Positions 1 to 64,000 of a stretch of 64,000 nt of DNA are shown in pieces. The first letter of the stretch is position 1. Every line of letters starts with the position of its first letter. The stretch covers positions 1,550,001-1,614,000 of the forward strand of contig NZ_CP014989.1 in assembly GCF_001685415.1 (NCBI RefSeq), in the 5' to 3' direction. The DNA is from Serinicoccus hydrothermalis. Lineage in GTDB: Bacteria; Actinomycetota; Actinomycetes; Actinomycetales; Dermatophilaceae. The notes under the pieces are model-generated. The model had not been told where the DNA came from, did not search any database, and saw only the letters and a program-made list of their open reading frames with translations. Position numbers and translations under genes: made by a program.

Positions 1-182
1 CGGTCCTCGGCCAGCTCCAGCAGCCCGTCGCGCTCCATCCGGGCGACGGTCTGGGACACGGTGGGCCCGGACTGGCTCAGCCGCTCGGCGATCCGTGCCC
101 GCATGGGCAGGACGCCGTCCTCCTCCAGCTCGAAGATCGTCTTGAGGTACATCTCCGTCGTGTCGATCAGGTCGCCGCTCAC
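1..182 (-). CDS. DtxR/IdeR-family metal-dependent repressor (N-terminal part)
   Basis: The visible 60 residues are the N-terminal winged helix of a DtxR/IdeR-type regulator, which binds operators of iron or manganese genes when loaded with metal. The TTEMYLKTI start, the RARIAERL segment and the recognition helix [18 protein letters not shown] are typical of the family. The GTG at 182 is chosen because a TAGGAT box lies 6 nt upstream and an earlier ATG meets a stop at once. The metal-binding and dimerisation part lies beyond the left edge, so iron cannot be told from manganese. Confidence 0.85.
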
Positions 183-188
183 GGTGCC

Positions 189-194
189 ATCCTA
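189..194 (-). promoter_or_regulatory. Leaderless -10 box of the DtxR-type gene
   Basis: TAGGAT on the minus strand is followed by 6 nt and the GTG at 182. The spacing predicts transcription starting at or next to the start codon. Confidence 0.55.
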
Positions 195-231
195 GGGTCG
201 GGGTCCGACAGGCGCGGGTGCTGCGCCCGTC

Positions 232-918
232 TCACGGCTGGATCCTGCTGCGTCGCCAGGCGGCCGGGTCGTCCAGGCCACCCTGCGCGGCACGCTCCCA
301 GACCAGACGGTCGTGCAGCCGGTCGCGTCGGCCGGCCCACACCTCGACCCGCTCGGGGACGATGCGGTAGCCGCCCCACGTCTCCGGTCTGGGCACGTCG
401 TCGGGGCTCCCCCGGTCCGGCCAGCGCTGCGCGCACTCCTGGTATGCCCGCTCCAGCGTCTCCCGGTCGGCGACCGGGGCGCTCTGGGTCGAGGCGTGGG
501 CGCTGATGCGCGAGCCGTAGGGCCGGCTGCGGAAGTAGTCCTCGACGAGCTCCTCGGGCAGCTCCTGCGCCCGGCCGCGGAAGCGCACCGCCCGGAACAT
601 GCCGGCCCAGGTGAGGGTCGCCGCGACCTTGTCGTTGGCGGCCAGCTGCAGGCCCTTGGCCGAGTCGGTACTGGTGAGGAAGCCCGGCCCCCCGGGGTCG
701 AGGAAGCGCATGAGGACCGCGCGGACGTCGGGCATACCGTCGGTGTCGACCGTCGCGACCCACAGCGCCGCCGGCTCGGGGACGTCCCCGTGCTCCTCGT
801 GCCGCGCCAGCGCCTGGTCGAACCACTCCCGGACCAGGGGCAGCGGCGCCTCCGGCGCGTCCTGCTCGAGGATCCCCTCGCCGGTGTAGTCGGTGCGGCC
901 GCCCAGCGCCCCGCTCAT
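232..918 (-). CDS. pdxH: Pyridoxine/pyridoxamine 5'-phosphate oxidase
   Basis: This 228 aa protein matches the length and pattern of PdxH, the cytosolic FMN enzyme that oxidises PNP or PMP to pyridoxal 5'-phosphate. Supporting features are the N-terminal WFDQAL segment, ALWVATVDTDGMPDVRAVL with the FMN-barrel strand, the TSTDSAKG phosphate-binding region, and the C-terminal WGGYRIVPERVEVW and RLHDRL motifs. The start ATG overlaps the stop of the upstream 132 aa gene by 4 nt, so translation is probably coupled. The product would supply cofactor to enzymes such as HemL, encoded elsewhere in the window. Confidence 0.95.
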   Translation of the reverse strand: MSGALGGRTDYTGEGILEQDAPEAPLPLVREWFDQALARHEEHGDVPEPAALWVATVDTDGMPDVRAVLMRFLDPGGPGFLTSTDSAKGLQLAANDKVAATLTWAGMFRAVRFRGRAQELPEELVEDYFRSRPYGSRISAHASTQSAPVADRETLERAYQECAQRWPDRGSPDDVPRPETWGGYRIVPERVEVWAGRRDRLHDRLVWERAAQGGLDDPAAWRRSRIQP

Positions 919-1313
919 CGCCGGCCCCGGCGCGGGAGGTGGACGGTGCGGCGCAGCTCGTCGGGGGTGTGCCGCTTGCCCGGGTCCGCGTTGAGCAGCA
1001 GCGTGTCGAAGGGCGCGTCGGTGTGCGGGTGCACGCCGACCGGCTCGTTGCGGGAGAAGACCACCCAGTAGGGCTGGCCGCGGTGGAAGACCTGCTGCAG
1101 CGAGCCCTCCACGACGGTGTCCGCGTGCGCGAGAGCGTGCTTGCGCGGGTTGGTGCGCGTCCGCGCGGCCTGGTCCTGGACGAACCGGGTCGCGGGCTCA
1201 CGCTGCTTGAGGATCTGGTCGACGACCTGCGGACCGTACTTCTGGGCCATGGCGTACACCACGGGCCCGTACTTGATCGCCTGCTTGGCCAGCCGGGTCT
1301 TTCCACCGGGCAC
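915..1313 (-). CDS. Conserved hypothetical protein, 132 aa
   Basis: I do not recognise a family. The protein begins with a basic stretch (GGKTRLAKQAIKYGP), has an amphipathic helix with KYGPQVVDQILKQ, then a region rich in aromatic residues and histidine (GQPYWVVFSRNEPVGVHPH), and ends in arginines. No membrane segment or signal peptide is visible. The GTG at 1313 is preferred over earlier starts because AGGAGG lies 4 nt upstream. The 4-nt overlap with pdxH argues for a real, co-translated gene; a cytosolic role is likely but its nature is open. Confidence 0.7.
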   Translation of the reverse strand: MPGGKTRLAKQAIKYGPVVYAMAQKYGPQVVDQILKQREPATRFVQDQAARTRTNPRKHALAHADTVVEGSLQQVFHRGQPYWVVFSRNEPVGVHPHTDAPFDTLLLNADPGKRHTPDELRRTVHLPRRGRR

Positions 1314-1365
1314 GGGTCCTCCTGCGGATCTGGGGTGCCCCGCCAGACTAGGCGGTGACTCTGGG

Positions 1366-3180
1366 TCAACGCCCGACGGCATACCCCTGCATTCCCCGGG
1401 GGTTCGCGCCGGCGCTGAGCACACCGGTCTCCGGGTCGCGGGCCACGGCGCACATCCGCCCCAGGCTCCACGGCCCCTGGTCCAGCACCTCGTGGCCGCG
1501 GGCGCGCAGCCCGTCCAGCACCTCGTCGCCGAGCCGGGACTCCGCGACGAGCACGCGGGGCTCGCTGGCGCGCGGGTGGAAGGAGCCGGGGAAGCTGGTG
1601 GTGTGGAAGACCGGGGCGTCGATCGCCTCCTGGAGCTCGGCGCCCCCGACGAGGTGGCGCAGCAGGAAGACGCTCTGCCACTGGTCCTGCTGGTCGCCGC
1701 CGGGGGTGCCGCACGCCAGGACGGGTATGCCCTCGCGCAGCACCATCGTCGGCGTGAGCGTGGTCCGGGGCCGCCGGCCGGGCACGAGCGAGCTGGGCAG
1801 CCCCTGCTCGAGCCACATCATCTGCAGCCGGCTGCCGAGGGCGAAGCCGAGCTCGGGGATGAACGGGCTGGACTGCAGCCAGCCGCCGCTGGGGGTTGCG
1901 GAGACGAGCATGCCCCAGCGGTCGACCACGTCGACGTGGCAGGTGTCGCCCCGGGTCGCGCCGTCCCGCTGCACGGTGGGCTCCCCGGCGCTGCCGTCGG
2001 CGGCGTCCGCGCCGGCTCCCTCGGTGACCAGCGCCTGCTCGGCCAGCCGCGGCTCGCGGCCGCCGGGCGAGCCGGGTCGCAGCTCGCGGGAGGCGCGGGC
2101 GTCGATGAGGCCGGCGCGGTCGGCGAGGTAGGCCTCGTCCAGGAGGTCGGCCATCGGGAAGGCGTCCTCGCCCGCGCTGTCCCCCAGCCACGCCTCCCGG
2201 TCCGCCATGGCGAGCTTCCACGCCTCGACGAGGGTATGCACGCCCTCGACGGTGTCGAGGTCGGTCACGTCGGCGTCGCCGGCGGCCATCTCGTCCACCA
2301 TCGCCAGCACCTGCAGCAGCGCCGGGCCCTGGCTCCACCGGCCCGCCTTGGCGATCGTGTGGCCGCGCCACTGCGCCGTGACCGCATCCTCCCAGGTGGC
2401 CTCGAAGGAGGTGACGTCGTCGGCGGTGATGACGCCGGGCAGCACCGCCCCGCCGCTGTGCCGGAAGGCCCGACGGGCGAAGGCGTCGATCGCCTCGGCG
2501 ACGAAGCCCTGGCGCCAGGCGGCGAGGACCGCGTCGATCCCGTCCTCGCGGGAGCCGCCGCCCCGCACCGCGTCCCGCTCGGCCTCCAGCAGCCGCTCCA
2601 GGGTGTCGGCCCAGGCCGGGTTGGTGACGATGCTGCCGGGCGCGGGGGGCTCGCCCCCCGTCAGCCACTGGTCGGCGGAGGTGTGCCAGTCGGACTCGAA
2701 GAGCTCGCGCACCGACGCGATGGTGCTGCTGACCCGTGGCACGACCGGGTGGCCGTGCCGGGCGTAGTGCAGGGCCGGTTCGAGCGCCTCCTGCGCGCTG
2801 ACCGTCCCGCGGTCGCGCAGCAGGGTCAGCCAGGCGACGGTCGCCCCCGGCACCGCGGTGGCCAGCGGCCCGGACCCGGGGACCCGGTCCAGCCCCGCGG
2901 CGGCGAAGTGCTCCGGGGTCGCGCCGGCGGGCGCCGGACCCTGGCCGCACAGGACGCGCGGGGTGGGGTCCTCGACCGAGGAGACGATGAGCGGCAGGTC
3001 GCCACCGGGGCCGTTGAGGTGCGGCTCGACGACCTGGAGCGCGAAGCCGGCGGCGACCGCACCGTCGGCGGCGTTGCCGCCGAGCTCGAGCAGGCGCATA
3101 CCGGCGGAGGAGGCGATCCAGTGCGTGCTGGAGACCATGCCGACGGTGCCGGTGAGCGTGGGGCGGGTGGTGAACTCCAT
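1366..3180 (-). CDS. Gamma-glutamyltransferase family protein
   Basis: This 604 aa protein belongs to the GGT family of N-terminal nucleophile hydrolases, which autocleave into two chains and transfer or hydrolyse gamma-glutamyl groups. The N-terminal GGNAADGAVA and GPGGDL motifs are present. The autoprocessing nucleophile is probably Thr413 in GDTCHVDVVD, where many relatives have TTH. GTPGGDQQDQW near residue 490 forms part of the acceptor site. No signal peptide is seen, so it is likely cytosolic, as in YwrD-like subgroups. It is the last gene of the MarR-MFS-27 aa peptide operon, 2 nt after the peptide's stop, so its substrate may relate to the MFS cargo. Glutathione itself is not assured. 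Confidence 0.9.
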   Translation of the reverse strand: MEFTTRPTLTGTVGMVSSTHWIASSAGMRLLELGGNAADGAVAAGFALQVVEPHLNGPGGDLPLIVSSVEDPTPRVLCGQGPAPAGATPEHFAAAGLDRVPGSGPLATAVPGATVAWLTLLRDRGTVSAQEALEPALHYARHGHPVVPRVSSTIASVRELFESDWHTSADQWLTGGEPPAPGSIVTNPAWADTLERLLEAERDAVRGGGSREDGIDAVLAAWRQGFVAEAIDAFARRAFRHSGGAVLPGVITADDVTSFEATWEDAVTAQWRGHTIAKAGRWSQGPALLQVLAMVDEMAAGDADVTDLDTVEGVHTLVEAWKLAMADREAWLGDSAGEDAFPMADLLDEAYLADRAGLIDARASRELRPGSPGGREPRLAEQALVTEGAGADAADGSAGEPTVQRDGATRGDTCHVDVVDRWGMLVSATPSGGWLQSSPFIPELGFALGSRLQMMWLEQGLPSSLVPGRRPRTTLTPTMVLREGIPVLACGTPGGDQQDQWQSVFLLRHLVGGAELQEAIDAPVFHTTSFPGSFHPRASEPRVLVAESRLGDEVLDGLRARGHEVLDQGPWSLGRMCAVARDPETGVLSAGANPRGMQGYAVGR

Positions 3181-3182
3181 GG

Positions 3183-3266
3183 TCAGCCCAGGGTCGCCAG
3201 GACGGGGACGAGGATCAGGGCGGCCAGCGCCACCAGCACGACGACGCGACGGGTTCGGGCACTCAT
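3183..3266 (-). CDS. 27 aa single-span membrane peptide
   Basis: This short frame starts at an ATG that overlaps the stop of the MFS gene (TGATG), with AAGGTG upstream, and ends 2 nt before the GGT start. The product has a basic head (SARTRR) followed by about 18 hydrophobic residues rich in Val, Leu and Ala, so it should form one membrane helix with the N-terminus inside. The position resembles other small operon-encoded proteins that accompany transporters. No homology can be claimed at this length; the operon position is the main support. Confidence 0.55.
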   Translation of the reverse strand: MSARTRRVVVLVALAALILVPVLATLG

Positions 3267-4546
3267 CAGGTCACCTTCTCAGGAAGTGGCTCGGTCATGC
3301 GCACCAGGTAGACCGGGCGGGGCCAGCGGGCGCGGAAGCGCAGCCGCAGCTGGTCGTGGCGCATGACGTAGGCGGAGGCCAGGACTGCCGTGGCACCGCA
3401 CATGACGGTGGCGATGAGCACCGTCGCGCGGGCGCCGAACTGCTCGGCGAACCAGCCGAGGAAGGGCGAGCCCAGCGGCGTGCCCCCCATGAAGACCGTC
3501 ATGTAGAGCGCCATCACCCGGCCGCGCACGGCCTGGTCGACGCTGAGCTGCACCATGGCGTTCGCGCTCACCATGACGGTCAGCGCGAAAAGCCCGGTCG
3601 GGATGAGCAGCAGCGTGTATGCCGTGAAGTTCGGCGCGAGCGCGATGAGCGCGGTGCAGCCGGAGAAGGCGGCCAGCGAGCCCAGGAGCAGGCGCCACCG
3701 CGGGCGGTCCCGCCGGGCCGCGAGCAGGGCACCGGCCAGCGACCCGATCGCCATGACCGAGCCGGTGACCCCGAACTCGGCGACGTCCTTGCCGAAGACC
3801 TCGGTCGACATGAGGGCGTTGAAGATCTGGAAGTTCATGCCGAAGGTGCCGTGCATGAAGGCGATGACGAGGATGAGCTGGATGTCCGGTCGACCGCGGA
3901 CGTAGGCGATGCCCTCGCGCACCTTGCCCCGTGGCCCGGTGCGGTCGCGGACCGCGAGCTGGGAGGTGTCCATCGCCAGCAGCGCGATGATGACGGCGAC
4001 GAAGGTCAGCGCGTTGATGAGCAGCGTGGGGCCGGTCCCGACCGCCGCGATGAGCAGGCCCGCGACACCGGGGCCGATGAGCCGGCCGGAGTGGAAGGAC
4101 GCGGAGTTCAGACCCACGGCATTGGTGATCTGCGCCTTGGGGACCATCTCGGAGACGAAGGCCTGACGGGCGGGGGCGTCGACGGCGGACGCGGTGCCGG
4201 AGAGGAAGGCGAGGATGAACATGTGCCACAGCTGCATGTGGCCGGTGAGCACCGCGACGCCCATGACGGTGGCGAAGAAGGCCATGGCGCTCTGGCTGAC
4301 GAGCATGACCCTGCGTTTGGAGAAGTTGTCGCTGATGGCCCCTGCGAAGGGGGAGAAGAGCAGGATCGGCAGGAACTGCAGCCCGGTGACCAGGCCCAGG
4401 GCCTGCGCCGAGTTGTCGGTGAGCTCGGTGAGCACCACCCAGTCCTGGGCGATGCGGCCCATCCAGGTGCCGGTGTTGGAGATGATCCCGCCGGTGGCGT
4501 AGATCCGGTAGTTGCGCACCGAGAGCGCGGAGAACATCGCGCTCAC
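3266..4546 (-). CDS. MFS transporter, EntS/MFS_3-like
   Basis: This 426 aa membrane protein has the 12-helix pattern of the major facilitator superfamily and the loop signature DNFSKRRVMLVSQ between helices 2 and 3. The opening FSALSVRNYRIYATGG and the segment DAPARQAFVSEMV are typical of the MFS_3 group that includes the enterobactin exporter EntS. An exporter is therefore more likely than an importer; the substrate is unknown. The GTG at 4546 overlaps the MarR stop (GTGA) and has GGAGGTG upstream, so it is preferred over earlier in-frame codons. The gene is probably controlled by the MarR regulator just before it. Confidence 0.9.
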   Translation of the reverse strand: MSAMFSALSVRNYRIYATGGIISNTGTWMGRIAQDWVVLTELTDNSAQALGLVTGLQFLPILLFSPFAGAISDNFSKRRVMLVSQSAMAFFATVMGVAVLTGHMQLWHMFILAFLSGTASAVDAPARQAFVSEMVPKAQITNAVGLNSASFHSGRLIGPGVAGLLIAAVGTGPTLLINALTFVAVIIALLAMDTSQLAVRDRTGPRGKVREGIAYVRGRPDIQLILVIAFMHGTFGMNFQIFNALMSTEVFGKDVAEFGVTGSVMAIGSLAGALLAARRDRPRWRLLLGSLAAFSGCTALIALAPNFTAYTLLLIPTGLFALTVMVSANAMVQLSVDQAVRGRVMALYMTVFMGGTPLGSPFLGWFAEQFGARATVLIATVMCGATAVLASAYVMRHDQLRLRFRARWPRPVYLVRMTEPLPEKVT

Positions 4547-5034
4547 CGGGACACCTCCCGGTCGGGGGCCTGCGACGCCCGGTCCGGCTGACCGGCGGTC
4601 GCGGTCGCGAGCAGCCCTTCGATGAGGTCGGTGGCGCGGCGCAGCAGCTCGCGGTCCACGCCGCTCAACCCCTCCAGCCGCGCCGCCATCCAGGCGTCGC
4701 GCAGCTCGCGCTCGCGGGTCACGACGGCCAGGCCCTCGTCGGTGAGGGAGAGCCGCACGAGACGACCGTCGTCGGCGTCGGTGGCGCGGTCGACGTAGCC
4801 CAGCTCGGTGAGCTGCCCCACGGTCCGGCTCATGCTCGGCGGGCTGACCTGCTCGATCCCGGCCAGCTCGCCCAGCGTGCGCTCCTGCTCGCTGAGGCGC
4901 ACCAACACGCTGAAGTGGTGGGGGGCGATCGTGTTGCCGGCGTCGAAGCGCACCCGGCGGGCCACCCGCATGCACGCGATCCGCAGGTCGTGCGCGAGGG
5001 CGGCGGTCGCGGGGTCCGGGGAGGTGTCAGGCAT
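4543..5034 (-). CDS. MarR-family transcriptional regulator
   Basis: This 163 aa protein has the MarR layout: N-terminal dimer helix, then the winged helix with LGELAGIEQVSPPSMSRTVGQLTELGYVDR and the wing residues DADDGRLVRLSLTDEG. It heads the operon with the MFS transporter, 27 aa peptide and GGT, and is divergent from the DUF2530 gene. An imperfect dyad with TCGTTAG arms lies directly upstream, suggesting autorepression relieved by a small ligand, probably one carried by the transporter. The ligand cannot be read from the sequence. Confidence 0.9.
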   Translation of the reverse strand: MPDTSPDPATAALAHDLRIACMRVARRVRFDAGNTIAPHHFSVLVRLSEQERTLGELAGIEQVSPPSMSRTVGQLTELGYVDRATDADDGRLVRLSLTDEGLAVVTRERELRDAWMAARLEGLSGVDRELLRRATDLIEGLLATATAGQPDRASQAPDREVSR

Positions 5035-5035
5035 A

Positions 5036-5075
5036 CCTTCGTTAGTCTATCTCATTACCTCATCTAACGATAATC
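5036..5075. promoter_or_regulatory. AT-rich divergent promoter with MarR operator candidate
   Basis: In a locally AT-rich patch the arms TCGTTAG (5039-5045) and CTAACGA (5064-5070) face each other across 18 bp. On the minus strand TAGACT (5049-5044) lies 9 nt before the MarR ATG, so a dimer bound here would cover the start site. Confidence 0.5.
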
Positions 5076-5095
5076 GGTACAGGGGCCCACGGCGC

Positions 5096-5101
5096 TACGG
5101 T
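5096..5101 (+). promoter_or_regulatory. Leaderless -10 box of the DUF2530 gene
   Basis: TACGGT is followed by 6 nt and the GTG start at 5108. No ribosome binding site is visible, which fits a leaderless transcript. Confidence 0.5.
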
Positions 5102-5107
5102 GGTCGG

Positions 5108-5353
5108 GTGAGCACGGCACCGCGTCCCCGCGACGACGACGTCCATCCCCCCGAGGTCACGCTGCGCACGATCACCCTGGTCCGCTGGGGCATCCTCGGG
5201 TGGGTCGTGGTGCTGGCGGTCGTGCTGGCCGTGCCCCCGTTGCGCAGCGGAGAGCGCGACTGGTGGGTGTGGGTGCCGGTCGCCGGGGCCGTACTCGGGG
5301 CGCTGGGGTATGCCTACCTGCGCCGCGGCAAGGGCAACGCCGCCGAGGCCTGA
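5108..5353 (+). CDS. DUF2530 family membrane protein
   Basis: This 81 aa protein has two membrane helices (about residues 26-42 and 54-71) joined by a short loop with RSGERDWW, a positively charged end, and the spacing of the actinobacterial DUF2530 family. No function is known to me for the family. The GTG start is supported by the leaderless -10 box rather than a ribosome binding site. It stands alone between a divergent MarR operon and a convergent DUF3027 gene. Confidence 0.75.
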   Translation: MSTAPRPRDDDVHPPEVTLRTITLVRWGILGWVVVLAVVLAVPPLRSGERDWWVWVPVAGAVLGALGYAYLRRGKGNAAEA

Positions 5354-5359
5354 GGCCGC

Positions 5360-5378
5360 CCGGCGGTGGTCCCGCCGG
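5360..5378. terminator. Hairpin between convergent DUF2530 and DUF3027 genes
   Basis: CCGGCGG (5360-5366) pairs with CCGCCGG (5372-5378) across a 5-nt loop, between the two stop codons. There is no U-tract, as is common in actinobacteria. It may act in both directions. Confidence 0.5.
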
Positions 5379-5387
5379 AAAGGACGC

Positions 5388-6134
5388 TCAGCGCTCGCTG
5401 AAGACGATCTCCGCGTCGTCGTCGAGCACCGGGGGGTCGATCTTCTCACCGGCCGGCTGCTCGACGTCGACCTCGCTGTGCGCCCCGCAGCCGAAGTCCA
5501 GGGCCACGACGGAACCGTCCGCGGGCGACCACTCGTTGGCGCAGACGCCGAAGACGGTGCGCAGCGCGCCGGACATCGGCAGGAAGTAGCCGCAGGTCCG
5601 GCACGGCTTCGGCGCCTTGCGGGCGCTCTCGCTGGCCGGGCCGTGGTCGCCGTCGTGCCAGCGGGTCGCCGCGGCGTCGCGCCCCTCGGCGGACAGCACC
5701 CGCGGCCGCCCGAGGCCCAGCTCCCACAGCGCCACGGCGTCGACGTCCTCCTCGCCGGTGGCCTCGAAACCGGCCTCCAGCCGTGGGTCGTCCGCGACGA
5801 AGGCGGTGCGGTCGCCGGGTCCGATGTCGCCCGGGGCCAGGCGCTCGGCATACGGCACCCACTCCGGGGAGAGCATCGCCTCCTCGCCGGGGAGCAGGTG
5901 CACCTCGCTGACGGTGGCCTTGCGGGCGCGCGGGACGCGGGAGAGCGTCACCGCCCAGCGCCACCCGGGGTAGGCGGCCGCCGTGCAGGAGAAGTAGTGC
6001 GTCGCCAGCCGCTCGGCCTCCAGGACGACCTCGACGTGGTCGCCGACGGTCCCCGGCTCCGCGATCTCGGCGGCCGCCGCCCGGGCCACCTCGACGGCAC
6101 CGGTCAGCACGGCATCGCTCCTGGGAGTGGGCAT
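5388..6134 (-). CDS. DUF3027 family protein
   Basis: This 248 aa protein matches the actinobacterial DUF3027 family. It contains WRWAVTLSRVPRARKATVSE in the N-terminal half, a CxxC pair in CRTCGYFLPMSGALRTVFGVC, the run NEWSPADGSVVALDFGCGAHSE, and an acidic end. The four clustered cysteines suggest a bound metal such as zinc, which is an inference. The gene lies 5 nt after the cold-shock gene in the same direction, so the two are likely co-transcribed. The molecular role is unknown. Confidence 0.85.
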   Translation of the reverse strand: MPTPRSDAVLTGAVEVARAAAAEIAEPGTVGDHVEVVLEAERLATHYFSCTAAAYPGWRWAVTLSRVPRARKATVSEVHLLPGEEAMLSPEWVPYAERLAPGDIGPGDRTAFVADDPRLEAGFEATGEEDVDAVALWELGLGRPRVLSAEGRDAAATRWHDGDHGPASESARKAPKPCRTCGYFLPMSGALRTVFGVCANEWSPADGSVVALDFGCGAHSEVDVEQPAGEKIDPPVLDDDAEIVFSER

Positions 6135-6139
6135 ACGGG

Positions 6140-6541
6140 CTACTTCCCCGCCTCGAACTGGTCGGCGACCGCGCGCAGCGCCTTGGCCATCGCGGTGCCG
6201 TGGGCGCGGTCCGGGTAGTGCCCCTTGCGCAGCGAGCTGGACGCCTGGTCGAGCAGCGTGATGAGGTCCTCGACCACGACGACCATCTCGTCGGCGGGCT
6301 TGCGGTCGCGCATCGTCAGACCGCGCGACACCGAGGGCGCCGGGTCGACCAGCCGCACGTGCAGCGCCTGGTCGCCGCGCTTGCCGGCGACCACGTCGAA
6401 CTCCACCTTGCTGCCGCGCGGGAGCGCGCCCACGCCCTCGGGCAGGGCGGAGCGGGGGACGTAGACGTCACTGCCCTCGTCGCTGGACACGAAGCCGAAG
6501 CCCTTGTCCTCGTCGAAGAACCTGACCTTGCCGGTGGGCAC
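6140..6541 (-). CDS. Cold-shock domain protein with C-terminal helical extension
   Basis: Residues 1-67 form a cold-shock domain with the RNP1-like KGFGFV and, as RNP2, DVYVPRS in place of the usual DVFVH. Residues 70-133 are an added, probably helical segment (MVVVVEDLITLLDQASSSLRKG). At 133 aa it is about twice a simple Csp. It should bind single-stranded RNA or DNA in the cytosol; the extension may serve dimer formation or a partner. The GTG start has an AGGTG upstream. DUF3027 follows by 5 nt and is a plausible partner. Confidence 0.9.
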   Translation of the reverse strand: MPTGKVRFFDEDKGFGFVSSDEGSDVYVPRSALPEGVGALPRGSKVEFDVVAGKRGDQALHVRLVDPAPSVSRGLTMRDRKPADEMVVVVEDLITLLDQASSSLRKGHYPDRAHGTAMAKALRAVADQFEAGK

Positions 6542-6664
6542 GGGAGCACCTCACGAAAGTGTGTGGGGATGAAACGGGATCACCCGAGGATATCGCCCGC
6601 GGCGGCAGGGGTCGAATGCCTTGTCGGACGGCACCGGTCCCGCTGCCGCGCCCTCGGGTATGCC

Positions 6665-8566
6665 TCAGGCCGCCAGGGCGACCTCGGCACCGTCGTCCAG
6701 GCGCCCCGGGACCTCCGGGCGCGCGGAGCCGGCGGCGACGAGGGCGGCATACGCGCCGCCGGAGCGCAGCAGCTCGGCGGGCGGTCCCTGCTCGACGATC
6801 CGGCCGGCCTCGAGCACGACGACGAGGTCGGCGTCCCGGACGGTCGAGAGCCGGTGCGCGATCCTCACCACGGTGCGGTCGCGCCCCACCCGGTCCAGGG
6901 CCTCCTGCACGGCCGCCTCGGTGCGGGTGTCGAGGGCGCTGGTCGCCTCGTCGAGCAGGAGCACCTGCGGGTCGCGCAGCAGCGTCCGCGCCAGGGCCAG
7001 GCGCTGCTGCTCACCCCCGGAGAAGCGGTGGCCGCGGGCGCCCACGACCGTGTCGTAGCCGTCCGGCAGGCCCAGGATGAGGTCGTGGATCTGTGCGTCG
7101 GCGGCGGCCTGCTCGATCTGCGCGTCGGTCGCGTCCGGGCGGGCGAACCGCAGGTTGTCACGGACGCTCGCGTGGAGCAGGTAGGTCTCCTGGGAGACGA
7201 CGCCGACGGCGCCCGCCCGCTCCGCCGCCGGCAGGTCGCGCAGGTCGACGCCGTCGAGGGTGACCCGGCCGCTGGTCGGGTCGTCGAGCCGGGTGAGGAG
7301 GGAGGCGAGCGTGCTCTTGCCGGACCCGGTATGCCCGACGAGCGCCACGGTCGCCCCGGCCGGGACGACCAGGTCGATGTCGGTGAGCGCGGCGGTGCCC
7401 TCGGCGGCGTCGGCGTGGCGGTAGCCGACCGACTCCAGGCGCAGCTCGCCGCGCACCGGGCTGGGCAGGTGGCGGGCGCGCGCGGCGTCGGGCTCGGGCA
7501 GGTCGACCGGCAGGTCGAGGTACTCGAAGATCCGGCTGAACAGCGCGAGCGAGGCGGTGATCTGGACCCCGGTCGACAGCAGCCCCATGACCGGGCGGAA
7601 GAGCCCGGCCTGCAGCGCGGTGAAGGCGACGAGGGTCCCGATCGTGATCCCGTCACCCGTGACCGGCAGGCCGGCGACGAGGTAGAGCGCCGCGGGCACG
7701 ACGGCGAAGACGATGCCCATGGTGGCCTGCCGCCAGCGGCCCGCGATCTGCGCGGCCACCTCGAGGTCGAGCAGGCCGGTGCTCGTGCCGACGAAGCGGT
7801 CGGCGAGCTGGTCGCCGGCGCCGAGGGTCTTGCTCAGCCGGGCACCGCTGACCGAGAGCGACTCCTCCACCTGGGCGTGCAGCCCGGCGAGGGCGCGCTG
7901 CCTCTTCTCGGTCGCCTCCCGGCGCAGGCGGGCGACCGAGCGGGTGATGAGCACCGCGGGCGGGATGACGACGAGCGAGAGCAGCGCGAGGGTGGGGCTG
8001 AGGGCCAGCATCGCGACGAGGGTGCCCACGACGGTGGCGACGTTGCCGGCCCACGACGTGGCCGTCTGTGTGACCACGCCCTGGAGCCCGGAGATGTCGT
8101 GGGTCAGGCGCGACTGCACCTCGCCGGACCGGGTGCGGGTGAAGAAGGCCAGCGACTGGCGCTGCAGGTGCGTGAAGAGCTGGCTGCGCAGCTGGTGCAT
8201 GATCCGCTGGCCCATGGTCGTGGACAGCCAGGTCTGGACCACGCCGAGCACCGCCGTGACGACGGCGACGCCGACCATGAGGCCGACGAGGGTCACGAGC
8301 AGCCGCACGTCCTGGTCCGGGATCGCCACGTCGACGATCTCCTTGGTGAGGAAGGGCGTGGCGAGGCCGAGCGCGGAGCTCGAGACGATGAGCACCAGGA
8401 CTCCGGCGATGGTCCTGCGGTGCGGGCGGAAGAGGGCCAGCACCCGGCGGGCGCTGACGGGGTGGGCGGCCAGCTGGGCGGTGTCCTTCGGGTCCGGGCG
8501 GGTGCGGTCGCCGCGGTCGCCGCGCCGGCCTGCCTGGTCGGGGGTGGGGGTGAGGTGGGGGTCCAT
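6665..8566 (-). CDS. ABC exporter, fused membrane and ATPase domains
   Basis: This 633 aa protein is a half-transporter of the MsbA/LmrA type. It has six membrane helices in about residues 45-330, then an ATPase with Walker A GHTGSGKST, the signature FSGGEQQRLALARTLL, Walker B VLLLDEATSALD and the switch histidine in IAHRLST. Two copies would pair to export a hydrophobic or drug-like compound. AGGAGG sits 4 nt before the ATG at 8566. The divergent MarR gene and the shared operator suggest induction by the exported compound. The substrate is not evident. Confidence 0.93.
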   Translation of the reverse strand: MDPHLTPTPDQAGRRGDRGDRTRPDPKDTAQLAAHPVSARRVLALFRPHRRTIAGVLVLIVSSSALGLATPFLTKEIVDVAIPDQDVRLLVTLVGLMVGVAVVTAVLGVVQTWLSTTMGQRIMHQLRSQLFTHLQRQSLAFFTRTRSGEVQSRLTHDISGLQGVVTQTATSWAGNVATVVGTLVAMLALSPTLALLSLVVIPPAVLITRSVARLRREATEKRQRALAGLHAQVEESLSVSGARLSKTLGAGDQLADRFVGTSTGLLDLEVAAQIAGRWRQATMGIVFAVVPAALYLVAGLPVTGDGITIGTLVAFTALQAGLFRPVMGLLSTGVQITASLALFSRIFEYLDLPVDLPEPDAARARHLPSPVRGELRLESVGYRHADAAEGTAALTDIDLVVPAGATVALVGHTGSGKSTLASLLTRLDDPTSGRVTLDGVDLRDLPAAERAGAVGVVSQETYLLHASVRDNLRFARPDATDAQIEQAAADAQIHDLILGLPDGYDTVVGARGHRFSGGEQQRLALARTLLRDPQVLLLDEATSALDTRTEAAVQEALDRVGRDRTVVRIAHRLSTVRDADLVVVLEAGRIVEQGPPAELLRSGGAYAALVAAGSARPEVPGRLDDGAEVALAA

Positions 8567-8621
8567 GGGGCCTCCTCGTGAGGCTGGGGCCGGTCGTCCT
8601 CGCCGGCCTGCGGGAAGTGTC

Positions 8622-8650
8622 GGAGGTTCCAACATCCTGAGGTAACCTCT
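8622..8650. promoter_or_regulatory. Operator candidate between ABC exporter and MarR gene
   Basis: GAGGT-A-ACCTC (8639-8649) is a perfect 5-bp dyad, and a further GAGGTT at 8623 pairs with the same AACCTC. The site lies between the divergent genes, 20 nt before the MarR -10 box. Confidence 0.5.
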
Positions 8651-8667
8651 TTATTTCCCCACCTCGG

Positions 8668-8673
8668 TATGCT
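8668..8673 (+). promoter_or_regulatory. Leaderless -10 box that decides the MarR start
   Basis: TATGCT is followed by 7 nt and the GTG at 8681. The upstream ATG at 8669 lies inside this box, so it is unlikely to be transcribed. Confidence 0.5.
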
Positions 8674-8680
8674 GTCGCCC

Positions 8681-9151
8681 GTGAACCCTTCACGCGGGCG
8701 GTCCGGGGCGGCATCGGACGAGATCGACGAGCCCACCGAGGTGGACCTGCTCCAGCGCCTGGCGCGCCGCTGGCGCCACGCCGGGCGGCCCGACGCCGCC
8801 AGGGACGGTCTGTCCCCGCACCAGGAGCGCGCCCTGCTGGCCGTGACCCGGCTCACCGACCGCACGGAGCGGCCGGGGGTGCGGGTGTCGGCGCTCGCCG
8901 AGCACCTGGACATCGCCCCCCGCTCGGCCACCGAGGTCGCCGACGCCCTCGAGACCGCCGGGCTCCTGACGCGCCGGCCCGACCCGGACGACCGGCGGGC
9001 GGTGCTGCTCACGCCCACCCCGGCGGCCCGGCATACCGTCGAGCAGGTGCGGGAGCGGCGCCGGGCGGCCGCCGGCCGGGCCGTCGCGGCGCTCGACCCG
9101 GCCGACCGGGCCGAGCTGCGGCGCCTGCTGCTCCTGCTGCTCGCGGACTGA
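8681..9151 (+). CDS. MarR-family transcriptional regulator
   Basis: This 156 aa protein has the MarR winged helix: VSALAEHLDIAPRSATEVADALETAGLLTR followed by the wing PDPDDRRAVLLTPT. The start is taken as GTG 8681 because of the -10 box 7 nt upstream; starting at 8669 would add four residues. It is divergent from the ABC exporter and probably represses it through the GAGGT/ACCTC dyad. The C-terminal helix is leucine-rich and likely part of the dimer interface. Confidence 0.88.
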   Translation: MNPSRGRSGAASDEIDEPTEVDLLQRLARRWRHAGRPDAARDGLSPHQERALLAVTRLTDRTERPGVRVSALAEHLDIAPRSATEVADALETAGLLTRRPDPDDRRAVLLTPTPAARHTVEQVRERRRAAAGRAVAALDPADRAELRRLLLLLLAD

Positions 9152-9174
9152 CTCCCCCGGGCAGCACAGAACGA

Positions 9175-9206
9175 GGCACCCGCGGCGGCTGTCGGCCGCG
9201 GGTGCC
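9175..9206. terminator. Bidirectional hairpin between MarR and amt
   Basis: GGCACCCGCGGC (9175-9186) pairs perfectly with GCCGCGGGTGCC (9195-9206) across an 8-nt loop, in the gap between two convergent genes. Confidence 0.75.
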
Positions 9207-9242
9207 CCGCTGTCGTGCTGGCTCGCTCGTCGCCCCGAGCGA

Positions 9243-10511
9243 CTAGGCGCGAACCTCCTCGGCGATGGGGTCGTAGGAGGCTTCCTCATCACCGAAGGCA
9301 TAGGCGGACTCGCTGTGCTGGGACAGGTCGACCCCGCGGGCCTCGTCCTCGGGGCTGACCCGGAAGCCGATCGTCTTGGCGATCGCCAGACCGATTAGCG
9401 CGGTCATGACACCGGTGAAGACGAGGGTGAAGAGGGTGGCGACGACCTGGGCGACCAGCTGGCCGGCGCCGCCGCCGTAGAAGAGGCCACCGCCCTCGCC
9501 GTCGACCGGCAGCGCCACGAAGCCGATCATGACGGTGCCGATGATGCCCGAGACCAGGTGGACCCCGACGACGTCGAGGGCGTCGTCGTAGCCGAACTTG
9601 TACTTCAGGCCGACCGCGAGGGCCGAGCCGACACCGGCGAGGACGCCGATGAGGATCGCGCCGAGCGCCGACACGTTGGCGCAGGCCGGGGTGATGGCGA
9701 CCAGGCCGGCCACGACGCCCGAGGCGGCACCGAGGGAGGTGGCGTGCCCGTCGCGGATGCGCTCGGTGATGAGCCAGGCCAGCATCGCGGCGCCCGGGGC
9801 GACCATGGTGTTGACCCAGATGAGGCCGGCCTCCTCGGCGGTGCCGGCGGCACCACCGTTGAAGCCGAACCAGCCGAACCACAGCAGCGCCGCGCCGAGC
9901 ATCATGAGCGGGATGTTGTGCGGCTTGTGGAAGCCCTTGGGGCCGAAGTCGCTGCGCGAGCCGATGATGTAGACGAGCACCAGGGCCGCGAGGCCGGCGT
10001 TGATGTGGACCACGGTGCCGCCGGCGAAGTCGATGGCCTCGCCGAAGGTCGAGCCGATGGCGCCGTCGGCGGAGAGCAGCCCGCCGCCCCACACCATGAA
10101 GGCCAGCGGGCAGTAGACGAGGGTGACCCAGATCGGCACGAAGACCGACCACGAGCCGAAGCGGGTGCGGTCGGCCACCGCGCCGGAGATGAGGGCCACG
10201 GTGATGATCGCGAAGGTCGCACCGAAGCCGATGCCGATCATGTCGGCGGTGCCGACGTAGTTGGTGAGCCCGAAGTCGGCAGCCGGGTTGCCGACCACGC
10301 CACCGAGCAGCGGCGGGGCGGCGGACATGCCGTAGCCCCAGAGGACCCAGACGACGCCGACCAGACCGATCGAGACGAAGCTCATGAGGATCATGTTGGT
10401 CGAGGCCTTGGCCCGCGCCATACCGCCGTAGAAGAACGCCAGGCCCGGTGTCATGAGCAGCACGAGCGCCGCCGAGACCATGACCCAGACGTCGCTGGTC
10501 GAGAGTTCCAT
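9243..10511 (-). CDS. amt: Ammonium transporter, Amt family
   Basis: This 422 aa protein carries the 11-helix Amt fold that conducts ammonium across the cell membrane. Visible hallmarks are MTPGLAFFYGGMARAKASTNMILMS near the N-terminus, FAGGTVVHINAGLAALV with the first pore histidine, and VGVHLVSGIIGTVMIG with the second. It has a soluble tail of about 30 residues. GGAGG lies upstream of the ATG. No glnK or glnD follows, so the PII partner must be elsewhere. A GlnR-like site upstream suggests induction under nitrogen limitation. Confidence 0.95.
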   Translation of the reverse strand: MELSTSDVWVMVSAALVLLMTPGLAFFYGGMARAKASTNMILMSFVSIGLVGVVWVLWGYGMSAAPPLLGGVVGNPAADFGLTNYVGTADMIGIGFGATFAIITVALISGAVADRTRFGSWSVFVPIWVTLVYCPLAFMVWGGGLLSADGAIGSTFGEAIDFAGGTVVHINAGLAALVLVYIIGSRSDFGPKGFHKPHNIPLMMLGAALLWFGWFGFNGGAAGTAEEAGLIWVNTMVAPGAAMLAWLITERIRDGHATSLGAASGVVAGLVAITPACANVSALGAILIGVLAGVGSALAVGLKYKFGYDDALDVVGVHLVSGIIGTVMIGFVALPVDGEGGGLFYGGGAGQLVAQVVATLFTLVFTGVMTALIGLAIAKTIGFRVSPEDEARGVDLSQHSESAYAFGDEEASYDPIAEEVRA

Positions 10512-10645
10512 CTTTCGTGCCTCCAGTGAGTGGTGGTGCGCGCAGGCTCCCCGCGTCACGTCTGTCGGGGGTGGGAGTCCGCTCGCCGTGGCACCAGTCA
10601 AGGCCCAGGATGTTTCGGAAGGGGGCGCATCGGTGTAAAAGGTGC

Positions 10646-10670
10646 GTTACGGATGTTTCCGTCGCGTAAA
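10646..10670 (-). promoter_or_regulatory. GlnR-like nitrogen control box upstream of amt
   Basis: Read on the minus strand: TTTAC, 6 nt, GAAAC, 4 nt, GTAAC. The first pair fits the published actinobacterial GlnR half-site pattern GTNAC-n6-GAAAC. The distance to the amt ATG is about 135 bp. A further GAAAC lies at 10612-10616. Confidence 0.45.
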
Positions 10671-10684
10671 TCTTTCGGCGGAGG

Positions 10685-11692
10685 TCAGAGGAGGGAATGC
10701 GCTCGGGTGAGGCGATCGCGCCACCAGGTCTCCCGATCCGGGCCGGGCCGGTATGCCGCGAGCGCGGCCGGGTCGACCGCGTCCCGGGCCGCCTCGGCGC
10801 GGGCGAGGGTCAGCACGCCACCGGCCGGGACGAGCGGCTCGGCCACGACGTCGGCGGCGAGCAGCGTCGCCGTGCCCAGCCCGCAGTCGTGCTCCAGCGC
10901 GGGCAGCGCGGCGGCGAGCCGCACCCCGAGCGAGAGCCCCACGGAGGTGTCGAGCGCGGAGGAGACCACCGCCGGCAGCCCGCACCGCTCGATGATCTCC
11001 AGCGCCCGCGCGACCCCGCCCAGGGGCGCGACCTTGACCACGACGAGGTCGGCCGCCTCCAGCCGCGCGACGCGCAGCGGGTCCTGCGCCCGGCGGATCG
11101 ACTCGTCCGCGGCGACCGGCACGTCGACGCCGCGTCGCGCGAGGGCCAGGCGCAGCGCGGCCAGCTCCTCGACGGTGCCGCACGGCTGCTCGGCGTACTC
11201 CAGCCCCAGCGGTGCCAGCCGCTCCAGCGCGGCCAGGGCCTCCTGCTCCGACCAGGCCCCGTTGGCGTCGACCCGGATCCGGGCGGCGGGGCCCAGCACC
11301 CTCCGGACCTCGGTCACCCGCGCCACGTCGTCGTCCAGGGACTGCCCGGCCTCGGCCACCTTGACCTTCGCGGTCCGGCGGGCGTCCACCCGCGCCAGCA
11401 GGCCCTCCACCTCGGCGGCCGGCAGGGCCGGGACGGTCGCGTTGACCCCGACCTCGTCCCGCACCGGTGCCGGCAGCTGACCCCACCCCGCCTCGACCGC
11501 GGCGGCGAGCCAGCGCGCGGCGTCGGCGTCGGCATACTCCACGAAGGGGCACCACTCCGCCCAGCCGCCCGGACCACGCAGGAGCACCGCCTCGCGCTCC
11601 GTCACGCCGCGGAAGCGCACCCGCATCGGGAGGCGCACGACGTGCGCGGCGGCGAGCAGCTCGTCCAGGTCCGGGGTCTCGGGGGTCGGCAC
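10685..11692 (-). CDS. menC: o-Succinylbenzoate synthase
   Basis: This 335 aa enolase-superfamily enzyme dehydrates SHCHC to o-succinylbenzoate in menaquinone synthesis. It has the KxK motif (TAKVKVAE), metal ligands in RVDANGAW, EYAEQP and AADES, and the second catalytic lysine in VVVKVAPLGG. The GTG at 11692 has a TACGCT box 6 nt upstream and matches the usual start. menB, menE and menA follow on the other strand within 5 kb; menD, menF, menH and menG are not in the window. Confidence 0.93.
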   Translation of the reverse strand: MPTPETPDLDELLAAAHVVRLPMRVRFRGVTEREAVLLRGPGGWAEWCPFVEYADADAARWLAAAVEAGWGQLPAPVRDEVGVNATVPALPAAEVEGLLARVDARRTAKVKVAEAGQSLDDDVARVTEVRRVLGPAARIRVDANGAWSEQEALAALERLAPLGLEYAEQPCGTVEELAALRLALARRGVDVPVAADESIRRAQDPLRVARLEAADLVVVKVAPLGGVARALEIIERCGLPAVVSSALDTSVGLSLGVRLAAALPALEHDCGLGTATLLAADVVAEPLVPAGGVLTLARAEAARDAVDPAALAAYRPGPDRETWWRDRLTRAHSLL

Positions 11693-11698
11693 CGCCCC

Positions 11699-11704
11699 AG
11701 CGTA
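11699..11704 (-). promoter_or_regulatory. Leaderless -10 box of menC
   Basis: TACGCT on the minus strand, then 6 nt, then the GTG at 11692. Confidence 0.5.
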
Positions 11705-11796
11705 GGACGACGGCTCCCGGCCGCCGGCGGACGCCATCTGTCCGCGACCTCGCCCGAGGGGCCCCGTCCAGGGCGATCCACGGGCAGGATGACCGC

Positions 11797-12207
11797 ATGG
11801 CACTCAAGTGGTACACCGTCGTTGTCGACTGCCGCGACCCCCAGGCCCAGGCCCACTGGTGGGCGGAGGCGCTGGACTGGACCGTGGTGTACGACACCCC
11901 GGACGAGGCGGTGGCGGTCCCCCGCTACGCCCTCGAGGGGCCGGAGCACGAGGAGGACCCGGACGCCTGGATGCGCCGCGGCCAGGGGCTCGTCTTCGTG
12001 CCGGTGCCCGAGGGCAAGGAGGTCAAGAACCGGCTCCACCTCGACCTCGCCCCGCACACCAGCCAGGACCGGGACGCCGAGATCCAGCGGCTGCTCGACC
12101 TCGGCGCGAGCCACGTCGACGTCGGGCAGACCGAGGCCGACACCTTCACCGTCCTCGCCGACCCCGAGGGCAACGAGTTCTGCGTGCTGTCCTCCCGGGA
12201 CGGCTGA
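11797..12207 (+). CDS. VOC-family (glyoxalase-like) protein
   Basis: This 136 aa protein resembles Glyoxalase_6-type members of the vicinal oxygen chelate superfamily. It opens with KWYTVVVDCRDPQAQAHWWAEAL, has NRLHLDLAP in the middle and ends with the typical LADPEGNEFCVLS. Such proteins form paired beta-alpha-beta-beta-beta units and may bind metal or drugs; the substrate is unknown. It lies between menC (divergent) and menB. A CAGGAT box 6 nt before the ATG would allow a leaderless transcript, and GGA may also serve as a weak ribosome site. Confidence 0.8.
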   Translation: MALKWYTVVVDCRDPQAQAHWWAEALDWTVVYDTPDEAVAVPRYALEGPEHEEDPDAWMRRGQGLVFVPVPEGKEVKNRLHLDLAPHTSQDRDAEIQRLLDLGASHVDVGQTEADTFTVLADPEGNEFCVLSSRDG

Positions 12208-12245
12208 CGCACGGACGGGGCCCTCTGGGCCTCTGCGCGCTCCCC

Positions 12246-12251
12246 TAGGCT
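12246..12251 (+). promoter_or_regulatory. Leaderless -10 box of menB
   Basis: TAGGCT is followed by 7 nt and the GTG at 12259; no ribosome binding site is seen. Confidence 0.5.
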
Positions 12252-12258
12252 GACCCGC

Positions 12259-13191
12259 GTGAACGAGCAGAGCAGCAGGAGCACCGGCGACCCCTTCGAC
12301 CCGACGCAGTGGGAGCCGGTCGAGGGCTTCGAGCTCACCGACGTCACCTACCACCGGCACCGCGAGCTGGGGTGCGTGCGCATCGCCTTCGACCGGCCAG
12401 AGGTGCGCAACGCCTTCCGCCCGCACACCGTCGACGAGCTCTACCGGACCCTCGACCACGCCCGGATGAGCCCGGACGTCGGCGTCGTGCTCCTCACCGG
12501 CAACGGGCCGTCGGCCAAGGACGGCGGCTGGGCCTTCTGCTCCGGGGGCGACCAGCGCATCCGCGGGCGCAGCGGCTACCAGTACGCCGACGCCGAGACG
12601 GCGGACAGCGTCGACACCGCGCGGGTCAAGGCCGAGGGCGGCCGGCTGCACATCCTCGAGGTGCAACGCCTCATCCGCACCATGCCCAAGGTCGTCATCG
12701 CCGTGGTGAGCGGCTGGGCGGCCGGCGGGGGCCACAGCCTGCACGTCGTCTGCGACCTGACGATCGCCTCCCGGGAGCACGCCCGGTTCAAGCAGACCGA
12801 CGCCGACGTCGGCAGCTTCGACGCGGGCTACGGCTCGGCATACCTCGCGGCGATGGTCGGGCAGAAGAACGCCCGCGAGATCTTCTTCCTGGGCCGCACC
12901 TACGACGCCGAGCAGATGCAGCGGATGGGTGCCGTCAACGTCGTCGCCGAGCACGCCGACCTCGAGACGGAGGCGGTGCAGGCCGCGCGGGAGATCCTCG
13001 GCAAGAGCCCGACCGCCCAGCGCATGCTGAAGTTCGCCCTCAACCTCGCCGACGACGGCCTCATGGGCCAGCAGGTCTTCGCCGGGGAGGCGACCCGTCT
13101 GGCCTACATGACCGACGAGGCGGTCGAGGGCCGCGACGCCTTCCTGGAGAAGCGGGCGCCGGACTGGCGCCCCTACCCCTGGTACTTCTGA
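12259..13191 (+). CDS. menB: 1,4-Dihydroxy-2-naphthoyl-CoA synthase
   Basis: This 310 aa crotonase-family enzyme closes the second ring of the menaquinone head group from o-succinylbenzoyl-CoA. It shows FDRPEVRNAFRPHTVDEL, the oxyanion-hole regions FCSGGDQ and SGWAAGGGHSLHVVCDLTIAS, the MenB hallmark DVGSFDAGYGSAYLAAMVGQKNAREI, and the C-terminal DWRPYPWYF. The length suits the longer actinobacterial form. A TAGGCT box 7 nt upstream supports GTG 12259. Confidence 0.96.
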   Translation: MNEQSSRSTGDPFDPTQWEPVEGFELTDVTYHRHRELGCVRIAFDRPEVRNAFRPHTVDELYRTLDHARMSPDVGVVLLTGNGPSAKDGGWAFCSGGDQRIRGRSGYQYADAETADSVDTARVKAEGGRLHILEVQRLIRTMPKVVIAVVSGWAAGGGHSLHVVCDLTIASREHARFKQTDADVGSFDAGYGSAYLAAMVGQKNAREIFFLGRTYDAEQMQRMGAVNVVAEHADLETEAVQAAREILGKSPTAQRMLKFALNLADDGLMGQQVFAGEATRLAYMTDEAVEGRDAFLEKRAPDWRPYPWYF

Positions 13192-13196
13192 CCCCT

Positions 13197-13225
13197 CCGG
13201 TGGCGGTCCTTCCGGCCGCCGCCGG
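13197..13225 (+). terminator. Hairpin after menB
   Basis: CCGGTGGCGG (13197-13206) pairs with CCGCCGCCGG (13216-13225) with one G-U pair and a 9-nt loop, just after the menB stop. Confidence 0.5.
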
Positions 13226-13275
13226 ACGGGCCCGCGTGAGAGACTGACGTGACCGCGACCAGGGAGGACACCGCG

Positions 13276-13878
13276 ATGCGACGCCCACTCATGCCACTCC
13301 TGGCGGCCCCGCTGCTGCTGCTGGCCGCGTGCGACTCCGGGGGCGAGGTCGTCGAGCCCAGCGCGGACTCCACGCAAGCCCCGCAGGACGACGCCGCGAC
13401 GACCAGCGGCGGTGACGACGCGGCCCGGAGTGCGCCCCCGGACGACGCGGCAGTCACGAGCGAGGGCCCCTCGGACGGCGTCGAGGGCGGGGAGGACGGC
13501 CAGGCGGCGGCCGACCGGGCCAAGGAGTTCCTGCTGGCGCTCGTGGACGCCGACCCGGCCGCGTGCAGCCTCATGCTCTCCTTCAGCGACACGACCGTGC
13601 CGATGAGCGAGGTGCCCGAGGACCTGGAGCTCTGCGAGGAGCAGCTGCCGGAGACGATGTCGGCCGCCGTGCAGGCGCAGGGCCTGGGCGAGGAGGGTCG
13701 GGACATCCTCGAGGCGATGCAGATCGACGGCGCCGCGGTCGACGGGGACACCGCGGTCATCGACCAGGACAACTACAGCGACCTCTTCGCGGAGTCGATG
13801 GGCGACTCGACGATCACCCTGGTCAAGGTGGACGGCGAGTGGTTCGTCGACGTCGAGCGCTTCCTCGCCACGCCGTGA
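13276..13878 (+). CDS. Putative lipoprotein, 200 aa
   Basis: An arginine-containing head and a leucine-rich core end in the lipobox LLAAC, so the mature protein should be anchored outside the cell by its cysteine (about residue 17). A disordered acidic, Ser/Thr-rich stretch of about 60 residues follows. The folded part (about 85-200) ends with DSTITLVKVDGEWFVDVERFL, a pattern seen in NTF2-like/DUF4878-type domains; this match is tentative. GGAGG before the ATG at 13276 sets the start. menE overlaps its stop, so it belongs to the men operon although its role there is unclear. Confidence 0.8.
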   Translation: MRRPLMPLLAAPLLLLAACDSGGEVVEPSADSTQAPQDDAATTSGGDDAARSAPPDDAAVTSEGPSDGVEGGEDGQAAADRAKEFLLALVDADPAACSLMLSFSDTTVPMSEVPEDLELCEEQLPETMSAAVQAQGLGEEGRDILEAMQIDGAAVDGDTAVIDQDNYSDLFAESMGDSTITLVKVDGEWFVDVERFLATP

Positions 13879-15038
13879 GGAGCCGGCCGGCCCTCACCAT
13901 CCCCCCAGGAGCCGGCTGGTCCGTGCTGGGCGAGCCGCTGCGCGCGCTCCTGCGCGACGACGCGAATGACGGGGCGGTGGTCGTCGCGACGTCCGGCTCC
14001 AGCGGCACACCGAAACGGGTCCGGCTCGGTGCCGCCGCGCTGCGCGCCTCCGGCGCGGGGACCGCGCAGGTGCTCGGCGGGCACGGTCAGTGGCTGCTCG
14101 CGCTGCCCACGGCGCACGTCGCCGGGCTGCAGGTCCTGGCCCGCTCGGCGCTGGCCGGCACCGAGCCGGTCGAGCTGGACCCGGACGCGCCCTTCACCGC
14201 CGGCCTCTTCGCCGCGGCCGTCGCGCGGATGGACCAGGGTGCGCGACGGTATGCCTCGCTCGTCCCCACCCAGCTGCAGCGGGCCCTCGCCGAGCCGCAG
14301 GGCGCCGACGCGCTGCGCCGGCTCAACGCGGTGCTCGTCGGTGGCGCCGCCAGCGACCCCGGCCTGCTCGACGCGGCCCGGTCCGCCGGAGTGCGGGTCG
14401 TCACCACCTACGGCATGTCCGAGACCTGCGGCGGCTGCGTCTACGACGGCATACCGCTACCCGGGGTCGAGGTCGACCTCGGCACGGAGGACGAGGGTGC
14501 GGGCAGGATCCGGCTCGGCGGCCCGGTCCTCGCCGACGGCTACGTCGACGACCCGGACCTGACGCGGCAGCGCTTCGTCACCGACGACGGCAGGCGGTGG
14601 TTCGTCACGGACGACCGCGGGGCGGACCGCGACGGGCGGCTCACCGTGCTCGGGCGCCTTGACGACGTCATCGTCTCGGGCGGGCACAAGGTCGAGCCGC
14701 GCGACGTCGAGACCGCGCTGCGGGGCCTGCCCCAGGTGCAGGAGGTCCTCGTCGTCGGAATCCCGGATCCAGAGTGGGGCGAGCGCGTGGCCGCGCTGGT
14801 CGTCCTGCGTGCGGACGCAAGGGGTGTCCGGTCGGATGAGGGGGTGGGCGTGCTCCTGCGGGAGGCACTGCGGGAGCGGGGTGACCTCCCGTCGCACGCC
14901 CTCCCCCGTCAGGTCGAGACGGTCGGGCAGATCCCGCTGCTCGCCACCGGCAAACCGGACCGCACGGCCGCGCGTCATCTGCTCACCGGCGGTGGCAGAA
15001 TGGGATCTTCACCCATCGTGACCTGGAAGGACGGCTGA
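13875..15038 (+). CDS. menE: o-Succinylbenzoate-CoA ligase
   Basis: This 387 aa acyl-adenylate enzyme activates o-succinylbenzoate with ATP and CoA for MenB. The phosphate loop VVATSGSSGTPKRV, the TTYGMSETCGG motif, the hinge GRLDDVIVSGGHK and the catalytic lysine in ATGKPDRTAAR are all visible. It is shorter than the usual 450-500 aa MenE, as is common in actinobacteria. The GTG at 13875 overlaps the lipoprotein stop (GTGA). The PLDc_N gene follows 3 nt later and menA 13 nt after that, so one transcript probably covers all of them. Confidence 0.93.
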   Translation: MRSRPALTIPPGAGWSVLGEPLRALLRDDANDGAVVVATSGSSGTPKRVRLGAAALRASGAGTAQVLGGHGQWLLALPTAHVAGLQVLARSALAGTEPVELDPDAPFTAGLFAAAVARMDQGARRYASLVPTQLQRALAEPQGADALRRLNAVLVGGAASDPGLLDAARSAGVRVVTTYGMSETCGGCVYDGIPLPGVEVDLGTEDEGAGRIRLGGPVLADGYVDDPDLTRQRFVTDDGRRWFVTDDRGADRDGRLTVLGRLDDVIVSGGHKVEPRDVETALRGLPQVQEVLVVGIPDPEWGERVAALVVLRADARGVRSDEGVGVLLREALRERGDLPSHALPRQVETVGQIPLLATGKPDRTAARHLLTGGGRMGSSPIVTWKDG

Positions 15039-15041
15039 GAC

Positions 15042-15311
15042 GTGCTCCGCGTGGCCATCGCCGTGGCGCTCCTGGCGTTCACCGTCTTCTGCGTCGTGGA
15101 CGCCGTCCAGACCGAGAAGTACGAGGTCCGCGGCCTGCCCAAGCCGCTCTGGGTGGTCCTCTGCCTCATCCTCCCGGTCGTCGGCGGCCTGGCCTGGTTC
15201 GTCTTCGGCCGCCCCCGCAGCATCCTGGACATCCTGCTCGGTGAGGGCCGCGGCCGCAGCGGTCCGCCGCACGGGCCGGACGACGACCCCGACTTCCTGC
15301 GAGACCTCTAA
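15042..15311 (+). CDS. Small membrane protein with PLDc_N domain
   Basis: This 89 aa protein has two hydrophobic helices (about residues 3-20 and 34-55), with GLPKPLWVVLCLILPVVGGLAWFVFGRP characteristic of the phospholipase D nuclease N-terminal membrane domain that often stands alone. An acidic, Pro/Asp-rich tail ends in DPDFLRDL. It sits between menE and menA, 3 nt after menE. This neighbourhood is common in actinobacteria; a membrane scaffold role for the late men enzymes is only a guess. Confidence 0.8.
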   Translation: MLRVAIAVALLAFTVFCVVDAVQTEKYEVRGLPKPLWVVLCLILPVVGGLAWFVFGRPRSILDILLGEGRGRSGPPHGPDDDPDFLRDL

Positions 15312-15324
15312 GGGGCATACCCAC

Positions 15325-16197
15325 ATGGCAACCCTCGCCCAGTGGATCGAGGGGGCGCGCCCACGCACGCTCCCCGCCGCCGTCGCGCCCGTCCTCGTCG
15401 GCACCGCGGCGGCGCACGCGCTCGGCCACGCCGAGCTCGGGTATGCCGTCCTCGCGCTCTGCGTGGCGCTGGGCTTCCAGGTCGGCGTCAACTACGCCAA
15501 CGACTACTCCGACGGCATCCGCGGCACCGACGAGGACCGGGTGGGCCCGGTCCGGCTGGTCGGGCAGCGGCTGGCCGAGCCGGCCAACGTCCGGACCGCC
15601 GCCTTCGCCGCCTTCTTCGGCGCCGGTCTGGCGGGCTTCGCCCTCGTGGCGCTCTCCGGGGCCTGGCTGCTGCTGGTGCTCGGGCTGGCCTGCCTCTGGG
15701 CCGCCTGGCACTACACCGGCGGCGACAACCCCTACGGCTACCGCGGCTGGGGCGAGGTCATGGTCTTCGTCTTCTTCGGCCTGGTCGCCGTGCTCGGCAC
15801 CACATGGACTCAGGCCCACGCCCTCGACCTCGGGGCCCTGGGCGGCGCGCTCGGCTGCGGCGCACTCGCGAGCGCGATCCTCGTGACCAACAACCTGCGC
15901 GACCTCGAGGGCGACCGGGCCGCGGGCAAGCGCACCCTCGCGGTCCGGCTGGGCTTCCGCCGGACGCGCCGGCTCTACCTCGGGCTCGTCGTGGGCGCCT
16001 TCGTCGCCGTCCTGCTCGCGGCAGTGGCCCACCAGTGGGCGCTGCTCGGGCTGCTCGCTGCCCCGCTCGCCTGGCGCCCGACCCGGCTGGTGACCAGCGA
16101 TGCCTGGGGCCCGGCCCTGCTCCCCGCCCTGGCGCAGACCGGCCTGCTCCAGCTCGGGTATGCCGTCGCGTTGTCCCTGGGGCTGGCCCTCTCCTGA
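15325..16197 (+). CDS. menA: 1,4-Dihydroxy-2-naphthoate polyprenyltransferase
   Basis: This 290 aa integral membrane protein of the UbiA superfamily joins a polyprenyl chain to DHNA. The two aspartate-rich motifs are NDYSDGIRGTDEDR (about residues 59-72) and NNLRDLEGDRAAGKRTLAVRLG (about 193-214), with eight or nine membrane helices between and around them. AAGGGG precedes the ATG at 15325, which removes an overlap with the PLDc_N gene. It ends the rightward men operon and meets the leftward cytochrome maturation operon at a long palindrome. Confidence 0.95.
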   Translation: MATLAQWIEGARPRTLPAAVAPVLVGTAAAHALGHAELGYAVLALCVALGFQVGVNYANDYSDGIRGTDEDRVGPVRLVGQRLAEPANVRTAAFAAFFGAGLAGFALVALSGAWLLLVLGLACLWAAWHYTGGDNPYGYRGWGEVMVFVFFGLVAVLGTTWTQAHALDLGALGGALGCGALASAILVTNNLRDLEGDRAAGKRTLAVRLGFRRTRRLYLGLVVGAFVAVLLAAVAHQWALLGLLAAPLAWRPTRLVTSDAWGPALLPALAQTGLLQLGYAVALSLGLALS

Positions 16198-16214
16198 CGC
16201 CGTGCCGCCGGCCC

Positions 16215-16282
16215 ACTCTCACGCAGAAGATGTTCCTCTGCGCTGTTGCATCCCCGCAGAGGTACACCTTCTGCGTAGGAGT
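16215..16282. repeat. Compound palindromic repeat, copy A
   Basis: Two inverted halves, each of the form CGCAGA-N9-TCTGCG (16222-16242 and 16255-16275), face each other around a short loop with TTGCAT. They give an imperfect hairpin with arms near 28 bp, extended outward by GGCCCA/TGGGCC. It lies between convergent menA and DUF4229 and may terminate both. A second copy is at 61564-61631. Confidence 0.75.
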
Positions 16283-16304
16283 GTGAGCTGGGCCGCCTCC
16301 AGAG

Positions 16305-16320
16305 GGGCGAGACCTCGCCC
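16305..16320 (-). terminator. Hairpin directly after the cytochrome c maturation operon
   Basis: GGGCGAG pairs with CTCGCCC around a 2-nt loop, touching the DUF4229 stop codon at 16321. It could end the leftward transcript. Confidence 0.4.
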
Positions 16321-16569
16321 TCAGTCCTCCTCGTCGACCCGCTCGGCCTCGGCCTGGGCCCGCCGCTTCGCGACGCGGTCCTCGACGCGGCGCTCCAGCC
16401 CCGCGGCCATACGCTGCCGGTCCGGCGCGAGCAGGAAGTAGGACACGACCATCGAGACCACCGCCGCAGCCACCGCGGCCCAGATGACGTCGAGGCGCAC
16501 CAGCCGGAAGAGCGCGAAGAAGCCGACGAAGATCAGCACGCGCATCACCGAGTAGCGCGCGGCGATCAC
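16321..16569 (-). CDS. DUF4229 family membrane protein
   Basis: This 82 aa protein has two helices (about residues 9-24 and 28-47), an interfacial arginine-rich segment, and a highly charged tail ending in ERVDEED. That is the pattern of DUF4229, common next to ccsB or menA in actinobacteria. The GTG at 16569 overlaps the ccsB stop (GTGA), which fixes the start. It is the last gene of the cytochrome c maturation operon; its role there is not known. Confidence 0.8.
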   Translation of the reverse strand: MIAARYSVMRVLIFVGFFALFRLVRLDVIWAAVAAAVVSMVVSYFLLAPDRQRMAAGLERRVEDRVAKRRAQAEAERVDEED

Positions 16570-17555
16570 GTGGCCACCCCGGAGTAGGAGTGCAGGCCGG
16601 TCATGAGCAGGTTGACGCCGACGTAGTTGAAGATGACGCAGCCGAAGCCGACGAGCGCCACCCAGGTGGCCCGGCGGGTGCTCCAGCTGCTCGTCGCCCG
16701 GGCGTGCAGGTAGGCGGCGTAGACCACCCAGATGATGAAGGTCCACACCTCCTTGGGGTCCCAGCCCCAGTAGCGGCCCCACGCCTGCTCGGCCCAGATC
16801 GCGCCGGCGATGAGGGTGAAGGTCCACAGCGGGAAGGCGACGATGTGGATGCCGTAGGTGATCCGCTCCAGCCGCGCCGCCTCGGGCAGCGCCGCGATCC
16901 AGCCGCGCACCCGCCCCCGCGTCTCGGCGCGGTCGCGCAGCAGGTATGCCGTCGCCAGGGCTGCCCCGATCGTGAACAGCGCGGTCGACAGGATGGCGAT
17001 GGTCACGTGGATGATGAGCCAGATGCTGTTGAGCGCCGGCATGAGCTGGGAGGCCTCGGTGTACCACGCCACCTTGGCCGCGCCGAGGATGACCAGCACC
17101 GGCAGCGTGACGAAGGCACCGAGCCACAGCCGGTCCTTGCGCAGGCTCCAGCCGGAGTAGATCACGAGCGCGAAGCTCGCGGTGACCAGCGCGAACTCGT
17201 ACATGTTGCCCAGCGGCGCCCGGCCCACCGAGACCCCGCGCAGGACGGTCCCGGCGACGGTGAGGAAGGTGGCCAGGAAGGTCAGCTGCAGCCCGATGAC
17301 GCCCCAGCGCCGCGAGGAACCGGCCGGCTTGGCCGGACCGGCGTCGGCCGCTCCGAGGTCGAGGTCCGCGGTCCCGGCCGCGACCGACGGGCCGCCGGCC
17401 CCGACGGCCACCGGCTCACGTCGCTCGACGCGTCGCTGCGCCGCCGCGCCGGAGGAGGCGAGGTGCACCAGGAAGGCCAGCATGGCCGGCACGAGCACCA
17501 CGATGGCGCCCCAGATCGCGAGGTCGCTGGCCTGCGCCAGGCTGTCGTTCGTCAT
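16566..17555 (-). CDS. ccsB: System II cytochrome c biogenesis protein CcsB (CcsA-type haem handling)
   Basis: This 329 aa membrane protein carries the tryptophan-rich WGWDPKEVW motif (the WWD haem-binding region) and several conserved histidines in helices. With ResB it forms the synthase that carries haem out and attaches it to apocytochromes c. A Pro/Ala-rich segment of about 50 residues follows the first helix. The ATG overlaps the resB stop by 4 nt. Naming varies: actinobacterial annotation calls this protein CcsB although it corresponds to CcsA of other groups. Confidence 0.93.
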   Translation of the reverse strand: MTNDSLAQASDLAIWGAIVVLVPAMLAFLVHLASSGAAAQRRVERREPVAVGAGGPSVAAGTADLDLGAADAGPAKPAGSSRRWGVIGLQLTFLATFLTVAGTVLRGVSVGRAPLGNMYEFALVTASFALVIYSGWSLRKDRLWLGAFVTLPVLVILGAAKVAWYTEASQLMPALNSIWLIIHVTIAILSTALFTIGAALATAYLLRDRAETRGRVRGWIAALPEAARLERITYGIHIVAFPLWTFTLIAGAIWAEQAWGRYWGWDPKEVWTFIIWVVYAAYLHARATSSWSTRRATWVALVGFGCVIFNYVGVNLLMTGLHSYSGVAT

Positions 17556-19222
17556 CTCTCATCCTCGTCTCGTCCACCGGTGGTGGTCGTTCGCTCCGGC
17601 ACCCGGGCGCCGGACGCGGTGGTGATCTGCTCCAGGAGCTCCTTGACCAGGGCCTCCAGGCCGGGGTCGGTGCCCTTGGGCAGGGCCGCGATGCTCAGTC
17701 CAGTATGCCGCGACGCCGGGTCTGCTCCGTCGCCGGTGAGGGTGCCGCCGACGTCGACCCGCACGAAGACGCGGCGCCGCCGGACGGCGAGCATGAGCAC
17801 GAGCCCGGTCAGCGCGGCGCCCGCGAAGATCAGGGCGGGGAGCCGGCCGGGGTCATGCCGGACGAGCATGCCGCCCCACCGGACGACGCCCTCCAGCTCG
17901 ATGGTGCCGCGGTCGCCCGGGATCTCGAGGGTGTCGCCGGGGCGCAGCAGCATCCGGCTGGGCTCGCCGTCGGCCTGCATGACCTGGTCCATCGACTCGG
18001 TGTCGATGGAGAAGACCGACTGCGAGCGTCCCTCGGGGAAGAGGTCGCCCTCGTAGGCCGTGAGGACCAGCGCCGGGTCGACCAGCCCCGGGAAGGAGGA
18101 GGTCATGCCGGCCTCGCTGATGTCGAGGGTCGGCAGGAAGCCGCCGGCGAAGCCGAGCCCGGGGTCGGCCGCGGGCACCTTGATGACGCCGTCCGAGCCG
18201 TAGGTGTTGTCCTGCGGCAGGAAGGTCACGGCGTCGGAGAAGAGGATGTCTCCGGCGTCGTCGCGCACGGTGACGACCGGGGCATACCCGTTGCCGAGCA
18301 GGTACAGCGAGGTGCCGTCGACCGACAGCGGGTTGTTGACGCCGAAGCTGCGCTGGCGCGGCTCCTCGCCGGCCCGCTCGACGGTCGCCAGGCCCTCGAA
18401 GATGCGGGGCTGGCCGAACTGCGCGCCCTGGGCCTCGCTCTCGAACTCCACCTGCAGGTCGTCCAGGCGCACCGTGAAGGTGGGGACGTCGGTCTCGTCG
18501 ACGAGCGGGCCGAGGTTGAGCGTGTCGTAGGTCCCCGCGCCGGAGGTCCAGGACTCGCCCTCCTTGATGATGATCTCCCCGCGCCAGCCGAAGAGGTGCC
18601 CCGCCGCCACCGCGACGATGACCCCGAGCAGCGCGATGTGGAAGAGCAGGTTGCCGGCCTCCTTGAGGTAGCCCTTCTCCGCCGACACCACGAGCACGCC
18701 GTCCTCGGCGTCCCGCAGCCGGAAGCGGCGCCGCCCCAGCGTCTCCCGGGCCGCCGCGAGGACCATCTCCGGCTCGGCGTCCAGCTCGACGCGCCGGTGG
18801 ACCGGCATCCGGCTCAGCCGGGCGGGCGCCCGGGGCGGCTGCGCGCGCAGCGACCGGGCGTGCTGGCGCATCCGGGGCAGCACGCACCCGATGAGGCTGA
18901 TCATGAGCAGCAGGTAGATGGAGGCGAACCAGGGCGAGGAGTAGACCTCGAACATCCCGAACCGGTCGAGCCACTCCGCACGGGTCGGCGAGTCCTCGAA
19001 GTACTGCCGCACCCGGACCGGGTCGACCGAGCGCTGCGGGAAGACCGAGCCGGGCACCGTCGCCACGGCGAGCAGCAGGAGCAGGATCAGCGCCGTCCGC
19101 ATGCTCGTGAGCTGGCGCCAGACCCAGCGCGCCCAGCCGAGCGGCCCCAGACGGGGTCCGCCGAGGGCGGTCCGGTCCTTGGGGTAGCTCGGCTCGATCC
19201 GCTGCCGCTGGTCGGTCGTCAT
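17552..19222 (-). CDS. resB: Cytochrome c biogenesis protein ResB
   Basis: This 556 aa protein has three helices near the N-terminus (QLTSMRTALILLLLLAVATVPGSVFPQR is a family signature), a fourth near residue 460, and a large extracytoplasmic domain between, which is the ResB/Ccs1 layout. It partners CcsB in holocytochrome c assembly. Its start follows the ccdA stop directly and its stop overlaps ccsB. The cytosolic tail is variable and ends in acidic and arginine residues. Confidence 0.94.
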   Translation of the reverse strand: MTTDQRQRIEPSYPKDRTALGGPRLGPLGWARWVWRQLTSMRTALILLLLLAVATVPGSVFPQRSVDPVRVRQYFEDSPTRAEWLDRFGMFEVYSSPWFASIYLLLMISLIGCVLPRMRQHARSLRAQPPRAPARLSRMPVHRRVELDAEPEMVLAAARETLGRRRFRLRDAEDGVLVVSAEKGYLKEAGNLLFHIALLGVIVAVAAGHLFGWRGEIIIKEGESWTSGAGTYDTLNLGPLVDETDVPTFTVRLDDLQVEFESEAQGAQFGQPRIFEGLATVERAGEEPRQRSFGVNNPLSVDGTSLYLLGNGYAPVVTVRDDAGDILFSDAVTFLPQDNTYGSDGVIKVPAADPGLGFAGGFLPTLDISEAGMTSSFPGLVDPALVLTAYEGDLFPEGRSQSVFSIDTESMDQVMQADGEPSRMLLRPGDTLEIPGDRGTIELEGVVRWGGMLVRHDPGRLPALIFAGAALTGLVLMLAVRRRRVFVRVDVGGTLTGDGADPASRHTGLSIAALPKGTDPGLEALVKELLEQITTASGARVPERTTTTGGRDEDER

Positions 19223-19990
19223 CTACAGCACCGTCTCGAAGCCGCTGACGAGGTGGGCCTGCACCCAGGCGGTCAGCCCGGCCCAGACCCCGGTCACCAT
19301 GAGCAGGCCGAGCACGACGAGCAGCGTGCCGCCGACCCGTTGGATGAGCAGGTGCCGGTCGCGCAGCCAGCGCGAGGCGCGGCTCACCCAGCCCAGCCCG
19401 GCGGCGACGAGGACGAAGGGCAGGCCCAGACCCAGGCTGTATGCCGTCCCCAGCACCACCGCCCGCGCGAGCTGTCCCTCACCGGGCAGGATCGAGGTGC
19501 CGAGGGTCTGGATCGCCGCGAGCGCCGGGCCGGTGCAGGCGGTGAAGCCCAGGCCGAAGGCGACCCCGAGCAGCGGCGCCCCGGCCAGACCCGCCGCGGG
19601 ACGCCAGCGCAGCTGCCAGGAGGCGCCGGGCTGCAGGATCATCACCAGTCCCAGCGCGACCACCACGGCGCCACCCACCCGCAGCAGCAGCCGCTGGTGC
19701 TCGACGAGCGCCAGGCCGAGGCCGGAGATCGCCACGCTCATGAGCAGGAAGACCGCGGTGAAGCCCAGCACGAAGAGCACCGCCCCCAGCACCAGCCGTC
19801 CCCGGGCCGGGTCGGCCCCCGCCCGAGCCGGGCCGGCGCCACCGGGGCGACCGGGCGCCATACCCCCGAGGTAGCCGAGGAAGCCCGGGACCAGCGGCAG
19901 GACGCAGGGCGAGGCGAAGGACACCACCCCCGCCAGCGCGGCGACACCGACGGCCAGCAGCAGCGGACCGGTGAGGACGAGCTCGCTCAC
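19223..19990 (-). CDS. ccdA: Thiol-disulfide transmembrane carrier CcdA
   Basis: This 255 aa protein has six helices and the two redox cysteines of the family, in SFASPCVLPLVPGFLGY and GFTACTGPALAAI. It moves reducing power from cytosolic thioredoxin to the exported TlpA/ResA-like protein, which keeps the apocytochrome CxxCH cysteines reduced. The GTG at 19990 overlaps the tlpA stop (GTGA). Confidence 0.94.
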   Translation of the reverse strand: MSELVLTGPLLLAVGVAALAGVVSFASPCVLPLVPGFLGYLGGMAPGRPGGAGPARAGADPARGRLVLGAVLFVLGFTAVFLLMSVAISGLGLALVEHQRLLLRVGGAVVVALGLVMILQPGASWQLRWRPAAGLAGAPLLGVAFGLGFTACTGPALAAIQTLGTSILPGEGQLARAVVLGTAYSLGLGLPFVLVAAGLGWVSRASRWLRDRHLLIQRVGGTLLVVLGLLMVTGVWAGLTAWVQAHLVSGFETVL

Positions 19991-20607
19991 CCGCCGGCTC
20001 CCCCGCCGTCCGCGACGGTGCCGTCGCCGAGCACGTCCTCGACCATGCCCGTGAGGGTGCTGGCGTCGACCTCGCCGCTGACCCGCGCGGCCAGCCGTCC
20101 CTCGCCGTCGAGCACGAGGGTGGTGGGGGTGGCGACGGCCATGCTGCCGAGCTGGGCCCGGGTGCGGCCGCCGTCGTCCTGCAGCGAGGGGTAGGGGATG
20201 TCGTACTTCTCCTCGAAGGCGAGGGCGTTGGGGACGGTGTCGCGCGAGTTGACCCCGATGAACTGCACCGGTTCTCCCGCCTCGCGGAAAGCGGTCTCGA
20301 CCTCGACGAGCTCGGGGACCTCCGCGACGCACGGGCCGCACCAGGAGCCCCACACGTTGACGACGACGACCTCGCCCCGCTGCTGCTCCAGGCTCCACTC
20401 CTCGTCCTCGAGGGTGGTGCCCGCCAGGGTCACGGGGTCGCTGCGCTCCTCGGGCGCGAGCTGCTCCAGCGTCCCGTCACCGGCGACGTAGCCCTTCTGG
20501 TCCCCCTGCCGCATCTGCTCGGTGATGCTCGTGCCCTCGTCGCTGCAGGCCCCCAGACCCAGCACGAGGACCGCGGCGAGGCCGACCCCGCGGGCGCCGG
20601 CCCTCAC
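19987..20607 (-). CDS. TlpA/ResA-like thioredoxin lipoprotein
   Basis: This 206 aa protein begins with a lipobox (LGLGAC, Cys21) and has a thioredoxin fold with the active site WGSWCGPC (Cys90 and Cys93) and the cis-proline in ATPTTLVLD. It should sit outside the membrane and reduce apocytochrome c, taking electrons from CcdA encoded next to it. The GTG at 20607 overlaps the phosphatase stop (GTGA) and has GGTGG upstream. Confidence 0.92.
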   Translation of the reverse strand: MRAGARGVGLAAVLVLGLGACSDEGTSITEQMRQGDQKGYVAGDGTLEQLAPEERSDPVTLAGTTLEDEEWSLEQQRGEVVVVNVWGSWCGPCVAEVPELVEVETAFREAGEPVQFIGVNSRDTVPNALAFEEKYDIPYPSLQDDGGRTRAQLGSMAVATPTTLVLDGEGRLAARVSGEVDASTLTGMVEDVLGDGTVADGGGAGG

Positions 20608-21314
20608 GGCGCCACCTCGCTCGCCTCGCCGGTGACGTCGACGGCCTCCGCGAGCAGGTGCCCGGCGGGCTCGGCATACATCACCCGCACCGGCAGCTGC
20701 CCGTGGAAGAGCACCGTCGTCACCGAGGCCAGGCTGCACTGGCGCCGCCGCGGGTGGTGCCAGAGGCGTCGCCCCTCCACCGCGCGGCGCAGCGTCCAGA
20801 TCGGCAGCTGGTGGCTGACCATCACCGCCTCCCGGCCCTCGGCCCGGCCGCGTGCCTCGTCCAGCGCGCGACGCATCCGGTCGGCGATCTCGGAGTAGGG
20901 CTCGCCCCAGGAGGGGCGCAGGGGGTTGACGAAGGCCGCCCAGTGACGGGGGTCGGCGAGCATGCGCCGGTTGAGGGTCTCCCCCTGGAAGACGTTGCCG
21001 CTCTCGGTGAGCAGCGGGTCGGTGGCGACCTCGAGGTCGTGCGCGGCCGCGATCGGCGCGGCGGTCTCGCGCGCCCGCTCCAGCGGTGAGGAGACCACGT
21101 GGGTGATGGGGCGACCGGACAGGTGCTCGGCGGTCGCCCGGGCCATCTCCTGCCCCAGCTCGGAGAGGTGGTAGCCCGGCAGCCGGCCGTAGAGGACGCG
21201 CTCCGGGTTGTGCACCTCGCCGTGCCGCACGACGTGGACCAGCGTCACCGGTGTGCCGTCGTAGAGGGCACGTGGGGCGCCCTCCTCGGGGGGCAGTCCG
21301 TCGGCTCCTGGCAT
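20604..21314 (-). CDS. Histidine phosphatase (phosphoglycerate mutase-like) family protein
   Basis: This 236 aa protein has the phospho-accepting motif VRHGEVHN (RHG), the second arginine site SSPLERARETA and the catalytic histidine in MVSHQLPIWTL. The same gene lies between hemL and tlpA in M. tuberculosis (Rv0525), so it belongs to the conserved haem and cytochrome block. The substrate is unknown; phosphoglycerate mutase activity is not implied. Here it is separated from hemL by hen1-pnkp. Confidence 0.9.
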   Translation of the reverse strand: MPGADGLPPEEGAPRALYDGTPVTLVHVVRHGEVHNPERVLYGRLPGYHLSELGQEMARATAEHLSGRPITHVVSSPLERARETAAPIAAAHDLEVATDPLLTESGNVFQGETLNRRMLADPRHWAAFVNPLRPSWGEPYSEIADRMRRALDEARGRAEGREAVMVSHQLPIWTLRRAVEGRRLWHHPRRRQCSLASVTTVLFHGQLPVRVMYAEPAGHLLAEAVDVTGEASEVAP

Positions 21315-21367
21315 ACGCGCGATTCTCCCACGTCACACTGGGTGGCCCCTGATGGGTCACGAATCGC

Positions 21368-23875
21368 TCACAGGCGCGGATCCACCGGCTCCGACTCCAG
21401 CGCCAGGATCGCGAAGACCGCCTCGTGCACCCGCCAGAGCGGCTCCTCCCGGGCCCACCGGGCCAGGCTCTCCAGCCCGAGGGCATGCTCTCGCAGAGCC
21501 AGGGCGCGTTTGTGCCCCAGGTGCCGCTCCCGCAGCCGCTCCAGGTGCTCGGGCAGGGTGTAGTCCGGTCCGTAGACCAGGCGTAGGTAGTCGCGGCCCC
21601 GCACCTTCAGGCCCGGCTGGACGAGTTTGCCCCGGGCCCGGGCGACCCCCTGGGCGGGCTTGACCACCATGCCCTCGCCGCCGGAAGCCGCGAGCTCCTC
21701 CCACCACCGCACCCCGGCGGCGCAGCTGTCGGGGGACGCGGTGTCCACCACCAGCCGCCTGGTCGGCCGCACCAGACCGGGGTCGGCCTCGACCAGCCGG
21801 TCCGCGACCCCGAGGTGCCAGAGGTGGTCCTCTCCGGCCCGGACCTGACCCCCGGCCGCGAGCACCTGGAAAGGCGCCAGCTGCACGCCGTCGAGCCCCT
21901 CGGTCGGCCAGACGTAGCGCTGCCAGGCCGCGTCGAAGGCGCCGGCGTTCGCGGCACGCTCACGCGTCCGGGTCAGCAGCTCCCCGACGTCGAGGCCCCG
22001 GCCCGCAGCGGTCGCGAGCGTGTCGACCGCCGCCGGGAGGGCGAGCCGGGCGGCAGCGCCGACCGCGGCGTACTGCTCCCGCACGAGTCCCTCCGCCTTG
22101 GCCGACCACGGCAGCAGCTCGGCATCCAGCAGAACGTCGTCGCCACCCAGATCGGCTGCGAGACCTGAGGCGACCCAGGCAGCCCCCAGGCGTGAGAGCA
22201 GCTCCTGCTGGAGGTGCGGCTCGAAGAACGCGCGGCCCGTCCGGGTGTAGACCGCGCCGCCGTCGGGGGCCAGGTGCACGACCGCGCGCGAGCCCATGTG
22301 CTTCTCCTGGCAGACCACCTCCTCGACGCCCCACGCGGCATACTGCGCGAAGGCCTCGTCGGGGTGCTCGAGGAAGCCCGGTCGCCGGGAGCTACCGACC
22401 GGCGCCATGGTCGGCGGCAGATAAGGCACCTGGCGAGGGTGCAGCGCGAAGCGGCTCATGACCTCCAGGGCTCCCGCGGCCGACTCCTCGGTGACCAGCA
22501 CCCGGCCCAGCTGCTCGGTCTCGACGTGCCGTCGACCGGTGACGTCGGTGAGTCGCAGCTCGTCCTCGCCCCGCCCGGTGGCCTCGGTGGCGAAGGGCCG
22601 CGCCGGCTCGTGGTGGACCGCGCGCGCGGAGACCTGGACCGTCTCCCTCTCGGGCCAGCGGAGCGCCGACAGCTGGCCGCCGAAGACGGCGCCGGTGTCC
22701 AGGCAGAGGGTGTTGTTGATCCACTCCAGCCGCGGGGTCGGGGTGTGGCCGTAGACGACGGCGGCGCGGCCCCGGTAGTCCTCGGCCCACGGGTAGCGCA
22801 CCGGCAGGCCGAACTCGTCGGTCTCGCCGGTGGTGTCGCCGTAGAGCGCGAAGGCTCGCACCCGGCCCGACGCGCGCCCGTGGTAGGCCTCCTTGAGACC
22901 CGCGTGCGCGACGACCAGGCGTCCCCGGTCGAGCACCCGGTGGGCCACCAGACCGTCGCACCAGTCGCGGACCCGACGGCGGAAGCCCTCGCTCTCCCGC
23001 CCGAGCTCGGCCAGGGTCACCTCCAACCCGTGACTCACGGTGACCTTCGCCCCGTCGAGCGCCCGCACCAGCTTGGCCTCGTGGTTGCCGGGCACGGCCA
23101 TGGCATGCCCGGCCTCGGCCATGCCCATCGCCAGCCGTAGCACGCCGACCGAGTCGGGACCGCGGTCCACGAGATCGCCGACGAAGACCAGCACCCTGCC
23201 GTCGGGGTGCTCGGCGTCGACCGGCGCGCCGTGCTCGTCCCGGGACACGGCATACCCCAGCACCCCGAGCAGCTCGACCAGCTCCTCGAGGCAGCCGTGC
23301 ACGTCGCCGACGATGTCGAAGGGCCCCGTCCGGTCCCGGAAGTCGCTGCGCAGCGGCTCCCGGGCGACGACGGCGGCGTCGACCTCCTCGGGAGAGCGGA
23401 GCACGTGCACCCCACGGAAGCCCTCACGGCTCAGCCCCCGCAGCGACTTCCTGAGCTGGCGGTCGTGGCGGCGGACCGGCCCCTCACCGAAGTCGCGCTC
23501 GGGCCTGCCGCGGTTGCGCTCGATCGCGATGTCGGCGCCGACGTCGAGCACGATCGCCACCGGGAGGACGTCGTGCTCCCGAGCGAGGCGCACCAGGTCG
23601 GCACGCGCCGCGCGGGTGACGTTGGTCGCGTCGACGACCGTGAGCAGCCCACGGCGCAGCCGAAGACCGACGAGGTGGTGCAGCAGGTCGAAGGCGTCGG
23701 CGCTGGCTGACTGGTCGTTCTCGTCGCCGCTGACCAGCGCACGGCAGACATCCGAGCTGACCGTCTCGAAGGGGCCGAAGGCGCGGCGGGCGAAGGTCGT
23801 CTTGCCCGACCCGGAGGCGCCGACGAGGACGACGAGGCTCAGCTCGGGGATCGCCAGCTCGGTCCGCGCGCTCAC
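21368..23875 (-). CDS. pnkp: Bacterial RNA repair protein Pnkp (kinase-phosphatase-ligase)
   Basis: This 835 aa protein has the three-domain layout of Clostridium thermocellum Pnkp. The N-terminal kinase has the P-loop GASGSGKT (19-26) and DATNVT. The metallophosphatase has GDVHGC (190-195), GDLVDRGPD (233-241) and GNHEAKL (263-269). The C-terminal adenylyltransferase/ligase domain has Lys525 in EKHMGSR as the probable AMP site. It heals and seals broken RNA, and ligation requires Hen1. Its GTG overlaps the hen1 stop (GTGA), so both are made together. All key motifs are intact. Confidence 0.95.
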   Translation of the reverse strand: MSARTELAIPELSLVVLVGASGSGKTTFARRAFGPFETVSSDVCRALVSGDENDQSASADAFDLLHHLVGLRLRRGLLTVVDATNVTRAARADLVRLAREHDVLPVAIVLDVGADIAIERNRGRPERDFGEGPVRRHDRQLRKSLRGLSREGFRGVHVLRSPEEVDAAVVAREPLRSDFRDRTGPFDIVGDVHGCLEELVELLGVLGYAVSRDEHGAPVDAEHPDGRVLVFVGDLVDRGPDSVGVLRLAMGMAEAGHAMAVPGNHEAKLVRALDGAKVTVSHGLEVTLAELGRESEGFRRRVRDWCDGLVAHRVLDRGRLVVAHAGLKEAYHGRASGRVRAFALYGDTTGETDEFGLPVRYPWAEDYRGRAAVVYGHTPTPRLEWINNTLCLDTGAVFGGQLSALRWPERETVQVSARAVHHEPARPFATEATGRGEDELRLTDVTGRRHVETEQLGRVLVTEESAAGALEVMSRFALHPRQVPYLPPTMAPVGSSRRPGFLEHPDEAFAQYAAWGVEEVVCQEKHMGSRAVVHLAPDGGAVYTRTGRAFFEPHLQQELLSRLGAAWVASGLAADLGGDDVLLDAELLPWSAKAEGLVREQYAAVGAAARLALPAAVDTLATAAGRGLDVGELLTRTRERAANAGAFDAAWQRYVWPTEGLDGVQLAPFQVLAAGGQVRAGEDHLWHLGVADRLVEADPGLVRPTRRLVVDTASPDSCAAGVRWWEELAASGGEGMVVKPAQGVARARGKLVQPGLKVRGRDYLRLVYGPDYTLPEHLERLRERHLGHKRALALREHALGLESLARWAREEPLWRVHEAVFAILALESEPVDPRL

Positions 23876-25380
23876 GCCTGGTCCTCCTGGGCGAGGTCCT
23901 CACGGGTGAAGAGGGCCAGCTGCGTGGGTGGTCCGACCTCGGGATAGTCCTCCCCGACCGGGCGCAACTCGACGTGATAGCCATGCCGTCCGGCCACGCC
24001 CTCGGCCCACGCGCGCAGCTCGGTCCGCGTCCACTCGAACCGGTGGTCCGGGTGCCTGAACTGCCCCTGAGGTATGCCGTAGCGCACGTTGTGCTCGGCG
24101 TTCGGCGTCGTCAGGACCACGTTCCGCGGTCGCGAGGCGCCGAAGACCGACGCCTCGAGGTCCGGCAGCCGCTCGGGGTCGACGTGCTCCACCACCTCGA
24201 CGAGCAGCATCGCGTCGTAGCCGGCGAGCTCCTCGTCGCGGTAGACGGCCGAGGACTGCCGCAGCCGGATCCGCGCCCGCTGCTGGTCGGGCAGCCGGCC
24301 GGGGTCGTCGAGCCCGAGCCGACCCTCGGCCCGCACCAGCTCACGCGCGGAGACGTCGACCCCGAGGATCTGCGTGAAGGCGGGATCGGCCAGCAGTGCC
24401 GAGAGACAGGCGCCCTCGCCGCAACCCAGGTCGACGACCCGTCGAGCCCCGACCTCCCGCAGGACCGCCAGGACCGTGTCCAGCCGCTGCTGCCGCAACG
24501 GCCCCCGGGGCACCTCCTCGGGCCCGGCCGCATCCGTCGTCGGGACACCTCCGGTGCTGGCCCCACCCGCACCGGGCACCTGCTCCGACGGCGCCACCTG
24601 GTCGTCGAGCGCCGCGAGCCGATCCAGGGCGTCGTCGACGAAGCGCCTCCGCACGCCGAGGTAGCGCCGGGTGATGAGCTCGCGGTCCGGGTGGCCGGGG
24701 AGCCAGGTCTGGCCCCGGCGGAGCAGCTTGTCCACCTCGTCTGCGCTGACCCAGTAGTGCTTGGCCTCGTCGAGCACCGGCAGCAGCACGTAGAGGTGGG
24801 CGAGCGCGTCGGCCAGCCGGTGCCGGCCGGCCAGCTCGACGTCGACATAGGGAGCATCACCCCAGTCGGCCATCTGTGCCCCGAGCGGGGTGCTGCGGCC
24901 AGACACCTCCCACCCGAGCGGAGCGAAGAGCCGCCGCACCAGCGGCATACCGCTCGCGTCCTCGCTCCGGCCGCGAGCCGGGAGCGCCGGCAGTCGGACG
25001 GTGAGCGGCAACGGCTCGTCGACCAGGTCGGGCCGGGCGTCGCAGCGACCGTTGAGCGCGGTCTTGAAGGCCTTCCCCAGGGCGACGGCCAGCAGCGAGG
25101 ACGCCGCCCAGGGGCGGTCGTTGACATAGGTCGACAGCTGGGCCGCCTCCGGCCCGCCTCGGCCCGGACGCCCGCCTCCGTGCCGGCTGCCCCGCACCAG
25201 CGCGACCGGATCGACGTCCAGCAGCAGCGCCACGGTGCACCGCTCAGGCGAGGCCTCGGGATAGAAGATGCTCGCCCGCGCGGCGGGCAGCTCGACCTGC
25301 TGGACCCGGTCGGGGTGCTTGTGGAGCAGAAAACCCAGGTCCGGGGCCTGGGGTGCGGTCGACGTCAGCGTGAGCAGCAC
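23872..25380 (-). CDS. hen1: 3' terminal RNA ribose 2'-O-methyltransferase Hen1
   Basis: This 502 aa protein has the bacterial Hen1 N-terminal domain (about 1-250), which activates the Pnkp ligase, and a C-terminal methyltransferase. The latter has VVDLGCGEG (315-323) for SAM and metal ligands Glu395, Glu398 and His399 in VEVVEHVD, with His446 in HRFEWT. It methylates the 2'-OH at a break so that the sealed RNA resists a second cut. A flexible linker rich in Gly, Ala and Pro joins the parts (about 262-295). The gene starts 12 nt after hemL; that gap holds both AGGA and a CAGGAT box. Confidence 0.95.
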   Translation of the reverse strand: MLLTLTSTAPQAPDLGFLLHKHPDRVQQVELPAARASIFYPEASPERCTVALLLDVDPVALVRGSRHGGGRPGRGGPEAAQLSTYVNDRPWAASSLLAVALGKAFKTALNGRCDARPDLVDEPLPLTVRLPALPARGRSEDASGMPLVRRLFAPLGWEVSGRSTPLGAQMADWGDAPYVDVELAGRHRLADALAHLYVLLPVLDEAKHYWVSADEVDKLLRRGQTWLPGHPDRELITRRYLGVRRRFVDDALDRLAALDDQVAPSEQVPGAGGASTGGVPTTDAAGPEEVPRGPLRQQRLDTVLAVLREVGARRVVDLGCGEGACLSALLADPAFTQILGVDVSARELVRAEGRLGLDDPGRLPDQQRARIRLRQSSAVYRDEELAGYDAMLLVEVVEHVDPERLPDLEASVFGASRPRNVVLTTPNAEHNVRYGIPQGQFRHPDHRFEWTRTELRAWAEGVAGRHGYHVELRPVGEDYPEVGPPTQLALFTREDLAQEDQA

Positions 25381-25392
25381 GACCTCATCCTG

Positions 25393-26715
25393 TCAGGCGA
25401 CCTCGGCGGCGCTCGCCTCGATCGCGGCCACGGCGTGCTCCACGGCCTCGTCGTCGTGGGCGGCGGAGACGAACCACGCCTCGAAGCAGCTCGGCGGCAG
25501 GTGCACGCCGCGGCGCAGCATGGCGTGGAAGAAGCGGCCGAAGAGCTCGGCGTCCTGGTCCTTGGCGTCGTCGTAGGAGCTCACCGCCCCCTCGCGGAGG
25601 AAGACGCTGAACATCGAGCCGGCCCACTGGATGCGGTGGGGTATGCCGTGGCGCGTGAAGGAGTCGGTGACCGCGGCGGCGAGCGCCTCGCTCACCTCGT
25701 CCAGGCGCTGGTAGACCTCGTCGGTGCACCGCTGGAGGGTGGCCAGGCCGGCCGCGGCGGCGACCGGGTTCCCGGACAGGGTGCCTGCCTGGTAGACCGG
25801 GCCCTCCGGGGCGAGCTGCGCCATGAGGTCGGCGCGGCCGCCGAAGGCCGCCGCCGGGAAGCCGCCGCCCATGACCTTGCCGAAGGTGAACAGGTCGGGG
25901 GCGCCGCCGGCCGGCTCGCCCTCCAGCCCGAACCACCCCGAGGGCGAGCAGCGGAAGCCGGTCATCACCTCGTCGCTGACGAGCAGCGCGCCGTGCTCGG
26001 CGCTCACCCGGCGCAGCGCGTCGGTGAAGCCGGGCGCGGGCGGCACCACGCCCATGTTGCCGGCCGCCGCCTCGGTGATGACGGCGGCGATCTCGGACCC
26101 GCGCTCGGCGAACGTGGCCTCCAGCGCGGCGACGTCGTTGTAGGGCAGCACGATCGTCTCGCCGGCCGCGCTCGCGGGCACCCCGGGACTGTCCGGCAGC
26201 CCGAAGGTCGCGACCCCCGACCCGGCCGAGGCCAGCAGCGCGTCGACGTGGCCGTGGTAGCACCCGGCGAACTTCACCACCACCGACCGGCCGGTGGCCC
26301 CGCGGGCGAGGCGGATGGCGCTCATCGTGGCCTCCGTGCCCGAGCTGACCAGGCGCACCTGCTCGACCGGGTCCACCCGGGCCACGATCTCCTCGGCGAG
26401 CGCCACCTCGCGGGCGGTGGGCATACCGAAGGAGAAGCTGCCCTCCGCAGCCTCCAGCACCGCCGCACGCACGTCCGGGTGCCCGTGCCCCAGGATCATC
26501 GGCCCCCACGAGCAGACGAGGTCGAGGTAGCGCCGGCCGTCGGCGTCCCAGAGCCAGGGCCCCTGCGCGCGCTCCATGAAGCGCGGGGTGCCGCCCACGG
26601 ACCGGAAGGCCCGCACCGGCGAGTTCACCCCGCCGGGGATGACCTCCCGGGCGCGCGCCAGGAGCTGGGTCGAGGCGGGGGCGTCGTCGGGGTAGACCGG
26701 TCCGTCGTTGCTCAT
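25393..26715 (-). CDS. hemL: Glutamate-1-semialdehyde 2,1-aminomutase
   Basis: This 440 aa class III aminotransferase converts glutamate-1-semialdehyde to 5-aminolevulinate in the C5 haem pathway. It contains [27 protein letters not shown], the aspartate in [12 protein letters not shown], and the PLP lysine (Lys280) in [19 protein letters not shown] box 6 nt before the ATG suggests its own leaderless promoter within the hem cluster. It uses the PLP that PdxH provides. Confidence 0.97.
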
Positions 26716-26721
26716 GGGACC

Positions 26722-26727
26722 AGCGTA
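26722..26727 (-). promoter_or_regulatory. Leaderless -10 box of hemL
   Basis: TACGCT on the minus strand, then 6 nt, then ATG at 26715. It lies in the 47-bp gap after the MarR gene. Confidence 0.5.
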
Positions 26728-26762
26728 GGCGCGGGGTCCGTCAGCCCCGGGGGTCGCCCGTG

Positions 26763-27236
26763 TCAGATCGCGTCGAGCGCCTCGTCGTCGCGGTGGCGGG
26801 TGGCCCGCACGACGCGGCGCAGCGCCTCCCCGTGCTGGATGAGCTCCTCCCGGCTCAGGTGGTCCAGCAACGCCCTCCGGACGCTCTCGACGTGCACCGG
26901 CGCGAGCCGTCGCAGCTCGGTGGCGCCGGTGGGGGTGAGCTGGAGCACGACTCCGCGGCCGTCCTGCGGGGTCCGCACGCGCTGCACCCAGCCGCGTTTC
27001 TCGAGCCGGTTGGCGGTGTGGCTGACCCGGCTGCGCGACTGGACGATGAGGTGGGCCAGCTCGGCCATCCGGATGCGCTCCCCGGGCGCCTCGGAGACCA
27101 TGCTCAGCAGCTCGTACTCCCCCAGGGAGACGCCGTGCTCGTCCAGGGCCTCCTCCATGACGAGGGTGATGAGGTGGGACGCCCGCAGGATCGAGCGCCA
27201 GGCGCGCTGCTCCTCCTCGTCCAGCCAGCGGACCAT
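26763..27236 (-). CDS. MarR-family regulator inside the haem cluster
   Basis: This 157 aa protein has a MarR winged helix ([30 protein letters not shown], wing [16 protein letters not shown]) and a start typical of the group ([20 protein letters not shown]). It lies 3 nt after hemB, with GGAGGGTGAGG as a strong ribosome site, and 47 bp before hemL. The location suggests a link with haem or tetrapyrrole status, but MarR genes also occur here without known function. Confidence 0.88.
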
Positions 27237-27239
27237 GCC

Positions 27240-28232
27240 TCACCCTCCCAGCAGCCGGGCCACCCTCGTCGCGTAGTAGGTCAGCAGGATCTGGGCGCCC
27301 GCCCGGCGGATCGACGTCAGTGTCTCCATCACCATACGGTCACGGTCGAGCAGACCCTGGGAGGCGGCGGCCTCGATCATGGCGTACTCGCCGCTGACCT
27401 GGTAGGCCGCGACCGGCACGTCGGCCTCGGCCGCGACGTCGGAGAGGATGTCGAGGTAGGGCAGCGCGGGCTTGACCATGACCATGTCCGCGCCCTGCTC
27501 CAGGTCGAGCCGCAGCTCGCGCAGGCTCTCGGTGCGGTTGGCCGGGTCCTGCTGGTAGGTGGACCGGTCCCCCTCCAGCGTCGAGGCCACGGCCTCGCGG
27601 AACGGCCCGTAGCAGCCGCTGGCGTACTTCGCCGTGTAGGCGAGCACCGCGACGTCCCGGTGCCCGGCGGCGTCCAGCGCCTCCCGCACCACCTGGACCT
27701 GCCCGTCCATCATGCCGCTGGGCCCGACCACGTGGGCGCCGGCCCGCGCCTGCGCGACCGCCATCTCGGCATACACCTCGAGGGTGGCGTCGTTGTCGAC
27801 CCGGCCGGCGTCGTCGACCAGACCGCAGTGGCCGTGGTCGGTGAACTCGTCGAGGCACAGGTCGCTCATGATGACGGTGTCGTCGCCGAGCTCGGTGCGC
27901 AGCGCGCGGAGGCCGGCGTTGAGGACCCCGTCCGGGTCGAGCCCGGCGCTGCCACCGGCGTCCTTGTCCTGCGGCCGCGGGACGCCGAAGACCATGATCC
28001 CGCCGACCCCGGCGTCGACCGCCTCGCGGGCCGCGGCGACCAGGCTGGTCGGGGTGTGCTGCACGACGCCCGGCATGGAGCCGATGGGCTGCGGCTCCTC
28101 GATGCCGTCACGGACGAAGACGGGCAGCACGAGCTCGGCCGGGTGCAGCCGGGTCTGCGCCACGAGCCGGCGCAGCGCCGGCGTGGTGCGCAGCCGGCGC
28201 GGGCGCTCGTGCGGCCGCGGGTATGCCGTCAC
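27240..28232 (-). CDS. hemB: Delta-aminolevulinic acid dehydratase (porphobilinogen synthase)
   Basis: This 330 aa TIM-barrel enzyme condenses two ALA molecules to porphobilinogen. The two active-site lysines are Lys202 in [17 protein letters not shown] and Lys254 in [11 protein letters not shown]. The metal loop reads [14 protein letters not shown], lacking the middle cysteine of the zinc type, so magnesium dependence is likely. The GTG at 28232 overlaps the cobA-hemD stop (GTGA). Confidence 0.96.
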
Positions 28233-29866
28233 CGCCGCGACCGGGGACGCCGCGCCACCGGCTTGCGGCGGCTGGGGCGGACGAACTCCTCGCCCTCGCT
28301 CTGCGCCTGCGCCACGAGGGCGCGGGCGTGCTCGGCCAGGGCATCGACGAGGCTCGTCGCGCTCGGCTCCGGGGCGACGACGTCGACGCGCAGGCCGTGC
28401 TCCTGCGCCGCCTTGGCGGTCGCGGGGCCGATGCAGGCGACCACGGTGCCTGGGTGCGGTTTGCCGGCGATGCCGACGAGGTTGCGCACCGTCGAGGAGG
28501 AGGTGAAGCAGACCGCGTCGAAGGCACCGCCCTTGATCGCCTCCCGGACCTCCGCGGCCGGCGGCGCGGCGCGCACGGTGCGGTAGGCGGTGACGTCGTC
28601 GACCTCCCAGCCCATATCCGTGAGGCCCGCGACGAGGGTGTCGGTCGCGATGTCGGCGCGCGGAAGGAAGACCCGGTTGATCGGGTCGAGCACCTCGTCG
28701 AAGGGCGGCCAGGACTCCAGCAGCCCCCGGGCGGACTGCTCGCCGTCCGGCACGAGGTCGGGCTCGAGGCCCCACTCCCGCAGCGCCTGCGCGGTGACGC
28801 CGCCGACGGCCGCCAGCTTGAGGCCGGCGAACGCGCGGGCGTCCAGGCCGAGGGCCTCGAACTTCTCCCGCACGGCGCGGACCGCGTTGACGGAGGTGAA
28901 GCCGATCCACTCGTAGCGACCGGTGACCAGCCCCTTGACCGCGCGGTCCATCTGCTGCGGCGTGCGGGGCTTCTCCACGCTGATCGTCGGGACGACGGAG
29001 GAGCTCGCGCCGTAGCCGGAGATCCGGTCGGTCATGGGACCGGACTGCTCCTTGGTGCGCGGCACGAGGATCGACCAGCCGAAGAGCGGCTTGGACTCCC
29101 ACCAGGACAGCTCGGCCCGCAGCTGCACCGGGCGCCCGACGACGGCGACGGTGGCCCCGGCGAGCTCCTCGGCGTCGGCGGCCAGCGCCTCGTGCAGCGT
29201 GGTGACCCGGGTCTGCTGGGCGTTGGTCGTGCCCCGGCCGGTCAGCGCGGTCGGGGTACCGGCGTCGCGGCCGGCGTCCGCGAGGTGCTGCAGCGCACGG
29301 TGCAGGCGGTCGCGCTCGCCGAGCACCACGACGGTCACCTCGTCGTCGACCGAGTGCGACCAGTCCACACCGGTGTCGGCGGCGCTGACGACGTGGACCT
29401 GGCCCCCGTCGCCGTCGGGGAGCATCCCGGCATACGCCGGCACCGCCCAGGCGGCGCTGACCCCGGGGACGATCTCGAAGGCGACGCCCGCGTCGTGGCA
29501 GGCACGCGCCTCGTCGGCCATCGTGCCCCCGGCGGAGTCCTCGCTCAGCAGCCGCACGACGAGGTGCGTGGCGTCGTCGAACCGGGTGGCGGTGCGCACG
29601 AGCAGCTTGGCGCGGGCCGCAGGGCTGAGCGCGGGACCGTCCTCGCCGCGGACGGTGCGGACGATCTCGGTGTCCTCCCCGGTCCAGGCTCGCACCTGGT
29701 CCTCGCGGTGGGCCGCGTCGACGACGACGACGTCCGCGACGGCGAGGTAGTCCCGAGCGCGGACGGTGAGCAGCCCCGGGTCGCCGGGCCCGGCGCCGAC
29801 GAAGGCGACGCGGGCGGCGGTGCTGGGGACGGGGGTCAGGTGGACGGGGGCGGCGTCGGTGCTCAC
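28229..29866 (-). CDS. hemD: Fused uroporphyrinogen-III C-methyltransferase and uroporphyrinogen-III synthase
   Basis: This 545 aa fusion has a CobA/SUMT-like half (about 1-255; [15 protein letters not shown] near the start, [15 protein letters not shown] later) and a HemD half (about 265-520; [39 protein letters not shown]). It would close hydroxymethylbilane to uroporphyrinogen III and may methylate it towards sirohaem or cobalamin. Such fusions are standard in actinobacteria. A basic tail (about 525-545) follows. The GTG overlaps the hemC stop (GTGA). The CobA half has a degenerate stretch after the first motif, so its activity is less certain. Confidence 0.92.
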
Positions 29867-30828
29867 AGGTCGGACTCCGGTGTGTGTGACCCGGGTGCGG
29901 CGACGAGGCCGGCCGGGTCGGGACGGTTCAACAGCAGGTCGGCGGCACGTGCGCCGAGGTCGTCCGGCGCGTCGTCCGCGCCGGTCAGCACGTGCGTGCG
30001 CGCCCCGTCCTGCAGGGCGGCGAACACGTGAAGGGTGAGGGTGGGTGCGCCGGTGGAGCGCGCCAGCGCCCCGACGGGGGCGGTGCAGCCGGCCTCCAGC
30101 CGGGCGAGGGCGGCGCGCTCGGCGGTGACGGCGGCCCGGGTGGGCGCGTGCTCCAGGGCGGCGCCGAGGTCCTGGGCCAGCGCGGAGTCCTCCGCGCGGC
30201 ACTCGACGGCGAGCGCCCCCTGCCCGGCGGCCGGGAGCACGACCTCGGTGTCGAGCACCTCGGTGGCCTCGTCGAGGCGGTCCAGCCGGGCCAACCCGGC
30301 GCGGGCCAGGACGACGGCGTCGAGCACGCCGTCGGTGACCATGCGGATGCGCGAGTCGACGTTGCCGCGGATGTCGCGGACCTCGAGGTCGGGGCGCGCG
30401 AGGCGCAGCTGCGCGGCACGACGCGGTGAGCCGGTGCCGATGACCGCGCCGGCCGGGAGCTCGTGCAGGCGCAGGCCGTCCCGGGCGACGAGGACGTCGC
30501 GCGGGTCCTCCCGCTCGGGGACGGCGGCCACGACGAGGCCGTCGGCGGGTGCGGTCGGCAGGTCCTTGAGGGAGTGCACGGCGAGGTCGATCCGGCCCTC
30601 CAGCAGCGCGGTGCGCAGCGCGGAGGCGAAGACCCCGGTGCCGCCGATCTCGCGCAGGCTGCGGGCCGAGGTGTCGCCCTCGGTGGTCACGAGGACCAGC
30701 TCGACCTCGCACCCGGCTGCGCGCAGCCGCTCGGCCACCCAGGTGGACTGGCTGGTGGCCAGGGCGCTGCGCCGGGTCCCCAGCCGCAGCGGTCGCCCGG
30801 TGCTGGTGGTGGCGGTCGCCTCACTCAT
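29863..30828 (-). CDS. hemC: Porphobilinogen deaminase (hydroxymethylbilane synthase)
   Basis: This 321 aa protein polymerises four porphobilinogens. Cys248 in [10 protein letters not shown] should carry the dipyrromethane cofactor. [22 protein letters not shown] and [11 protein letters not shown] are the usual substrate-binding motifs. The ATG overlaps the hemA stop (TGATG), so the two are coupled. Confidence 0.96.
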
Positions 30829-32225
30829 CAGGACCGTCCCCCCTTCCTGCGCTCGGTGGCCTTCTCGACGACGCCGAGCGGGGGGCTTGAGACGACGGCG
30901 ACCTCGCGGCTGTCGAGGTCGAAGAGCTCGCGCAGGGCGTGGGCGTAGTCGGCCGGCACCTCGTCGTAGCCCGCCTGCAGCTGCTTCACCCGCGTGGTCG
31001 GGGTGTGGAGCAGCTTGTCCACCACCCGCTGCACGGTATGCCGGACCTCGGCCCGCTCGTCGTCGGGCAGGTGCGGGAGGCGCTGGTCCAGCCGGGTCAT
31101 CTCGGCGTCGACGACCCGCCCCGCGCTGGTGCGCAGCGCGGCCAGGGTTGGTCCGAGGCGGGCGGCGTGCCGCTCGGTGAGGTAGGCGGCGACCTCGGTG
31201 GCGACCAGGCCGCGCACCGCCGTGACGGCCTCGGCCTCCTCGGGCCCGGACGACGAGCTCGCCCCCGGTCCCGGCAAGGACGGGCCGGCCGACCCGCCCG
31301 CGGCCTGCTGCAGCTCGGCGAGGCCCCAGAGGGTGGCCCCGCGCAGCCGGGTCACGGCGGGGTCGACGTCGCGCGGGAGCGCCAGGTCGAGCAGCGTGAG
31401 CGGGGCGCCGGACCGGCCGGCGGCACCGCGGGCCCGGGCGAGCGTGCCCTCGTCGAGGACGTGGCCCACCGCACCGGTGCAGGTGATGACGAGGTCGGCC
31501 GAGCCGACGGCGCTCGCGAGGTCGGCCCAGGGCAGGCTGCGCACCCCGTGCGCCGCCGCGAGCCGCTCGGCCCGCTCCTGCGTGCGGTTGACCACGACGA
31601 GGTCGCTCACCCCCTGCCGCACGAGGGTCGCCACGGCCAGGCCCGACATGGCGCCGGCGCCCACGACCACCGTGCGCGCCCCGGTGAGGTCGCCGAGGAC
31701 GTCCCTGGCCCGGTCGAGCCCGAGGGCGACGAGGGAGCGGGAGACGTCGTCGATGGAGGTCTCGGCGTGGGCCCGCTTGCCCACGCGCAGCGCCTGCTGG
31801 ACCAGCGGGTTGAGGGAGGGCCCCAGGTGACCGTGCCGCTGGGCGACGGCGAGCGCCTCGCGCAGCTGGCCCAGCACCTGGCTCTCCCCGACCGCCAGCG
31901 AGTCCAGACCGCACGCGAGCTCGAAGAGGTGGGCGACCGCCCGGTCGTCGTAGTGCACGAAGAGGTGGTCGGTGAGCTGGTCCCGGGACAGACCGGTCAG
32001 CGCCCCCAGGGCCACGCCGATCTCCTCGAGCGCGCCGTGGAACGTCCCGGCCTCCACGACGACCTCGAGCCGGTTGCAGGTGGAGAGCACGAGCGCCTCG
32101 TGCACGTGGTCGCCGGCCCGCAGGCGGGCGGCCAGGCCCGCGGCGCCGTCGGCGTCGAGGACGGCCCGCTCGAGCAGGTCGATGGGTGCGGTGCGGTGGG
32201 ACAGGCCCACGACGAGGACACTCAC
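30828..32225 (-). CDS. hemA: Glutamyl-tRNA reductase
   Basis: This 465 aa protein reduces glutamyl-tRNA(Glu) to glutamate-1-semialdehyde, the first committed step of the C5 pathway. Visible are LSHRTAP, the catalytic Cys50 in [10 protein letters not shown], the NADPH fold [12 protein letters not shown], and the C-terminal dimer helix. A Ser/Gly/Pro-rich insert near residue 315-330 is unusual but lies in a loop. The GTG overlaps the rex stop (GTGA), so Rex and HemA are made from one message and haem synthesis is tied to redox state. Confidence 0.96.
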
Positions 32226-32890
32226 GAGACTCCCTCCACCGGGGTGTCGGTCACGGAGGCCTCCCGCTGGTGCTGGTGGAAGGCCAGGATCTGCAGCTCG
32301 GTCGCCAGGTCGACCCGGCGCACGTCGACGTCGGCGGGCACCTGGAGCACGACGGGCGCGAAGTTGAGGATGGAGTGCACGCCGAGCTCGACGAGCACGT
32401 CCGCGACCTCCTGGGCGGCCTCGGGCGGGGTCGTGACGACACCCACCGACACCGGGCCGCAGGTCCGCAGCTCGGCCAGCGCCTGCACCGGCATACCCTC
32501 GACCCGGCTGCCGACCACGTCGGGGTCGTTGTCCGCCAGGGCGACGACGTGGAAGCCGCGGGTGGCCAGGCCCTCGTAGCTCGCCAGGGCGCGGCCGAGG
32601 TTGCCCATGCCGACGATGACCACCGGCCAGTCCTGGCTCAGCCCGAGCTCGGCGGAGATCTGGTCGACGAGCCTGGCGACGTCGTAGCCGACGCCCCGGA
32701 CGCCGTAGGAGCCGAGGTGGGACAGGTCCTTGCGCACCTGGGCCGAGCGCACCCCCGCGAGCGAGGCGATCTCCTCGCTGGAAACCGAGCTGCGGCCCTG
32801 CTCCGCCACCGTGGTGAGCGCCTGGAGGTAGCCCGGGAGCCTTCCGACCGTGGCGTCCGGCACCCCGCGCCGGTTCGACTCGGCCATCAC
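32222..32890 (-). CDS. rex: Redox-sensing transcriptional repressor Rex
   Basis: This 222 aa protein has a winged helix ([34 protein letters not shown]) and a Rossmann domain with GMGNLGRAL (94-102), the form of NAD(H)-sensing Rex. High NADH releases it from respiratory gene operators. It heads the hemACDB cluster, as in other actinobacteria. Two adjacent ATGs are possible starts (32890 and 32887). I do not see a clear TTGTGA-type Rex box upstream. On the minus strand TATAAG at 32947-32942 is a candidate -10. Confidence 0.95.
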
Positions 32891-33033
32891 GGCGGCACCG
32901 GCTCCTTCCTGGTGGGTGGCTCTCCCCGACGCCGGGAGGGGCTTATATCAGACCCTCGTCCTCCGGTCGGAGCGGACCCCTCAACTCTAGGCTCGCACCC
33001 CTGCTTCCACCAAAACGAGGAGCGGGCCGGGGG

Positions 33034-33339
33034 TCAGGGACGGCGCCCGGCGCGGCGCGCGCGGGACAGGGCGGACCGCAGCTCGGCGGGCTCGACCCGC
33101 CACCGCGCGACCACCTTCTCGTCCACCAGCAGGACAGGGACCTCGGTCGTCCAGCGGTCGTGCTCGGCCTGCCCCATCTCCCCGCCGGCACGCTCGGCGT
33201 CGATGTCCCGGACCACCACGTCCTCGACCTGCGTGCGGACCACCCCGACCATCTCCTCGCACAGGTGGCAGCCGGGCCGCGAGAGCACCTCGACCCGCGG
33301 CTGCGTCCCGGAGCTCCTGCCGCGCCCCCACCACCTCAC
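33034..33339 (-). CDS. Glutaredoxin-like thiol protein
   Basis: This small thioredoxin-fold protein (101 aa from GTG 33339) has RVEVLSRPGCHLCEEM with a CxxC pair, and the cis-proline strand TEVPVLLVDEKVVARWR. It matches the DUF836/glutaredoxin-like group; in M. tuberculosis Rv0508 occupies the same place before hemA. The start is uncertain, since an upstream in-frame codon would give 117 aa; the chosen GTG has GGAG nearby. Its likely role is cytosolic disulfide reduction, with an unknown partner. Confidence 0.82.
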   Translation of the reverse strand: MRWWGRGRSSGTQPRVEVLSRPGCHLCEEMVGVVRTQVEDVVVRDIDAERAGGEMGQAEHDRWTTEVPVLLVDEKVVARWRVEPAELRSALSRARRAGRRP

Positions 33340-33436
33340 GGTCGCTCCCGCCGACCACCGAGGACGACGATGGCGCCCTCCCAGCACGGGACGGGCGCCA
33401 TGGTCTTCGCGGGTGTCGGCCTGGTGGCCGACGGCC

Positions 33437-33535
33437 TCACTTCTTGTTGCGACGCTGGTGACGCGTCTTGCGCAGCAGCTTGCGGTGCTTCTTCTTCGCC
33501 ATCCGCTTGCGGCGCTTCTTGATCACAGAGCCCAT
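33437..33535 (-). CDS. Small ribosomal subunit protein bS22 (AURKAIP1/COX24 domain)
   Basis: A 32 aa frame encodes an extremely basic peptide starting GSVIKKRRKRMAKKKHRKLL and ending QRRNKK, the signature of the tiny 30S protein bS22 found in actinobacteria (M. tuberculosis Rv0500B). Its place two genes after proC and next to the HTH gene is conserved. It binds 16S rRNA near the decoding centre in mycobacterial ribosome structures, as I recall. It is too short for most gene callers but its identity is clear. Confidence 0.92.
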   Translation of the reverse strand: MGSVIKKRRKRMAKKKHRKLLRKTRHQRRNKK

Positions 33536-33661
33536 GGGGCCATCCTTCGTCGTCGTCGGTCGTGATGGTGCAGTCGGCGTCCCACGCCGCGGGGCGGCGC
33601 AGGGCGATGCACAACCGTTCCACCCTAACGCGGGCGGGGTCCGGCTCCCAAAGCGACCTGG

Positions 33662-33862
33662 TCAGGCGGTGCCGTGGTAGGAGTCCTCGAGGTAGGCGTG
33701 CACGGCCTTCTCGGGGACCCGGAAGGACCGACCGACCCGCACCGCGGGCAGCTCGCCCGAGTGCACCAGCCGGTAGACCGTCATCTTGGACACACGCATG
33801 ACGGCAGCCACCTCGGCCACGGTCATGAACGTCATCTCAGCGAGCTGGCGCTCATCTGCCAT
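33662..33862 (-). CDS. Excisionase-type helix-turn-helix protein (Rv0500A-like)
   Basis: This 66 aa DNA-binding protein has a MerR/excisionase winged helix: FMTVAEVAAVMRVSKMTVYRLVHSGELPAVRVGRSFRVPEKAVHAYLE. It is the orthologue by position of M. tuberculosis Rv0500A. Despite the family name nothing else suggests a phage. ATG 33862 is preferred for its GGGA at a good distance; ATG 33871 would add three residues. bS22 follows 126 bp later in the same direction. Confidence 0.88.
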   Translation of the reverse strand: MADERQLAEMTFMTVAEVAAVMRVSKMTVYRLVHSGELPAVRVGRSFRVPEKAVHAYLEDSYHGTA

Positions 33863-33951
33863 CGGACGCATCCCGTCTCTTGTGCTTCTCCAGGCAGGCA
33901 GCGGGCACGGCTTCCCCTCCGGCACACAGCCTGCGTCGGTTTGTCGGGCTA

Positions 33952-33980
33952 ACGATAGGGGCAGATGTGGTCATTGCGAA
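33952..33980 (-). promoter_or_regulatory. Promoter of the HTH-bS22 unit
   Basis: On the minus strand TTCGCA (33980-33975), 17 bp, and TATCGT (33957-33952) form a good -35/-10 pair. The leader before ATG 33862 would be about 80 nt. Confidence 0.5.
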
Positions 33981-34025
33981 AGTCGTGAGCGAAAAAAGTC
34001 CAGCGCGACACGCCGGGTGGGGCGA

Positions 34026-34051
34026 ACGGGGCGGACGGGATCTCGCCCCGT
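34026..34051 (-). terminator. Hairpin after acuC
   Basis: ACGGGGCG (34026-34033) pairs with CGCCCCGT (34044-34051) across a 10-nt loop, 13 bp beyond the acuC stop. Confidence 0.55.
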
Positions 34052-34063
34052 CGCTGCCAGCTG

Positions 34064-35251
34064 TCAGTCGAAGTAGGGGTCCAGGCCCCAGCCGGGGAAG
34101 CTGGCCCGGCGCGTCGCCATGATGGCCGAGTCGACCGGCTCGTCGAGGTCGTGCCCCTCGTCCCACCGCCCGTAGCGGATCTCCCGGCCCTCGCGGTCCC
34201 CCATCGAGCGGGGCGCGTCCAGCCCGTAGACCTCCTCGACGTGCTGCCGCCACGACTCCGGCACCGGCGTCCGGGGGTCGACCGGCCGGCCCGTCACGAC
34301 GCCGATGAGGTGGGTCCAGGCGCGGGGCACCACCTCGACCAGCTCATACCCCCCGCCGCCGAGCGAGACCCACCGGCCGCCGGCCAGGTCGTCGGCCAGC
34401 TCCCGCACCCAGCCGTAGGCGACGGCGAGGGCGTCCATCGACACCGACAGGTGCGCCAGCGGGTCGGCGTAGTGGCAGTCGCACCCGTGCTGGCTCACGA
34501 CGATCTGCGGGTCGAAGACCCGGACGATGGTGGGGACGACCGCCTGGTATGCCCGCAGCCACCCCTCGTCGCCGGTCCCGGGGGGCAGCGCGATGTTGAC
34601 CGCCGAGTCCGGCGCCTTCGGGCCGCCGGTGTCGCCGGGGAAGCCGGTGCCCGGGAAGAGCGCGCGGCCGGTCTCGTGCATGGAGACCGTCATGACCCGC
34701 GGCTCGTTCCAGAAGCACCGCTCGACGCCGTCGCCGTGGTGCACGTCGAGATCGAGGTAGAGCACCCGCTCGGCGCCCGCGTCGAGGAGGTCCTGGATGC
34801 CGACGGCGATGTCGTTGTAGACGCAGAAGCCCGAGGCCGCCTGCGGCATCGCGTGGTGCAGACCGCCGGCGATGTTGCAGGCGCGCGCGACCTGCCCGGT
34901 CCAGACCGCCCGGCACGCCTCGACCGTGGCCCCCACGGCGAGGGAGGTGGCCTCGTGCATACCCAGGAAGGCCGGGGTGTCCTCGGTGCCCAGACCGTGG
35001 CGTCCGGTGGCCGACCGGGGGTCGGCGGAGGCCGCCTGCACCGCCTCGACGAGGTCGGGCGTGTGCACCGAGAGCAGCTCCTCGAGCGTGGCGGGCCGGG
35101 CCGGGCGGATCTCCACGTCGTCGTGGTCGAGCAGCCCCAGGGCCCCGGAGAGGCGGTGCGTGAGGTCCAGCCGGCTCGGGTGCATGGGGTGCCCCGGGCC
35201 GAAGTCGTAGCCCGTGTAGCGCTCGTCCCACATCACCCAGGAGGCCGTCAT
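34064..35251 (-). CDS. acuC: Acetoin utilization protein AcuC (class I-like histone deacetylase fold)
   Basis: This 395 aa protein has the arginase/deacetylase fold with the zinc and charge-relay motifs GGLHHAMPQAASGFCVYND, LYLDLDVHHGDGVE and SLGGGGYE. In Bacillus AcuC deacetylates acetyl-CoA synthetase; whether the target is the same here is inference. ATG 35251 has a TAGCGT box 7 nt upstream, which favours it over GTG/ATG codons just before. A GNAT acetyltransferase gene lies immediately upstream, which could form an opposing pair. Confidence 0.92.
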   Translation of the reverse strand: MTASWVMWDERYTGYDFGPGHPMHPSRLDLTHRLSGALGLLDHDDVEIRPARPATLEELLSVHTPDLVEAVQAASADPRSATGRHGLGTEDTPAFLGMHEATSLAVGATVEACRAVWTGQVARACNIAGGLHHAMPQAASGFCVYNDIAVGIQDLLDAGAERVLYLDLDVHHGDGVERCFWNEPRVMTVSMHETGRALFPGTGFPGDTGGPKAPDSAVNIALPPGTGDEGWLRAYQAVVPTIVRVFDPQIVVSQHGCDCHYADPLAHLSVSMDALAVAYGWVRELADDLAGGRWVSLGGGGYELVEVVPRAWTHLIGVVTGRPVDPRTPVPESWRQHVEEVYGLDAPRSMGDREGREIRYGRWDEGHDLDEPVDSAIMATRRASFPGWGLDPYFD

Positions 35252-35258
35252 GCGGCAC

Positions 35259-35264
35259 ACGCTA
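35259..35264 (-). promoter_or_regulatory. Leaderless -10 box of acuC
   Basis: TAGCGT on the minus strand, 7 nt, then ATG at 35251. Confidence 0.5.
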
Positions 35265-35283
35265 GACCACGGGGAGGGTGCCC

Positions 35284-35823
35284 TCAGAGCGAGGTCGGGA
35301 CCCCTGCGGAGTCACCCAGCGGGTAGACCATCATCATCTCCTCGGACTCCGCGTCCTCCTCGTCGACGCCGCGGATCCGGATGGGCCGCCGGTCGTCGGT
35401 GGGGCGGAAGCCGAAGCTGGAGGCGAAGGCCACCGCGCGGCCGTTGTCGGTGCCCACCCAGTAGACGAGCTGGCGCAGGCCGACCTCGCGACCGACCTTG
35501 GCCGACTTCTCGAGCAGCCGGCGGGCGACGCCGGAGCCGCGCAGGGAGGGCGCCACCCACAGCCCGAAGAGCTCGCCGGCACCGGGGATGTTCGTGCGGT
35601 GACCGGTGCCGACGCTGACCACGCCGACGACCTCCTCGCCGTTCTCGGCGAGGATCCGACGCGAGCGCTCCATGCGCTCCTGCCAGCGCGAGTCGGGGAA
35701 GTCCGCCTCCTCCTCGGCGGAGGCCACGAAGGCTTCGGGAGACTCACGCAGCGCCCGCAGACGCACGTCCTTGTAGGACGGCCACTCATCCGGGTCGAGG
35801 ACGCGCACGTGGATCTCGCTCAT
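35284..35823 (-). CDS. GNAT-family N-acetyltransferase
   Basis: This 179 aa protein has the GNAT fold: acetyl-CoA loop VAPSLRGSGVARRLLEKSAKVG preceded by the strand GELFGLWV, and the C-terminal strand with FASSFGFRPTDDRRPIR. The substrate, protein or small molecule, is unknown. It lies upstream of acuC on the same strand, 32 bp apart. A weak AGGGA precedes the ATG. Confidence 0.88.
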   Translation of the reverse strand: MSEIHVRVLDPDEWPSYKDVRLRALRESPEAFVASAEEEADFPDSRWQERMERSRRILAENGEEVVGVVSVGTGHRTNIPGAGELFGLWVAPSLRGSGVARRLLEKSAKVGREVGLRQLVYWVGTDNGRAVAFASSFGFRPTDDRRPIRIRGVDEEDAESEEMMMVYPLGDSAGVPTSL

Positions 35824-35900
35824 ACTTCCCTACTCTTTCACACGGGTCGCCGGTGCTGGGTCGAGCGAGGTGAACAGTGGGTGATCGGGCACCCGGGTGC

Positions 35901-36704
35901 TCAGTCCTCGCGCGGGGACAGCTCGTGCGACCTTCTGGCGGCCGCCTCCATCGCCGTGAGGAAGGCGGCCCTGACCTTGTGGTCCTCCAGGGCCCGCAGG
36001 GCGGCGACGCTCGTGCCACCCGGGCTGGAGACCTGCTCCCGCAAGACCGTCGGGTGGGTCCCCGTCTCGCGGATCATCGTGGCGGCACCATACAACGTCT
36101 GTGTGACGAGCTCGGTGGCCGTGTCGCGGGGCAGTCCGAGGAGCACACCGGCCTCGATCATGGCCTCCACGACGTAGAAGATGTAGGACGGTCCGCTGCC
36201 GCTGATCGCGGTGACCGCGTCCTGGTGCTGCTCGTCGAGGACGACGACCCGGCCCACGTGCTCCATGAGGGCCCGGGCCTGCTCCACGTGCGTGGCGGTG
36301 CAGTGCCGCCCCGGGCTCATGGCCGACATGCCCTGGTCGACCAGGGCGGGGGTGTTGGGCATGACGCGGACGACGGAGGTCCCCTCGGGCAGCCGCCGCT
36401 CGAGGAAGTCGGTGGTGATCCCCGCCGCGATGGAGACGACGAGGGTGCCGGGCCCGACGTGGTCGTGGACCTCCTCGACGAGGGCCGCCATGTCCTGCGG
36501 CTTCACCGCGAGCACCACGACGTCCGCGGCGGCGACCGCGGCCGCGGGGTCGGCATACCGCGTGCCGTGCTGACCGGCCACCCGCTCGGCCCGCTCGGTC
36601 ACCTTGTCGCTGAGGACGAGGTCGTCCGGGGCGTGCCCGGACCGGATGAGGGCCGCGGCCAGGGTTCCGCCCATGACCCCGGCGCCGAGGAGAGCGATCG
36701 TCAC
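35901..36704 (-). CDS. proC: Pyrroline-5-carboxylate reductase
   Basis: This 267 aa enzyme reduces P5C to proline with NAD(P)H. It has the Rossmann motif LLGAGVMGGTLAAALI, VLAVKPQDM, and the C-terminal PROSITE-type run SSPGGTSVAALRALEDHKVRAAF. The GTG at 36704 follows the proline dehydrogenase stop by 6 nt, so making and breaking of proline are encoded on one message. The gene sits in the same block as M. tuberculosis proC (Rv0500). Confidence 0.95.
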   Translation of the reverse strand: MTIALLGAGVMGGTLAAALIRSGHAPDDLVLSDKVTERAERVAGQHGTRYADPAAAVAAADVVVLAVKPQDMAALVEEVHDHVGPGTLVVSIAAGITTDFLERRLPEGTSVVRVMPNTPALVDQGMSAMSPGRHCTATHVEQARALMEHVGRVVVLDEQHQDAVTAISGSGPSYIFYVVEAMIEAGVLLGLPRDTATELVTQTLYGAATMIRETGTHPTVLREQVSSPGGTSVAALRALEDHKVRAAFLTAMEAAARRSHELSPRED

Positions 36705-36710
36705 GGGCGA

Positions 36711-37676
36711 TCAGCCCTTGGTCGCCAGGCCGCGCAGGAAGAAGGTCAGGTTGGCCGGGCGCTCGGCCATGCGTCGCACGAGGTAGCCGTACCAGTCCTC
36801 GCCGTAGGGCAGGTAAACGCGCATCTTCGCCCCGGCCCCGGCGAGCCGGCGCTGCTCGTCCGGGCGGATCCCCAGCAGCATCTGGAACTCGTAGGAGTCG
36901 GCCTCGCGCTGCTCCTTGTCGGCGAGCACCGTGGCGATCTCGACCAGCCGCGGGTCGTGCGTGGCGATCATCGGGTAGCCCTCGCCCTGCAGGAGGATCT
37001 TCAGGCACCGGACGTAGGACTTGTCCACGTCCTCCTTGTCCTGGTAGGCGACCGACTCGGGCTGCTTGTAGGCCCCCTTGCACAGCCGCACCCGGGAGCC
37101 CTCGCCCGCGAGGTCGCGGCAGTCCTGCTCGGTCCGGTGCAGGTATGCCTGCAGCGCCACACCCACCCACGGCCAGTCCTGGCGCAGCTCGGCGAGCGCC
37201 GCCAGGGTGGGGTCGGTGGTGGTGTGGTCCTCCATGTCGAGGGTCACCGTCGTGCCGGCGTTGGCGGCGGCCTGGCAGACCTGGCGCGCGTTGTCCAGGG
37301 CGATGGCGTGCCCGTCCCGGCCGAGGAACTGGCCGAGCGCGGAGAGCTTGAGGCTGACCTCGGCGGCGCCGTCCTGGGTGAGCCCGGCCTCGGAGAGCGC
37401 GGAGAGCAGCTCCAGGTAGGCGTCGCGGGTGGCGCTCGCCTGGGAGGGGTCGGTCGTGTCCTCGCCGAGGTAGTCGATGGTGACCTGGCGGCGGGTGTCC
37501 ACCAGCTCGCCGGCCACCCGGACGGCGTCGGCGGTGGCGTCACCGGCGACGAACCGCTTCACCACGTCCCTGCTGACCGGCGCCTGCTCGATCACCTGGC
37601 GCAGCGCGGTGTTGCGGCTCACGCCCAGCAGGGTCTGGCGCATGAGGGCGGAGGGGTTGAGGTCGGCGAGCTCCAT
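36711..37676 (-). CDS. Proline dehydrogenase
   Basis: This 321 aa FAD enzyme oxidises proline to P5C and passes electrons to the quinone pool. Motifs include VSLKLSALGQF, VTLDMEDHTTTD, VRLCKGAYKQPESVAYQDK with the substrate lysine, and EFQMLLGIRPDEQRRL. The length fits the short monofunctional PRODH (PutB-type); no P5C dehydrogenase is nearby. A TAGCCT box lies 7 nt before the ATG. Confidence 0.93.
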   Translation of the reverse strand: MELADLNPSALMRQTLLGVSRNTALRQVIEQAPVSRDVVKRFVAGDATADAVRVAGELVDTRRQVTIDYLGEDTTDPSQASATRDAYLELLSALSEAGLTQDGAAEVSLKLSALGQFLGRDGHAIALDNARQVCQAAANAGTTVTLDMEDHTTTDPTLAALAELRQDWPWVGVALQAYLHRTEQDCRDLAGEGSRVRLCKGAYKQPESVAYQDKEDVDKSYVRCLKILLQGEGYPMIATHDPRLVEIATVLADKEQREADSYEFQMLLGIRPDEQRRLAGAGAKMRVYLPYGEDWYGYLVRRMAERPANLTFFLRGLATKG

Positions 37677-37683
37677 GGGCGAC

Positions 37684-37689
37684 AGGCTA
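37684..37689 (-). promoter_or_regulatory. Leaderless -10 box of proline dehydrogenase
   Basis: TAGCCT on the minus strand, 7 nt, then ATG at 37676. Confidence 0.5.
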
Positions 37690-37709
37690 CGCCCGGGAGG
37701 CCCCTGCGC

Positions 37710-38525
37710 TCACGCCGGGCGGGCACCCGGCAGGTCGGTCTGGCCCAGGTGCTGCCGGGCGAAGGCGAGCGACTCGGCCAGCGCCTTCTCCCGGTCCTGC
37801 GAGCTCATCTTGCGCGTCCCGACCTCCAGGCTGACCACGCCGCCGAAGCCCGTCTCGACCAGGTGCTCCAGCACCTCCTTGCACCTCTGCTCGCCGCGGC
37901 CGGGCACGAGGTGCTCGTCCTTGAAGGACCCGAAGGAGTCACCCAGGTGGACGTGCCGGACCCGGTCGCCGAGGTCGCGGACCATGTCCAGCGCGTCCTC
38001 GCCGGCCGTGGCGGCGTGGCTGATGTCGAAGGTGACGTCGGTGTAGGGGAAGTCCCGCGGGTCGGGACCGGGCAGGTAGGCCTGCATGGCCGAGGCGGAC
38101 GAGCCGGCGCGCCACGGGAACATGTTCTCCACGGCGATGGGGATGCCCCACCGCTCCTGCCGCTGCGCCACCCCCTCGACGAAGCCCTCGGCATACCCCC
38201 GCTGCCAGCGGAACGGCGGGTGGACGACGACGCACTGGGCGTCGGTGTCGCGGGCCAGGTCGAGCGCCCGCTCGATCTTGCCCCACGGCTCCCAGCCCCA
38301 GAGCCGCTGCGCGAGCAGCAGGGTGGGGGCGTGGATCGCGCCGATGGACAGGCCGTGCAGCCGGGCGAGCGCGCTGAGCGCTCCCGCCTCCTGGGTCACC
38401 GGGTCGGTCCAGACCATGATCTCGACGCCGTCGTAGCCCAGCCGCTGCGCCAGGTCGAAGGCGTAGGCGGCGTTCTCCGGGTAGACCGAGGAGGTCGACA
38501 GGTGGACCGGGATGTGCCCGCTCAT
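37710..38525 (-). CDS. Sugar phosphate isomerase/epimerase family protein
   Basis: This 271 aa TIM-barrel protein of the AP endonuclease 2-like superfamily has VHLSTSSVYPENAAYAFDLAQRLGYDGVEIM near the start, IAVENMFPWR and VTFDISHAATAGEDALDM with probable metal ligands, and GFGGVVSLEVGTRK near the end. It corresponds to M. tuberculosis Rv0498 by position. The substrate is unknown. Its ATG overlaps the ppx/gppA stop by 4 nt. Confidence 0.88.
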   Translation of the reverse strand: MSGHIPVHLSTSSVYPENAAYAFDLAQRLGYDGVEIMVWTDPVTQEAGALSALARLHGLSIGAIHAPTLLLAQRLWGWEPWGKIERALDLARDTDAQCVVVHPPFRWQRGYAEGFVEGVAQRQERWGIPIAVENMFPWRAGSSASAMQAYLPGPDPRDFPYTDVTFDISHAATAGEDALDMVRDLGDRVRHVHLGDSFGSFKDEHLVPGRGEQRCKEVLEHLVETGFGGVVSLEVGTRKMSSQDREKALAESLAFARQHLGQTDLPGARPA

Positions 38526-39457
38526 CGGCCCAGCCCGTCCAGGAAGCGCAGGATGAGCCCCTCGCGCAGCGCCCATGGGCTGACCGCCAGCTCGTCCACC
38601 CCGCTGAGCTCGAGCACCGCCTCGAGCACGAGCGCGCCGGCCGCGAGCTGGTGGGCGCGGGAGGCCGAGACCCCGGGCAGCCCGGCCCGCTGGGCGGCAG
38701 TCATCCGCAGCAGCCGCGGGGTGAGCTCGGCGAGGTCCTCGAAGCGCAGCACCCGCGGGACGTACAGCCCCTCGCCGCGCGGCGCGGCGCCGCAGGCACG
38801 GGCGAGGGAGCGCACCGTCTTGCTGCTGCCGGCCACGAGCTGCGGGGTCCCGACCTTGGTCAGCGCCGGCTGGGCGGTGGCGATCTCGGACCGTATGCGC
38901 TTGCGCAGCGCCTTGACCTCGGCACGCTCCGGCGGGTCGTGCTCGAGCGCCCGGCTGAGCCGTCCGGCGCCGAGCGGGAGGGAGATCGCGGCGTCCGGCT
39001 GCTCGTCGAGGCCGGCGGCCAGCTCCAGCGAGCCACCCCCGATGTCGACGTTGAGCAGGCGCCCCGCGGACCAGCCGAACCAGCGCCGCACGGCGAGGAA
39101 GGTCGCGCGGGCCTCCTCCTCGCCGGGCAGGATGTCGAGCTCCACCCCGGAGGTGTCGCGGACCAGGTCGAGCACCGCCTCGGTGTTGCCCGCCTCCCGG
39201 ATCGCGCTGGTGGCGAAGGGCAGCAGCTCGGTGGCGCCACGGCTCTCGGCGACCTCGACGCAGTCGGCGACGAAGCCGGCCAGCGTGCGCGCGCCCTCGT
39301 CGCTGATGTCCCCCTCGGGGGTGAGGTGCTCGGCGAGCCGCAGCTCCACCTTGTGCGAGTAGTCGGGCGTGGGGTGCCCACCGGGCTGCGCGTCGACCAC
39401 GAGCAGGTGGACCGTGTTCGATCCGACGTCGATGACACCCAGGCGCATGGGCGCCAT
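38522..39457 (-). CDS. Ppx/GppA family phosphatase
   Basis: This 311 aa ASKHA-fold protein has the phosphate loops IDVGSNTVHLLV (about 8-19) and NVDIGGGSLEL, together with ATSAIREAGN. It resembles the single-domain actinobacterial Ppx1/2 (M. tuberculosis Rv0496), which hydrolyse polyphosphate or pppGpp. It is shorter than E. coli GppA because the C-terminal domains are absent. The start could be ATG 39457 or the internal ATG 39448. Confidence 0.9.
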   Translation of the reverse strand: MAPMRLGVIDVGSNTVHLLVVDAQPGGHPTPDYSHKVELRLAEHLTPEGDISDEGARTLAGFVADCVEVAESRGATELLPFATSAIREAGNTEAVLDLVRDTSGVELDILPGEEEARATFLAVRRWFGWSAGRLLNVDIGGGSLELAAGLDEQPDAAISLPLGAGRLSRALEHDPPERAEVKALRKRIRSEIATAQPALTKVGTPQLVAGSSKTVRSLARACGAAPRGEGLYVPRVLRFEDLAELTPRLLRMTAAQRAGLPGVSASRAHQLAAGALVLEAVLELSGVDELAVSPWALREGLILRFLDGLGR

Positions 39458-39517
39458 GATGCCTTACCGCGTCCGCCGCGCCGCCACCGCGAGGGTGGGG
39501 CTGTCGGTGCCCGCGCC

Positions 39518-39523
39518 TACCCT
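39518..39523 (+). promoter_or_regulatory. Leaderless -10 box of radA
   Basis: TACCCT is followed by 6 nt and the GTG at 39530. It lies in the 72-bp gap between ppx/gppA and radA. Confidence 0.5.
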
Positions 39524-39529
39524 GGCAGC

Positions 39530-40948
39530 GTGGCGAAGGCGAGCAGAGCGGCATACCGGTGCACCGAGTGCGGCTGGCAGGGGGTGAAGTGGGTGGGGCG
39601 CTGCCCCGAGTGCCAGGCGTGGGGCACGGTCTCCGAGGTGGGGGCCCGCACCACCGTGCGCACGAGCGCGGTGTCCCCCAGCCGGCCCGCGGTGCCGATC
39701 CGCACGGTGGACGCCGACGCGGCCCAGGCCCGCTCCACCGGGGTGGGCGAGTTCGACCGGGTCCTCGGCGGCGGCATCGTCCCCGGGGCCGTGGTGCTCA
39801 TGGCCGGCGAGCCCGGGATCGGCAAGTCCACCCTGGCCCTCGACGTGGCGGCGCGGGCGGCCCGGGAGGGGACCTCCGTGCTCTACGTCTCCGGCGAGGA
39901 GTCCGCGGCCCAGGTCAAGCTGCGCGCGGAGCGGATCGGCGCGGTCGCGGACACCCTCTTCCTCGCGGCCGAGACCGACCTGGCCACGATCCTGGGCCAG
40001 ATCGAGCAGACCGACCCCGAGCTGCTCGTGGTCGACTCGGTGCAGACCGTGGCCAGCGCCGACGTCGAGGGCGCGCCGGGCAACGTCGGCCAGGTGCGCG
40101 AGGTCGCCTCGGCCCTCATCCAGGCGGCCAAGACACGAGGCACCGCCGCCGTGCTCATCGGGCACGTCACCAAGGACGGCGGGATCGCCGGGCCCCGGGT
40201 GCTGGAGCACCTCGTCGATGTCGTGGTGGCCTTCGAGGGCGAGCGGCACAGCCGGCTGCGGCTCGTGCGCGCGGTGAAGAACCGCTTCGGCCCGACCGAC
40301 GAGGTCGGCTGCTTCGACCTCGGGGACTCCGGCATCGTCGGACTGGCCGACCCCAGCGGGCTCTTCCTCTCCAGCCGCGACCGCCCGGTGCCCGGCACCT
40401 GCGTGACGGTCACCCTCGAGGGCCGACGGCCCCTGGTCGCCGAGGTCCAGGCCCTGGTCAGCGAGGCCTCCGCCGGGTCGCCCCGGCGCACCACCAGCGG
40501 CCTCGACCCCTCCCGGCTCGCGATGGTGCTGGCCGTGCTCGGGCAGCGCGGGGGCGTCCCGCTCGGCAAGGACGACTGCTACGCCGCCACGGTCGGCGGG
40601 GTCCGCCTCTCCGAGCCGGCCGCCGACCTCGCCCTGGCCCTCGCGCTGAGCAGCGCCAAGGCCGACCTCGCCCTGCCGGTAAGCACGATCGCTGTCGGCG
40701 AGGTCGGGCTGTCGGGCGACCTGCGCCCGGTCACCGGCGCGCCGCGCCGCCTCACCGAGGCCGCCCGCATCGGCTTCACCGAGGCGGTCATCCCCCTCGG
40801 CTCGCTGGCAGAGGGACGTCCGCCGTCGGGCATGCGGGTGCACGAGGTCGCCACCCTCAGCGACGCGGTGGCGCTGGTGCTCGCCGCCGCGAGCGCCACC
40901 GCCCGCCAGGGCGGCCGCTCCGACGAGGCGCTGATCAAGAATCTGTAA
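39530..40948 (+). CDS. radA: DNA repair protein RadA
   Basis: This 472 aa protein has an N-terminal zinc finger (Cys11, Cys14, Cys25, Cys28), a RecA-like ATPase with Walker A AGEPGIGKST (92-101), the RadA-specific KNRFG motif near residue 250, and a Lon-protease-like C-terminal domain without protease activity. It drives branch migration during recombination. disA follows on the same strand, an arrangement widely conserved and functionally meaningful, since RadA modulates DisA activity in studied species. Confidence 0.96.
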   Translation: MAKASRAAYRCTECGWQGVKWVGRCPECQAWGTVSEVGARTTVRTSAVSPSRPAVPIRTVDADAAQARSTGVGEFDRVLGGGIVPGAVVLMAGEPGIGKSTLALDVAARAAREGTSVLYVSGEESAAQVKLRAERIGAVADTLFLAAETDLATILGQIEQTDPELLVVDSVQTVASADVEGAPGNVGQVREVASALIQAAKTRGTAAVLIGHVTKDGGIAGPRVLEHLVDVVVAFEGERHSRLRLVRAVKNRFGPTDEVGCFDLGDSGIVGLADPSGLFLSSRDRPVPGTCVTVTLEGRRPLVAEVQALVSEASAGSPRRTTSGLDPSRLAMVLAVLGQRGGVPLGKDDCYAATVGGVRLSEPAADLALALALSSAKADLALPVSTIAVGEVGLSGDLRPVTGAPRRLTEAARIGFTEAVIPLGSLAEGRPPSGMRVHEVATLSDAVALVLAAASATARQGGRSDEALIKNL

Positions 40949-41056
40949 AGATCTGCACCGGGCAGGGGTGTGCGCCGCCACGGCAAATAGGATCGGCGGC
41001 ACCGGGCACGCGCAGGGCAGGCGCCGGACGGACGTGGGCCGGTGAGGGAGGCGAGC

Positions 41057-42139
41057 ATGTCGGAACGCAGCGACGAGGAGCTCTTGCGCGCGACCCTCGG
41101 CGCCGTCTCCCCGGGGACCGACCTGCGCGACGGGCTGGAGCGCATCCTGCGCGGGCGGACAGGGGCACTCATCGTGCTCGGCAGCGACCGGGTCGTCGAC
41201 TCGATCAGCACCGGTGGTTTCGAGCTGGACGTGGAGTTCTCCGCCACCCGGCTGCGCGAGCTGGCCAAGATGGACGGCGGGATCGTGCTCACCCGCGACG
41301 GCACCCGGATCGTGCGTGCCGCGACCCAGCTCGCCCCGGACCGGACCATCGAGACCCGGGAGAGCGGCACCCGGCACCGCACCGCCGAGCGGACCGCCAA
41401 GCAGACCGGCTTCCCGGTCATCTCGGTGAGCCAGTCGATGTCGATCATCGCGCTCTACGTCGGCGACATCCGGCACGTGCTCGAGGAGCGCGGGCAGCTG
41501 CAGGCGCAGGCCAACCAGGCGCTGCAGACGCTGGAGCGCTACCGCGCCCGGCTGGACGAGGTGAGCGCCAGCCTGTCCGCGCTGGAGATCGAGGACCTCG
41601 TCACCGTCCGCGACCTCGCCCAGGTCCTGCAGCGGCTGGAGATGGTCCGCCGGATCAGCGCCGAGATCGAGCAGTACGTCGTGGAGCTGGGCGTCGACGG
41701 CCGCCTCACCGGGCTCCAGCTGGAGGAGATGACCGGCGGGGTCGAGCGCGAGCGCGAGCTCGTCGTGCGCGACTACATCGGGGCGGCCGAGGCGGGCCGC
41801 GACCCGGCCCAGGTGCAGGCGGCCCTGGCAGCCCTGGACAGCACCGAGCTGCTCGACCTCGCCGCCGTCGCCCGGTGCCTCGGCATCACCGTCGTCGGCG
41901 ACGGGATGGACCACCAGCAGCTCAGCCCCTCCGGCTACCGGCTGCTCCACCGCATACCCCGGCTGCCCGGGGCGATCGTCGACCGGCTGGTCACCCACTT
42001 CGGCAGCTTCCAGCAGCTGCTCTCCGCCGGGCTCGAGGACCTCATGCAGGTCGACGGCGTCGGTGAGGCGCGCGCCCGCGCGGTGCGCGAGGGACTGTCG
42101 AGGCTGGCCGAGAGCTCGATCCTCGAGCGCTACGTCTGA
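41057..42139 (+). CDS. disA: DNA integrity scanning diadenylate cyclase DisA
   Basis: This 360 aa protein makes c-di-AMP from ATP. The cyclase domain (about 15-150) has the DG pair in KMDGGIVL (72-78) and GTRHRTAER (104-112). A helical spine and a C-terminal HhH DNA-binding domain ([30 protein letters not shown]) follow. GGGAGGCGAGC before ATG 41057 favours it over the GTG at 41042. mutY starts 1 nt after its stop, which links c-di-AMP signalling with base repair. Confidence 0.96.
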
Positions 42140-42140
42140 C

Positions 42141-43055
42141 GTGCGGGCGACCGACGTCGCGGCGCTGCACGACAGCGTCCTCACCTGGTATGCCGCGCAC
42201 CGGCGCGACCTGCCGTGGCGCGCCCCCCACCGGACGCCGTGGGGGGTGCTCGTCTCCGAGGTCATGCTGCAGCAGACCCCGGTGGTCCGCGTGCTGCCCG
42301 TCTGGGAGCGGTGGATGGACGCCTGGCCGACCCCGGCCGACCTCGCCGCCGAGCCGAGCGGCACGGCGGTGCGGGAGTGGGGCCGCCTGGGCTACCCCCG
42401 GCGGGCGCTGCGCCTGCACGCCGCCGCGACCGCGATCCGCGACCTGCACGGGGGCGAGGTCCCCTCCGACGAGGAGACCCTGCGGACGCTCCCTGGCATC
42501 GGCGACTACACCGCCGCGGCGGTCGCCGCCTTCGCCTTCGGGCGTCGGGCCACGGTAGTCGACACCAACGTGCGCCGGGTGCACGCCCGGGCCCTGACCG
42601 GCACCGCGCTGCCCGCACCGTCCCTCACCCGGGCGGAGGTCGCCCTCGCGACCAGCCTCCTGCCGCAGGACGACGCCGAGGCCGCGACCTGGAGCGTCGC
42701 GGTCATGGAGCTGGGCGCCCTGGTGTGCACCGCCCGCGCCCCGCGCTGCGGCGAGTGCCCCGTCGCCGGACGCTGCGCCTGGCTCCGGGCGGGGTCACCC
42801 GCCCACGACGGGCCGGCACGTCGCGGCCAGGCCTGGGCGGGCACCGACCGCCAGTGCCGCGGCACCCTCCTGCAGGTGCTGCGCGAGGTCGACGGGCCGG
42901 TGCCGGGTGAGACCCTGCGCGCGGCCTGGCCTGGGCGCGGCGCGGCCCGTGACGCCTCCCATGAGCTGCAGCGCGACCGCTGCCTGGACGCCCTCGTCGC
43001 CGAGGGCCTGGTCGAGCCGCTCGCGGGGGACCGCTACCGCCTGCCCGGCACCTGA
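42141..43055 (+). CDS. mutY: A/G-specific adenine glycosylase
   Basis: This 304 aa protein removes adenine mispaired with 8-oxoguanine. It has the catalytic Glu40 in SEVMLQQT, the HhH LPGIGDYTAAAVAAFAFG with Asp141 in VVDTNVRRVHAR, and a 4Fe-4S site at Cys196, Cys203, Cys206 and Cys212. The C-terminus is about 90 residues and lacks a full Nudix-like MutT domain, so recognition of 8-oxoG may differ. GTG 42141 begins directly after the disA stop. Confidence 0.94.
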   Translation: MRATDVAALHDSVLTWYAAHRRDLPWRAPHRTPWGVLVSEVMLQQTPVVRVLPVWERWMDAWPTPADLAAEPSGTAVREWGRLGYPRRALRLHAAATAIRDLHGGEVPSDEETLRTLPGIGDYTAAAVAAFAFGRRATVVDTNVRRVHARALTGTALPAPSLTRAEVALATSLLPQDDAEAATWSVAVMELGALVCTARAPRCGECPVAGRCAWLRAGSPAHDGPARRGQAWAGTDRQCRGTLLQVLREVDGPVPGETLRAAWPGRGAARDASHELQRDRCLDALVAEGLVEPLAGDRYRLPGT

Positions 43056-43140
43056 GCCGATCGGTCCCGGCGACACGCCCGACCCGAACGGCTCCGGCGT
43101 TCACGTGAACGCTGCAGCCGTTCGCGTCCGGCCTATCGGC
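43056..43140. repeat. Large imperfect palindrome between mutY and VOC gene
   Basis: The centre is the perfect 16-bp palindrome GCGTTCACGTGAACGC (43097-43112). Arms of about 20 bp (from 43085 and to 43124) match at 18 positions, and outer arms GCCGATCGG / CCTATCGGC pair with one mismatch. It starts in the mutY stop region. It may be a bidirectional terminator or a dispersed repeat; it does not share sequence with the CGCAGA palindromes. Confidence 0.7.
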
Positions 43141-43195
43141 GGGACGCGCGAGGGCCGGCCCGTCGCAGGCAACCTTCCCGGCCGACGGGGGCCGG

Positions 43196-43597
43196 TCATC
43201 TCGGTCGCGGGCCGAAGACACGGAACCGGTTGCCGTCGGGGTCGCGCATCTCGATCCACCGCACCCCGCTCTCCTCCCGGTCGGCCACGCGCTCGGCGCC
43301 GAGGGCCTCGGCCCGTTCGGCGACCTCGTGCCAGGCGTCGGCGTCCTCGGCGCCGATGTCCAGCCCCAGCGGGTTGGTCCCGGTGACGGGCTCGTCGGTG
43401 CGCTCGAAGATCCAGGTCTGCGGGGCGACCTCGTGGTGCAGGTCGAGCATGACCACCTCGTCGGAGGGCTCCGGTGCCGTGGGCAGCTGCATCAGCCCGG
43501 CCCAGAACTCGGCCAGGCGGCGCGGGTCGGTGCTGAAGAAGGAGTACATCCCCACGACGGGGCGCACGCTGTCGGTCGGGTCGTTCGAGATATCCAT
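43196..43597 (-). CDS. VOC-family (glyoxalase-like) protein
   Basis: This 133 aa protein has VGMYSFFSTDPRRLAEFWAGLMQLP at the start and VRWIEMRDPDGNRFRVFGP at the end, typical of Glyoxalase_6-type members of the VOC superfamily. The substrate is unknown. It is convergent with mutY, separated from it by the large palindrome, and divergent from the FemX-like gene. It is only distantly similar to the VOC protein at 11797. Confidence 0.82.
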   Translation of the reverse strand: MDISNDPTDSVRPVVGMYSFFSTDPRRLAEFWAGLMQLPTAPEPSDEVVMLDLHHEVAPQTWIFERTDEPVTGTNPLGLDIGAEDADAWHEVAERAEALGAERVADREESGVRWIEMRDPDGNRFRVFGPRPR

Positions 43598-43695
43598 GAG
43601 GGGGTAGACCCTCTCGGCGGCCCGGACTCATCGCCGAGGTCGCCCGGGCTTCCCGGGCACCCGTGTTCCCCCCGGGAGCGGGCAGGGCCAGCCGT

Positions 43696-43701
43696 TACGA
43701 T
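43696..43701 (+). promoter_or_regulatory. Leaderless -10 box of the FemX-like gene
   Basis: TACGAT is followed by 6 nt and ATG 43708. Confidence 0.5.
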
Positions 43702-43707
43702 CCCGGT

Positions 43708-44754
43708 ATGACGCTGACCTGGGTGGAACCGCAGTCCAACGCCGCGTGGCGCGAGCGCCTGCTGGCGACGCCGGGCCAGCCCTCGATGTTCCAGACGCCG
43801 GAGTTTGCGCAGGTCAAGGCCATGATGGGGTGGACGCCCAGGTATGCCGACATCGACGGCTTCCCGGTCACCGTGCACGAGCGGCGGGCCCTCGGCTTCG
43901 GCAAGGTCTGGTACCTCCCCAAGGGCCCGGGCGTGGCCACCCTGGAGCAGCTCGAGCCGCTGCTGCCGCCGTTGCGCGAGGCCGCCCACCGCGAGGGCGT
44001 CTTCCTCGTCAAGCTCGAGCCCGAGATCGTCGAGAGCCCGGAGACCCTCGCCGGCCTGGACCGTCTGGGCCTGCTCCCCTCCGGCCGGATCCAGACCAAC
44101 AAGAACACCGTCTTCGTCGACGTCACCGGCACCCCCGACGACCTCATGGCCCGCTTCCCGTCCAAGACGCGCAACACCATCCGCCGCGGTATCAAGCAGG
44201 GCGTGGTCGCCGAGGCCGCCCCGCTGGAGGAGTCGACCTACGAGCGCATGTGGACACTCTGGATGGAGGTGGTGCAGGACCAGGGCATCACCCCGCGGGG
44301 GCACGACTACCAGGTCGCCATGTGGCGCACCTTCTGCGACGCCGGCCTGGGCCGCGTCTTCCTCGCCCAGCACGAGGGCCGCGACGTCGCCGGGGCCTTC
44401 GTCACCGTGGTCGGCCACGTCGCCTGCTACCGCGACGGCGCCAGCGTGCGCGAGCGCCCGGTCCGCGGTGGCAGCCACGCGCTCCAGTGGGCGGCGATGC
44501 AGTGGGCGCAGAGCCAGGGCGCCACGACGTACGACATGGCCGGGACCCCGCACTCCACCAAGGTGGACGACCGCGACGACCCCTACTTCGGCATCGGCGA
44601 GTTCAAGCGCAGCTTCGCCAAGGAGGTCACCGACTTCGTCGGCACCTACGACCTCGTGGTCCGACCCCGCCGCTACGACCTCTGGCAGCGCATCGGCCAC
44701 CGCGTCACCGCGAAGGTCGTCTCCCGCGGCCGCTCCGGCGCGACCTTCTACTGA
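43708..44754 (+). CDS. FemABX-type peptidoglycan bridge aminoacyltransferase
   Basis: This 348 aa protein has the twin-GNAT layout of Fem transferases: MFQTPEFAQVKAMMGWTPRYADID at the start, KTRNTIRRGIKQGVV in the middle, and the family signature AMQWAQSQGATTYDMAGTP, then IGEFKRSFAKEVTDFVGTYDL. It should add an amino acid from aminoacyl-tRNA to the peptidoglycan precursor stem, on the cytosolic face. It lacks the long coiled-coil of staphylococcal FemA. The convergent ATP-grasp gene and the downstream cell-wall hydrolase suggest a shared pathway. The amino acid added cannot be told. Confidence 0.9.
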   Translation: MTLTWVEPQSNAAWRERLLATPGQPSMFQTPEFAQVKAMMGWTPRYADIDGFPVTVHERRALGFGKVWYLPKGPGVATLEQLEPLLPPLREAAHREGVFLVKLEPEIVESPETLAGLDRLGLLPSGRIQTNKNTVFVDVTGTPDDLMARFPSKTRNTIRRGIKQGVVAEAAPLEESTYERMWTLWMEVVQDQGITPRGHDYQVAMWRTFCDAGLGRVFLAQHEGRDVAGAFVTVVGHVACYRDGASVRERPVRGGSHALQWAAMQWAQSQGATTYDMAGTPHSTKVDDRDDPYFGIGEFKRSFAKEVTDFVGTYDLVVRPRRYDLWQRIGHRVTAKVVSRGRSGATFY

Positions 44755-44761
44755 GCGCCGC

Positions 44762-46039
44762 TCAGAAGCCGGAGGCCGAGGGGCGGCGGTAGAACGTCGC
44801 CAGCTTCTTGGCGTGGTTGAGCCGGTTCGCCGCGACATACGCGCGCCGGCGCCAGTTGCCGCGTTCGTAGAGCAGCGGGTGGACCACCTTGCGACGGGCT
44901 GCCGCGAGCACCCGGCGGCGCAGCGCCGGGTCCCGGACGTAGTAGGGCAGCACCAGCGGGCTGACGATGCTGTAGAGCACCTCCTCGGTGCCGCGCACCG
45001 GCTCGCGCTCGACGCCCCGGACGACGTCGTCGACCACAGCACCGGCGAGGTCGGCCCCCGCGGCGGTGGCGTAGAAGCTGTTGCGCCCCATCCGCGGGTT
45101 GACCTCCATGTAGTAGATCGTCCCGGTCCTGGGGTCACGCTTGGCGTCGATGTTGGCGAAGCCCCAGTAGTCCACCGCGCCCAGGATCCGCTCCGCCGCG
45201 TCCATGAGGTCGTGCATCGGGGTGGTGATCATGGCGATCGGGTTGCCGATCGTCGTGGGGTCGTGCTCGCCGAGCAGGACCTGCGCGGTCGCGCACGCGG
45301 TCATCCGCCCGGTGCGGTCGACGTAGGCGACGATGGAGAGCTGGTGGGTGTCGTCACCGGGGATGTGCTCCTGCACGAGGAAGTCCTGCCGCACCCCACC
45401 GTCCCGCAGCGTCAAGACCAGGTCGTCCCACTCCTCCGGGGTCTGCAGGAACCACACCTTCTGCGCCCCCGGGAAGCGCAGGTGCTCGAAGTGGGCGCTG
45501 TTGGCGGGCTTGGCCACGACGGGGAAGGAGATGTCGATCGGGTCCGGCTCCCACGCCGGGTCGTCGGCCTCGGCGAAGGGCACCACGACCGTGCGCGGCG
45601 TCGGCAGGCCGAGGCGCTCGCAGATCTGCCCGAAGCTCTGCTTGTCGGCGATCTGCTCCAGGGTCTGCGACGACATCCGCGGGAAGGCGAAGTATGCGCC
45701 GAGCTCCTCGGCGTGCTCGGCGATCAGCTCGGTGTGCGAGTCCGAGTTGCAGCCCAGCAGCAGCGCCACGTCCGGCTCCCGCTCCCGGGAGGCCCGCCCC
45801 TCGTCCAGCAGCGTCCGGAGCAGCTGCGCCCGGTCCGTGTTCTCCCCCGCCTCGACGTTGTCGAGGATGCGGGAGTACGCGATGGGACCGGTCTGCCCGC
45901 GCGAGACGATCGTCGTGCGCACGCCGTACTTCTCGTGCAGCGCCCGCGCGAGCCCGTAGGTGCCGGGGTCGGTGCCCAGGAAGACCGGCCGCAGGGCCAC
46001 CTCCGGGGCAGGCGAGGAGGAGGGGAGGTCGGTGGGCAT
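44762..46039 (-). CDS. ATP-grasp carboxylate-amine ligase
   Basis: This 425 aa protein shows the ATP-grasp pattern: FPVVAKPANSAHFEHL with the nucleotide lysine, DFLVQEHIPGDDTHQLSIVAYVD, and the metal site YYMEVNPRMGRNSFYA. The N-terminal part (FLGTDPGTYGLARALHEKYG) resembles D-aspartate ligase (Aslfm)-type enzymes, which attach a D-amino acid to peptidoglycan precursors. That assignment is inference from fold and context. TAGCAT lies 7 nt before the ATG. It converges on the FemX-like gene (7 bp apart). Confidence 0.82.
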   Translation of the reverse strand: MPTDLPSSSPAPEVALRPVFLGTDPGTYGLARALHEKYGVRTTIVSRGQTGPIAYSRILDNVEAGENTDRAQLLRTLLDEGRASREREPDVALLLGCNSDSHTELIAEHAEELGAYFAFPRMSSQTLEQIADKQSFGQICERLGLPTPRTVVVPFAEADDPAWEPDPIDISFPVVAKPANSAHFEHLRFPGAQKVWFLQTPEEWDDLVLTLRDGGVRQDFLVQEHIPGDDTHQLSIVAYVDRTGRMTACATAQVLLGEHDPTTIGNPIAMITTPMHDLMDAAERILGAVDYWGFANIDAKRDPRTGTIYYMEVNPRMGRNSFYATAAGADLAGAVVDDVVRGVEREPVRGTEEVLYSIVSPLVLPYYVRDPALRRRVLAAARRKVVHPLLYERGNWRRRAYVAANRLNHAKKLATFYRRPSASGF

Positions 46040-46046
46040 ACCGAGG

Positions 46047-46052
46047 ATGCTA
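46047..46052 (-). promoter_or_regulatory. Leaderless -10 box of the ATP-grasp gene
   Basis: TAGCAT on the minus strand, 7 nt, then ATG at 46039. Confidence 0.5.
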
Positions 46053-46088
46053 GTGCACCCCTGGCGCCGTCACCGGCACCGCGGCGGC

Positions 46089-47567
46089 TCAGCCGACGCC
46101 GTTGACGACCCCGTAGCCGGACACGCCGCTGAAGATCGCGCGGTACTGCGTCGGGACGCCCGGGCGGCCGGTGTCGTACATCATCCCGTTCCCGGCGTAG
46201 ATGCCCACGTGGTAGGCCGGGTAGCCGAAGAAGACCAGGTCGCCCGGCTGCGGGTTGTTCGTGGGCGTCGCCGCCGCCTGCTGGGTGGCCGCGGTCCGCG
46301 GGATCGACAGGCCCACCTCGGCGAAGACGTAGGAGGTGTAGCCGGAGCAGTCGAAGCCCTCCTGCGGGTTGTTGCCGCCGTACTTGTACGGGGTGCCGAT
46401 GTACTGCGCGGCGGTGTTGAGGATCTCCTGGCGGGTGGTCGAGGGGGCCGGGGCGGGAGCCGGCTCGGCGCCGCCGCCACCACCACCGCCACCGCCGGGG
46501 TTGCTCGCGGTGAGCACCGAGCCCGCCATGTACTGCGAGCCCGACATCTTCAGCCAGCCGTTGCTGGTGAGCGTGCCGGTGACCTCGGTGCCGCGCGGCA
46601 TGCTGCCGACGACGGAGTATGACGTCGAGGGGCCGGAGCGGACGTTCGCCGACGCGGCGCTGACCCAGCGGGTCACCTCGTTCGGGGCGGGGTCCGGCTG
46701 CTCGCCACCGCCACCACCGCCGCCGCCGGGGTTGGTGCCGGTGAGGATCGAGCCGGCGATGTACTTCCCGCCGCCGATGTTGAGCCAGCCGTTGCTGGTC
46801 CAGGTGCCCGTCACCTTCGTGCCCTTGCGCATCGTGGTGACGACCGGGTGACCCAGGCCGGGGCCCGAGCGCACGTTGCCGACCGAGGCCTCCATCCACT
46901 GCGTCACGCGCTGGCTCCCGCCACCGCCGCCACCGGGGTCGGAGCCGCCGCCACCGCCGGGGTTGGTGCCGGTGAGGATCGAGCCGGCGATGTACTTCCC
47001 GCCGCCGATGTTGAGCCAGCCGTTGCTGGTCCAGGTGCCCGTCACCTTCGTGCCCTTGCGCATCGTGGTGACGACCGGGTTGCCCAGGCCGGGGCCCGAG
47101 CGCACGTTGCCGACCGAGGCCTCCATCCACTGCGTGACCCGCTCGGCGCTCCCGCCACCGCCGCCACCGCCGCCGGGGTTGCTGCCGGAGGACCGGGTGA
47201 GATTCCAGGCGGCGACGAACTTGTTGTTGCCGACCTTGAGCCAGTTGTTGGACGTGAGCGTGCCGGTGAGCTTGGCCCCGTTGCGGTAGCCGCCCACGAT
47301 GCCGTAGGAGGTCGACGGACCGCTGCGGGCGTTGACGCCGGCAGCGGCGTTGACAGTCATCGTGACGGTCGAGATCGGGGCGGGGGTCGGGAGGACCCGG
47401 GGGGTCGCGACGGGCGTGGTCGGCGTGGCCGGCAGCAGCGGCTGCTGCGGCAGCTGCGGGGTGCCGGAGGGCGCGGCGTGGGCCGCGGGCGCGAGCGACA
47501 CCACCGGGGCGGCGGCGGCGGTCACGGCGATCATGGTTCGCGACAGGCGACGGGTGCTCAGGGTCAT
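46089..47567 (-). CDS. Secreted peptidoglycan hydrolase: signal peptide, four SH3 domains, NlpC/P60
   Basis: This 492 aa protein has a signal peptide (about 1-31, cleavage after AHA), a Pro/Thr-rich segment, four bacterial SH3 domains (about 68-125, 144-201, 221-278, 298-355) joined by glycine runs of 5-9 residues, and a C-terminal NlpC/P60 domain. The latter has Cys407 in FDCSGY and His453 in YHVGIY. It should cut peptide stems in the cell wall. SH3 domains two and three are almost identical in DNA and protein. A 450-bp upstream region suggests complex control. Confidence 0.93.
   Translation of the reverse strand: MTLSTRRLSRTMIAVTAAAAPVVSLAPAAHAAPSGTPQLPQQPLLPATPTTPVATPRVLPTPAPISTVTMTVNAAAGVNARSGPSTSYGIVGGYRNGAKLTGTLTSNNWLKVGNNKFVAAWNLTRSSGSNPGGGGGGGGSAERVTQWMEASVGNVRSGPGLGNPVVTTMRKGTKVTGTWTSNGWLNIGGGKYIAGSILTGTNPGGGGGSDPGGGGGGSQRVTQWMEASVGNVRSGPGLGHPVVTTMRKGTKVTGTWTSNGWLNIGGGKYIAGSILTGTNPGGGGGGGGEQPDPAPNEVTRWVSAASANVRSGPSTSYSVVGSMPRGTEVTGTLTSNGWLKMSGSQYMAGSVLTASNPGGGGGGGGGAEPAPAPAPSTTRQEILNTAAQYIGTPYKYGGNNPQEGFDCSGYTSYVFAEVGLSIPRTAATQQAAATPTNNPQPGDLVFFGYPAYHVGIYAGNGMMYDTGRPGVPTQYRAIFSGVSGYGVVNGVG
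46723..46904. repeat. SH3-module direct repeat, copy 1
   Basis: This 182-bp segment matches 46954-47135 at all but two positions, at a 231-bp (77-codon) offset. It encodes SH3 domain three of the hydrolase. Confidence 0.9.
46954..47135. repeat. SH3-module direct repeat, copy 2
   Basis: Partner of 46723-46904; it encodes SH3 domain two. The two changes give one silent difference and one His/Asn difference. Confidence 0.9.
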
Positions 47568-47955
47568 CAGTGATCCGTACGTGTGTGGCGGGGCAGGACG
47601 CAGAGGTATCCGGCAGGGTGCGGAGACCGGTGTTTCTGGGACGACCCTCAGGTGGGCCAGGAGCAATGAAACCCACCCCTGACCTGCGGCGCAACCCCAC
47701 CCCCACCCCAGTGAGTGCATTTCCCGGGGGCATGACAAGCGTGTAGTTCGTGATGTTGCTCACACACTCTCAGGGTTGATGCAGGTCAGCCCGGATATCA
47801 CAAGGGTGTAGTTCGCTGACCAGCACTTTTCTCGATTTTCACACCTTTCTCGGGCGCCCCTCCGAGCACGTGATCTGAGTGAACTCGGCGTGTCTGAGTG
47901 GCACCTGTGAAATGCGTCAGGAGAGGGTCATCGGCCTACCTTTCCCAGACGCAGA
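47568..47955 (-). other. Long non-coding leader/regulatory region of the NlpC/P60 gene
   Basis: No credible gene is found in these 388 bp, which are AT-richer than the surroundings. They hold two direct repeats of ACAAGSGTGTAGTTCG (47735-47750 and 47800-47815, one mismatch, 65 bp apart). A hairpin with GGTCAGC/GCTGACC arms (47784-47821) has one of the repeats in its loop. I looked for a c-di-AMP (ydaO-type) riboswitch, often found before such genes, and could not recognise one. Confidence 0.55.
47735..47815. promoter_or_regulatory. Paired 16-bp direct repeats upstream of the hydrolase gene
   Basis: The repeats ACAAGCGTGTAGTTCG and ACAAGGGTGTAGTTCG lie about six helical turns apart, on the same face of DNA, about 170-250 bp before ATG 47567. 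They suit a dimeric or cooperative regulator. No known factor can be named with confidence. Confidence 0.5.
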
Positions 47956-47998
47956 ACGGGCGGGACGCGGCGCACGTCGTGCACCACGTCCCGCCCGT
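47956..47998 (-). terminator. Hairpin terminator of clpC
   Basis: ACGGGCGGGACG (47956-47967) pairs perfectly with CGTCCCGCCCGT (47987-47998) across a 19-nt loop, 20 bp after the clpC stop. Confidence 0.75.
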
Positions 47999-48018
47999 GC
48001 GGGTGGGTCAGCTGCGGG

Positions 48019-50544
48019 TCAGCCGGCCTGCTCCTCCACCGGCACCGTGTCGGGCACCTCGGAGGGCTTGTCCTGCCCGCGGAAGGTGAAGACCTTGTCG
48101 CGGTTCTTGTCCTCGCCGACCGGGTCCTCGACGTCCACGATGACGATCTGACCGGTGCCGAGCTCGCCGAACAGGATCTTCTCCGAGAGCTGGTCCTCGA
48201 TCTCGCGCTGGATGGCCCTGCGCAGCGGCCGGGCGCCGAGCACGGGGTCGTAGCCGCGCTTGGCCAGGAGCTCCTTGGCGGCCGAGGTGAGCTCGATCGC
48301 CATGTCCTTGTCCTTGAGGCGCTCGTCGAGACGGGCGACCATGAGGTCGACGATCGCCACGATCTCCTCCTGCGTGAGCTGCGGGAAGACGATGGTGTCG
48401 TCGACACGGTTGAGGAACTCGGGACGGAAGTGCTGCTTGAGCTCGTCCGTGACCTTGTTCTTCATCCGGTCGTAGTCGCTGCGGGTCTCCGGCCCGGCGG
48501 AGAAGCCGAGCGAGACACCCTTGGCGATGTCGCGGGTCCCGAGGTTGGTCGTCATGATGATGACGGTGTTCTTGAAGTCGACCACCCGGCCCTGGGAGTC
48601 GGTCAGGCGACCGTCCTCCAGGATCTGCAGCAGGCTGTTGAAGATGTCCGGGTGCGCCTTCTCGATCTCGTCGAAGAGCACCACGGAGAACGGCTTGCGC
48701 CGCACCTTCTCGGTCAGCTGGCCACCCTCTTCGTACCCGACGTAGCCGGGGGGCGAGCCGAACATCCGCGAGACGGTGTGCTTCTCGGAGTACTCCGACA
48801 TGTCGAGCGTGATGAGGCTGTCCTCGTCACCGAAGAGGAACTCGGCGAGCGTCTTGGCCAGCTCGGTCTTGCCGACACCGGTCGGTCCGGCGAAGATGAA
48901 CGACCCACCGGGGCGGCGGGGGTCCTTGAGGCCGGCGCGGGTGCGGCGGATGGCCTGGGACAGCGCCTTGATGGCGTCGTTCATGCCGATGATCCGCTTG
49001 TGCAGCTCGTCCTCCATGTTGAGCAGCCTGGAGGACTCCTCCTCGCTCAGCTTGAAGACCGGGATGCCGGTCGCCGCGGCCAGCACCTCGGCGATGAGCT
49101 CCTCGTCGACCTCGGCGACGACGTCCATGTCACCGTTCTTCCACTCCTTCTCCCGCTCGGCACGCGCCTGGGTGAGCTTGTGCTCCTCGTCGCGCAGCCG
49201 GGCGGCCTTCTCGAAGTCCTGGCCGTCGATGGCCGACTCCTTCTCGCGCTTGGCGTGCGCGATCTTCTCGTCGAAGTCGCGCAGGTCCGGCGGCGCGGTC
49301 ATCCGACGGATGCGCAACCGGGCCCCGGCCTCGTCGATCAGGTCGATCGCCTTGTCCGGCAGGAAGCGGTCGTTGATGTAGCGGTCGGCCATGGACGCGG
49401 CCGCGACGAGGGCGCTGTCGGTGATGGTCACCCGGTGGTGCGCCTCGTAGCGGTCGCGCAGACCCTTGAGGATCTCGACGGCGTGCTTGAGCGTGGGCTC
49501 GGACACCTGGATGGGCTGGAAGCGACGCTCCAGCGCGGCGTCCTTCTCGATGTGCTTGCGGTACTCGTCCAGGGTGGTCGCACCGATGGTCTGCAGCTCG
49601 CCGCGGGCCAGCATCGGCTTGAGGATGCTGGCGGCGTCGATCGCGCCCTCGGCGGCACCCGCACCGACGAGGGTGTGGATCTCGTCGATGAACAGGATGA
49701 TGTCGCCGCGGGTGCGGATCTCCTTGAGCACCTTCTTGAGGCGCTCCTCGAAGTCACCGCGGTAGCGCGAGCCGGCGACCAGGGCACCGAGGTCGAGCGT
49801 GTAGAGCTGCTTCTCCTTGAGCGTCTCCGGCACGTCGCCCCGGACGATGTCCTGGGCCAGGCCCTCGACGACGGCGGTCTTGCCGACGCCGGGCTCGCCG
49901 ATGAGGACGGGGTTGTTCTTGGTGCGGCGGGACAGCACCTGCATGACCCGCTCGATCTCCTGCTCGCGCCCGATGACCGGGTCGAGCTTGCCCTCGCGGG
50001 CGGCCTGGGTGAGGTTGCGGCCGAACTGGTCCAGGACCAGGGAGCCGGACTGCTGGCCCTCCTGCTGGCTGCCGGCGCCGACGCCGGCGGTCGCCGACTC
50101 CTTGCCCTGGTAGCCCGAGAGCAGGGTGATGACCTGCTGGCGGACCCGGTTGAGGTCGGCGCCCAGCTTGACCAGCACCTGGGCGGCCACGCCCTCTCCC
50201 TCGCGGATGAGGCCGAGCAGCAGGTGCTCGGTGCCGATGTAGTTGTGGCCCAGCTGCAGGCCCTCGCGCAGCGAGAGCTCGAGGACCTTCTTGGCGCGCG
50301 GGGTGAACGGGATGTGCCCGGTCGGGCTGTTCTGCCCCTGGCCGATGATCTCCTGCACCTGCTGGCGCACCGCGTCCAGCGAGATGTCCAGCGACTCCAG
50401 CGCCTTGGCGGCCACGCCCTCACCCTCGTGGATCAGGCCCAGCAGCAGGTGCTCGGTGCCGATGTAGTTGTGGTTGAGCATGCGCGCCTCTTCCTGCGCG
50501 AGCACCACCACACGTCGAGCCCGGTCGGTGAACCGTTCGAACAT
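48019..50544 (-). CDS. clpC: ATP-dependent Clp protease ATP-binding subunit ClpC
   Basis: This 841 aa Hsp100 protein unfolds substrates for ClpP. It has two Clp-N repeats (about 1-145), AAA+ domain 1 with GEPGVGKT, a middle domain with a UVR-like segment (about 425-460), AAA+ domain 2 with GPTGVGKTE, and a C-terminal tail. The length matches ClpC1. GGAGGAGAAGAGC precedes ATG 50544. The order clpC-lsr2-lysS matches M. tuberculosis Rv3596c-Rv3598c except for the ku-ligD insertion. It is the longest gene here without a GTATGCC motif. Confidence 0.97.
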
Positions 50545-50560
50545 GCTCTTCTCCTCCACT

Positions 50561-50645
50561 GTGGGCGTCCGCCCACTCTACGTGCGTCTGATCCAGATCA
50601 ACGCCGAGATCCGCCACCGATGTTCCGTGTTCGCCCCCGGCGGAA
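50561..50645 (-). promoter_or_regulatory. clpC promoter region with ClgR-like site
   Basis: On the minus strand TAGAGT is a likely -10, with TTGATC 15 bp before it as a possible -35. Farther upstream CGC-N5-GCG (50632-50642) partly fits the published ClgR pattern of actinobacterial clp genes. The match is incomplete. Confidence 0.35.
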
Positions 50646-50711
50646 TGCGGGCCGCGCGCCCCGCTGCGCGGTCACCACCGGCGTGCGCGCCGGGCAGGAC
50701 GAGGTATGCGC

Positions 50712-51653
50712 TCAGCCGGCCTTCTTGGTCGTCGACCGCTTGGAGGAGCTCGACTTCTTCGCGGCGGGCTTCTTCGCCGAGGACTTCTTGGACGTCGAAC
50801 CGGAGGACTTCTTCTTCGTCCCCGAGCCGCTCGAGCCACCCTCGTCGGCGTCGCCCTCGCCGCGGCCCTTCTTGGCCCGGTCCACCGAGCGCTGCAGCGC
50901 GGCGAGCAGGTCGACCACCTCCCCGGAGTCGGCCTCGTCCTCCTCGTCCGGGCTCTCGGTGACCTCGCCGCCGCTGATCTTCTTCTCGACCAGGGCGTCC
51001 ACGGCCTCCTTGAAGTCGTCGACGTGCCCCTCCGGCTCGAAGTCCCCGGACATCGAGTCGACGAGCATCCGCGCCATCGCGACCTCGTCCTTCTTGGGCT
51101 CGCTCACCTCGTCGAGGTGGTCCAGCTGGTCCGAGGCCCGGATCTCGTCCGGCCACAGCAGCGTCTGCATGACGATCGCGTCGTCGTCCTCGCGCACCCG
51201 CAGCACCGCCATGGTCATCCGGGTGCGCACCGAGACCGTCACCACCGCGACCCGGTCGGACTCCCGCAGCGCCTCCCGCAGCAGGCCGTAGGCCTTGGCG
51301 CCCATCGCGTCCGGCTCCAGGAAGTAGGCCTTGTCGAACAGGATCGGGTCGATCTGCTCGCGCGGGACGAAGCGCTCGACCGAGATCTCCTTGCTGCTGC
51401 GGTTGGGCAGGCTCGCGAGGTCCTCGTCGGTGAGCACCACGGTCTTGCCGTCGTCGGTCTCGTAGGCCTTGGCGATGTCCTTGTAGGCGACCTCCTCGCC
51501 GTCGGCCTGCGCCACCCGCTTGTAGCGGATCCGGCTGCCGTCGCTGCCCCGCACCTGGTGGAAGCTGAGGTCGTGGTTCTCGGTCGCCGAGTAGAGCCGC
51601 ACGGGCACGTTGACCAGCCCGAACGACACGGCACCCTTCCAGATCGCTCTCAC
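50712..51653 (-). CDS. ku: Non-homologous end joining protein Ku
   Basis: This 313 aa protein has the bacterial Ku core: RAIWKGAVSFGLVNVPVRLYSATE at the start and YFLEPDAMGAKAYGLLREAL later. It forms a homodimeric ring on DNA ends and recruits LigD. The tail (about 265-313) is rich in Lys, Ser and Ala, as in extended Ku proteins that bind DNA tightly. GTG 51653 matches the conserved start. The start codon lies 18 bp from that of the divergent ligase gene. Confidence 0.96.
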   Translation of the reverse strand: MRAIWKGAVSFGLVNVPVRLYSATENHDLSFHQVRGSDGSRIRYKRVAQADGEEVAYKDIAKAYETDDGKTVVLTDEDLASLPNRSSKEISVERFVPREQIDPILFDKAYFLEPDAMGAKAYGLLREALRESDRVAVVTVSVRTRMTMAVLRVREDDDAIVMQTLLWPDEIRASDQLDHLDEVSEPKKDEVAMARMLVDSMSGDFEPEGHVDDFKEAVDALVEKKISGGEVTESPDEEDEADSGEVVDLLAALQRSVDRAKKGRGEGDADEGGSSGSGTKKKSSGSTSKKSSAKKPAAKKSSSSKRSTTKKAG

Positions 51654-51659
51654 GCACCC

Positions 51660-51666
51660 CAGGATG
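51660..51666. promoter_or_regulatory. Symmetric -10-like box shared by ku and ligD
   Basis: CAGGATG reads CAGGAT rightwards (6 nt before ATG 51672) and CATCCT leftwards (7 nt before GTG 51653). Both positions suit leaderless starts. The first base is C rather than T in each direction, so the elements are weaker than the usual TANNNT. Confidence 0.45.
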
Positions 51667-51671
51667 GACCC

Positions 51672-52658
51672 ATGCGCCCCATGCTCGCCACCCCGGGACC
51701 CGTACCGGAGGGGCCTCCTGCCGGCCCGGGGTGGGTGCACGAGATCAAGTGGGACGGGATCCGCCTCCTCGCCGACGTCCGCGAGGGCACGCTGCGGCTG
51801 ACCACCCGCGGCGAGCGGGACATCGCGGTCGCCTTCCCCGAGCTCACCGCGCTGGCCGGGGTGGCCGACGACCTGCTGCTCGACGGCGAGGCGGTGGTGC
51901 TCGTGGACGGGCTGCCCTCGTTCGGGCACGTCGTGGAGCGGGTGCACACCTCGACCGCCGCCGCGGCCCGGCGGCTCGCGAGCGCCTCGCCGGCCACCTA
52001 CGTCGCCTTCGACCTGCTCCGCCTCGACGGGCTGGACCTCACGCCGCTGCCCTGGACCGCGCGCCGGGAGGCGCTGGAGGAGCTGCTCGACGGGGTCCCG
52101 CAGACCCAGCTCTCCCCGGTCTACGACGACGGCGCGATGCTGCTGGCCGCGACCCGGGAGCAGCACCTGGAGGGGGTCGTCAGCAAGCGGCGGTCGGCGG
52201 CATACCGGGCCGGGCAGCGCAGCGCGGACTGGCTGAAGTTCCCGCACCGTGCGCAGCGCTCGGTGGTGGTGGGCGGCTGGCGTCCCGAGACCGGTCGCCC
52301 GGGGCGCATCGGGGCCGTGCACGTCGGCCTGCCCGTCCCCGACGCCGACGGTATGCCCGTGCGCACCGACGACGGCACCCTGCTCCTGCGCTACCGGGGT
52401 CGGGTCGGCAGCGGGCTGGCCGGGCGCGCCGGCGAGCAGCTGCAGCGGCTGCTCGCGCAGGTGCCGCGGGCGGCATACCCCTTCGACGCGCCGATCCCCG
52501 CGGTGGAGGCGCGCGGGTCGACCTGGCTGGAGCCGCAGGTGGTGGTCGAGGTGGCCTCCCTGGGGCTCGGCGCGCAGGGACGGCTGCGGCAGCCCTCCTT
52601 CCAGGGGGTCCGCGCCGACCTGGCGCCGACGGACCTGCTGCACGAGGACCTGGCGTGA
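51672..52658 (+). CDS. ATP-dependent DNA ligase (LigD ligase domain)
   Basis: This 328 aa protein has the nucleotidyltransferase motif EIKWDGIR with Lys26 as the AMP site, LLDGEAVVL (motif III), YVAFDLLRLDG, GVVSKRRSAAYRAG and DWLKFPH, and an OB-fold to the end. It corresponds to the ligase third of mycobacterial LigD, here as a separate gene. It would seal breaks held by Ku. The stop overlaps the polymerase gene start (GTGA). Confidence 0.94.
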   Translation: MRPMLATPGPVPEGPPAGPGWVHEIKWDGIRLLADVREGTLRLTTRGERDIAVAFPELTALAGVADDLLLDGEAVVLVDGLPSFGHVVERVHTSTAAAARRLASASPATYVAFDLLRLDGLDLTPLPWTARREALEELLDGVPQTQLSPVYDDGAMLLAATREQHLEGVVSKRRSAAYRAGQRSADWLKFPHRAQRSVVVGGWRPETGRPGRIGAVHVGLPVPDADGMPVRTDDGTLLLRYRGRVGSGLAGRAGEQLQRLLAQVPRAAYPFDAPIPAVEARGSTWLEPQVVVEVASLGLGAQGRLRQPSFQGVRADLAPTDLLHEDLA

Positions 52659-53503
52659 GCAGCCAGCAGGTCAGCGTCGCCGGGCGCACGCTCAAGGTGA
52701 GCAACCTGGACAAGGTGCTCTACCCCGCCACCGGCACGACCAAGGGCGAGATCCTCACCTACTACGTCACCCACGCCGAGCAGATCCTGCCCGAGCTGGC
52801 CGACCGGCCGGTCACCCGGATCCGGTGGCCGGAAGGCGTCGCGCAGGCGCACTTCTTCGAGAAGAACCTCCCCTCCGGAGCACCCGACTGGCTGCCCCGG
52901 GTCGTCGTCCCCACGCCCGGGTCCTCGCGCGGGCACACCCACCTGACGTTCCCGCTGGTCACCGATCTGGCGGACCTGGTCTACCTCGTCAACCTCGGCA
53001 GCCTCGAGCTGCACGTGCCGCAGTGGCGGATCGACGGCGACGGCGTCCCGCAGGACCCGGACCGGCTGGTGGTCGACCTCGACCCGGGTCCCGGCGCCGG
53101 GCTCGCCGAGTGCTCCCGGGTGGCGCTGCTGGTGCGCGACCGGCTGGGTGCGGTGGGGCTCGAGGCGCGCCCGGTCACGAGCGGGTCCAAGGGCATGCAG
53201 CTGTATGCCGCGCTCGAGGGCACCCGGAGCTCGGACGAGGTGAGCGCTGTCACCAAGGCGCTGGCCGAGAGCCTGGCCGAGCAGCACCCCGACCTGGTGA
53301 CGGCGCGGATGACCAAGGCGGTGCGGCCCGGGAAGGTCTTCCTCGACTGGAGCCAGAACAACGGGGCGAAGACGACGATCTGCCCGTGGTCCGTGCGGGG
53401 CAGGGAGCGGCCGCAGGTGGCCTTCCCGCGCGACTGGGACGAGGTCGAGGGCGCCGCCGAGGGGGACGAGGAGCTCGTGCAGGTGCTCATCGACGAGGTG
53501 TAA
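52655..53503 (+). CDS. LigD polymerase/primase domain protein
   Basis: This 282 aa archaeo-eukaryotic primase-fold protein has SNLDKVLYPATGTTKGEILTYY, RWPEGV, the metal aspartates Asp141 and Asp143 in VVDLDPG, SGSKGMQLY and FLDWSQNN. It fills gaps with ribo- or deoxynucleotides in end joining. No phosphoesterase domain is found on either LigD gene. GTG 52655 overlaps the ligase stop, so the parts are made together although not fused. Confidence 0.94.
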   Translation: MSSQQVSVAGRTLKVSNLDKVLYPATGTTKGEILTYYVTHAEQILPELADRPVTRIRWPEGVAQAHFFEKNLPSGAPDWLPRVVVPTPGSSRGHTHLTFPLVTDLADLVYLVNLGSLELHVPQWRIDGDGVPQDPDRLVVDLDPGPGAGLAECSRVALLVRDRLGAVGLEARPVTSGSKGMQLYAALEGTRSSDEVSAVTKALAESLAEQHPDLVTARMTKAVRPGKVFLDWSQNNGAKTTICPWSVRGRERPQVAFPRDWDEVEGAAEGDEELVQVLIDEV

Positions 53504-53532
53504 CGCCGTCACGGACGCCCGACGGGACGAGA

Positions 53533-53566
53533 ACGGGGCCGGCACCCTCGTGGGTGCCGGCCCCGT
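53533..53566. terminator. Strong bidirectional hairpin between ligD and lsr2
   Basis: ACGGGGCCGGCACCC (53533-53547) pairs perfectly over 15 bp with 53552-53566 around a TCGT loop. A second perfect 8-bp hairpin (53570-53587) follows and touches the lsr2 stop. Confidence 0.85.
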
Positions 53567-53569
53567 GCG

Positions 53570-53587
53570 TCACGCCCGGGGGCGTGA
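53570..53587 (-). terminator. Second hairpin adjoining the lsr2 stop
   Basis: TCACGCCC pairs with GGGCGTGA around a 2-nt loop, directly downstream of lsr2 on its own strand. Confidence 0.55.
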
Positions 53588-53589
53588 GG

Positions 53590-53922
53590 TCAGTTCGCCG
53601 CCGCGTAGGCGTCCTGGAGCTGCTGCGACACGCGGCCGCGCGAGCTCACCTGGAAGCCGTTCTCACGGCCCCACTCACGGACCTTCGCGAGCTCGTCGCT
53701 GCGACCGCTCGAGGTGCTCGAGCCCTTGCGCCGGGTCTGACGCCGACCGCCGGAGCGACGGGCCTGACCGATCCACGAGGCGAAGTCCTCACGCAGCTTC
53801 GCGGCATTCTCGTCACTGAGGTCGATCTCGTACTGAACCCCGTCCAGGGCGAACTCCACGGTCTGGCTCGCCTCCCCGCCACTGAGGTCATCGACAAGGA
53901 TGACCTGCACACGCTGTGCCAT
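53590..53922 (-). CDS. lsr2: Nucleoid-associated protein Lsr2
   Basis: This 110 aa protein has the Lsr2 N-terminal dimer domain (VILVDDLSGGEASQTVEFALDGVQYEIDLS) and the C-terminal DNA-binding domain, with the AT-hook-like RGR in REWGRENGFQVSSRGRVS. It coats AT-rich DNA and silences genes. GGAG precedes ATG 53922. It is the standard gene between clpC and lysS; here ku-ligD separates it from clpC. Confidence 0.96.
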   Translation of the reverse strand: MAQRVQVILVDDLSGGEASQTVEFALDGVQYEIDLSDENAAKLREDFASWIGQARRSGGRRQTRRKGSSTSSGRSDELAKVREWGRENGFQVSSRGRVSQQLQDAYAAAN

Positions 53923-53974
53923 TTTCTTCTCCTTTTTGAGACCATGCGCCGCCAACAGGATGCGGCGCGAAAGC

Positions 53975-53996
53975 AGACTAGCGCTTTTCCCTGGGA
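53975..53996 (-). promoter_or_regulatory. lsr2 promoter candidate
   Basis: TAGTCT on the minus strand (53980-53975) is a good -10; a -35 is weak. The region 53940-54060 is AT-richer than average. The leader would be about 45 nt. Confidence 0.45.
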
Positions 53997-54070
53997 TTGC
54001 GAACCCGGTATCCCATCACGAAGGTCACAGGACAATCACAGTGCCCCCGGACAATGGGAACGTCGAGCGG

Positions 54071-54283
54071 TTAGGACGTCGGTTGCTGGTCCGGCTTCGC
54101 CGGGCCGTCGGAACCGTCGGGGTGTGCGTCCCGCTCGGCCTGCTCGGCCGCCCGCAGCGCGGCCCGCTCGCGCCGGTCGCCCTCCACGACGTGCTTCATG
54201 ACGACGTAGAAGAGATAGAGCAGACCGATCGAGGGCAGCAGCGCCGCCAGGATCATCCAGCCCTCGTAGAGCAGCCCGCTCAT
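54071..54283 (-). CDS. Small membrane protein, 70 aa
   Basis: One strong helix (about residues 8-29, with PSIGLLYLFYVVMKHVV) is followed by a charged segment (EGDRRERAALRAAEQAERD) that probably extends as a coil, and a hydrophilic end. I do not recognise the family. Its ATG overlaps the lysS stop (TGATG), so it is translated after lysS; whether it has any link with the synthetase is unknown. Confidence 0.7.
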   Translation of the reverse strand: MSGLLYEGWMILAALLPSIGLLYLFYVVMKHVVEGDRRERAALRAAEQAERDAHPDGSDGPAKPDQQPTS

Positions 54284-55785
54284 CAGGCCTCCGGCTTGAG
54301 GAAGGGGAAGAGGATGGTCTCGCGGATCCCCGTCCCGGTGAGCAGCATGAGCACCCGGTCCAGGCCCATGCCCAGACCGCCCATGGGCGGCGCGGCATAC
54401 TCCAGCGCCCGCAGGAAGTCCTCGTCCAGCTGCATCGCGTCCTCGTCGCCACCCGCGGCCAGCAGGGACTGCTCGGTGAGCCGCGCGCGCTGGACCTCGG
54501 GGTCGACGAGCTCGGAGAAGGCGGTGCCGCGCTCCACCCCGCCGATGACGAGGTCCCACGCCTCGACGAGCCCGGGCTCGCTCCGGTGCGGCCGGGCCAG
54601 CGGCTGCGCGAGCGCCGGGTAGTCGCAGACGAAGGTCGGCTGGATGAGCGTCGGCTCGACGACGTCGCCGAAGATCTCCATGGCGATCTTGTCGGCGCCC
54701 CACTCGGGCTTCACCGGCACCCCGTGCGCGTCGGCGAGACGACGCAGGTCCTCCTCCGAGGAGTCGACGCCGACGCTCTCCCCCATGGCGCTCGAGAGCC
54801 CTTCGTAGAACGGCAGCCAGGACCATTCCCCGTCGAGGTCGACCGGCCCGGCCGGGGTCTCGAGCGCTCGTCCTCCGAGCTCGTCCGCCGCCGCGAGGAT
54901 CATCCGGCGCATGAGATCGGCCATGGTGAACTGGTCGCCGTAGGCCTGATAGCACTCGAGCATCGTGAATTCCGGCGAGTGGGTGGAATCGATCCCCTCG
55001 TTGCGAAAGATCCGGCCGATCTCGTAGACGCGTTCCACGCCCCCGACGACGGCCCGCTTGAGATAGAGCTCGAGCGCGATCCGCATCGTCATCGGCAGGT
55101 CGAAGGCGTTGAGGTGGGTGTTGAACGGCCGGGCGTTGGCCCCGCCGTGGACCGCCTGCAGCACGGGCGTCTCGACCTCGACGTAGCCGTCCTGCTCGAG
55201 GACCCGGCGCACGGCGCGGGTCAGCGCCGCCCGGTCCACGACCATCTGCCGCGCCTCGTCCCGCACGATGAGGTCGACGTAGCGCTGCCGGACCCGCTGC
55301 TCCTCCGACAGGTCCTTGTGCAGCACGGGCAGCGGCCGCAGCGCCTTGGCCGCCATCTCCCACCTGCTGGCCATGACGGACAACTCGCCCCGCCGGGAGC
55401 GGATGACCCGGCCCTCGACGAAGACGTGGTCGCCCAGGTCGACCCAGGCCTTCCACCGGTCCAGGGACTCCTGGCCGATCTCGGCGAGCGAGAGCATGCC
55501 CTGCAGCCGGGTGCCGTCACCGGCCTGCAGCGAGACGAAGCAGAGCTTGCCGGTGTTGCGGACGAAGACGACCCGCCCCGCGACCCCGACGACGTCCTGC
55601 GTCTCCTCGCCGGTCTCCAGCCCGTCCCACTGCTCCCGCACCTGGGGGATGGTGTGGGTGAGCGGCAGGTGGACCGGGTAGGGGTCGACCCCCGCGTCGA
55701 GCATGGCCGCACGCTTGCCCTGCCGGACCGCGATCTGCTCGGGCAGGTCGGTCTCCGGGACGGGCTGGGGGCTGGGGTCGCTCAC
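54283..55785 (-). CDS. lysS: Lysyl-tRNA synthetase (class II)
   Basis: This 500 aa protein has an N-terminal OB-fold anticodon domain (VVGVAGRVVFVRNTGKLCFVSLQ) and a class II core with motif 2 (RIFRNEGIDSTHSPEFTMLE) and motif 3 (GGLGMGLDRVLMLLTG). The order is as in M. tuberculosis. GTG 55785 has a TACTCT box 7 nt upstream. No T-box is present. Length and motifs are complete. Confidence 0.96.
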   Translation of the reverse strand: MSDPSPQPVPETDLPEQIAVRQGKRAAMLDAGVDPYPVHLPLTHTIPQVREQWDGLETGEETQDVVGVAGRVVFVRNTGKLCFVSLQAGDGTRLQGMLSLAEIGQESLDRWKAWVDLGDHVFVEGRVIRSRRGELSVMASRWEMAAKALRPLPVLHKDLSEEQRVRQRYVDLIVRDEARQMVVDRAALTRAVRRVLEQDGYVEVETPVLQAVHGGANARPFNTHLNAFDLPMTMRIALELYLKRAVVGGVERVYEIGRIFRNEGIDSTHSPEFTMLECYQAYGDQFTMADLMRRMILAAADELGGRALETPAGPVDLDGEWSWLPFYEGLSSAMGESVGVDSSEEDLRRLADAHGVPVKPEWGADKIAMEIFGDVVEPTLIQPTFVCDYPALAQPLARPHRSEPGLVEAWDLVIGGVERGTAFSELVDPEVQRARLTEQSLLAAGGDEDAMQLDEDFLRALEYAAPPMGGLGMGLDRVLMLLTGTGIRETILFPFLKPEA

Positions 55786-55792
55786 TCTCTCA

Positions 55793-55798
55793 AGAGTA
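55793..55798 (-). promoter_or_regulatory. Leaderless -10 box of lysS
   Basis: TACTCT on the minus strand, 7 nt, then GTG at 55785. Confidence 0.5.
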
Positions 55799-55854
55799 GT
55801 CGCCCGCCCGCGCCCTCTCGGCACGGCGTCGGTCGTGCGGGAGCCCGCACCGGT

Positions 55855-56361
55855 TCAGCCGAAGAGCGCCGGGGTGCCGGCCCTGCTCTCCAGGTCGAGG
55901 AGCGCCTGCTTGCGCTCGACCCCGCCGCCGTAGCCGGTGATCGCGCCGGAGGACCCCACGACCCGGTGGCAGGGCACGACGATGGAGATCGGGTTGCGCC
56001 CGTTCGCCAGGCCCACGGCCCGGGAGGCGCCGGGCTGGCCGAGCGCGCGGGCGAGGTCGCCGTAGGACCACGTCTGGCCGTAGGGGATGGCGCGCAGCAC
56101 CGCCCAGACCCGCTGCTGGAAGTCGGTGCCGGCCGCGGCCACGGGGAGGTCGAAGTCGGTGCGCTCGCCGGCGAGGTACTCCCGCAGCTGCCGTGCCGCG
56201 GCGAGCAGCACCGCGGGCGCTGCTGCCTCCTCGACCTGGTGCCCGAGGTCCTTCGGCGCGTGCCGGTGCTCGGCGAAGTAGACCCCGGTGAGGTGCTCGC
56301 CGTCGCTGGCGAGGCGCAGCGGCCCCAGGGTCGAGTCGATGATCAGGTGCACGGTGGTCAT
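55855..56361 (-). CDS. ogt: Methylated-DNA-protein-cysteine methyltransferase
   Basis: This 168 aa suicide enzyme removes alkyl groups from O6-alkylguanine onto Cys131 in VVPCHRVVG. The HTH-like [23 protein letters not shown] and the [12 protein letters not shown] end are complete. Its ATG overlaps the stop of the ada-alkA gene (ATGA), so the two form one adaptive repair unit. Confidence 0.95.
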
Positions 56362-57908
56362 GGTGTCTCCTCAGGGGTGGGGTATGCCGGCAGCCGCGCC
56401 GCCGCGTGGTCGGAGGCGGCCCAGAGCAGGGCCGTGGCATAGCTGCGCCAGGGGCGCCACCCCGAGGCGTGCTGCACCAGGGCGCGGCCGCCGGGCAGCC
56501 CGTGGGCGCGAGCCGTGACCTGCACGCCGAGATCGGTGGCGGGGAAGGCGTCCGGGTCGCCCATCCCCCGCAGCAGCACCATCTCGGCCGTCCACGGCCC
56601 GACACCGGGCAGGGCCAGCATCGCCTCCCGGGCGGCGGACCGGTCGGCGCCGGCGCCGAGGTCGAGCTCGCCGTCCGCGAGCGCGGCCGCCACGGTGCGC
56701 AGCGTGCGCTGGCGGGAGGCGGGCGTACCCGGCAGGTCGTCGTCGGCCGCAGCAGCGACCGCCTCGGCCGTGGGGAAGAGGTGGGTCACCGGACCGGCGA
56801 GCTGCTCCGGCAGGGGCTCCCCGAGGCTCGCCACCAGCCGACCGGTCAGCGTGCCGGCCGCGACCGTGGACACCTGCTGGCTGAGGACGACGCGCAGCGC
56901 GAGCTCGTCGGGGTCGGGGCTGCCGGGCAGGCGCACGCCGGGGTGCGCCGCGACGAGCGGGGCCAACGCGGGGTCGTCGGCGAGGTGCTCGTCGACCGCG
57001 ACGGGGTCGGCGTCGAGATCGAGCATCCGGCGGCAGCGGCCGATCGCGGCGGCAAGGTCGCTCGTGTCGGTGAGCCGCAGGGTGACGTGGACGTGCCGGT
57101 CGCCGGCCGCGCTGGGGCGCAGCTGCGCGACAGCCGGGCCGGCCGGGAGGCGCAGGGACCGGACGAGCGCCCCGTCGGTCCAGGCCTCGATCCCCGGCAC
57201 CGCGGTGGCGACGAGGTGGCCGAAGAGGCTGGGTGCGTGCAGGGGGCCGCGGAAGGGCAGCCGCAGGGTGAGGGTGGTCGGTGCCCCGGTCACCGGCGCT
57301 CGGTCGGGGCCGTGGTGCTCGGCAGCGCGGCGGCGTGCCCCGGCCCGCAGCTGGGAGGGGGTGGCGGCATACACCTCGCGGACGGTGTCGTTGAAGGACC
57401 GGATGCTGGAGAAGCCCGCGGCGTGCGCGACATCAGCCATCCGCAGCGTCGTCCCCTCCAGCAGCAGCCGCGCCGCCTGCGCCCGCTGCGCCCGGGCGAG
57501 CGCCAGCGGGCCGGCCCCGAGCTCAGCGCTGACCAGCCGCTCCAGCTGCCGGGTCGAGTAGCCCAGCCGCCGGGCGAGACCACCGACCCCCTCGCGGTCC
57601 ACCACCCCGTCCGCGACGAGCCGCACCGCCCGGGCCACGACATCGCCCCGGACGTGCCAGAGCGGCGATCCCGGGGTGGCGTCCGGCAGGCACCGCTTGC
57701 AGGCCCGGAAGCCGGCGCCCTGGGCCGCGGCGGCGCTCGGGTAGAAGCGGAGGTGATGCACCTTCGGGGTGATGGCCGGGCAGCTGGGGCGGCAGTAGAT
57801 CCTCGTGCTGAGCACCCCGGTGACGAACCACCCGTCGTAGCGGGGGTCCTTGCTGCGCACGACCGCCGCGCAGCGGTCGTGGTCGAGGTGGATGGCCGAG
57901 GTGCTCAC
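56358..57908 (-). CDS. Ada regulator fused to AlkA 3-methyladenine glycosylase
   Basis: This 516 aa fusion begins with the Ada zinc domain (Cys39, Cys43, Cys70, Cys73 in RIYCRPSC and RACKRC), whose first cysteine can take methyl groups from phosphotriesters. An AraC-type HTH follows (about 85-190; [10 protein letters not shown] and [11 protein letters not shown]). The C-terminal part has AlkA_N and the HhH-GPD glycosylase ([29 protein letters not shown] with the catalytic Asp). The O6-alkylguanine domain of Ada is absent and supplied by ogt next to it. GTG 57908 is the likely start. Confidence 0.94.
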
Positions 57909-57957
57909 CCCCCCATGGTGCCGTGCGCCGCGGCGCAGATCTAGCAGAAAAGCGACA

Positions 57958-59082
57958 TCACGGTACGGACTCGCCAGCCTCCACGCGCTCACGCACCCGG
58001 CGGCGCTCGGCGAGGACCCCCACCTCGAAGGTCGAGGTGACGAGCAGGGTGATCCCGACGAGCGGCAGCACGAAGAGGACCATGACCAGCTCGAAGCCCT
58101 GCAGCGCCTCGTGCCGGGTGGCGTTGAGCACGACGAAGGTCGTGTAGGCGGCGTAGAGGAGGACGAACATGCCGCCCTCCCAGCGCGCGACGGTGAAGCC
58201 GGTGAAGACGACAGGGACGAGCGCGACACTCGTGGCGATCATGAACGGGATGTCGAGGGCGATGGCGGGGTGCGGCACCGGCAGCCCACCGGAGGAGATG
58301 ATCGCCGGCAGGCCGAGGACGAGACCGATGTTGGCGATGCAGCTGCCGACGACATTGCCGACAGCCAGGTCCCTCTGGCCGCGCGCGGCCGCGATGACCG
58401 AGGCGGCGAGCTCGGGCAGCGACGTGCCGACAGCGACCACGGTCAGCCCGACGACGAGACCGCTGATGCCCAGCGCCTCGGCGATGTTGACCGCTCCCGC
58501 CACGAGCAGGTTGGCCCCGGACACGAGGAGCACGACACCCACGACCAGGAGGAGCAGCGCCAGCGGGGTCCGCATCGGCTCACCCTCGCGCGGCGCCGGG
58601 GCACGCCGCTTGCGCAGCTCCTTGCGGTGCGCCCGCCTGCTGACGACGACGGTGACCACGGTGTGCGCGATCATCGCCGCGAGCAGGAGGCACCCCTCGG
58701 CGGTCGAGATCTGCCCGTCGAGCGCCACCAGCAGCAGCGCCACCGAGAGCCCCACCATGACCGGCACGTCGACCTTGACCAGCTGCTCGCGCACGACGAG
58801 CGGCAGGACGAGGGCCGCGACACCGAGGATGAGCAGGACGTTGGCGATGTTGGAGCCGACCACGTTGCCGACCGCGAGGTCGGGCTGCCCGTCGAGGACA
58901 GCTCCGACCGTCACCGCCAGCTCGGGGGCCGAGGTCGCGACCGAGACCACGGTGAGGCCGACGACGAGGGGGCTGATGCCGATCCGGGCGGCGAGGTTGG
59001 AGGCACCCCGCACCAGCAGCTCGCCGCCCCCCACGAGCAGGATCAGGCCGCCGACGATGCGCGCGATGTCGAGAAGGTCCAC
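57958..59082 (-). CDS. Calcium/sodium antiporter (CaCA, YrbG-type)
   Basis: This 374 aa protein has ten hydrophobic helices and the two alpha repeats of the CaCA family, GLTVVSVATSAPELAVTVGA and GLTVVAVGTSLPELAASVIA, each with the acidic residue that binds the cation. VGNVVGSNIANVLLILG and VGNVVGSCIANIGLVLG complete them. It probably exports calcium in exchange for sodium or protons. TAGGCT lies 8 nt before the GTG, so it may be leaderless. Confidence 0.92.
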   Translation of the reverse strand: MDLLDIARIVGGLILLVGGGELLVRGASNLAARIGISPLVVGLTVVSVATSAPELAVTVGAVLDGQPDLAVGNVVGSNIANVLLILGVAALVLPLVVREQLVKVDVPVMVGLSVALLLVALDGQISTAEGCLLLAAMIAHTVVTVVVSRRAHRKELRKRRAPAPREGEPMRTPLALLLLVVGVVLLVSGANLLVAGAVNIAEALGISGLVVGLTVVAVGTSLPELAASVIAAARGQRDLAVGNVVGSCIANIGLVLGLPAIISSGGLPVPHPAIALDIPFMIATSVALVPVVFTGFTVARWEGGMFVLLYAAYTTFVVLNATRHEALQGFELVMVLFVLPLVGITLLVTSTFEVGVLAERRRVRERVEAGESVP

Positions 59083-59093
59083 GACCGGACAGC

Positions 59094-59500
59094 CTACGGC
59101 CTGCGCGCCGCGCGGCTCGGTGGATCAGGGGACGACCGGTCGGTCACGTCGACCCGCAGGAGCAGCGCCTCGCGGATCCCGAGGACCCGGCCGGCCAGCA
59201 GGTCGGCTGCCCCGCGCCGACCGGGCAGCGTCGTGACGGGGACCACGCTCTCCGGGCCGGCGGTGACGGCATACCGTCGCCCGTCGAGCTGGAGCTCCGC
59301 CCGGTGTGCCGCACCACCGCCCAGGGTGCGCCGGGCGTGCCGACGGTCCGCAGGTTGCGGGGGTTGAGGCTGCGGCGCTGCCAGGCGATCAGCGGACGCA
59401 ACAGCCGCGCGTCGCGGGCGCGGAAGACCCGCACCAGGACACCGCCCCCGAGCAGCGCCGCGCCGAGACCCACCCCGGCGAGCAGACCGAGGCGGCTCAT
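59094..59500 (-). pseudogene. Decayed deazaflavin-dependent nitroreductase-family gene
   Basis: From ATG 59500 the frame reads a plausible N-terminal half (AWQRRSLNPRNLRTVGTPGAPWAVVRHTGR) of the DUF385/Ddn-type F420 family, then turns into a meaningless tail. In another frame the C-terminal half AELQLDGRRYAVTAGPESVVPV is intact to a TAG at 59094. The usual middle (a serine-glycine-arginine loop and about 30 residues) is missing, so a deletion with frame change near 59300-59312 is likely. The ATG overlaps the stop of the DUF4386 gene, so both were once one operon. Confidence 0.65.
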
Positions 59501-60236
59501 CGCCGGCCGCCTCGCGCCAGCAGCCAGACGGCGAGGACGAGCTCCCCGGCGGCGGCGCAGACCGAGACGACCGGGACCAACCCGGTCATCACGGCGGCGT
59601 CGGCCCCGAGCGCGGTGCGGAGCACCCCGTCCACCGCGTAGGCCGTGGCGCCCAGACCCAGCAGACCTCCCAGCCACGTCGGCAGCGCGGGAGCCCCGAC
59701 GAAGGCCACCGCCAGCACGGCCAGATGGGTGGCGAAGACCACCAGGCCGAGCCGCCAGCACGCGCTGGCCGCGGACGCGGCCAGCACGGCGGTCGGGGCG
59801 TCGGCCCCGGGCGCCCCGCCGGTCTCCACCGCCACGAGCAGCAGCGCGATCGCGACCACGAAGACCGCGACGTAGGTGAGGCGCAGGGCGACCACGAGGG
59901 TCGCCAGCCCCGGGGCGGGGTCCAGCAGCAGCCGCCCCAGCCCCAGGCGACGACGACGTCGAGCACAGCGACGGTCAGCAGCCCGAGGACCCCCAGGCGC
60001 AGGGCGGCCTCCCGCGTGGCGAGGGCCTGGGCGACGGCCTGCGGGTCGGCGCCCAGGGCCGGCTGCAGGGCCAGGTTGGCAGGGATCGCCACGAGCGCCA
60101 TGAGCAGCAGGGACAGGCCGGTGACCACGGCCGCGGCACGTCCGGGGGAGCGTCGGCGCGCAGGTGCGGCGGAGCGTGAGGTCGTGGTGCTGCGCGTCGG
60201 GGTCATGGGCGGGTCGTTGCCGGAGGGCACGATCAT
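59497..60236 (-). pseudogene. Frameshifted DUF4386 membrane protein gene
   Basis: The 5' part (from ATG 60236) encodes a DUF4386-like start with AAAVVTGLSLLLMALVAIPANLALQPAL and LGLLTVAVLDVVVAWG. It then loses frame, and the rest (VALRLTYVAVFVVAIALLLVAV and further helices) is in the next frame to 59497. Adding one G in the G-runs at 59935-59946 restores a single protein of about 246 aa. It may be a real frameshift, a sequencing slip in a homopolymer, or, less likely, programmed slippage. Confidence 0.7.
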
Positions 60237-60243
60237 GGCAGGA

Positions 60244-60264
60244 GTTGTTTATCTTGTAAACAAC
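60244..60264. promoter_or_regulatory. Perfect TetR-type operator
   Basis: GTTGTTTA (60244-60251), 5 bp, TAAACAAC (60257-60264): a perfect 8-bp dyad between the divergent TetR gene (ATG 60301) and the DUF4386 remnant (ATG 60236). Repression of both sides by the TetR protein is likely. Confidence 0.7.
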
Positions 60265-60300
60265 GTCGCTCGTCTACGCTGACGCCGGAAGGAGACAGCC

Positions 60301-61029
60301 ATGCCACGCACCCGCGCCGGCCGCGCACCGCTGTCCCGGGACCGGGTCGTGGAGGCGGCCTCGGACCTCGCCGACGCCGTCGCGACCGGACGGCTGACGA
60401 TGCGCCTGGTGGCCGACCGGCTCGACGTCGAGGCGATGGCGCTCTACCGCCACGTCGCCGACAAGGACGACCTGCTCGACGCGCTGGCCGAGCGGGTCGT
60501 CGAGCGGCTCAACGAGCGTGCTGCGCAGCTGGACCCGCCCGCACCGGGGACACCGTGGACCGGGGTCGCGCGGGAGCGTGTCCTGGCCGCCCGCCAGGTG
60601 CTCCTCCGGCACCCCTGGGCCGCCCGCCAGGTGCACGAGCGAGGGACCATGGGCCCGGCGACGCTGCGCTGGTTCGACGACCTCAGCGCTGTCCTGTTCG
60701 CCGGCGGTTGCTCGGCCGACCTCGTGCACCACGCCGTCCACGCCCTCGGCACGCGGGCGATCGGCTACAACGCCGAGCTCCTGGACGTCGCTCCCCCGGG
60801 CGAGGAGGAGGGGCAGGACATGCTGGCGGCGATGGCCGCGATGTCGCAGACCTATCCCGCCATCGCCCGGATGGTCGGCGAGATCTCGCACGACGCCTCG
60901 ACGGCCCTCGGGTGGTGCGACGACCAGGAGGAGTTCGAGTTCGGGCTCGACCTCCTGCTCGAGGGCATCGAGCGACGTCGCCGTGCCGAGGCCGGGCAGC
61001 CGGCTGCTCCGCCCGGACCGTGCTCGTGA
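60301..61029 (+). CDS. TetR-family transcriptional regulator
   Basis: This 242 aa protein has a TetR HTH (LSRDRVVEAASDLADAVATGRLTMRLVADRLDVEAMALYRHVADKDDLLDALAERVV) and a TetR_C-like ligand domain. AAGGAG lies 7 nt before the ATG. It is intact, while the two genes it faces are broken. The methyltransferase gene overlaps its stop (GTGA), so Tet-type control may also extend to that gene and, through it, to nuoD. Confidence 0.92.
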   Translation: MPRTRAGRAPLSRDRVVEAASDLADAVATGRLTMRLVADRLDVEAMALYRHVADKDDLLDALAERVVERLNERAAQLDPPAPGTPWTGVARERVLAARQVLLRHPWAARQVHERGTMGPATLRWFDDLSAVLFAGGCSADLVHHAVHALGTRAIGYNAELLDVAPPGEEEGQDMLAAMAAMSQTYPAIARMVGEISHDASTALGWCDDQEEFEFGLDLLLEGIERRRRAEAGQPAAPPGPCS

Positions 61030-62093
61030 CCGCACGTCCCTGGGAGGAGGCGTGGCAGCACGCGCTCTACGGCACCGACGGGTTCTACCGGCGGGGCGCC
61101 CCGGCCGAGCACTTCGCGACCTCGGCCCAGGGCATACCGGGGGCGGGTCGGGTCCTGGCCGAGGCGGTCGCCGAGCTCTGCGCGCGGCACGGCTGCGACC
61201 GGGTCGTGGACGTCGGGGCGGGACGCGGCGAGCTGCTGCGGTCGCTGCGCGAGGTGGCTCCCGGGCTGCACCTCACCGGGGTCGACGTCGTCCCGCGGCC
61301 CGAGGGGCTCGACGTCGACGCCTGGCTCGTCGCCCCGGGCGGGGCCGCGCTGCCGGACGCGCTGCGGGACCTCGGCTCGACCCTCGTCCTCGCGCACGAG
61401 TGGCTCGACGTCGTCCCGTGCCCGGTGGCGGAGCGGGACGAGCAGGGGGTATGGCGTGAGGTCCGGGTGCGCAGGTCCGCCGAGGGGGCGTGGCGCGAGT
61501 CGCCCGGGCCGGCGCTGGGCGGCGACGACCTCGCCTGGGCGCAGCGGTGGCTGGAGCCGGCCCCACTCATGCCGGGAGATGATTCCTCTGCGGTGATGCA
61601 TCAGCGCAGAGGAACAGCATCTGCGTACGAGTCGGTCGTGCGCGGCGAGATCGGTCTGCCCCGCGAGGCAGCTCTCATCGACCTGGTGGGACGGATCCGC
61701 AGCGGGCTGGTGGTCGTCGTCGACTACGGCCACACCGCCGCCGACCGGCCTCGGCACGGCACGCTGACCGGCTTCCGCGACGGCCGGGAGGTCGAGCCCG
61801 TGCCCGACGGCAGCTGCGACCTCACCGCCCACGTCGCGGTCGACGCCCTCGCGGCCTCGCTCCCCTCCCCGACCGGACACCCCTTGGCTCCGCAGCGTCA
61901 GCGGGAGGTCTTGCTCGACCTGATCGGCGACCCGAGCCCTCCGGTGCCGCACGACCTCGCGCGGGAGCGGCCGCAGGCATACCTCGAGGCGCTCGCGCGC
62001 CGCGCCGCGCTGCGGGCCCTGACCAGCGGCGCCCTCGGCGACTTCTGGTGGCTGGTGGTGGAGGTCGGCGAGCAGCCACCGGGTCGGGCTTAG
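61026..62093 (+). CDS. MidA/NDUFAF7-like SAM-dependent methyltransferase with in-frame palindrome insert
   Basis: This 355 aa protein has a SAM motif VVDVGAGRGELL (60-71), LAHEWLDVVP, and the family run VVVVDYGHTAADRPRHGTLTGFRDG, as in NDUFAF7/MidA-type methyltransferases. Mitochondrial NDUFAF7 dimethylates an arginine of the NuoD-type subunit; nuoD lies 9 nt downstream here. Residues 181-203 (from LMPGDDSS to YES) come from a compound palindrome and look foreign to the family. GTG 61026 overlaps the TetR stop; GTG 61020 is a second choice. Confidence 0.85.
   Translation: MTARPWEEAWQHALYGTDGFYRRGAPAEHFATSAQGIPGAGRVLAEAVAELCARHGCDRVVDVGAGRGELLRSLREVAPGLHLTGVDVVPRPEGLDVDAWLVAPGGAALPDALRDLGSTLVLAHEWLDVVPCPVAERDEQGVWREVRVRRSAEGAWRESPGPALGGDDLAWAQRWLEPAPLMPGDDSSAVMHQRRGTASAYESVVRGEIGLPREAALIDLVGRIRSGLVVVVDYGHTAADRPRHGTLTGFRDGREVEPVPDGSCDLTAHVAVDALAASLPSPTGHPLAPQRQREVLLDLIGDPSPPVPHDLARERPQAYLEALARRAALRALTSGALGDFWWLVVEVGEQPPGRA
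61564..61631. repeat. Compound palindromic repeat, copy B (inside a gene)
   Basis: It has the same design as 16215-16282: TCCTCTGCG, a 12-nt loop with TGCATC, then CGCAGA-N9-TCTGCG. Over the last 48 bp the two copies agree at about 40 positions. The first CGCAGA has decayed to CCGGGA. The reading frame of the host gene is kept. Confidence 0.75.
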
Positions 62094-62096
62094 GCT
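62091..62096 (+). promoter_or_regulatory. Leaderless -10 box of nuoD overlapping the methyltransferase stop
   Basis: TAGGCT contains the TAG stop of the upstream gene and lies 6 nt before GTG 62103. Confidence 0.45.
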
Positions 62097-62102
62097 GGCC
62101 GG

Positions 62103-63272
62103 GTGAGCACCCGCGACCTGGACGTGAGCCTCGGCGCCACCGGCGTCGGCGGGCTCTCCACCACCGAGATGGTGCTCAACATCGGCCCCCAGCACCCGGC
62201 CACCCACGGCGTGCTGCGGCTGCGCATCACCGCGGACGGCGAGCGGATCACCGCCGCCGAGCCGGTCATCGGCTACATGCACCGCGGCGCGGAGAAGCTC
62301 TTCGAGGTCCGCGACTACCGGCAGATCATGGTGCTGGCGAACCGGCACGACTGGCTGTCCGCCTTCAACAACGAGGTGGGTGTCGCGCTCACCGTCGAGC
62401 ACCTGCTCGAGATGGAGGTCCCCGAGCGCGCGACCTGGACCCGCACCCTGCTGTGCGAGCTCGGGCGCGTGCTCAACCACCTGATGTTCCTCGGCTCCTA
62501 CCCGCACGAGCTCGGGGCGATCACCCCGATGTTCTACGCCTTCCGCGAGCGCGAGGAGATCCAGGCGGTCATGGAGGAGTACTCCGGCGGCCGGATGCAC
62601 TTCATGGCGACGCGGGTCGGGGGGCTGCTGCACGACCTGCCGGAGGGCTGGCTGGACCGGGTCGACGCAGCCGTGGCCTCGGTGCGCTCCCGGCTCCCCG
62701 ACCTCGTCGGGCTGGTGCTGGGCAACGAGATCCTGCAGGCCCGCACCCGTGGGGTGGGGGTGCTGGACCTGGACCAGGTGCTGGCCTACGGCGTCTCGGG
62801 GCCGATCGCCCGGGCCTCGGGGCTGGACGTCGACCTGCGGCGGGACGAGCCCTACCTCGCGTATGCCGAGCTCTTCGGCGAGGACGGCCCCGGGCGCGTG
62901 GTGACCCGGGAGGCCGGCGACTGCCTCGCCCGGCTGGAGGTGCTGGTCGAGCAGGTCGAGGTGAGCCTGGACCTCGTGCTGGCCTGCACCGCCCGGCTGC
63001 GCGAGCTCGGGCCCGGGCCGGTCAGCACCCGGCTGCCGAAGAAGCTCAAGGTCCCGGCCGGCGAACACTACTGCGCGAGCGAGAACCCGCTGGGCTTCAA
63101 CGGCTACTACCTCGTGAGCCGCGGCGACACCGTGCCGCACCGGCTCAAGCTGCGCTCGGCGTCCTTCAACAACGTCCAGGTGCTGCGCGAGATGCTGCCC
63201 GGCGCGGTCGTCGCCGACATGGTGGCGATCCTGGGCTCGATGTTCTTCGTCGTCGGGGACATCGACAAGTAG
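62103..63272 (+). CDS. Stand-alone NADH-quinone oxidoreductase subunit D paralogue
   Basis: This 389 aa protein is a NuoD/49-kDa homologue: [16 protein letters not shown] at the start, [11 protein letters not shown], and the end [40 protein letters not shown]. It lies outside any nuo operon. In the quinone-site segment it has [11 protein letters not shown] where complex I has an LDY pattern, so the quinone-binding tyrosine is a tryptophan. The conserved arginine (residue 39 in GVLRL) is near the site methylated in mitochondria. It may replace NuoD in a variant complex or serve another oxidoreductase. Confidence 0.9.
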
Positions 63273-63283
63273 CGGCGAGGCCG

Positions 63284-63925
63284 TCAGGCGCGCAGCACGC
63301 TGACGCAGAAGTCGGCGTCGGTATGCCAGGGGCGCAGGTCCCAGGTGGCGAAGCGGTGCTCGAGGCGCAGCCCGGCGGCCCCGGTCGCCGCGTCGAGGTG
63401 GGCCGGGGTGAAGCCGCGGACCACCCGGCAGCCGACGACGAGGAAGCCGCCGGCGCGCAAGTGGGCCCGTAGCCGGGAGAGCACCTCGCCCCGGTGCGGC
63501 TCGGCCACGAAGTCCATGACGTTGCCGGCGACCAGCGCCCCGTCGAAGGGCTCGGGCTCGCCGAGGGCCGCCAGGTCGAGCGTGGCGAGATCGCCCACGA
63601 GCCAGGTGGCGCCGGGGTAGTCCTCGCGCGCCGCCCGGATGAGCGCCGGGTCGATGTCGACGCCGACGACGGTATGCCCGAGCCGGGCCAGGTGACCGCC
63701 GTGCCGCCCGGGCCCGCACCCGGCGTCCAGCAGCCGGGCGCCGCGCGGCGCGAGCACGTCCACCAGCCGCGACTCGCCCTGCAGGTCCTGCCCGTCGGCG
63801 GCCATCGTCCGGAACCGGTCGACGTACCACCGCGAGTGCTCGGGGTCCTCCAGCCCGGGCCACAGCGTGGTGTCCCGCACGCCGGGCGTCGGCTCGATCG
63901 GGACCTGCGGGTCGCGCTCGCTCAT
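63284..63925 (-). CDS. Class I SAM-dependent methyltransferase
   Basis: This 213 aa protein has the Methyltransf_25-type fold with LLDAGCGPGRHGGHLARLGHTVVGVDIDPALI (about 69-100) and DGALVAGNVMDFV. The start WPGLEDPEHSRWYVDRFRTMAADGQDLQGE is typical of a group of small unassigned methyltransferases. The substrate is unknown. TACAGT lies 7 nt before ATG 63925. It converges on nuoD, 11 bp apart. Confidence 0.88.
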   Translation of the reverse strand: MSERDPQVPIEPTPGVRDTTLWPGLEDPEHSRWYVDRFRTMAADGQDLQGESRLVDVLAPRGARLLDAGCGPGRHGGHLARLGHTVVGVDIDPALIRAAREDYPGATWLVGDLATLDLAALGEPEPFDGALVAGNVMDFVAEPHRGEVLSRLRAHLRAGGFLVVGCRVVRGFTPAHLDAATGAAGLRLEHRFATWDLRPWHTDADFCVSVLRA

Positions 63926-63932
63926 GACGGTC

Positions 63933-63938
63933 ACTGTA
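63933..63938 (-). promoter_or_regulatory. Leaderless -10 box of the terminal methyltransferase gene
   Basis: TACAGT on the minus strand, 7 nt, then ATG at 63925. Confidence 0.5.
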
Positions 63939-64000
63939 GGGGCGGGCCGGGGCACGCTTGTGCGGAAGGTTGCGTCACACCGGTGCCCCTCGGCACGCCT

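Follow-up and report, generated by a model that had tools for sequence, protein, structure and literature searches.

A strand-dependent octamer built on GTATGCC in an actinobacterial genome and its family: a possible DNA-uptake-like self-recognition word

Results

Word counts in the window

The window, i.e. the whole 64-kb stretch of DNA analysed, includes a menB-like and a menE-like gene and contains the heptamer GTATGCC/GGCATAC 59 times (27 + 32) and the octamer GGTATGCC/GGCATACC 43 times (22 + 21), within genes and between them (Table 1). A preliminary description had given about 58 heptamers (32 + 26) and 42 octamers where about 2 octamers were expected, and had named copies at 9030, 12837 and 14448; the recount agrees closely and all three copies were located. 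The expected number of octamers is 2.0 with independent bases and 0.65, 1.5 and 1.9 by Markov models of order 1, 2 and 3. When synonymous codons were permuted inside the gene calls made for this analysis (200 shuffles), a mean of 2.8 octamers (maximum 7) and 4.6 heptamers (maximum 10) was obtained, against 37 and 51 observed in genes. The codon-aware background proposed as a check in the preliminary description thus fails to predict the count.

Table 1. Copies of the octamer and of the heptamer GTATGCC located in the window
Word	Position	Strand	Context
octamer GGTATGCC	441..448	+	
octamer	731..738	-	
octamer	1378..1385	-	
octamer	1724..1731	+	
heptamer GTATGCC only	3617..3623	+	
octamer	5030..5037	-	intergenic or gene edge
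octamer	5307..5314	+	
heptamer only	5847..5853	-	
heptamer only	6130..6136	-	intergenic or gene edge
octamer	6657..6664	+	intergenic or gene edge
heptamer only	6746..6752	-	
octamer	7328..7335	+	
octamer	9030..9037	-	CAT-ACC site of the preliminary description
octamer	10750..10757	+	
heptamer only	11531..11537	-	
octamer	12837..12844	-	menB-like gene 12259-13191 (Pfam ECH_1)
octamer	14248..14255	+	
octamer	14448..14455	-	AMP-binding (menE-like) gene
octamer	15314..15321	-	intergenic or gene edge
octamer	15440..15447	+	
octamer	16157..16164	+	
octamer	16943..16950	+	
heptamer only	17703..17709	+	
octamer	18281..18288	-	
heptamer only	19439..19445	+	
heptamer only	20673..20679	-	
heptamer only	21310..21316	-	intergenic or gene edge
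heptamer only	22337..22343	-	
octamer	23249..23256	-	
octamer	24071..24078	+	
octamer	24944..24951	-	
octamer	25640..25647	+	
octamer	26420..26427	-	
heptamer only	27768..27774	-	
octamer	28220..28227	+	
heptamer only	29429..29435	-	
octamer	31035..31042	+	
octamer	32490..32497	-	
octamer	34546..34553	+	
octamer	36552..36559	-	
octamer	37142..37149	+	
octamer	38190..38197	-	
octamer	39550..39557	-	intergenic or gene edge
octamer	42187..42194	+	
octamer	43841..43848	+	
octamer	46035..46042	-	intergenic or gene edge
octamer	52199..52206	-	
octamer	52350..52357	+	
octamer	52472..52479	-	
heptamer only	53203..53209	+	
heptamer only	54394..54400	-	
octamer	56381..56388	+	
heptamer only	57366..57372	-	
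octamer	59268..59275	-	intergenic or gene edge
octamer	61131..61138	-	
octamer	61976..61983	-	
heptamer only	62861..62867	+	
octamer	63320..63327	+	
octamer	63671..63678	+	

Distribution along the chromosome and shape of the word

The enrichment extends beyond the window; absence from the rest of the genome, the outcome that by the preliminary description would have refuted it, is not observed. In the whole genome (G000, 3.60 Mb) the octamer occurs 2180 times in near-equal orientations (1065 + 1115), or once per 1.65 kb, and the reversed word 11 times (4 + 7). The observation is confirmed as real, on a scale exceeding what the window alone showed. Heptamers are spread evenly over the chromosome (0.76-1.01 per kb across six bins), and word density is lower in low-GC stretches. 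No replichore polarity was found for 790 heptamers in an 864-kb sample, the best two-arc fraction (0.533) lying below the shuffled mean. In 464 kb of the genome the first base of GGTATGCC proved soft, mismatches there being 6- to 20-fold over an order-2 model while other one-mismatch neighbours reached at most about 4-fold, and no strong flanking tract was seen beside the word. Both GGTATGCC and CGAAGGGG, the corresponding word of some relatives (see below), are asymmetric, i.e. not palindromic.

Codon use and conservation of sites

Rare codons complete GGTATGCC at 59-85% of the opportunities permitted by the protein, while the same codons are used at 1-4% elsewhere: TAT in G-TAY-GCC at 178/210, ATA in GGC-ATH-CC at 41/54, CAT in GG-CAY-ACC at 37/49 and GCA in G-GCN-TAC-C at 65/111. 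In word-poor relatives the five contexts gave 0/9, 1/25, 0/14, 0/20 and 0/2. Genomes with CGAAGGGG fill CTT in CCC-CTN-CG (8/8 vs 28/2002), GAA in C-GAR-GGG-G (11/17 vs 53/1150) and further synonymous contexts (4/5, 9/14, 2/10). All frames occur, as had been described; their use is uneven, however, with NNG-TAT-GCC used most and the sense frame GTA-TGC-C near-absent (2/258 coding octamers). Word sites were retained above composition-matched controls in all five relatives compared (83.5-89.2% identity). Codon-level saturation, site conservation and the codon-aware null model support the earlier proposal of selection on the DNA rather than the protein.

Local orientation of neighbouring copies

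Adjacent copies tend to alternate in orientation, and nearby copies avoid the same orientation. Among GGTATGCC neighbours less than 250 bp apart the opposite-orientation fraction was 0.89. For a comparison set of 180 8-mers of similar counts, in which GGTATGCC and one overlapping word are included, the median was 0.44 and the highest value of an unrelated 8-mer 0.70, which argues against a general selection against direct repeats as the source of the rule. Unfilled possible sites were commoner near a same-strand copy, with no such effect near an opposite-strand copy. This same-strand redundancy is strongest below 250 bp and detectable to about 1 kb, and gaps on each strand are more even than with shuffled orientations (CV 0.88 vs 0.93-1.06, 300 shuffles). 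For a possible 5'/3' asymmetry of the rule, which was not adopted, the counts were 10/19 vs 9/27 below 250 bp and 43/70 vs 37/64 below 500 bp. The lack of strand preference noted in the preliminary description thus holds chromosome-wide by the two-arc test but breaks down locally, and the local rule argues that orientation does matter. Taken together, codon saturation, site conservation and strand-wise spacing point to selection or drive at the level of DNA and of the single strand.

Distribution in the family, dialects and hairpins

A survey of 297 genomes of the order showed strong enrichment only in the host's family, of which 186 genomes were sampled. Word counts across these genomes, together with trees, revealed clade-specific dialects. 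All 19 genomes of genera g9 and g5 carry CGAAGGGG instead of GGTATGCC, at 1198-3180 copies (3180 in G066) against 84-396 in the remaining 167 family genomes; in the same 19, GGTATGCC numbers 6-40 copies. A third word, GTATGACG, is present at 1622-1966 copies in 5/5 g104 genomes, and GTATG is common to two of the three words. A tree of LeuRS only set the two CGAAGGGG genera apart; a four-gene tree joined them (99.8/93) and placed them, weakly in parts, among GTATGCC carriers, so two origins are not claimed.

Seventeen hairpins of CGAAGGGG with CCCCTTCG within 50 bp were counted, 13 of them intergenic. Nine of these 13 adjoin the 3' end of a gene and four are flanked by divergent genes, an arrangement in which no terminator would be expected; no T run followed the hairpins within the bases inspected. 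The +/- order was seen in 17 of 23 opposite CGAAGGGG pairs. GGTATGCC is seldom paired (2 +/- pairs below 50 bp in 864 kb).

Uptake-related genes

The genome encodes ComEC, ComEA-like proteins (HHH, SLBB) and a Tad-like locus with the Pfam domains T2SSE, two T2SSF and DUF4244, TadE falling below cut-off ('Tad-like' and 'Flp-like' are labels given in this analysis). ComEC was found in 180/186 and the T2SSE ATPase in 185/186 family genomes, word-rich and word-poor alike, and the Tad-like locus in 6/6 word-poor genomes examined; TadE-like matches are absent in word-poor G458 and G094, likewise in word-rich G397 and G080. None of the uptake machinery examined therefore tracks GGTATGCC, and ComEC, the T2SSE ATPase and the Tad-like locus were rejected as determinants of the word. 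A type IVa pilus receptor was also rejected, its marker PilM being present in only 7/186 family genomes and not in G000. No specific receptor for GGTATGCC was found among PilM, ComEC, T2SSE and one Tad-like locus.

Discussion

The octamer GGTATGCC, with its core GTATGCC, appears to be a genome-wide self-recognition word kept on DNA, and its most likely nature, at somewhat less than even confidence, is that of a DNA-uptake-sequence-like signal. The word, its dialects and the local avoidance of like orientation hint at a signal of the kind "this DNA is mine". Under the uptake reading, some factor would prefer DNA bearing GGTATGCC during natural transformation, word-bearing alleles would thereby spread, and copies would build up to a density approaching one per kilobase. 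Selection or molecular drive would maintain the word on the DNA, where each strand would be read separately. The reader would presumably belong to DNA uptake and act in one direction from the site, so that another copy on the same strand would add nothing, whereas one on the opposite strand would still count. This reading was already among the candidates of the preliminary description (uptake sequence, methylation target, HIP1-like element, nucleoid or recombination site). That list can now be narrowed, since RecC-dependent Chi fails by its distribution, G000 lacks PF01555 and replichore polarity is absent.

Uptake-type watermark words are not known from outside Neisseriaceae and Pasteurellaceae. 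Like the uptake sequences of Neisseriaceae, the word has thousands of copies on both strands without replichore polarity, clade-specific dialects and, where the dialect is CGAAGGGG, inverted pairs with dominant +/- order. Passages of PMC1852404 put uptake signals generally at at least 1,000 copies and give +/- as the dominant order in Neisseria terminators, and passages of PMC3630211 describe Neisseriaceae dialects that differ between clades around a common core. Unlike that system, the host is actinobacterial and lacks PilM, no ComP-like receptor was found, and the local same-strand rule is present. The Pasteurellaceae uptake signal is likewise short, asymmetric and present thousands of times within and between genes, but no strong flanking tract was seen here and a local orientation rule exists, which is unexpected for an uptake word because uptake in H. 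influenzae is orientation-independent (passages of PMC1939737). We did not see this rule reported for known uptake sequences; the passages cited on those of Neisseriaceae do not mention it. Our literature search found neither a report of transformation in the host's family nor an uptake-type watermark word for actinobacteria, and of the 400 papers in which the octamer string occurs the 20 listed deal, by title, with unrelated subjects.

A more unusual view, which we consider possible though rather doubtful, is that the family has a strand-specific directional self-recognition system distinct from both classical uptake sequences and Chi. Each strand would need its own word within about 1 kb, copies on the other strand would not count, and one clade would have adopted an unrelated word in thousands of copies; the word could serve directional uptake or DNA processing and have a reader of a new kind.

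A Chi-like recombination or repair site is an unlikely alternative, in which a non-RecBCD helicase-nuclease (e.g. AdnAB) would enter at a break and read one strand, a nearby second same-strand copy being redundant. A site read on one strand would be expected to show just this redundancy among same-strand copies and no influence of opposite ones, and the length of 7-8 bp and the asymmetry are also those of Chi. Mycobacterial AdnAB, for its part, is not known to respond to Chi. RecC is present in 30/31 g1 and 18/19 CGAAGGGG genomes, but it was found in only 0/9 g7, 1/11 g2 and 1/9 g134 genomes and in 0/4 carriers in g3, all word-rich, while word-poor G302, G367 and G395 possess it. Lineage variants of Chi are described in passages of PMC8022716, which also count polarity, absent here, among the known properties that serve to detect Chi and give one Chi per 5 kb in E. 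coli, about threefold sparser than the octamer. RecC is thus not required, and its distribution together with the lack of polarity led to the rejection of RecBCD-Chi as a general cause.

Equally improbable is a self-marker for another system, such as a defence nuclease or a nucleoid or segregation protein, read directionally. Its features would be the same as those of the uptake reading, and gain and loss of such a system would agree with the change of dialect and with the recurrent absence of the word. However, no candidate gene was found, the even density does not suit an origin- or terminus-linked role, and a protein acting by steric hindrance should keep opposite copies apart too.

Still less probable is a strand mark needed at intervals on each strand, e.g. 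for strand discrimination, such as the target of a strand-specific DNA methyltransferase. The evenness of per-strand gaps and the asymmetry of the dialect words fit such a mark, and the word resembles cyanobacterial HIP1 in being an octamer iterated extremely and genome-wide; HIP1 has been linked to orphan methyltransferases (PMC4390886). Unlike HIP1, the word is not palindromic and follows a local strand rule, and no methyltransferase of the two classes surveyed, PF01555 and PF02384, is shared by all carriers. PF01555 is missing from G000 and 111/186 family genomes, PF02384 from 5/24 carriers (G412, G277, G164, G352 and the fragmented G368), and both from G164 and G352; neither class was therefore retained as the necessary factor. 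Deamination of methylated GGCATGCC was likewise rejected as the source of the word (14 counted with 47 expected, vs 315 products in the same sample), and no such form exists in the other dialect.

Codon-pair, composition or mutational bias, although in keeping with the preferred frame NNG-TAT-GCC and the lower density in low-GC stretches, is very improbable: codon shuffles stay far below the observed count, one and the same word arises through four codon choices that require different base changes, word-poor relatives show no effect and the dependence on same-strand neighbours is left unexplained. RecBCD-Chi, the two methyltransferase classes and codon bias thus fail as general causes.

Sequence alone suffices to measure the same-strand rule, which is relevant to the way any word of this type is read, and the CGAAGGGG genera are a natural experiment in how a genome comes to exchange one word for another. 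If the word is of the uptake type, genetic 'mate recognition' would have arisen independently among monoderm bacteria, many genera of the family would become open to tests of natural transformation, and the word would provide a simple tag for genetic tools.

Enrichment of the word

Direct counting in the window gave 59 copies of GTATGCC/GGCATAC and 43 of the octamer GGTATGCC/GGCATACC, each one more than the preliminary description had reported. Markov models of order 1 to 3 predicted 0.65-1.9 octamers. The claimed excess also held against codon-aware shuffling, in which synonymous codons were swapped inside called genes with protein and codon counts unchanged (genes were called with our own codon-usage caller, no annotation being used). 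The window genes contain 37 octamers, while 200 shuffles gave a mean of 2.8 and never more than 7. For the genes of an 864-kb sample, made up of the window and 40 stretches of 20 kb from the same genome, 454 octamers were found against 34.4 after shuffling (maximum 46 in 40 trials). Enrichment extends outside the window, since the whole genome (one contig, 3,597,394 bp) carries 1065 + 1115 octamers on its two strands and 4 + 7 copies of the octamer spelled backwards. GCATGC is scarce in the window (26 on both strands, 41-67 expected), possibly reflecting restriction-site avoidance.

Selection on the DNA

The rare codon is mostly chosen where the protein permits the word through one codon choice. 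TAT occupies 178 of 210 G-TAY-GCC contexts (89/2336 among other Tyr codons), ATA 41 of 54 GGC-ATH-CC contexts (other Ile codons, 22/3825), CAT 37 of 49 GG-CAY-ACC contexts (other His codons, 111/2976) and GCA 65 of 111 G-GCN-TAC-C contexts (other Ala codons, 462/17441). For word-poor relatives the same contexts gave 0/9 and 1/25 (two Tyr contexts) and 0/14, 0/2 and 0/20 (others). Genomes carrying a different word, CGAAGGGG, gave 0/3, 0/3, 0/2, 0/2 and 0/3, and filled the synonymous openings for their own word, except for CGA in CGN-AGG-GG (2/10). As one word is built through different base changes, a single mutational bias is insufficient.

Octamer sites were retained above composition-matched controls in five relatives of 83.5-89.2% identity (26/34 vs 46/101, 20/31 vs 30/92, 16/32 vs 25/98, 17/33 vs 20/96 and 12/30 vs 20/94), and few or none in the more distant genomes G397 (1/30 vs 0/72), G403 (2/13 vs 3/39) and G395 (0/7 vs 0/13). 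Together with rare-codon filling in four contexts, this retention supports the earlier proposal that selection acts on DNA and not on protein.

Strand rule

Among 517 adjacent octamer pairs in the 864-kb sample, those closer than 1 kb comprised 61 on the same strand and 183 on opposite strands (123 and 150 beyond 1 kb). Opposite pairs showed no clear deficit whatever the spacing (7 vs about 9 expected below 50 bp, at or above expectation up to 2 kb), and the pattern is therefore one of same-strand repulsion, which other 8-mers of equal abundance did not show. Gaps per strand were more even than with shuffled orientations. Pooled samples of other genomes showed the pattern again, with 7 same and 41 opposite pairs below 250 bp, and 47 and 100 up to 1 kb; five of these genomes contribute orthologous regions and are non-independent.

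Codon choice followed the same rule. Among 620 synonymous opportunities, those lacking any same-strand copy within 1 kb were filled in 256/321 cases, those up to 250 bp from an opposite copy in 109/149 and those up to 250 bp from a same-strand copy in 19/46. The drop near a same-strand copy occurred in all four contexts (15/22, 1/10, 2/7, 1/7), least in that of Tyr; an opposite copy reduced filling in one, GGCAYACC (8/18). No polarity was seen along the chromosome, judged without a mapped origin. Most simply, these patterns would reflect a function for which a single strand or direction counts and to which another copy close by adds little.

Word-free stretches and a further window gene

The three longest word-free gaps in the own-genome sample measure about 8 kb each. 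They take in the rRNA operon of L102 and an Rhs-repeat region in L160, both GC-poor. Ordinary genes lie in L166 and L113, and some gaps of 6-7 kb have normal GC. Heptamers number 3.75 per 10 kb below 68% GC and 10.3 at 72-74%. The GC trend and the gaps hint weakly at, and are compatible with, slow accumulation in older DNA. One window gene, by its domains, is predicted to encode a bacterial Pnkp-type RNA repair protein.

Features located in the window
Feature	Position	Strand	Remarks
AAA_33 + Metallophos + PNKP ligase protein	21368-23875	-	adjoining gene 23872-25380
Longest word-free stretch	46043-52198		6.2 kb, GC 69.7%

Distribution and dialects

The closest named menB-like loci belong to Ornithinimicrobium and Serinicoccus. 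A survey of 297 genomes of the order, 24 of them from Dermatophilaceae, the family of the window, gave at most 136 octamers in the 273 outside it (maximum in G107, 8.3 Mb, reversed word 33); a mild excess exists there, and nothing comparable within the sampled order. Across 186 family genomes the octamer ranges from 6 to 2228. Thirty of the 31 genomes of g1, the genus of the window, carry 285-2180 (38 in the exception, G395), and some genera are without the enrichment, such as g11 (13-30 in all 12 genomes). Contrasts also occur within genera: 11, 1694 and 347 in g120, and 20 in G302 against 264-493 in the remaining four genomes of g3. The reversed word is raised in a few genera (G303: octamer 264, reversed 201), so weak enrichments there mean little.

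Word counting in 20-kb samples of word-poor genera (Janibacter terrae locus L051, g9 and g5) yielded CGAAGGGG/CCCCTTCG. It is enriched in 16/16 genomes of g9 (1198-2588 copies) and 3/3 of g5 (2589-3180), against 84-396 in the other 167 family genomes, and these 19 genomes have 6-40 GGTATGCC each. One g9 locus (L081, first 20 kb of G342, GC 65.5%) has a single CGAAGGGG where about 10 are expected; its gene content, with FtsW/RodA-type and aconitase-type genes, is ordinary. The related GTATGACG numbers 1622-1966 copies in 5/5 g104 genomes; G441 has 1557 and G375 has 834. Humibacillus, Terrabacter and g134 samples prefer GTATGCCG in forms that differ in the first base. In a four-gene tree of 21 genomes, both genera with CGAAGGGG formed one group (99.8/93) nested among genomes carrying GTATGCC, the adjoining forks being weak, and a LeuRS-only tree placed them apart. 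We infer that GTATGCC is the older word, with one switch and several losses.

No word of similar strength appeared in word-poor G428 (100 kb), G367 (60 kb) or G395 (30 kb). AAGTACTC and AGTACTTC, each found 8 times per 100 kb of G428 (L181-L184 and L083; 0.1-0.2 expected), are weak candidates for g11, which lacks the main word. GAAGGCCG (18 vs 1.4, L097 of G356, g116) and GGATGCCG (16 vs 1.9, L093 of G310, g100) are possible further dialects, known from 20-kb samples alone. CGCCGTAC (32 vs 6.7 in 60 kb of G367; L086, L185, L186) and CGTACGCC (12 vs 1.6 in 16 kb of G372; L213) occur in several frames, and their excess may reflect codon usage.

The strand rule is weaker in the CGAAGGGG samples (51 same and 72 opposite at 50-1000 bp, summed), where close opposite pairs are mostly hairpins. 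Thirteen of 17 CGAAGGGG...CCCCTTCG pairs within 50 bp are intergenic, 9 lying 15-65 bp from a gene's 3' end and 4 between divergent genes. Several of the stems look long and free of mismatches by eye, and the bases displayed after the hairpins contain no T run. The +/- order is shared with Neisserial uptake sequences, described as making terminators in an excerpt of PMC1852404. GGTATGCC itself seldom forms such pairs.

Possible function

Given its copy number, dialects, missing polarity and hairpins, an uptake-type word appears to fit the pattern best, with a real chance that the octamer is something else. Among the matches listed from the open-access literature, with few subscription papers and no preprints, none concerned the octamer or actinobacterial uptake words. 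The fit is poor on two points. No examined uptake gene tracks the word (ComEC in 180/186 family genomes, T2SSE in 185/186, PilM in 7/186), nor does a Tad-like locus, which word-poor genomes also possess; and orientation matters locally, whereas an excerpt of PMC1939737 calls it irrelevant to H. influenzae uptake. Two T2SSE matches (G374:C2:334081-334992 and G178:C59:8722-9657) have one internal TGA each.

A Chi-like site would account for the strand rule, and RecC is present in 30 of 31 g1 genomes, but it is missing from many word carriers and the missing polarity would stay unexplained. Methyltransferases of two classes proved dispensable as a required factor.

For the uptake-type reading, machinery is plausible in these organisms, because the actinobacterium Micrococcus luteus, in the portion consulted of PMC6370729, uses Flp/Tad pili for transformation and carries both comEA and comEC. 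A directional reader, for example one fixing which strand enters, would reconcile uptake with the strand rule.
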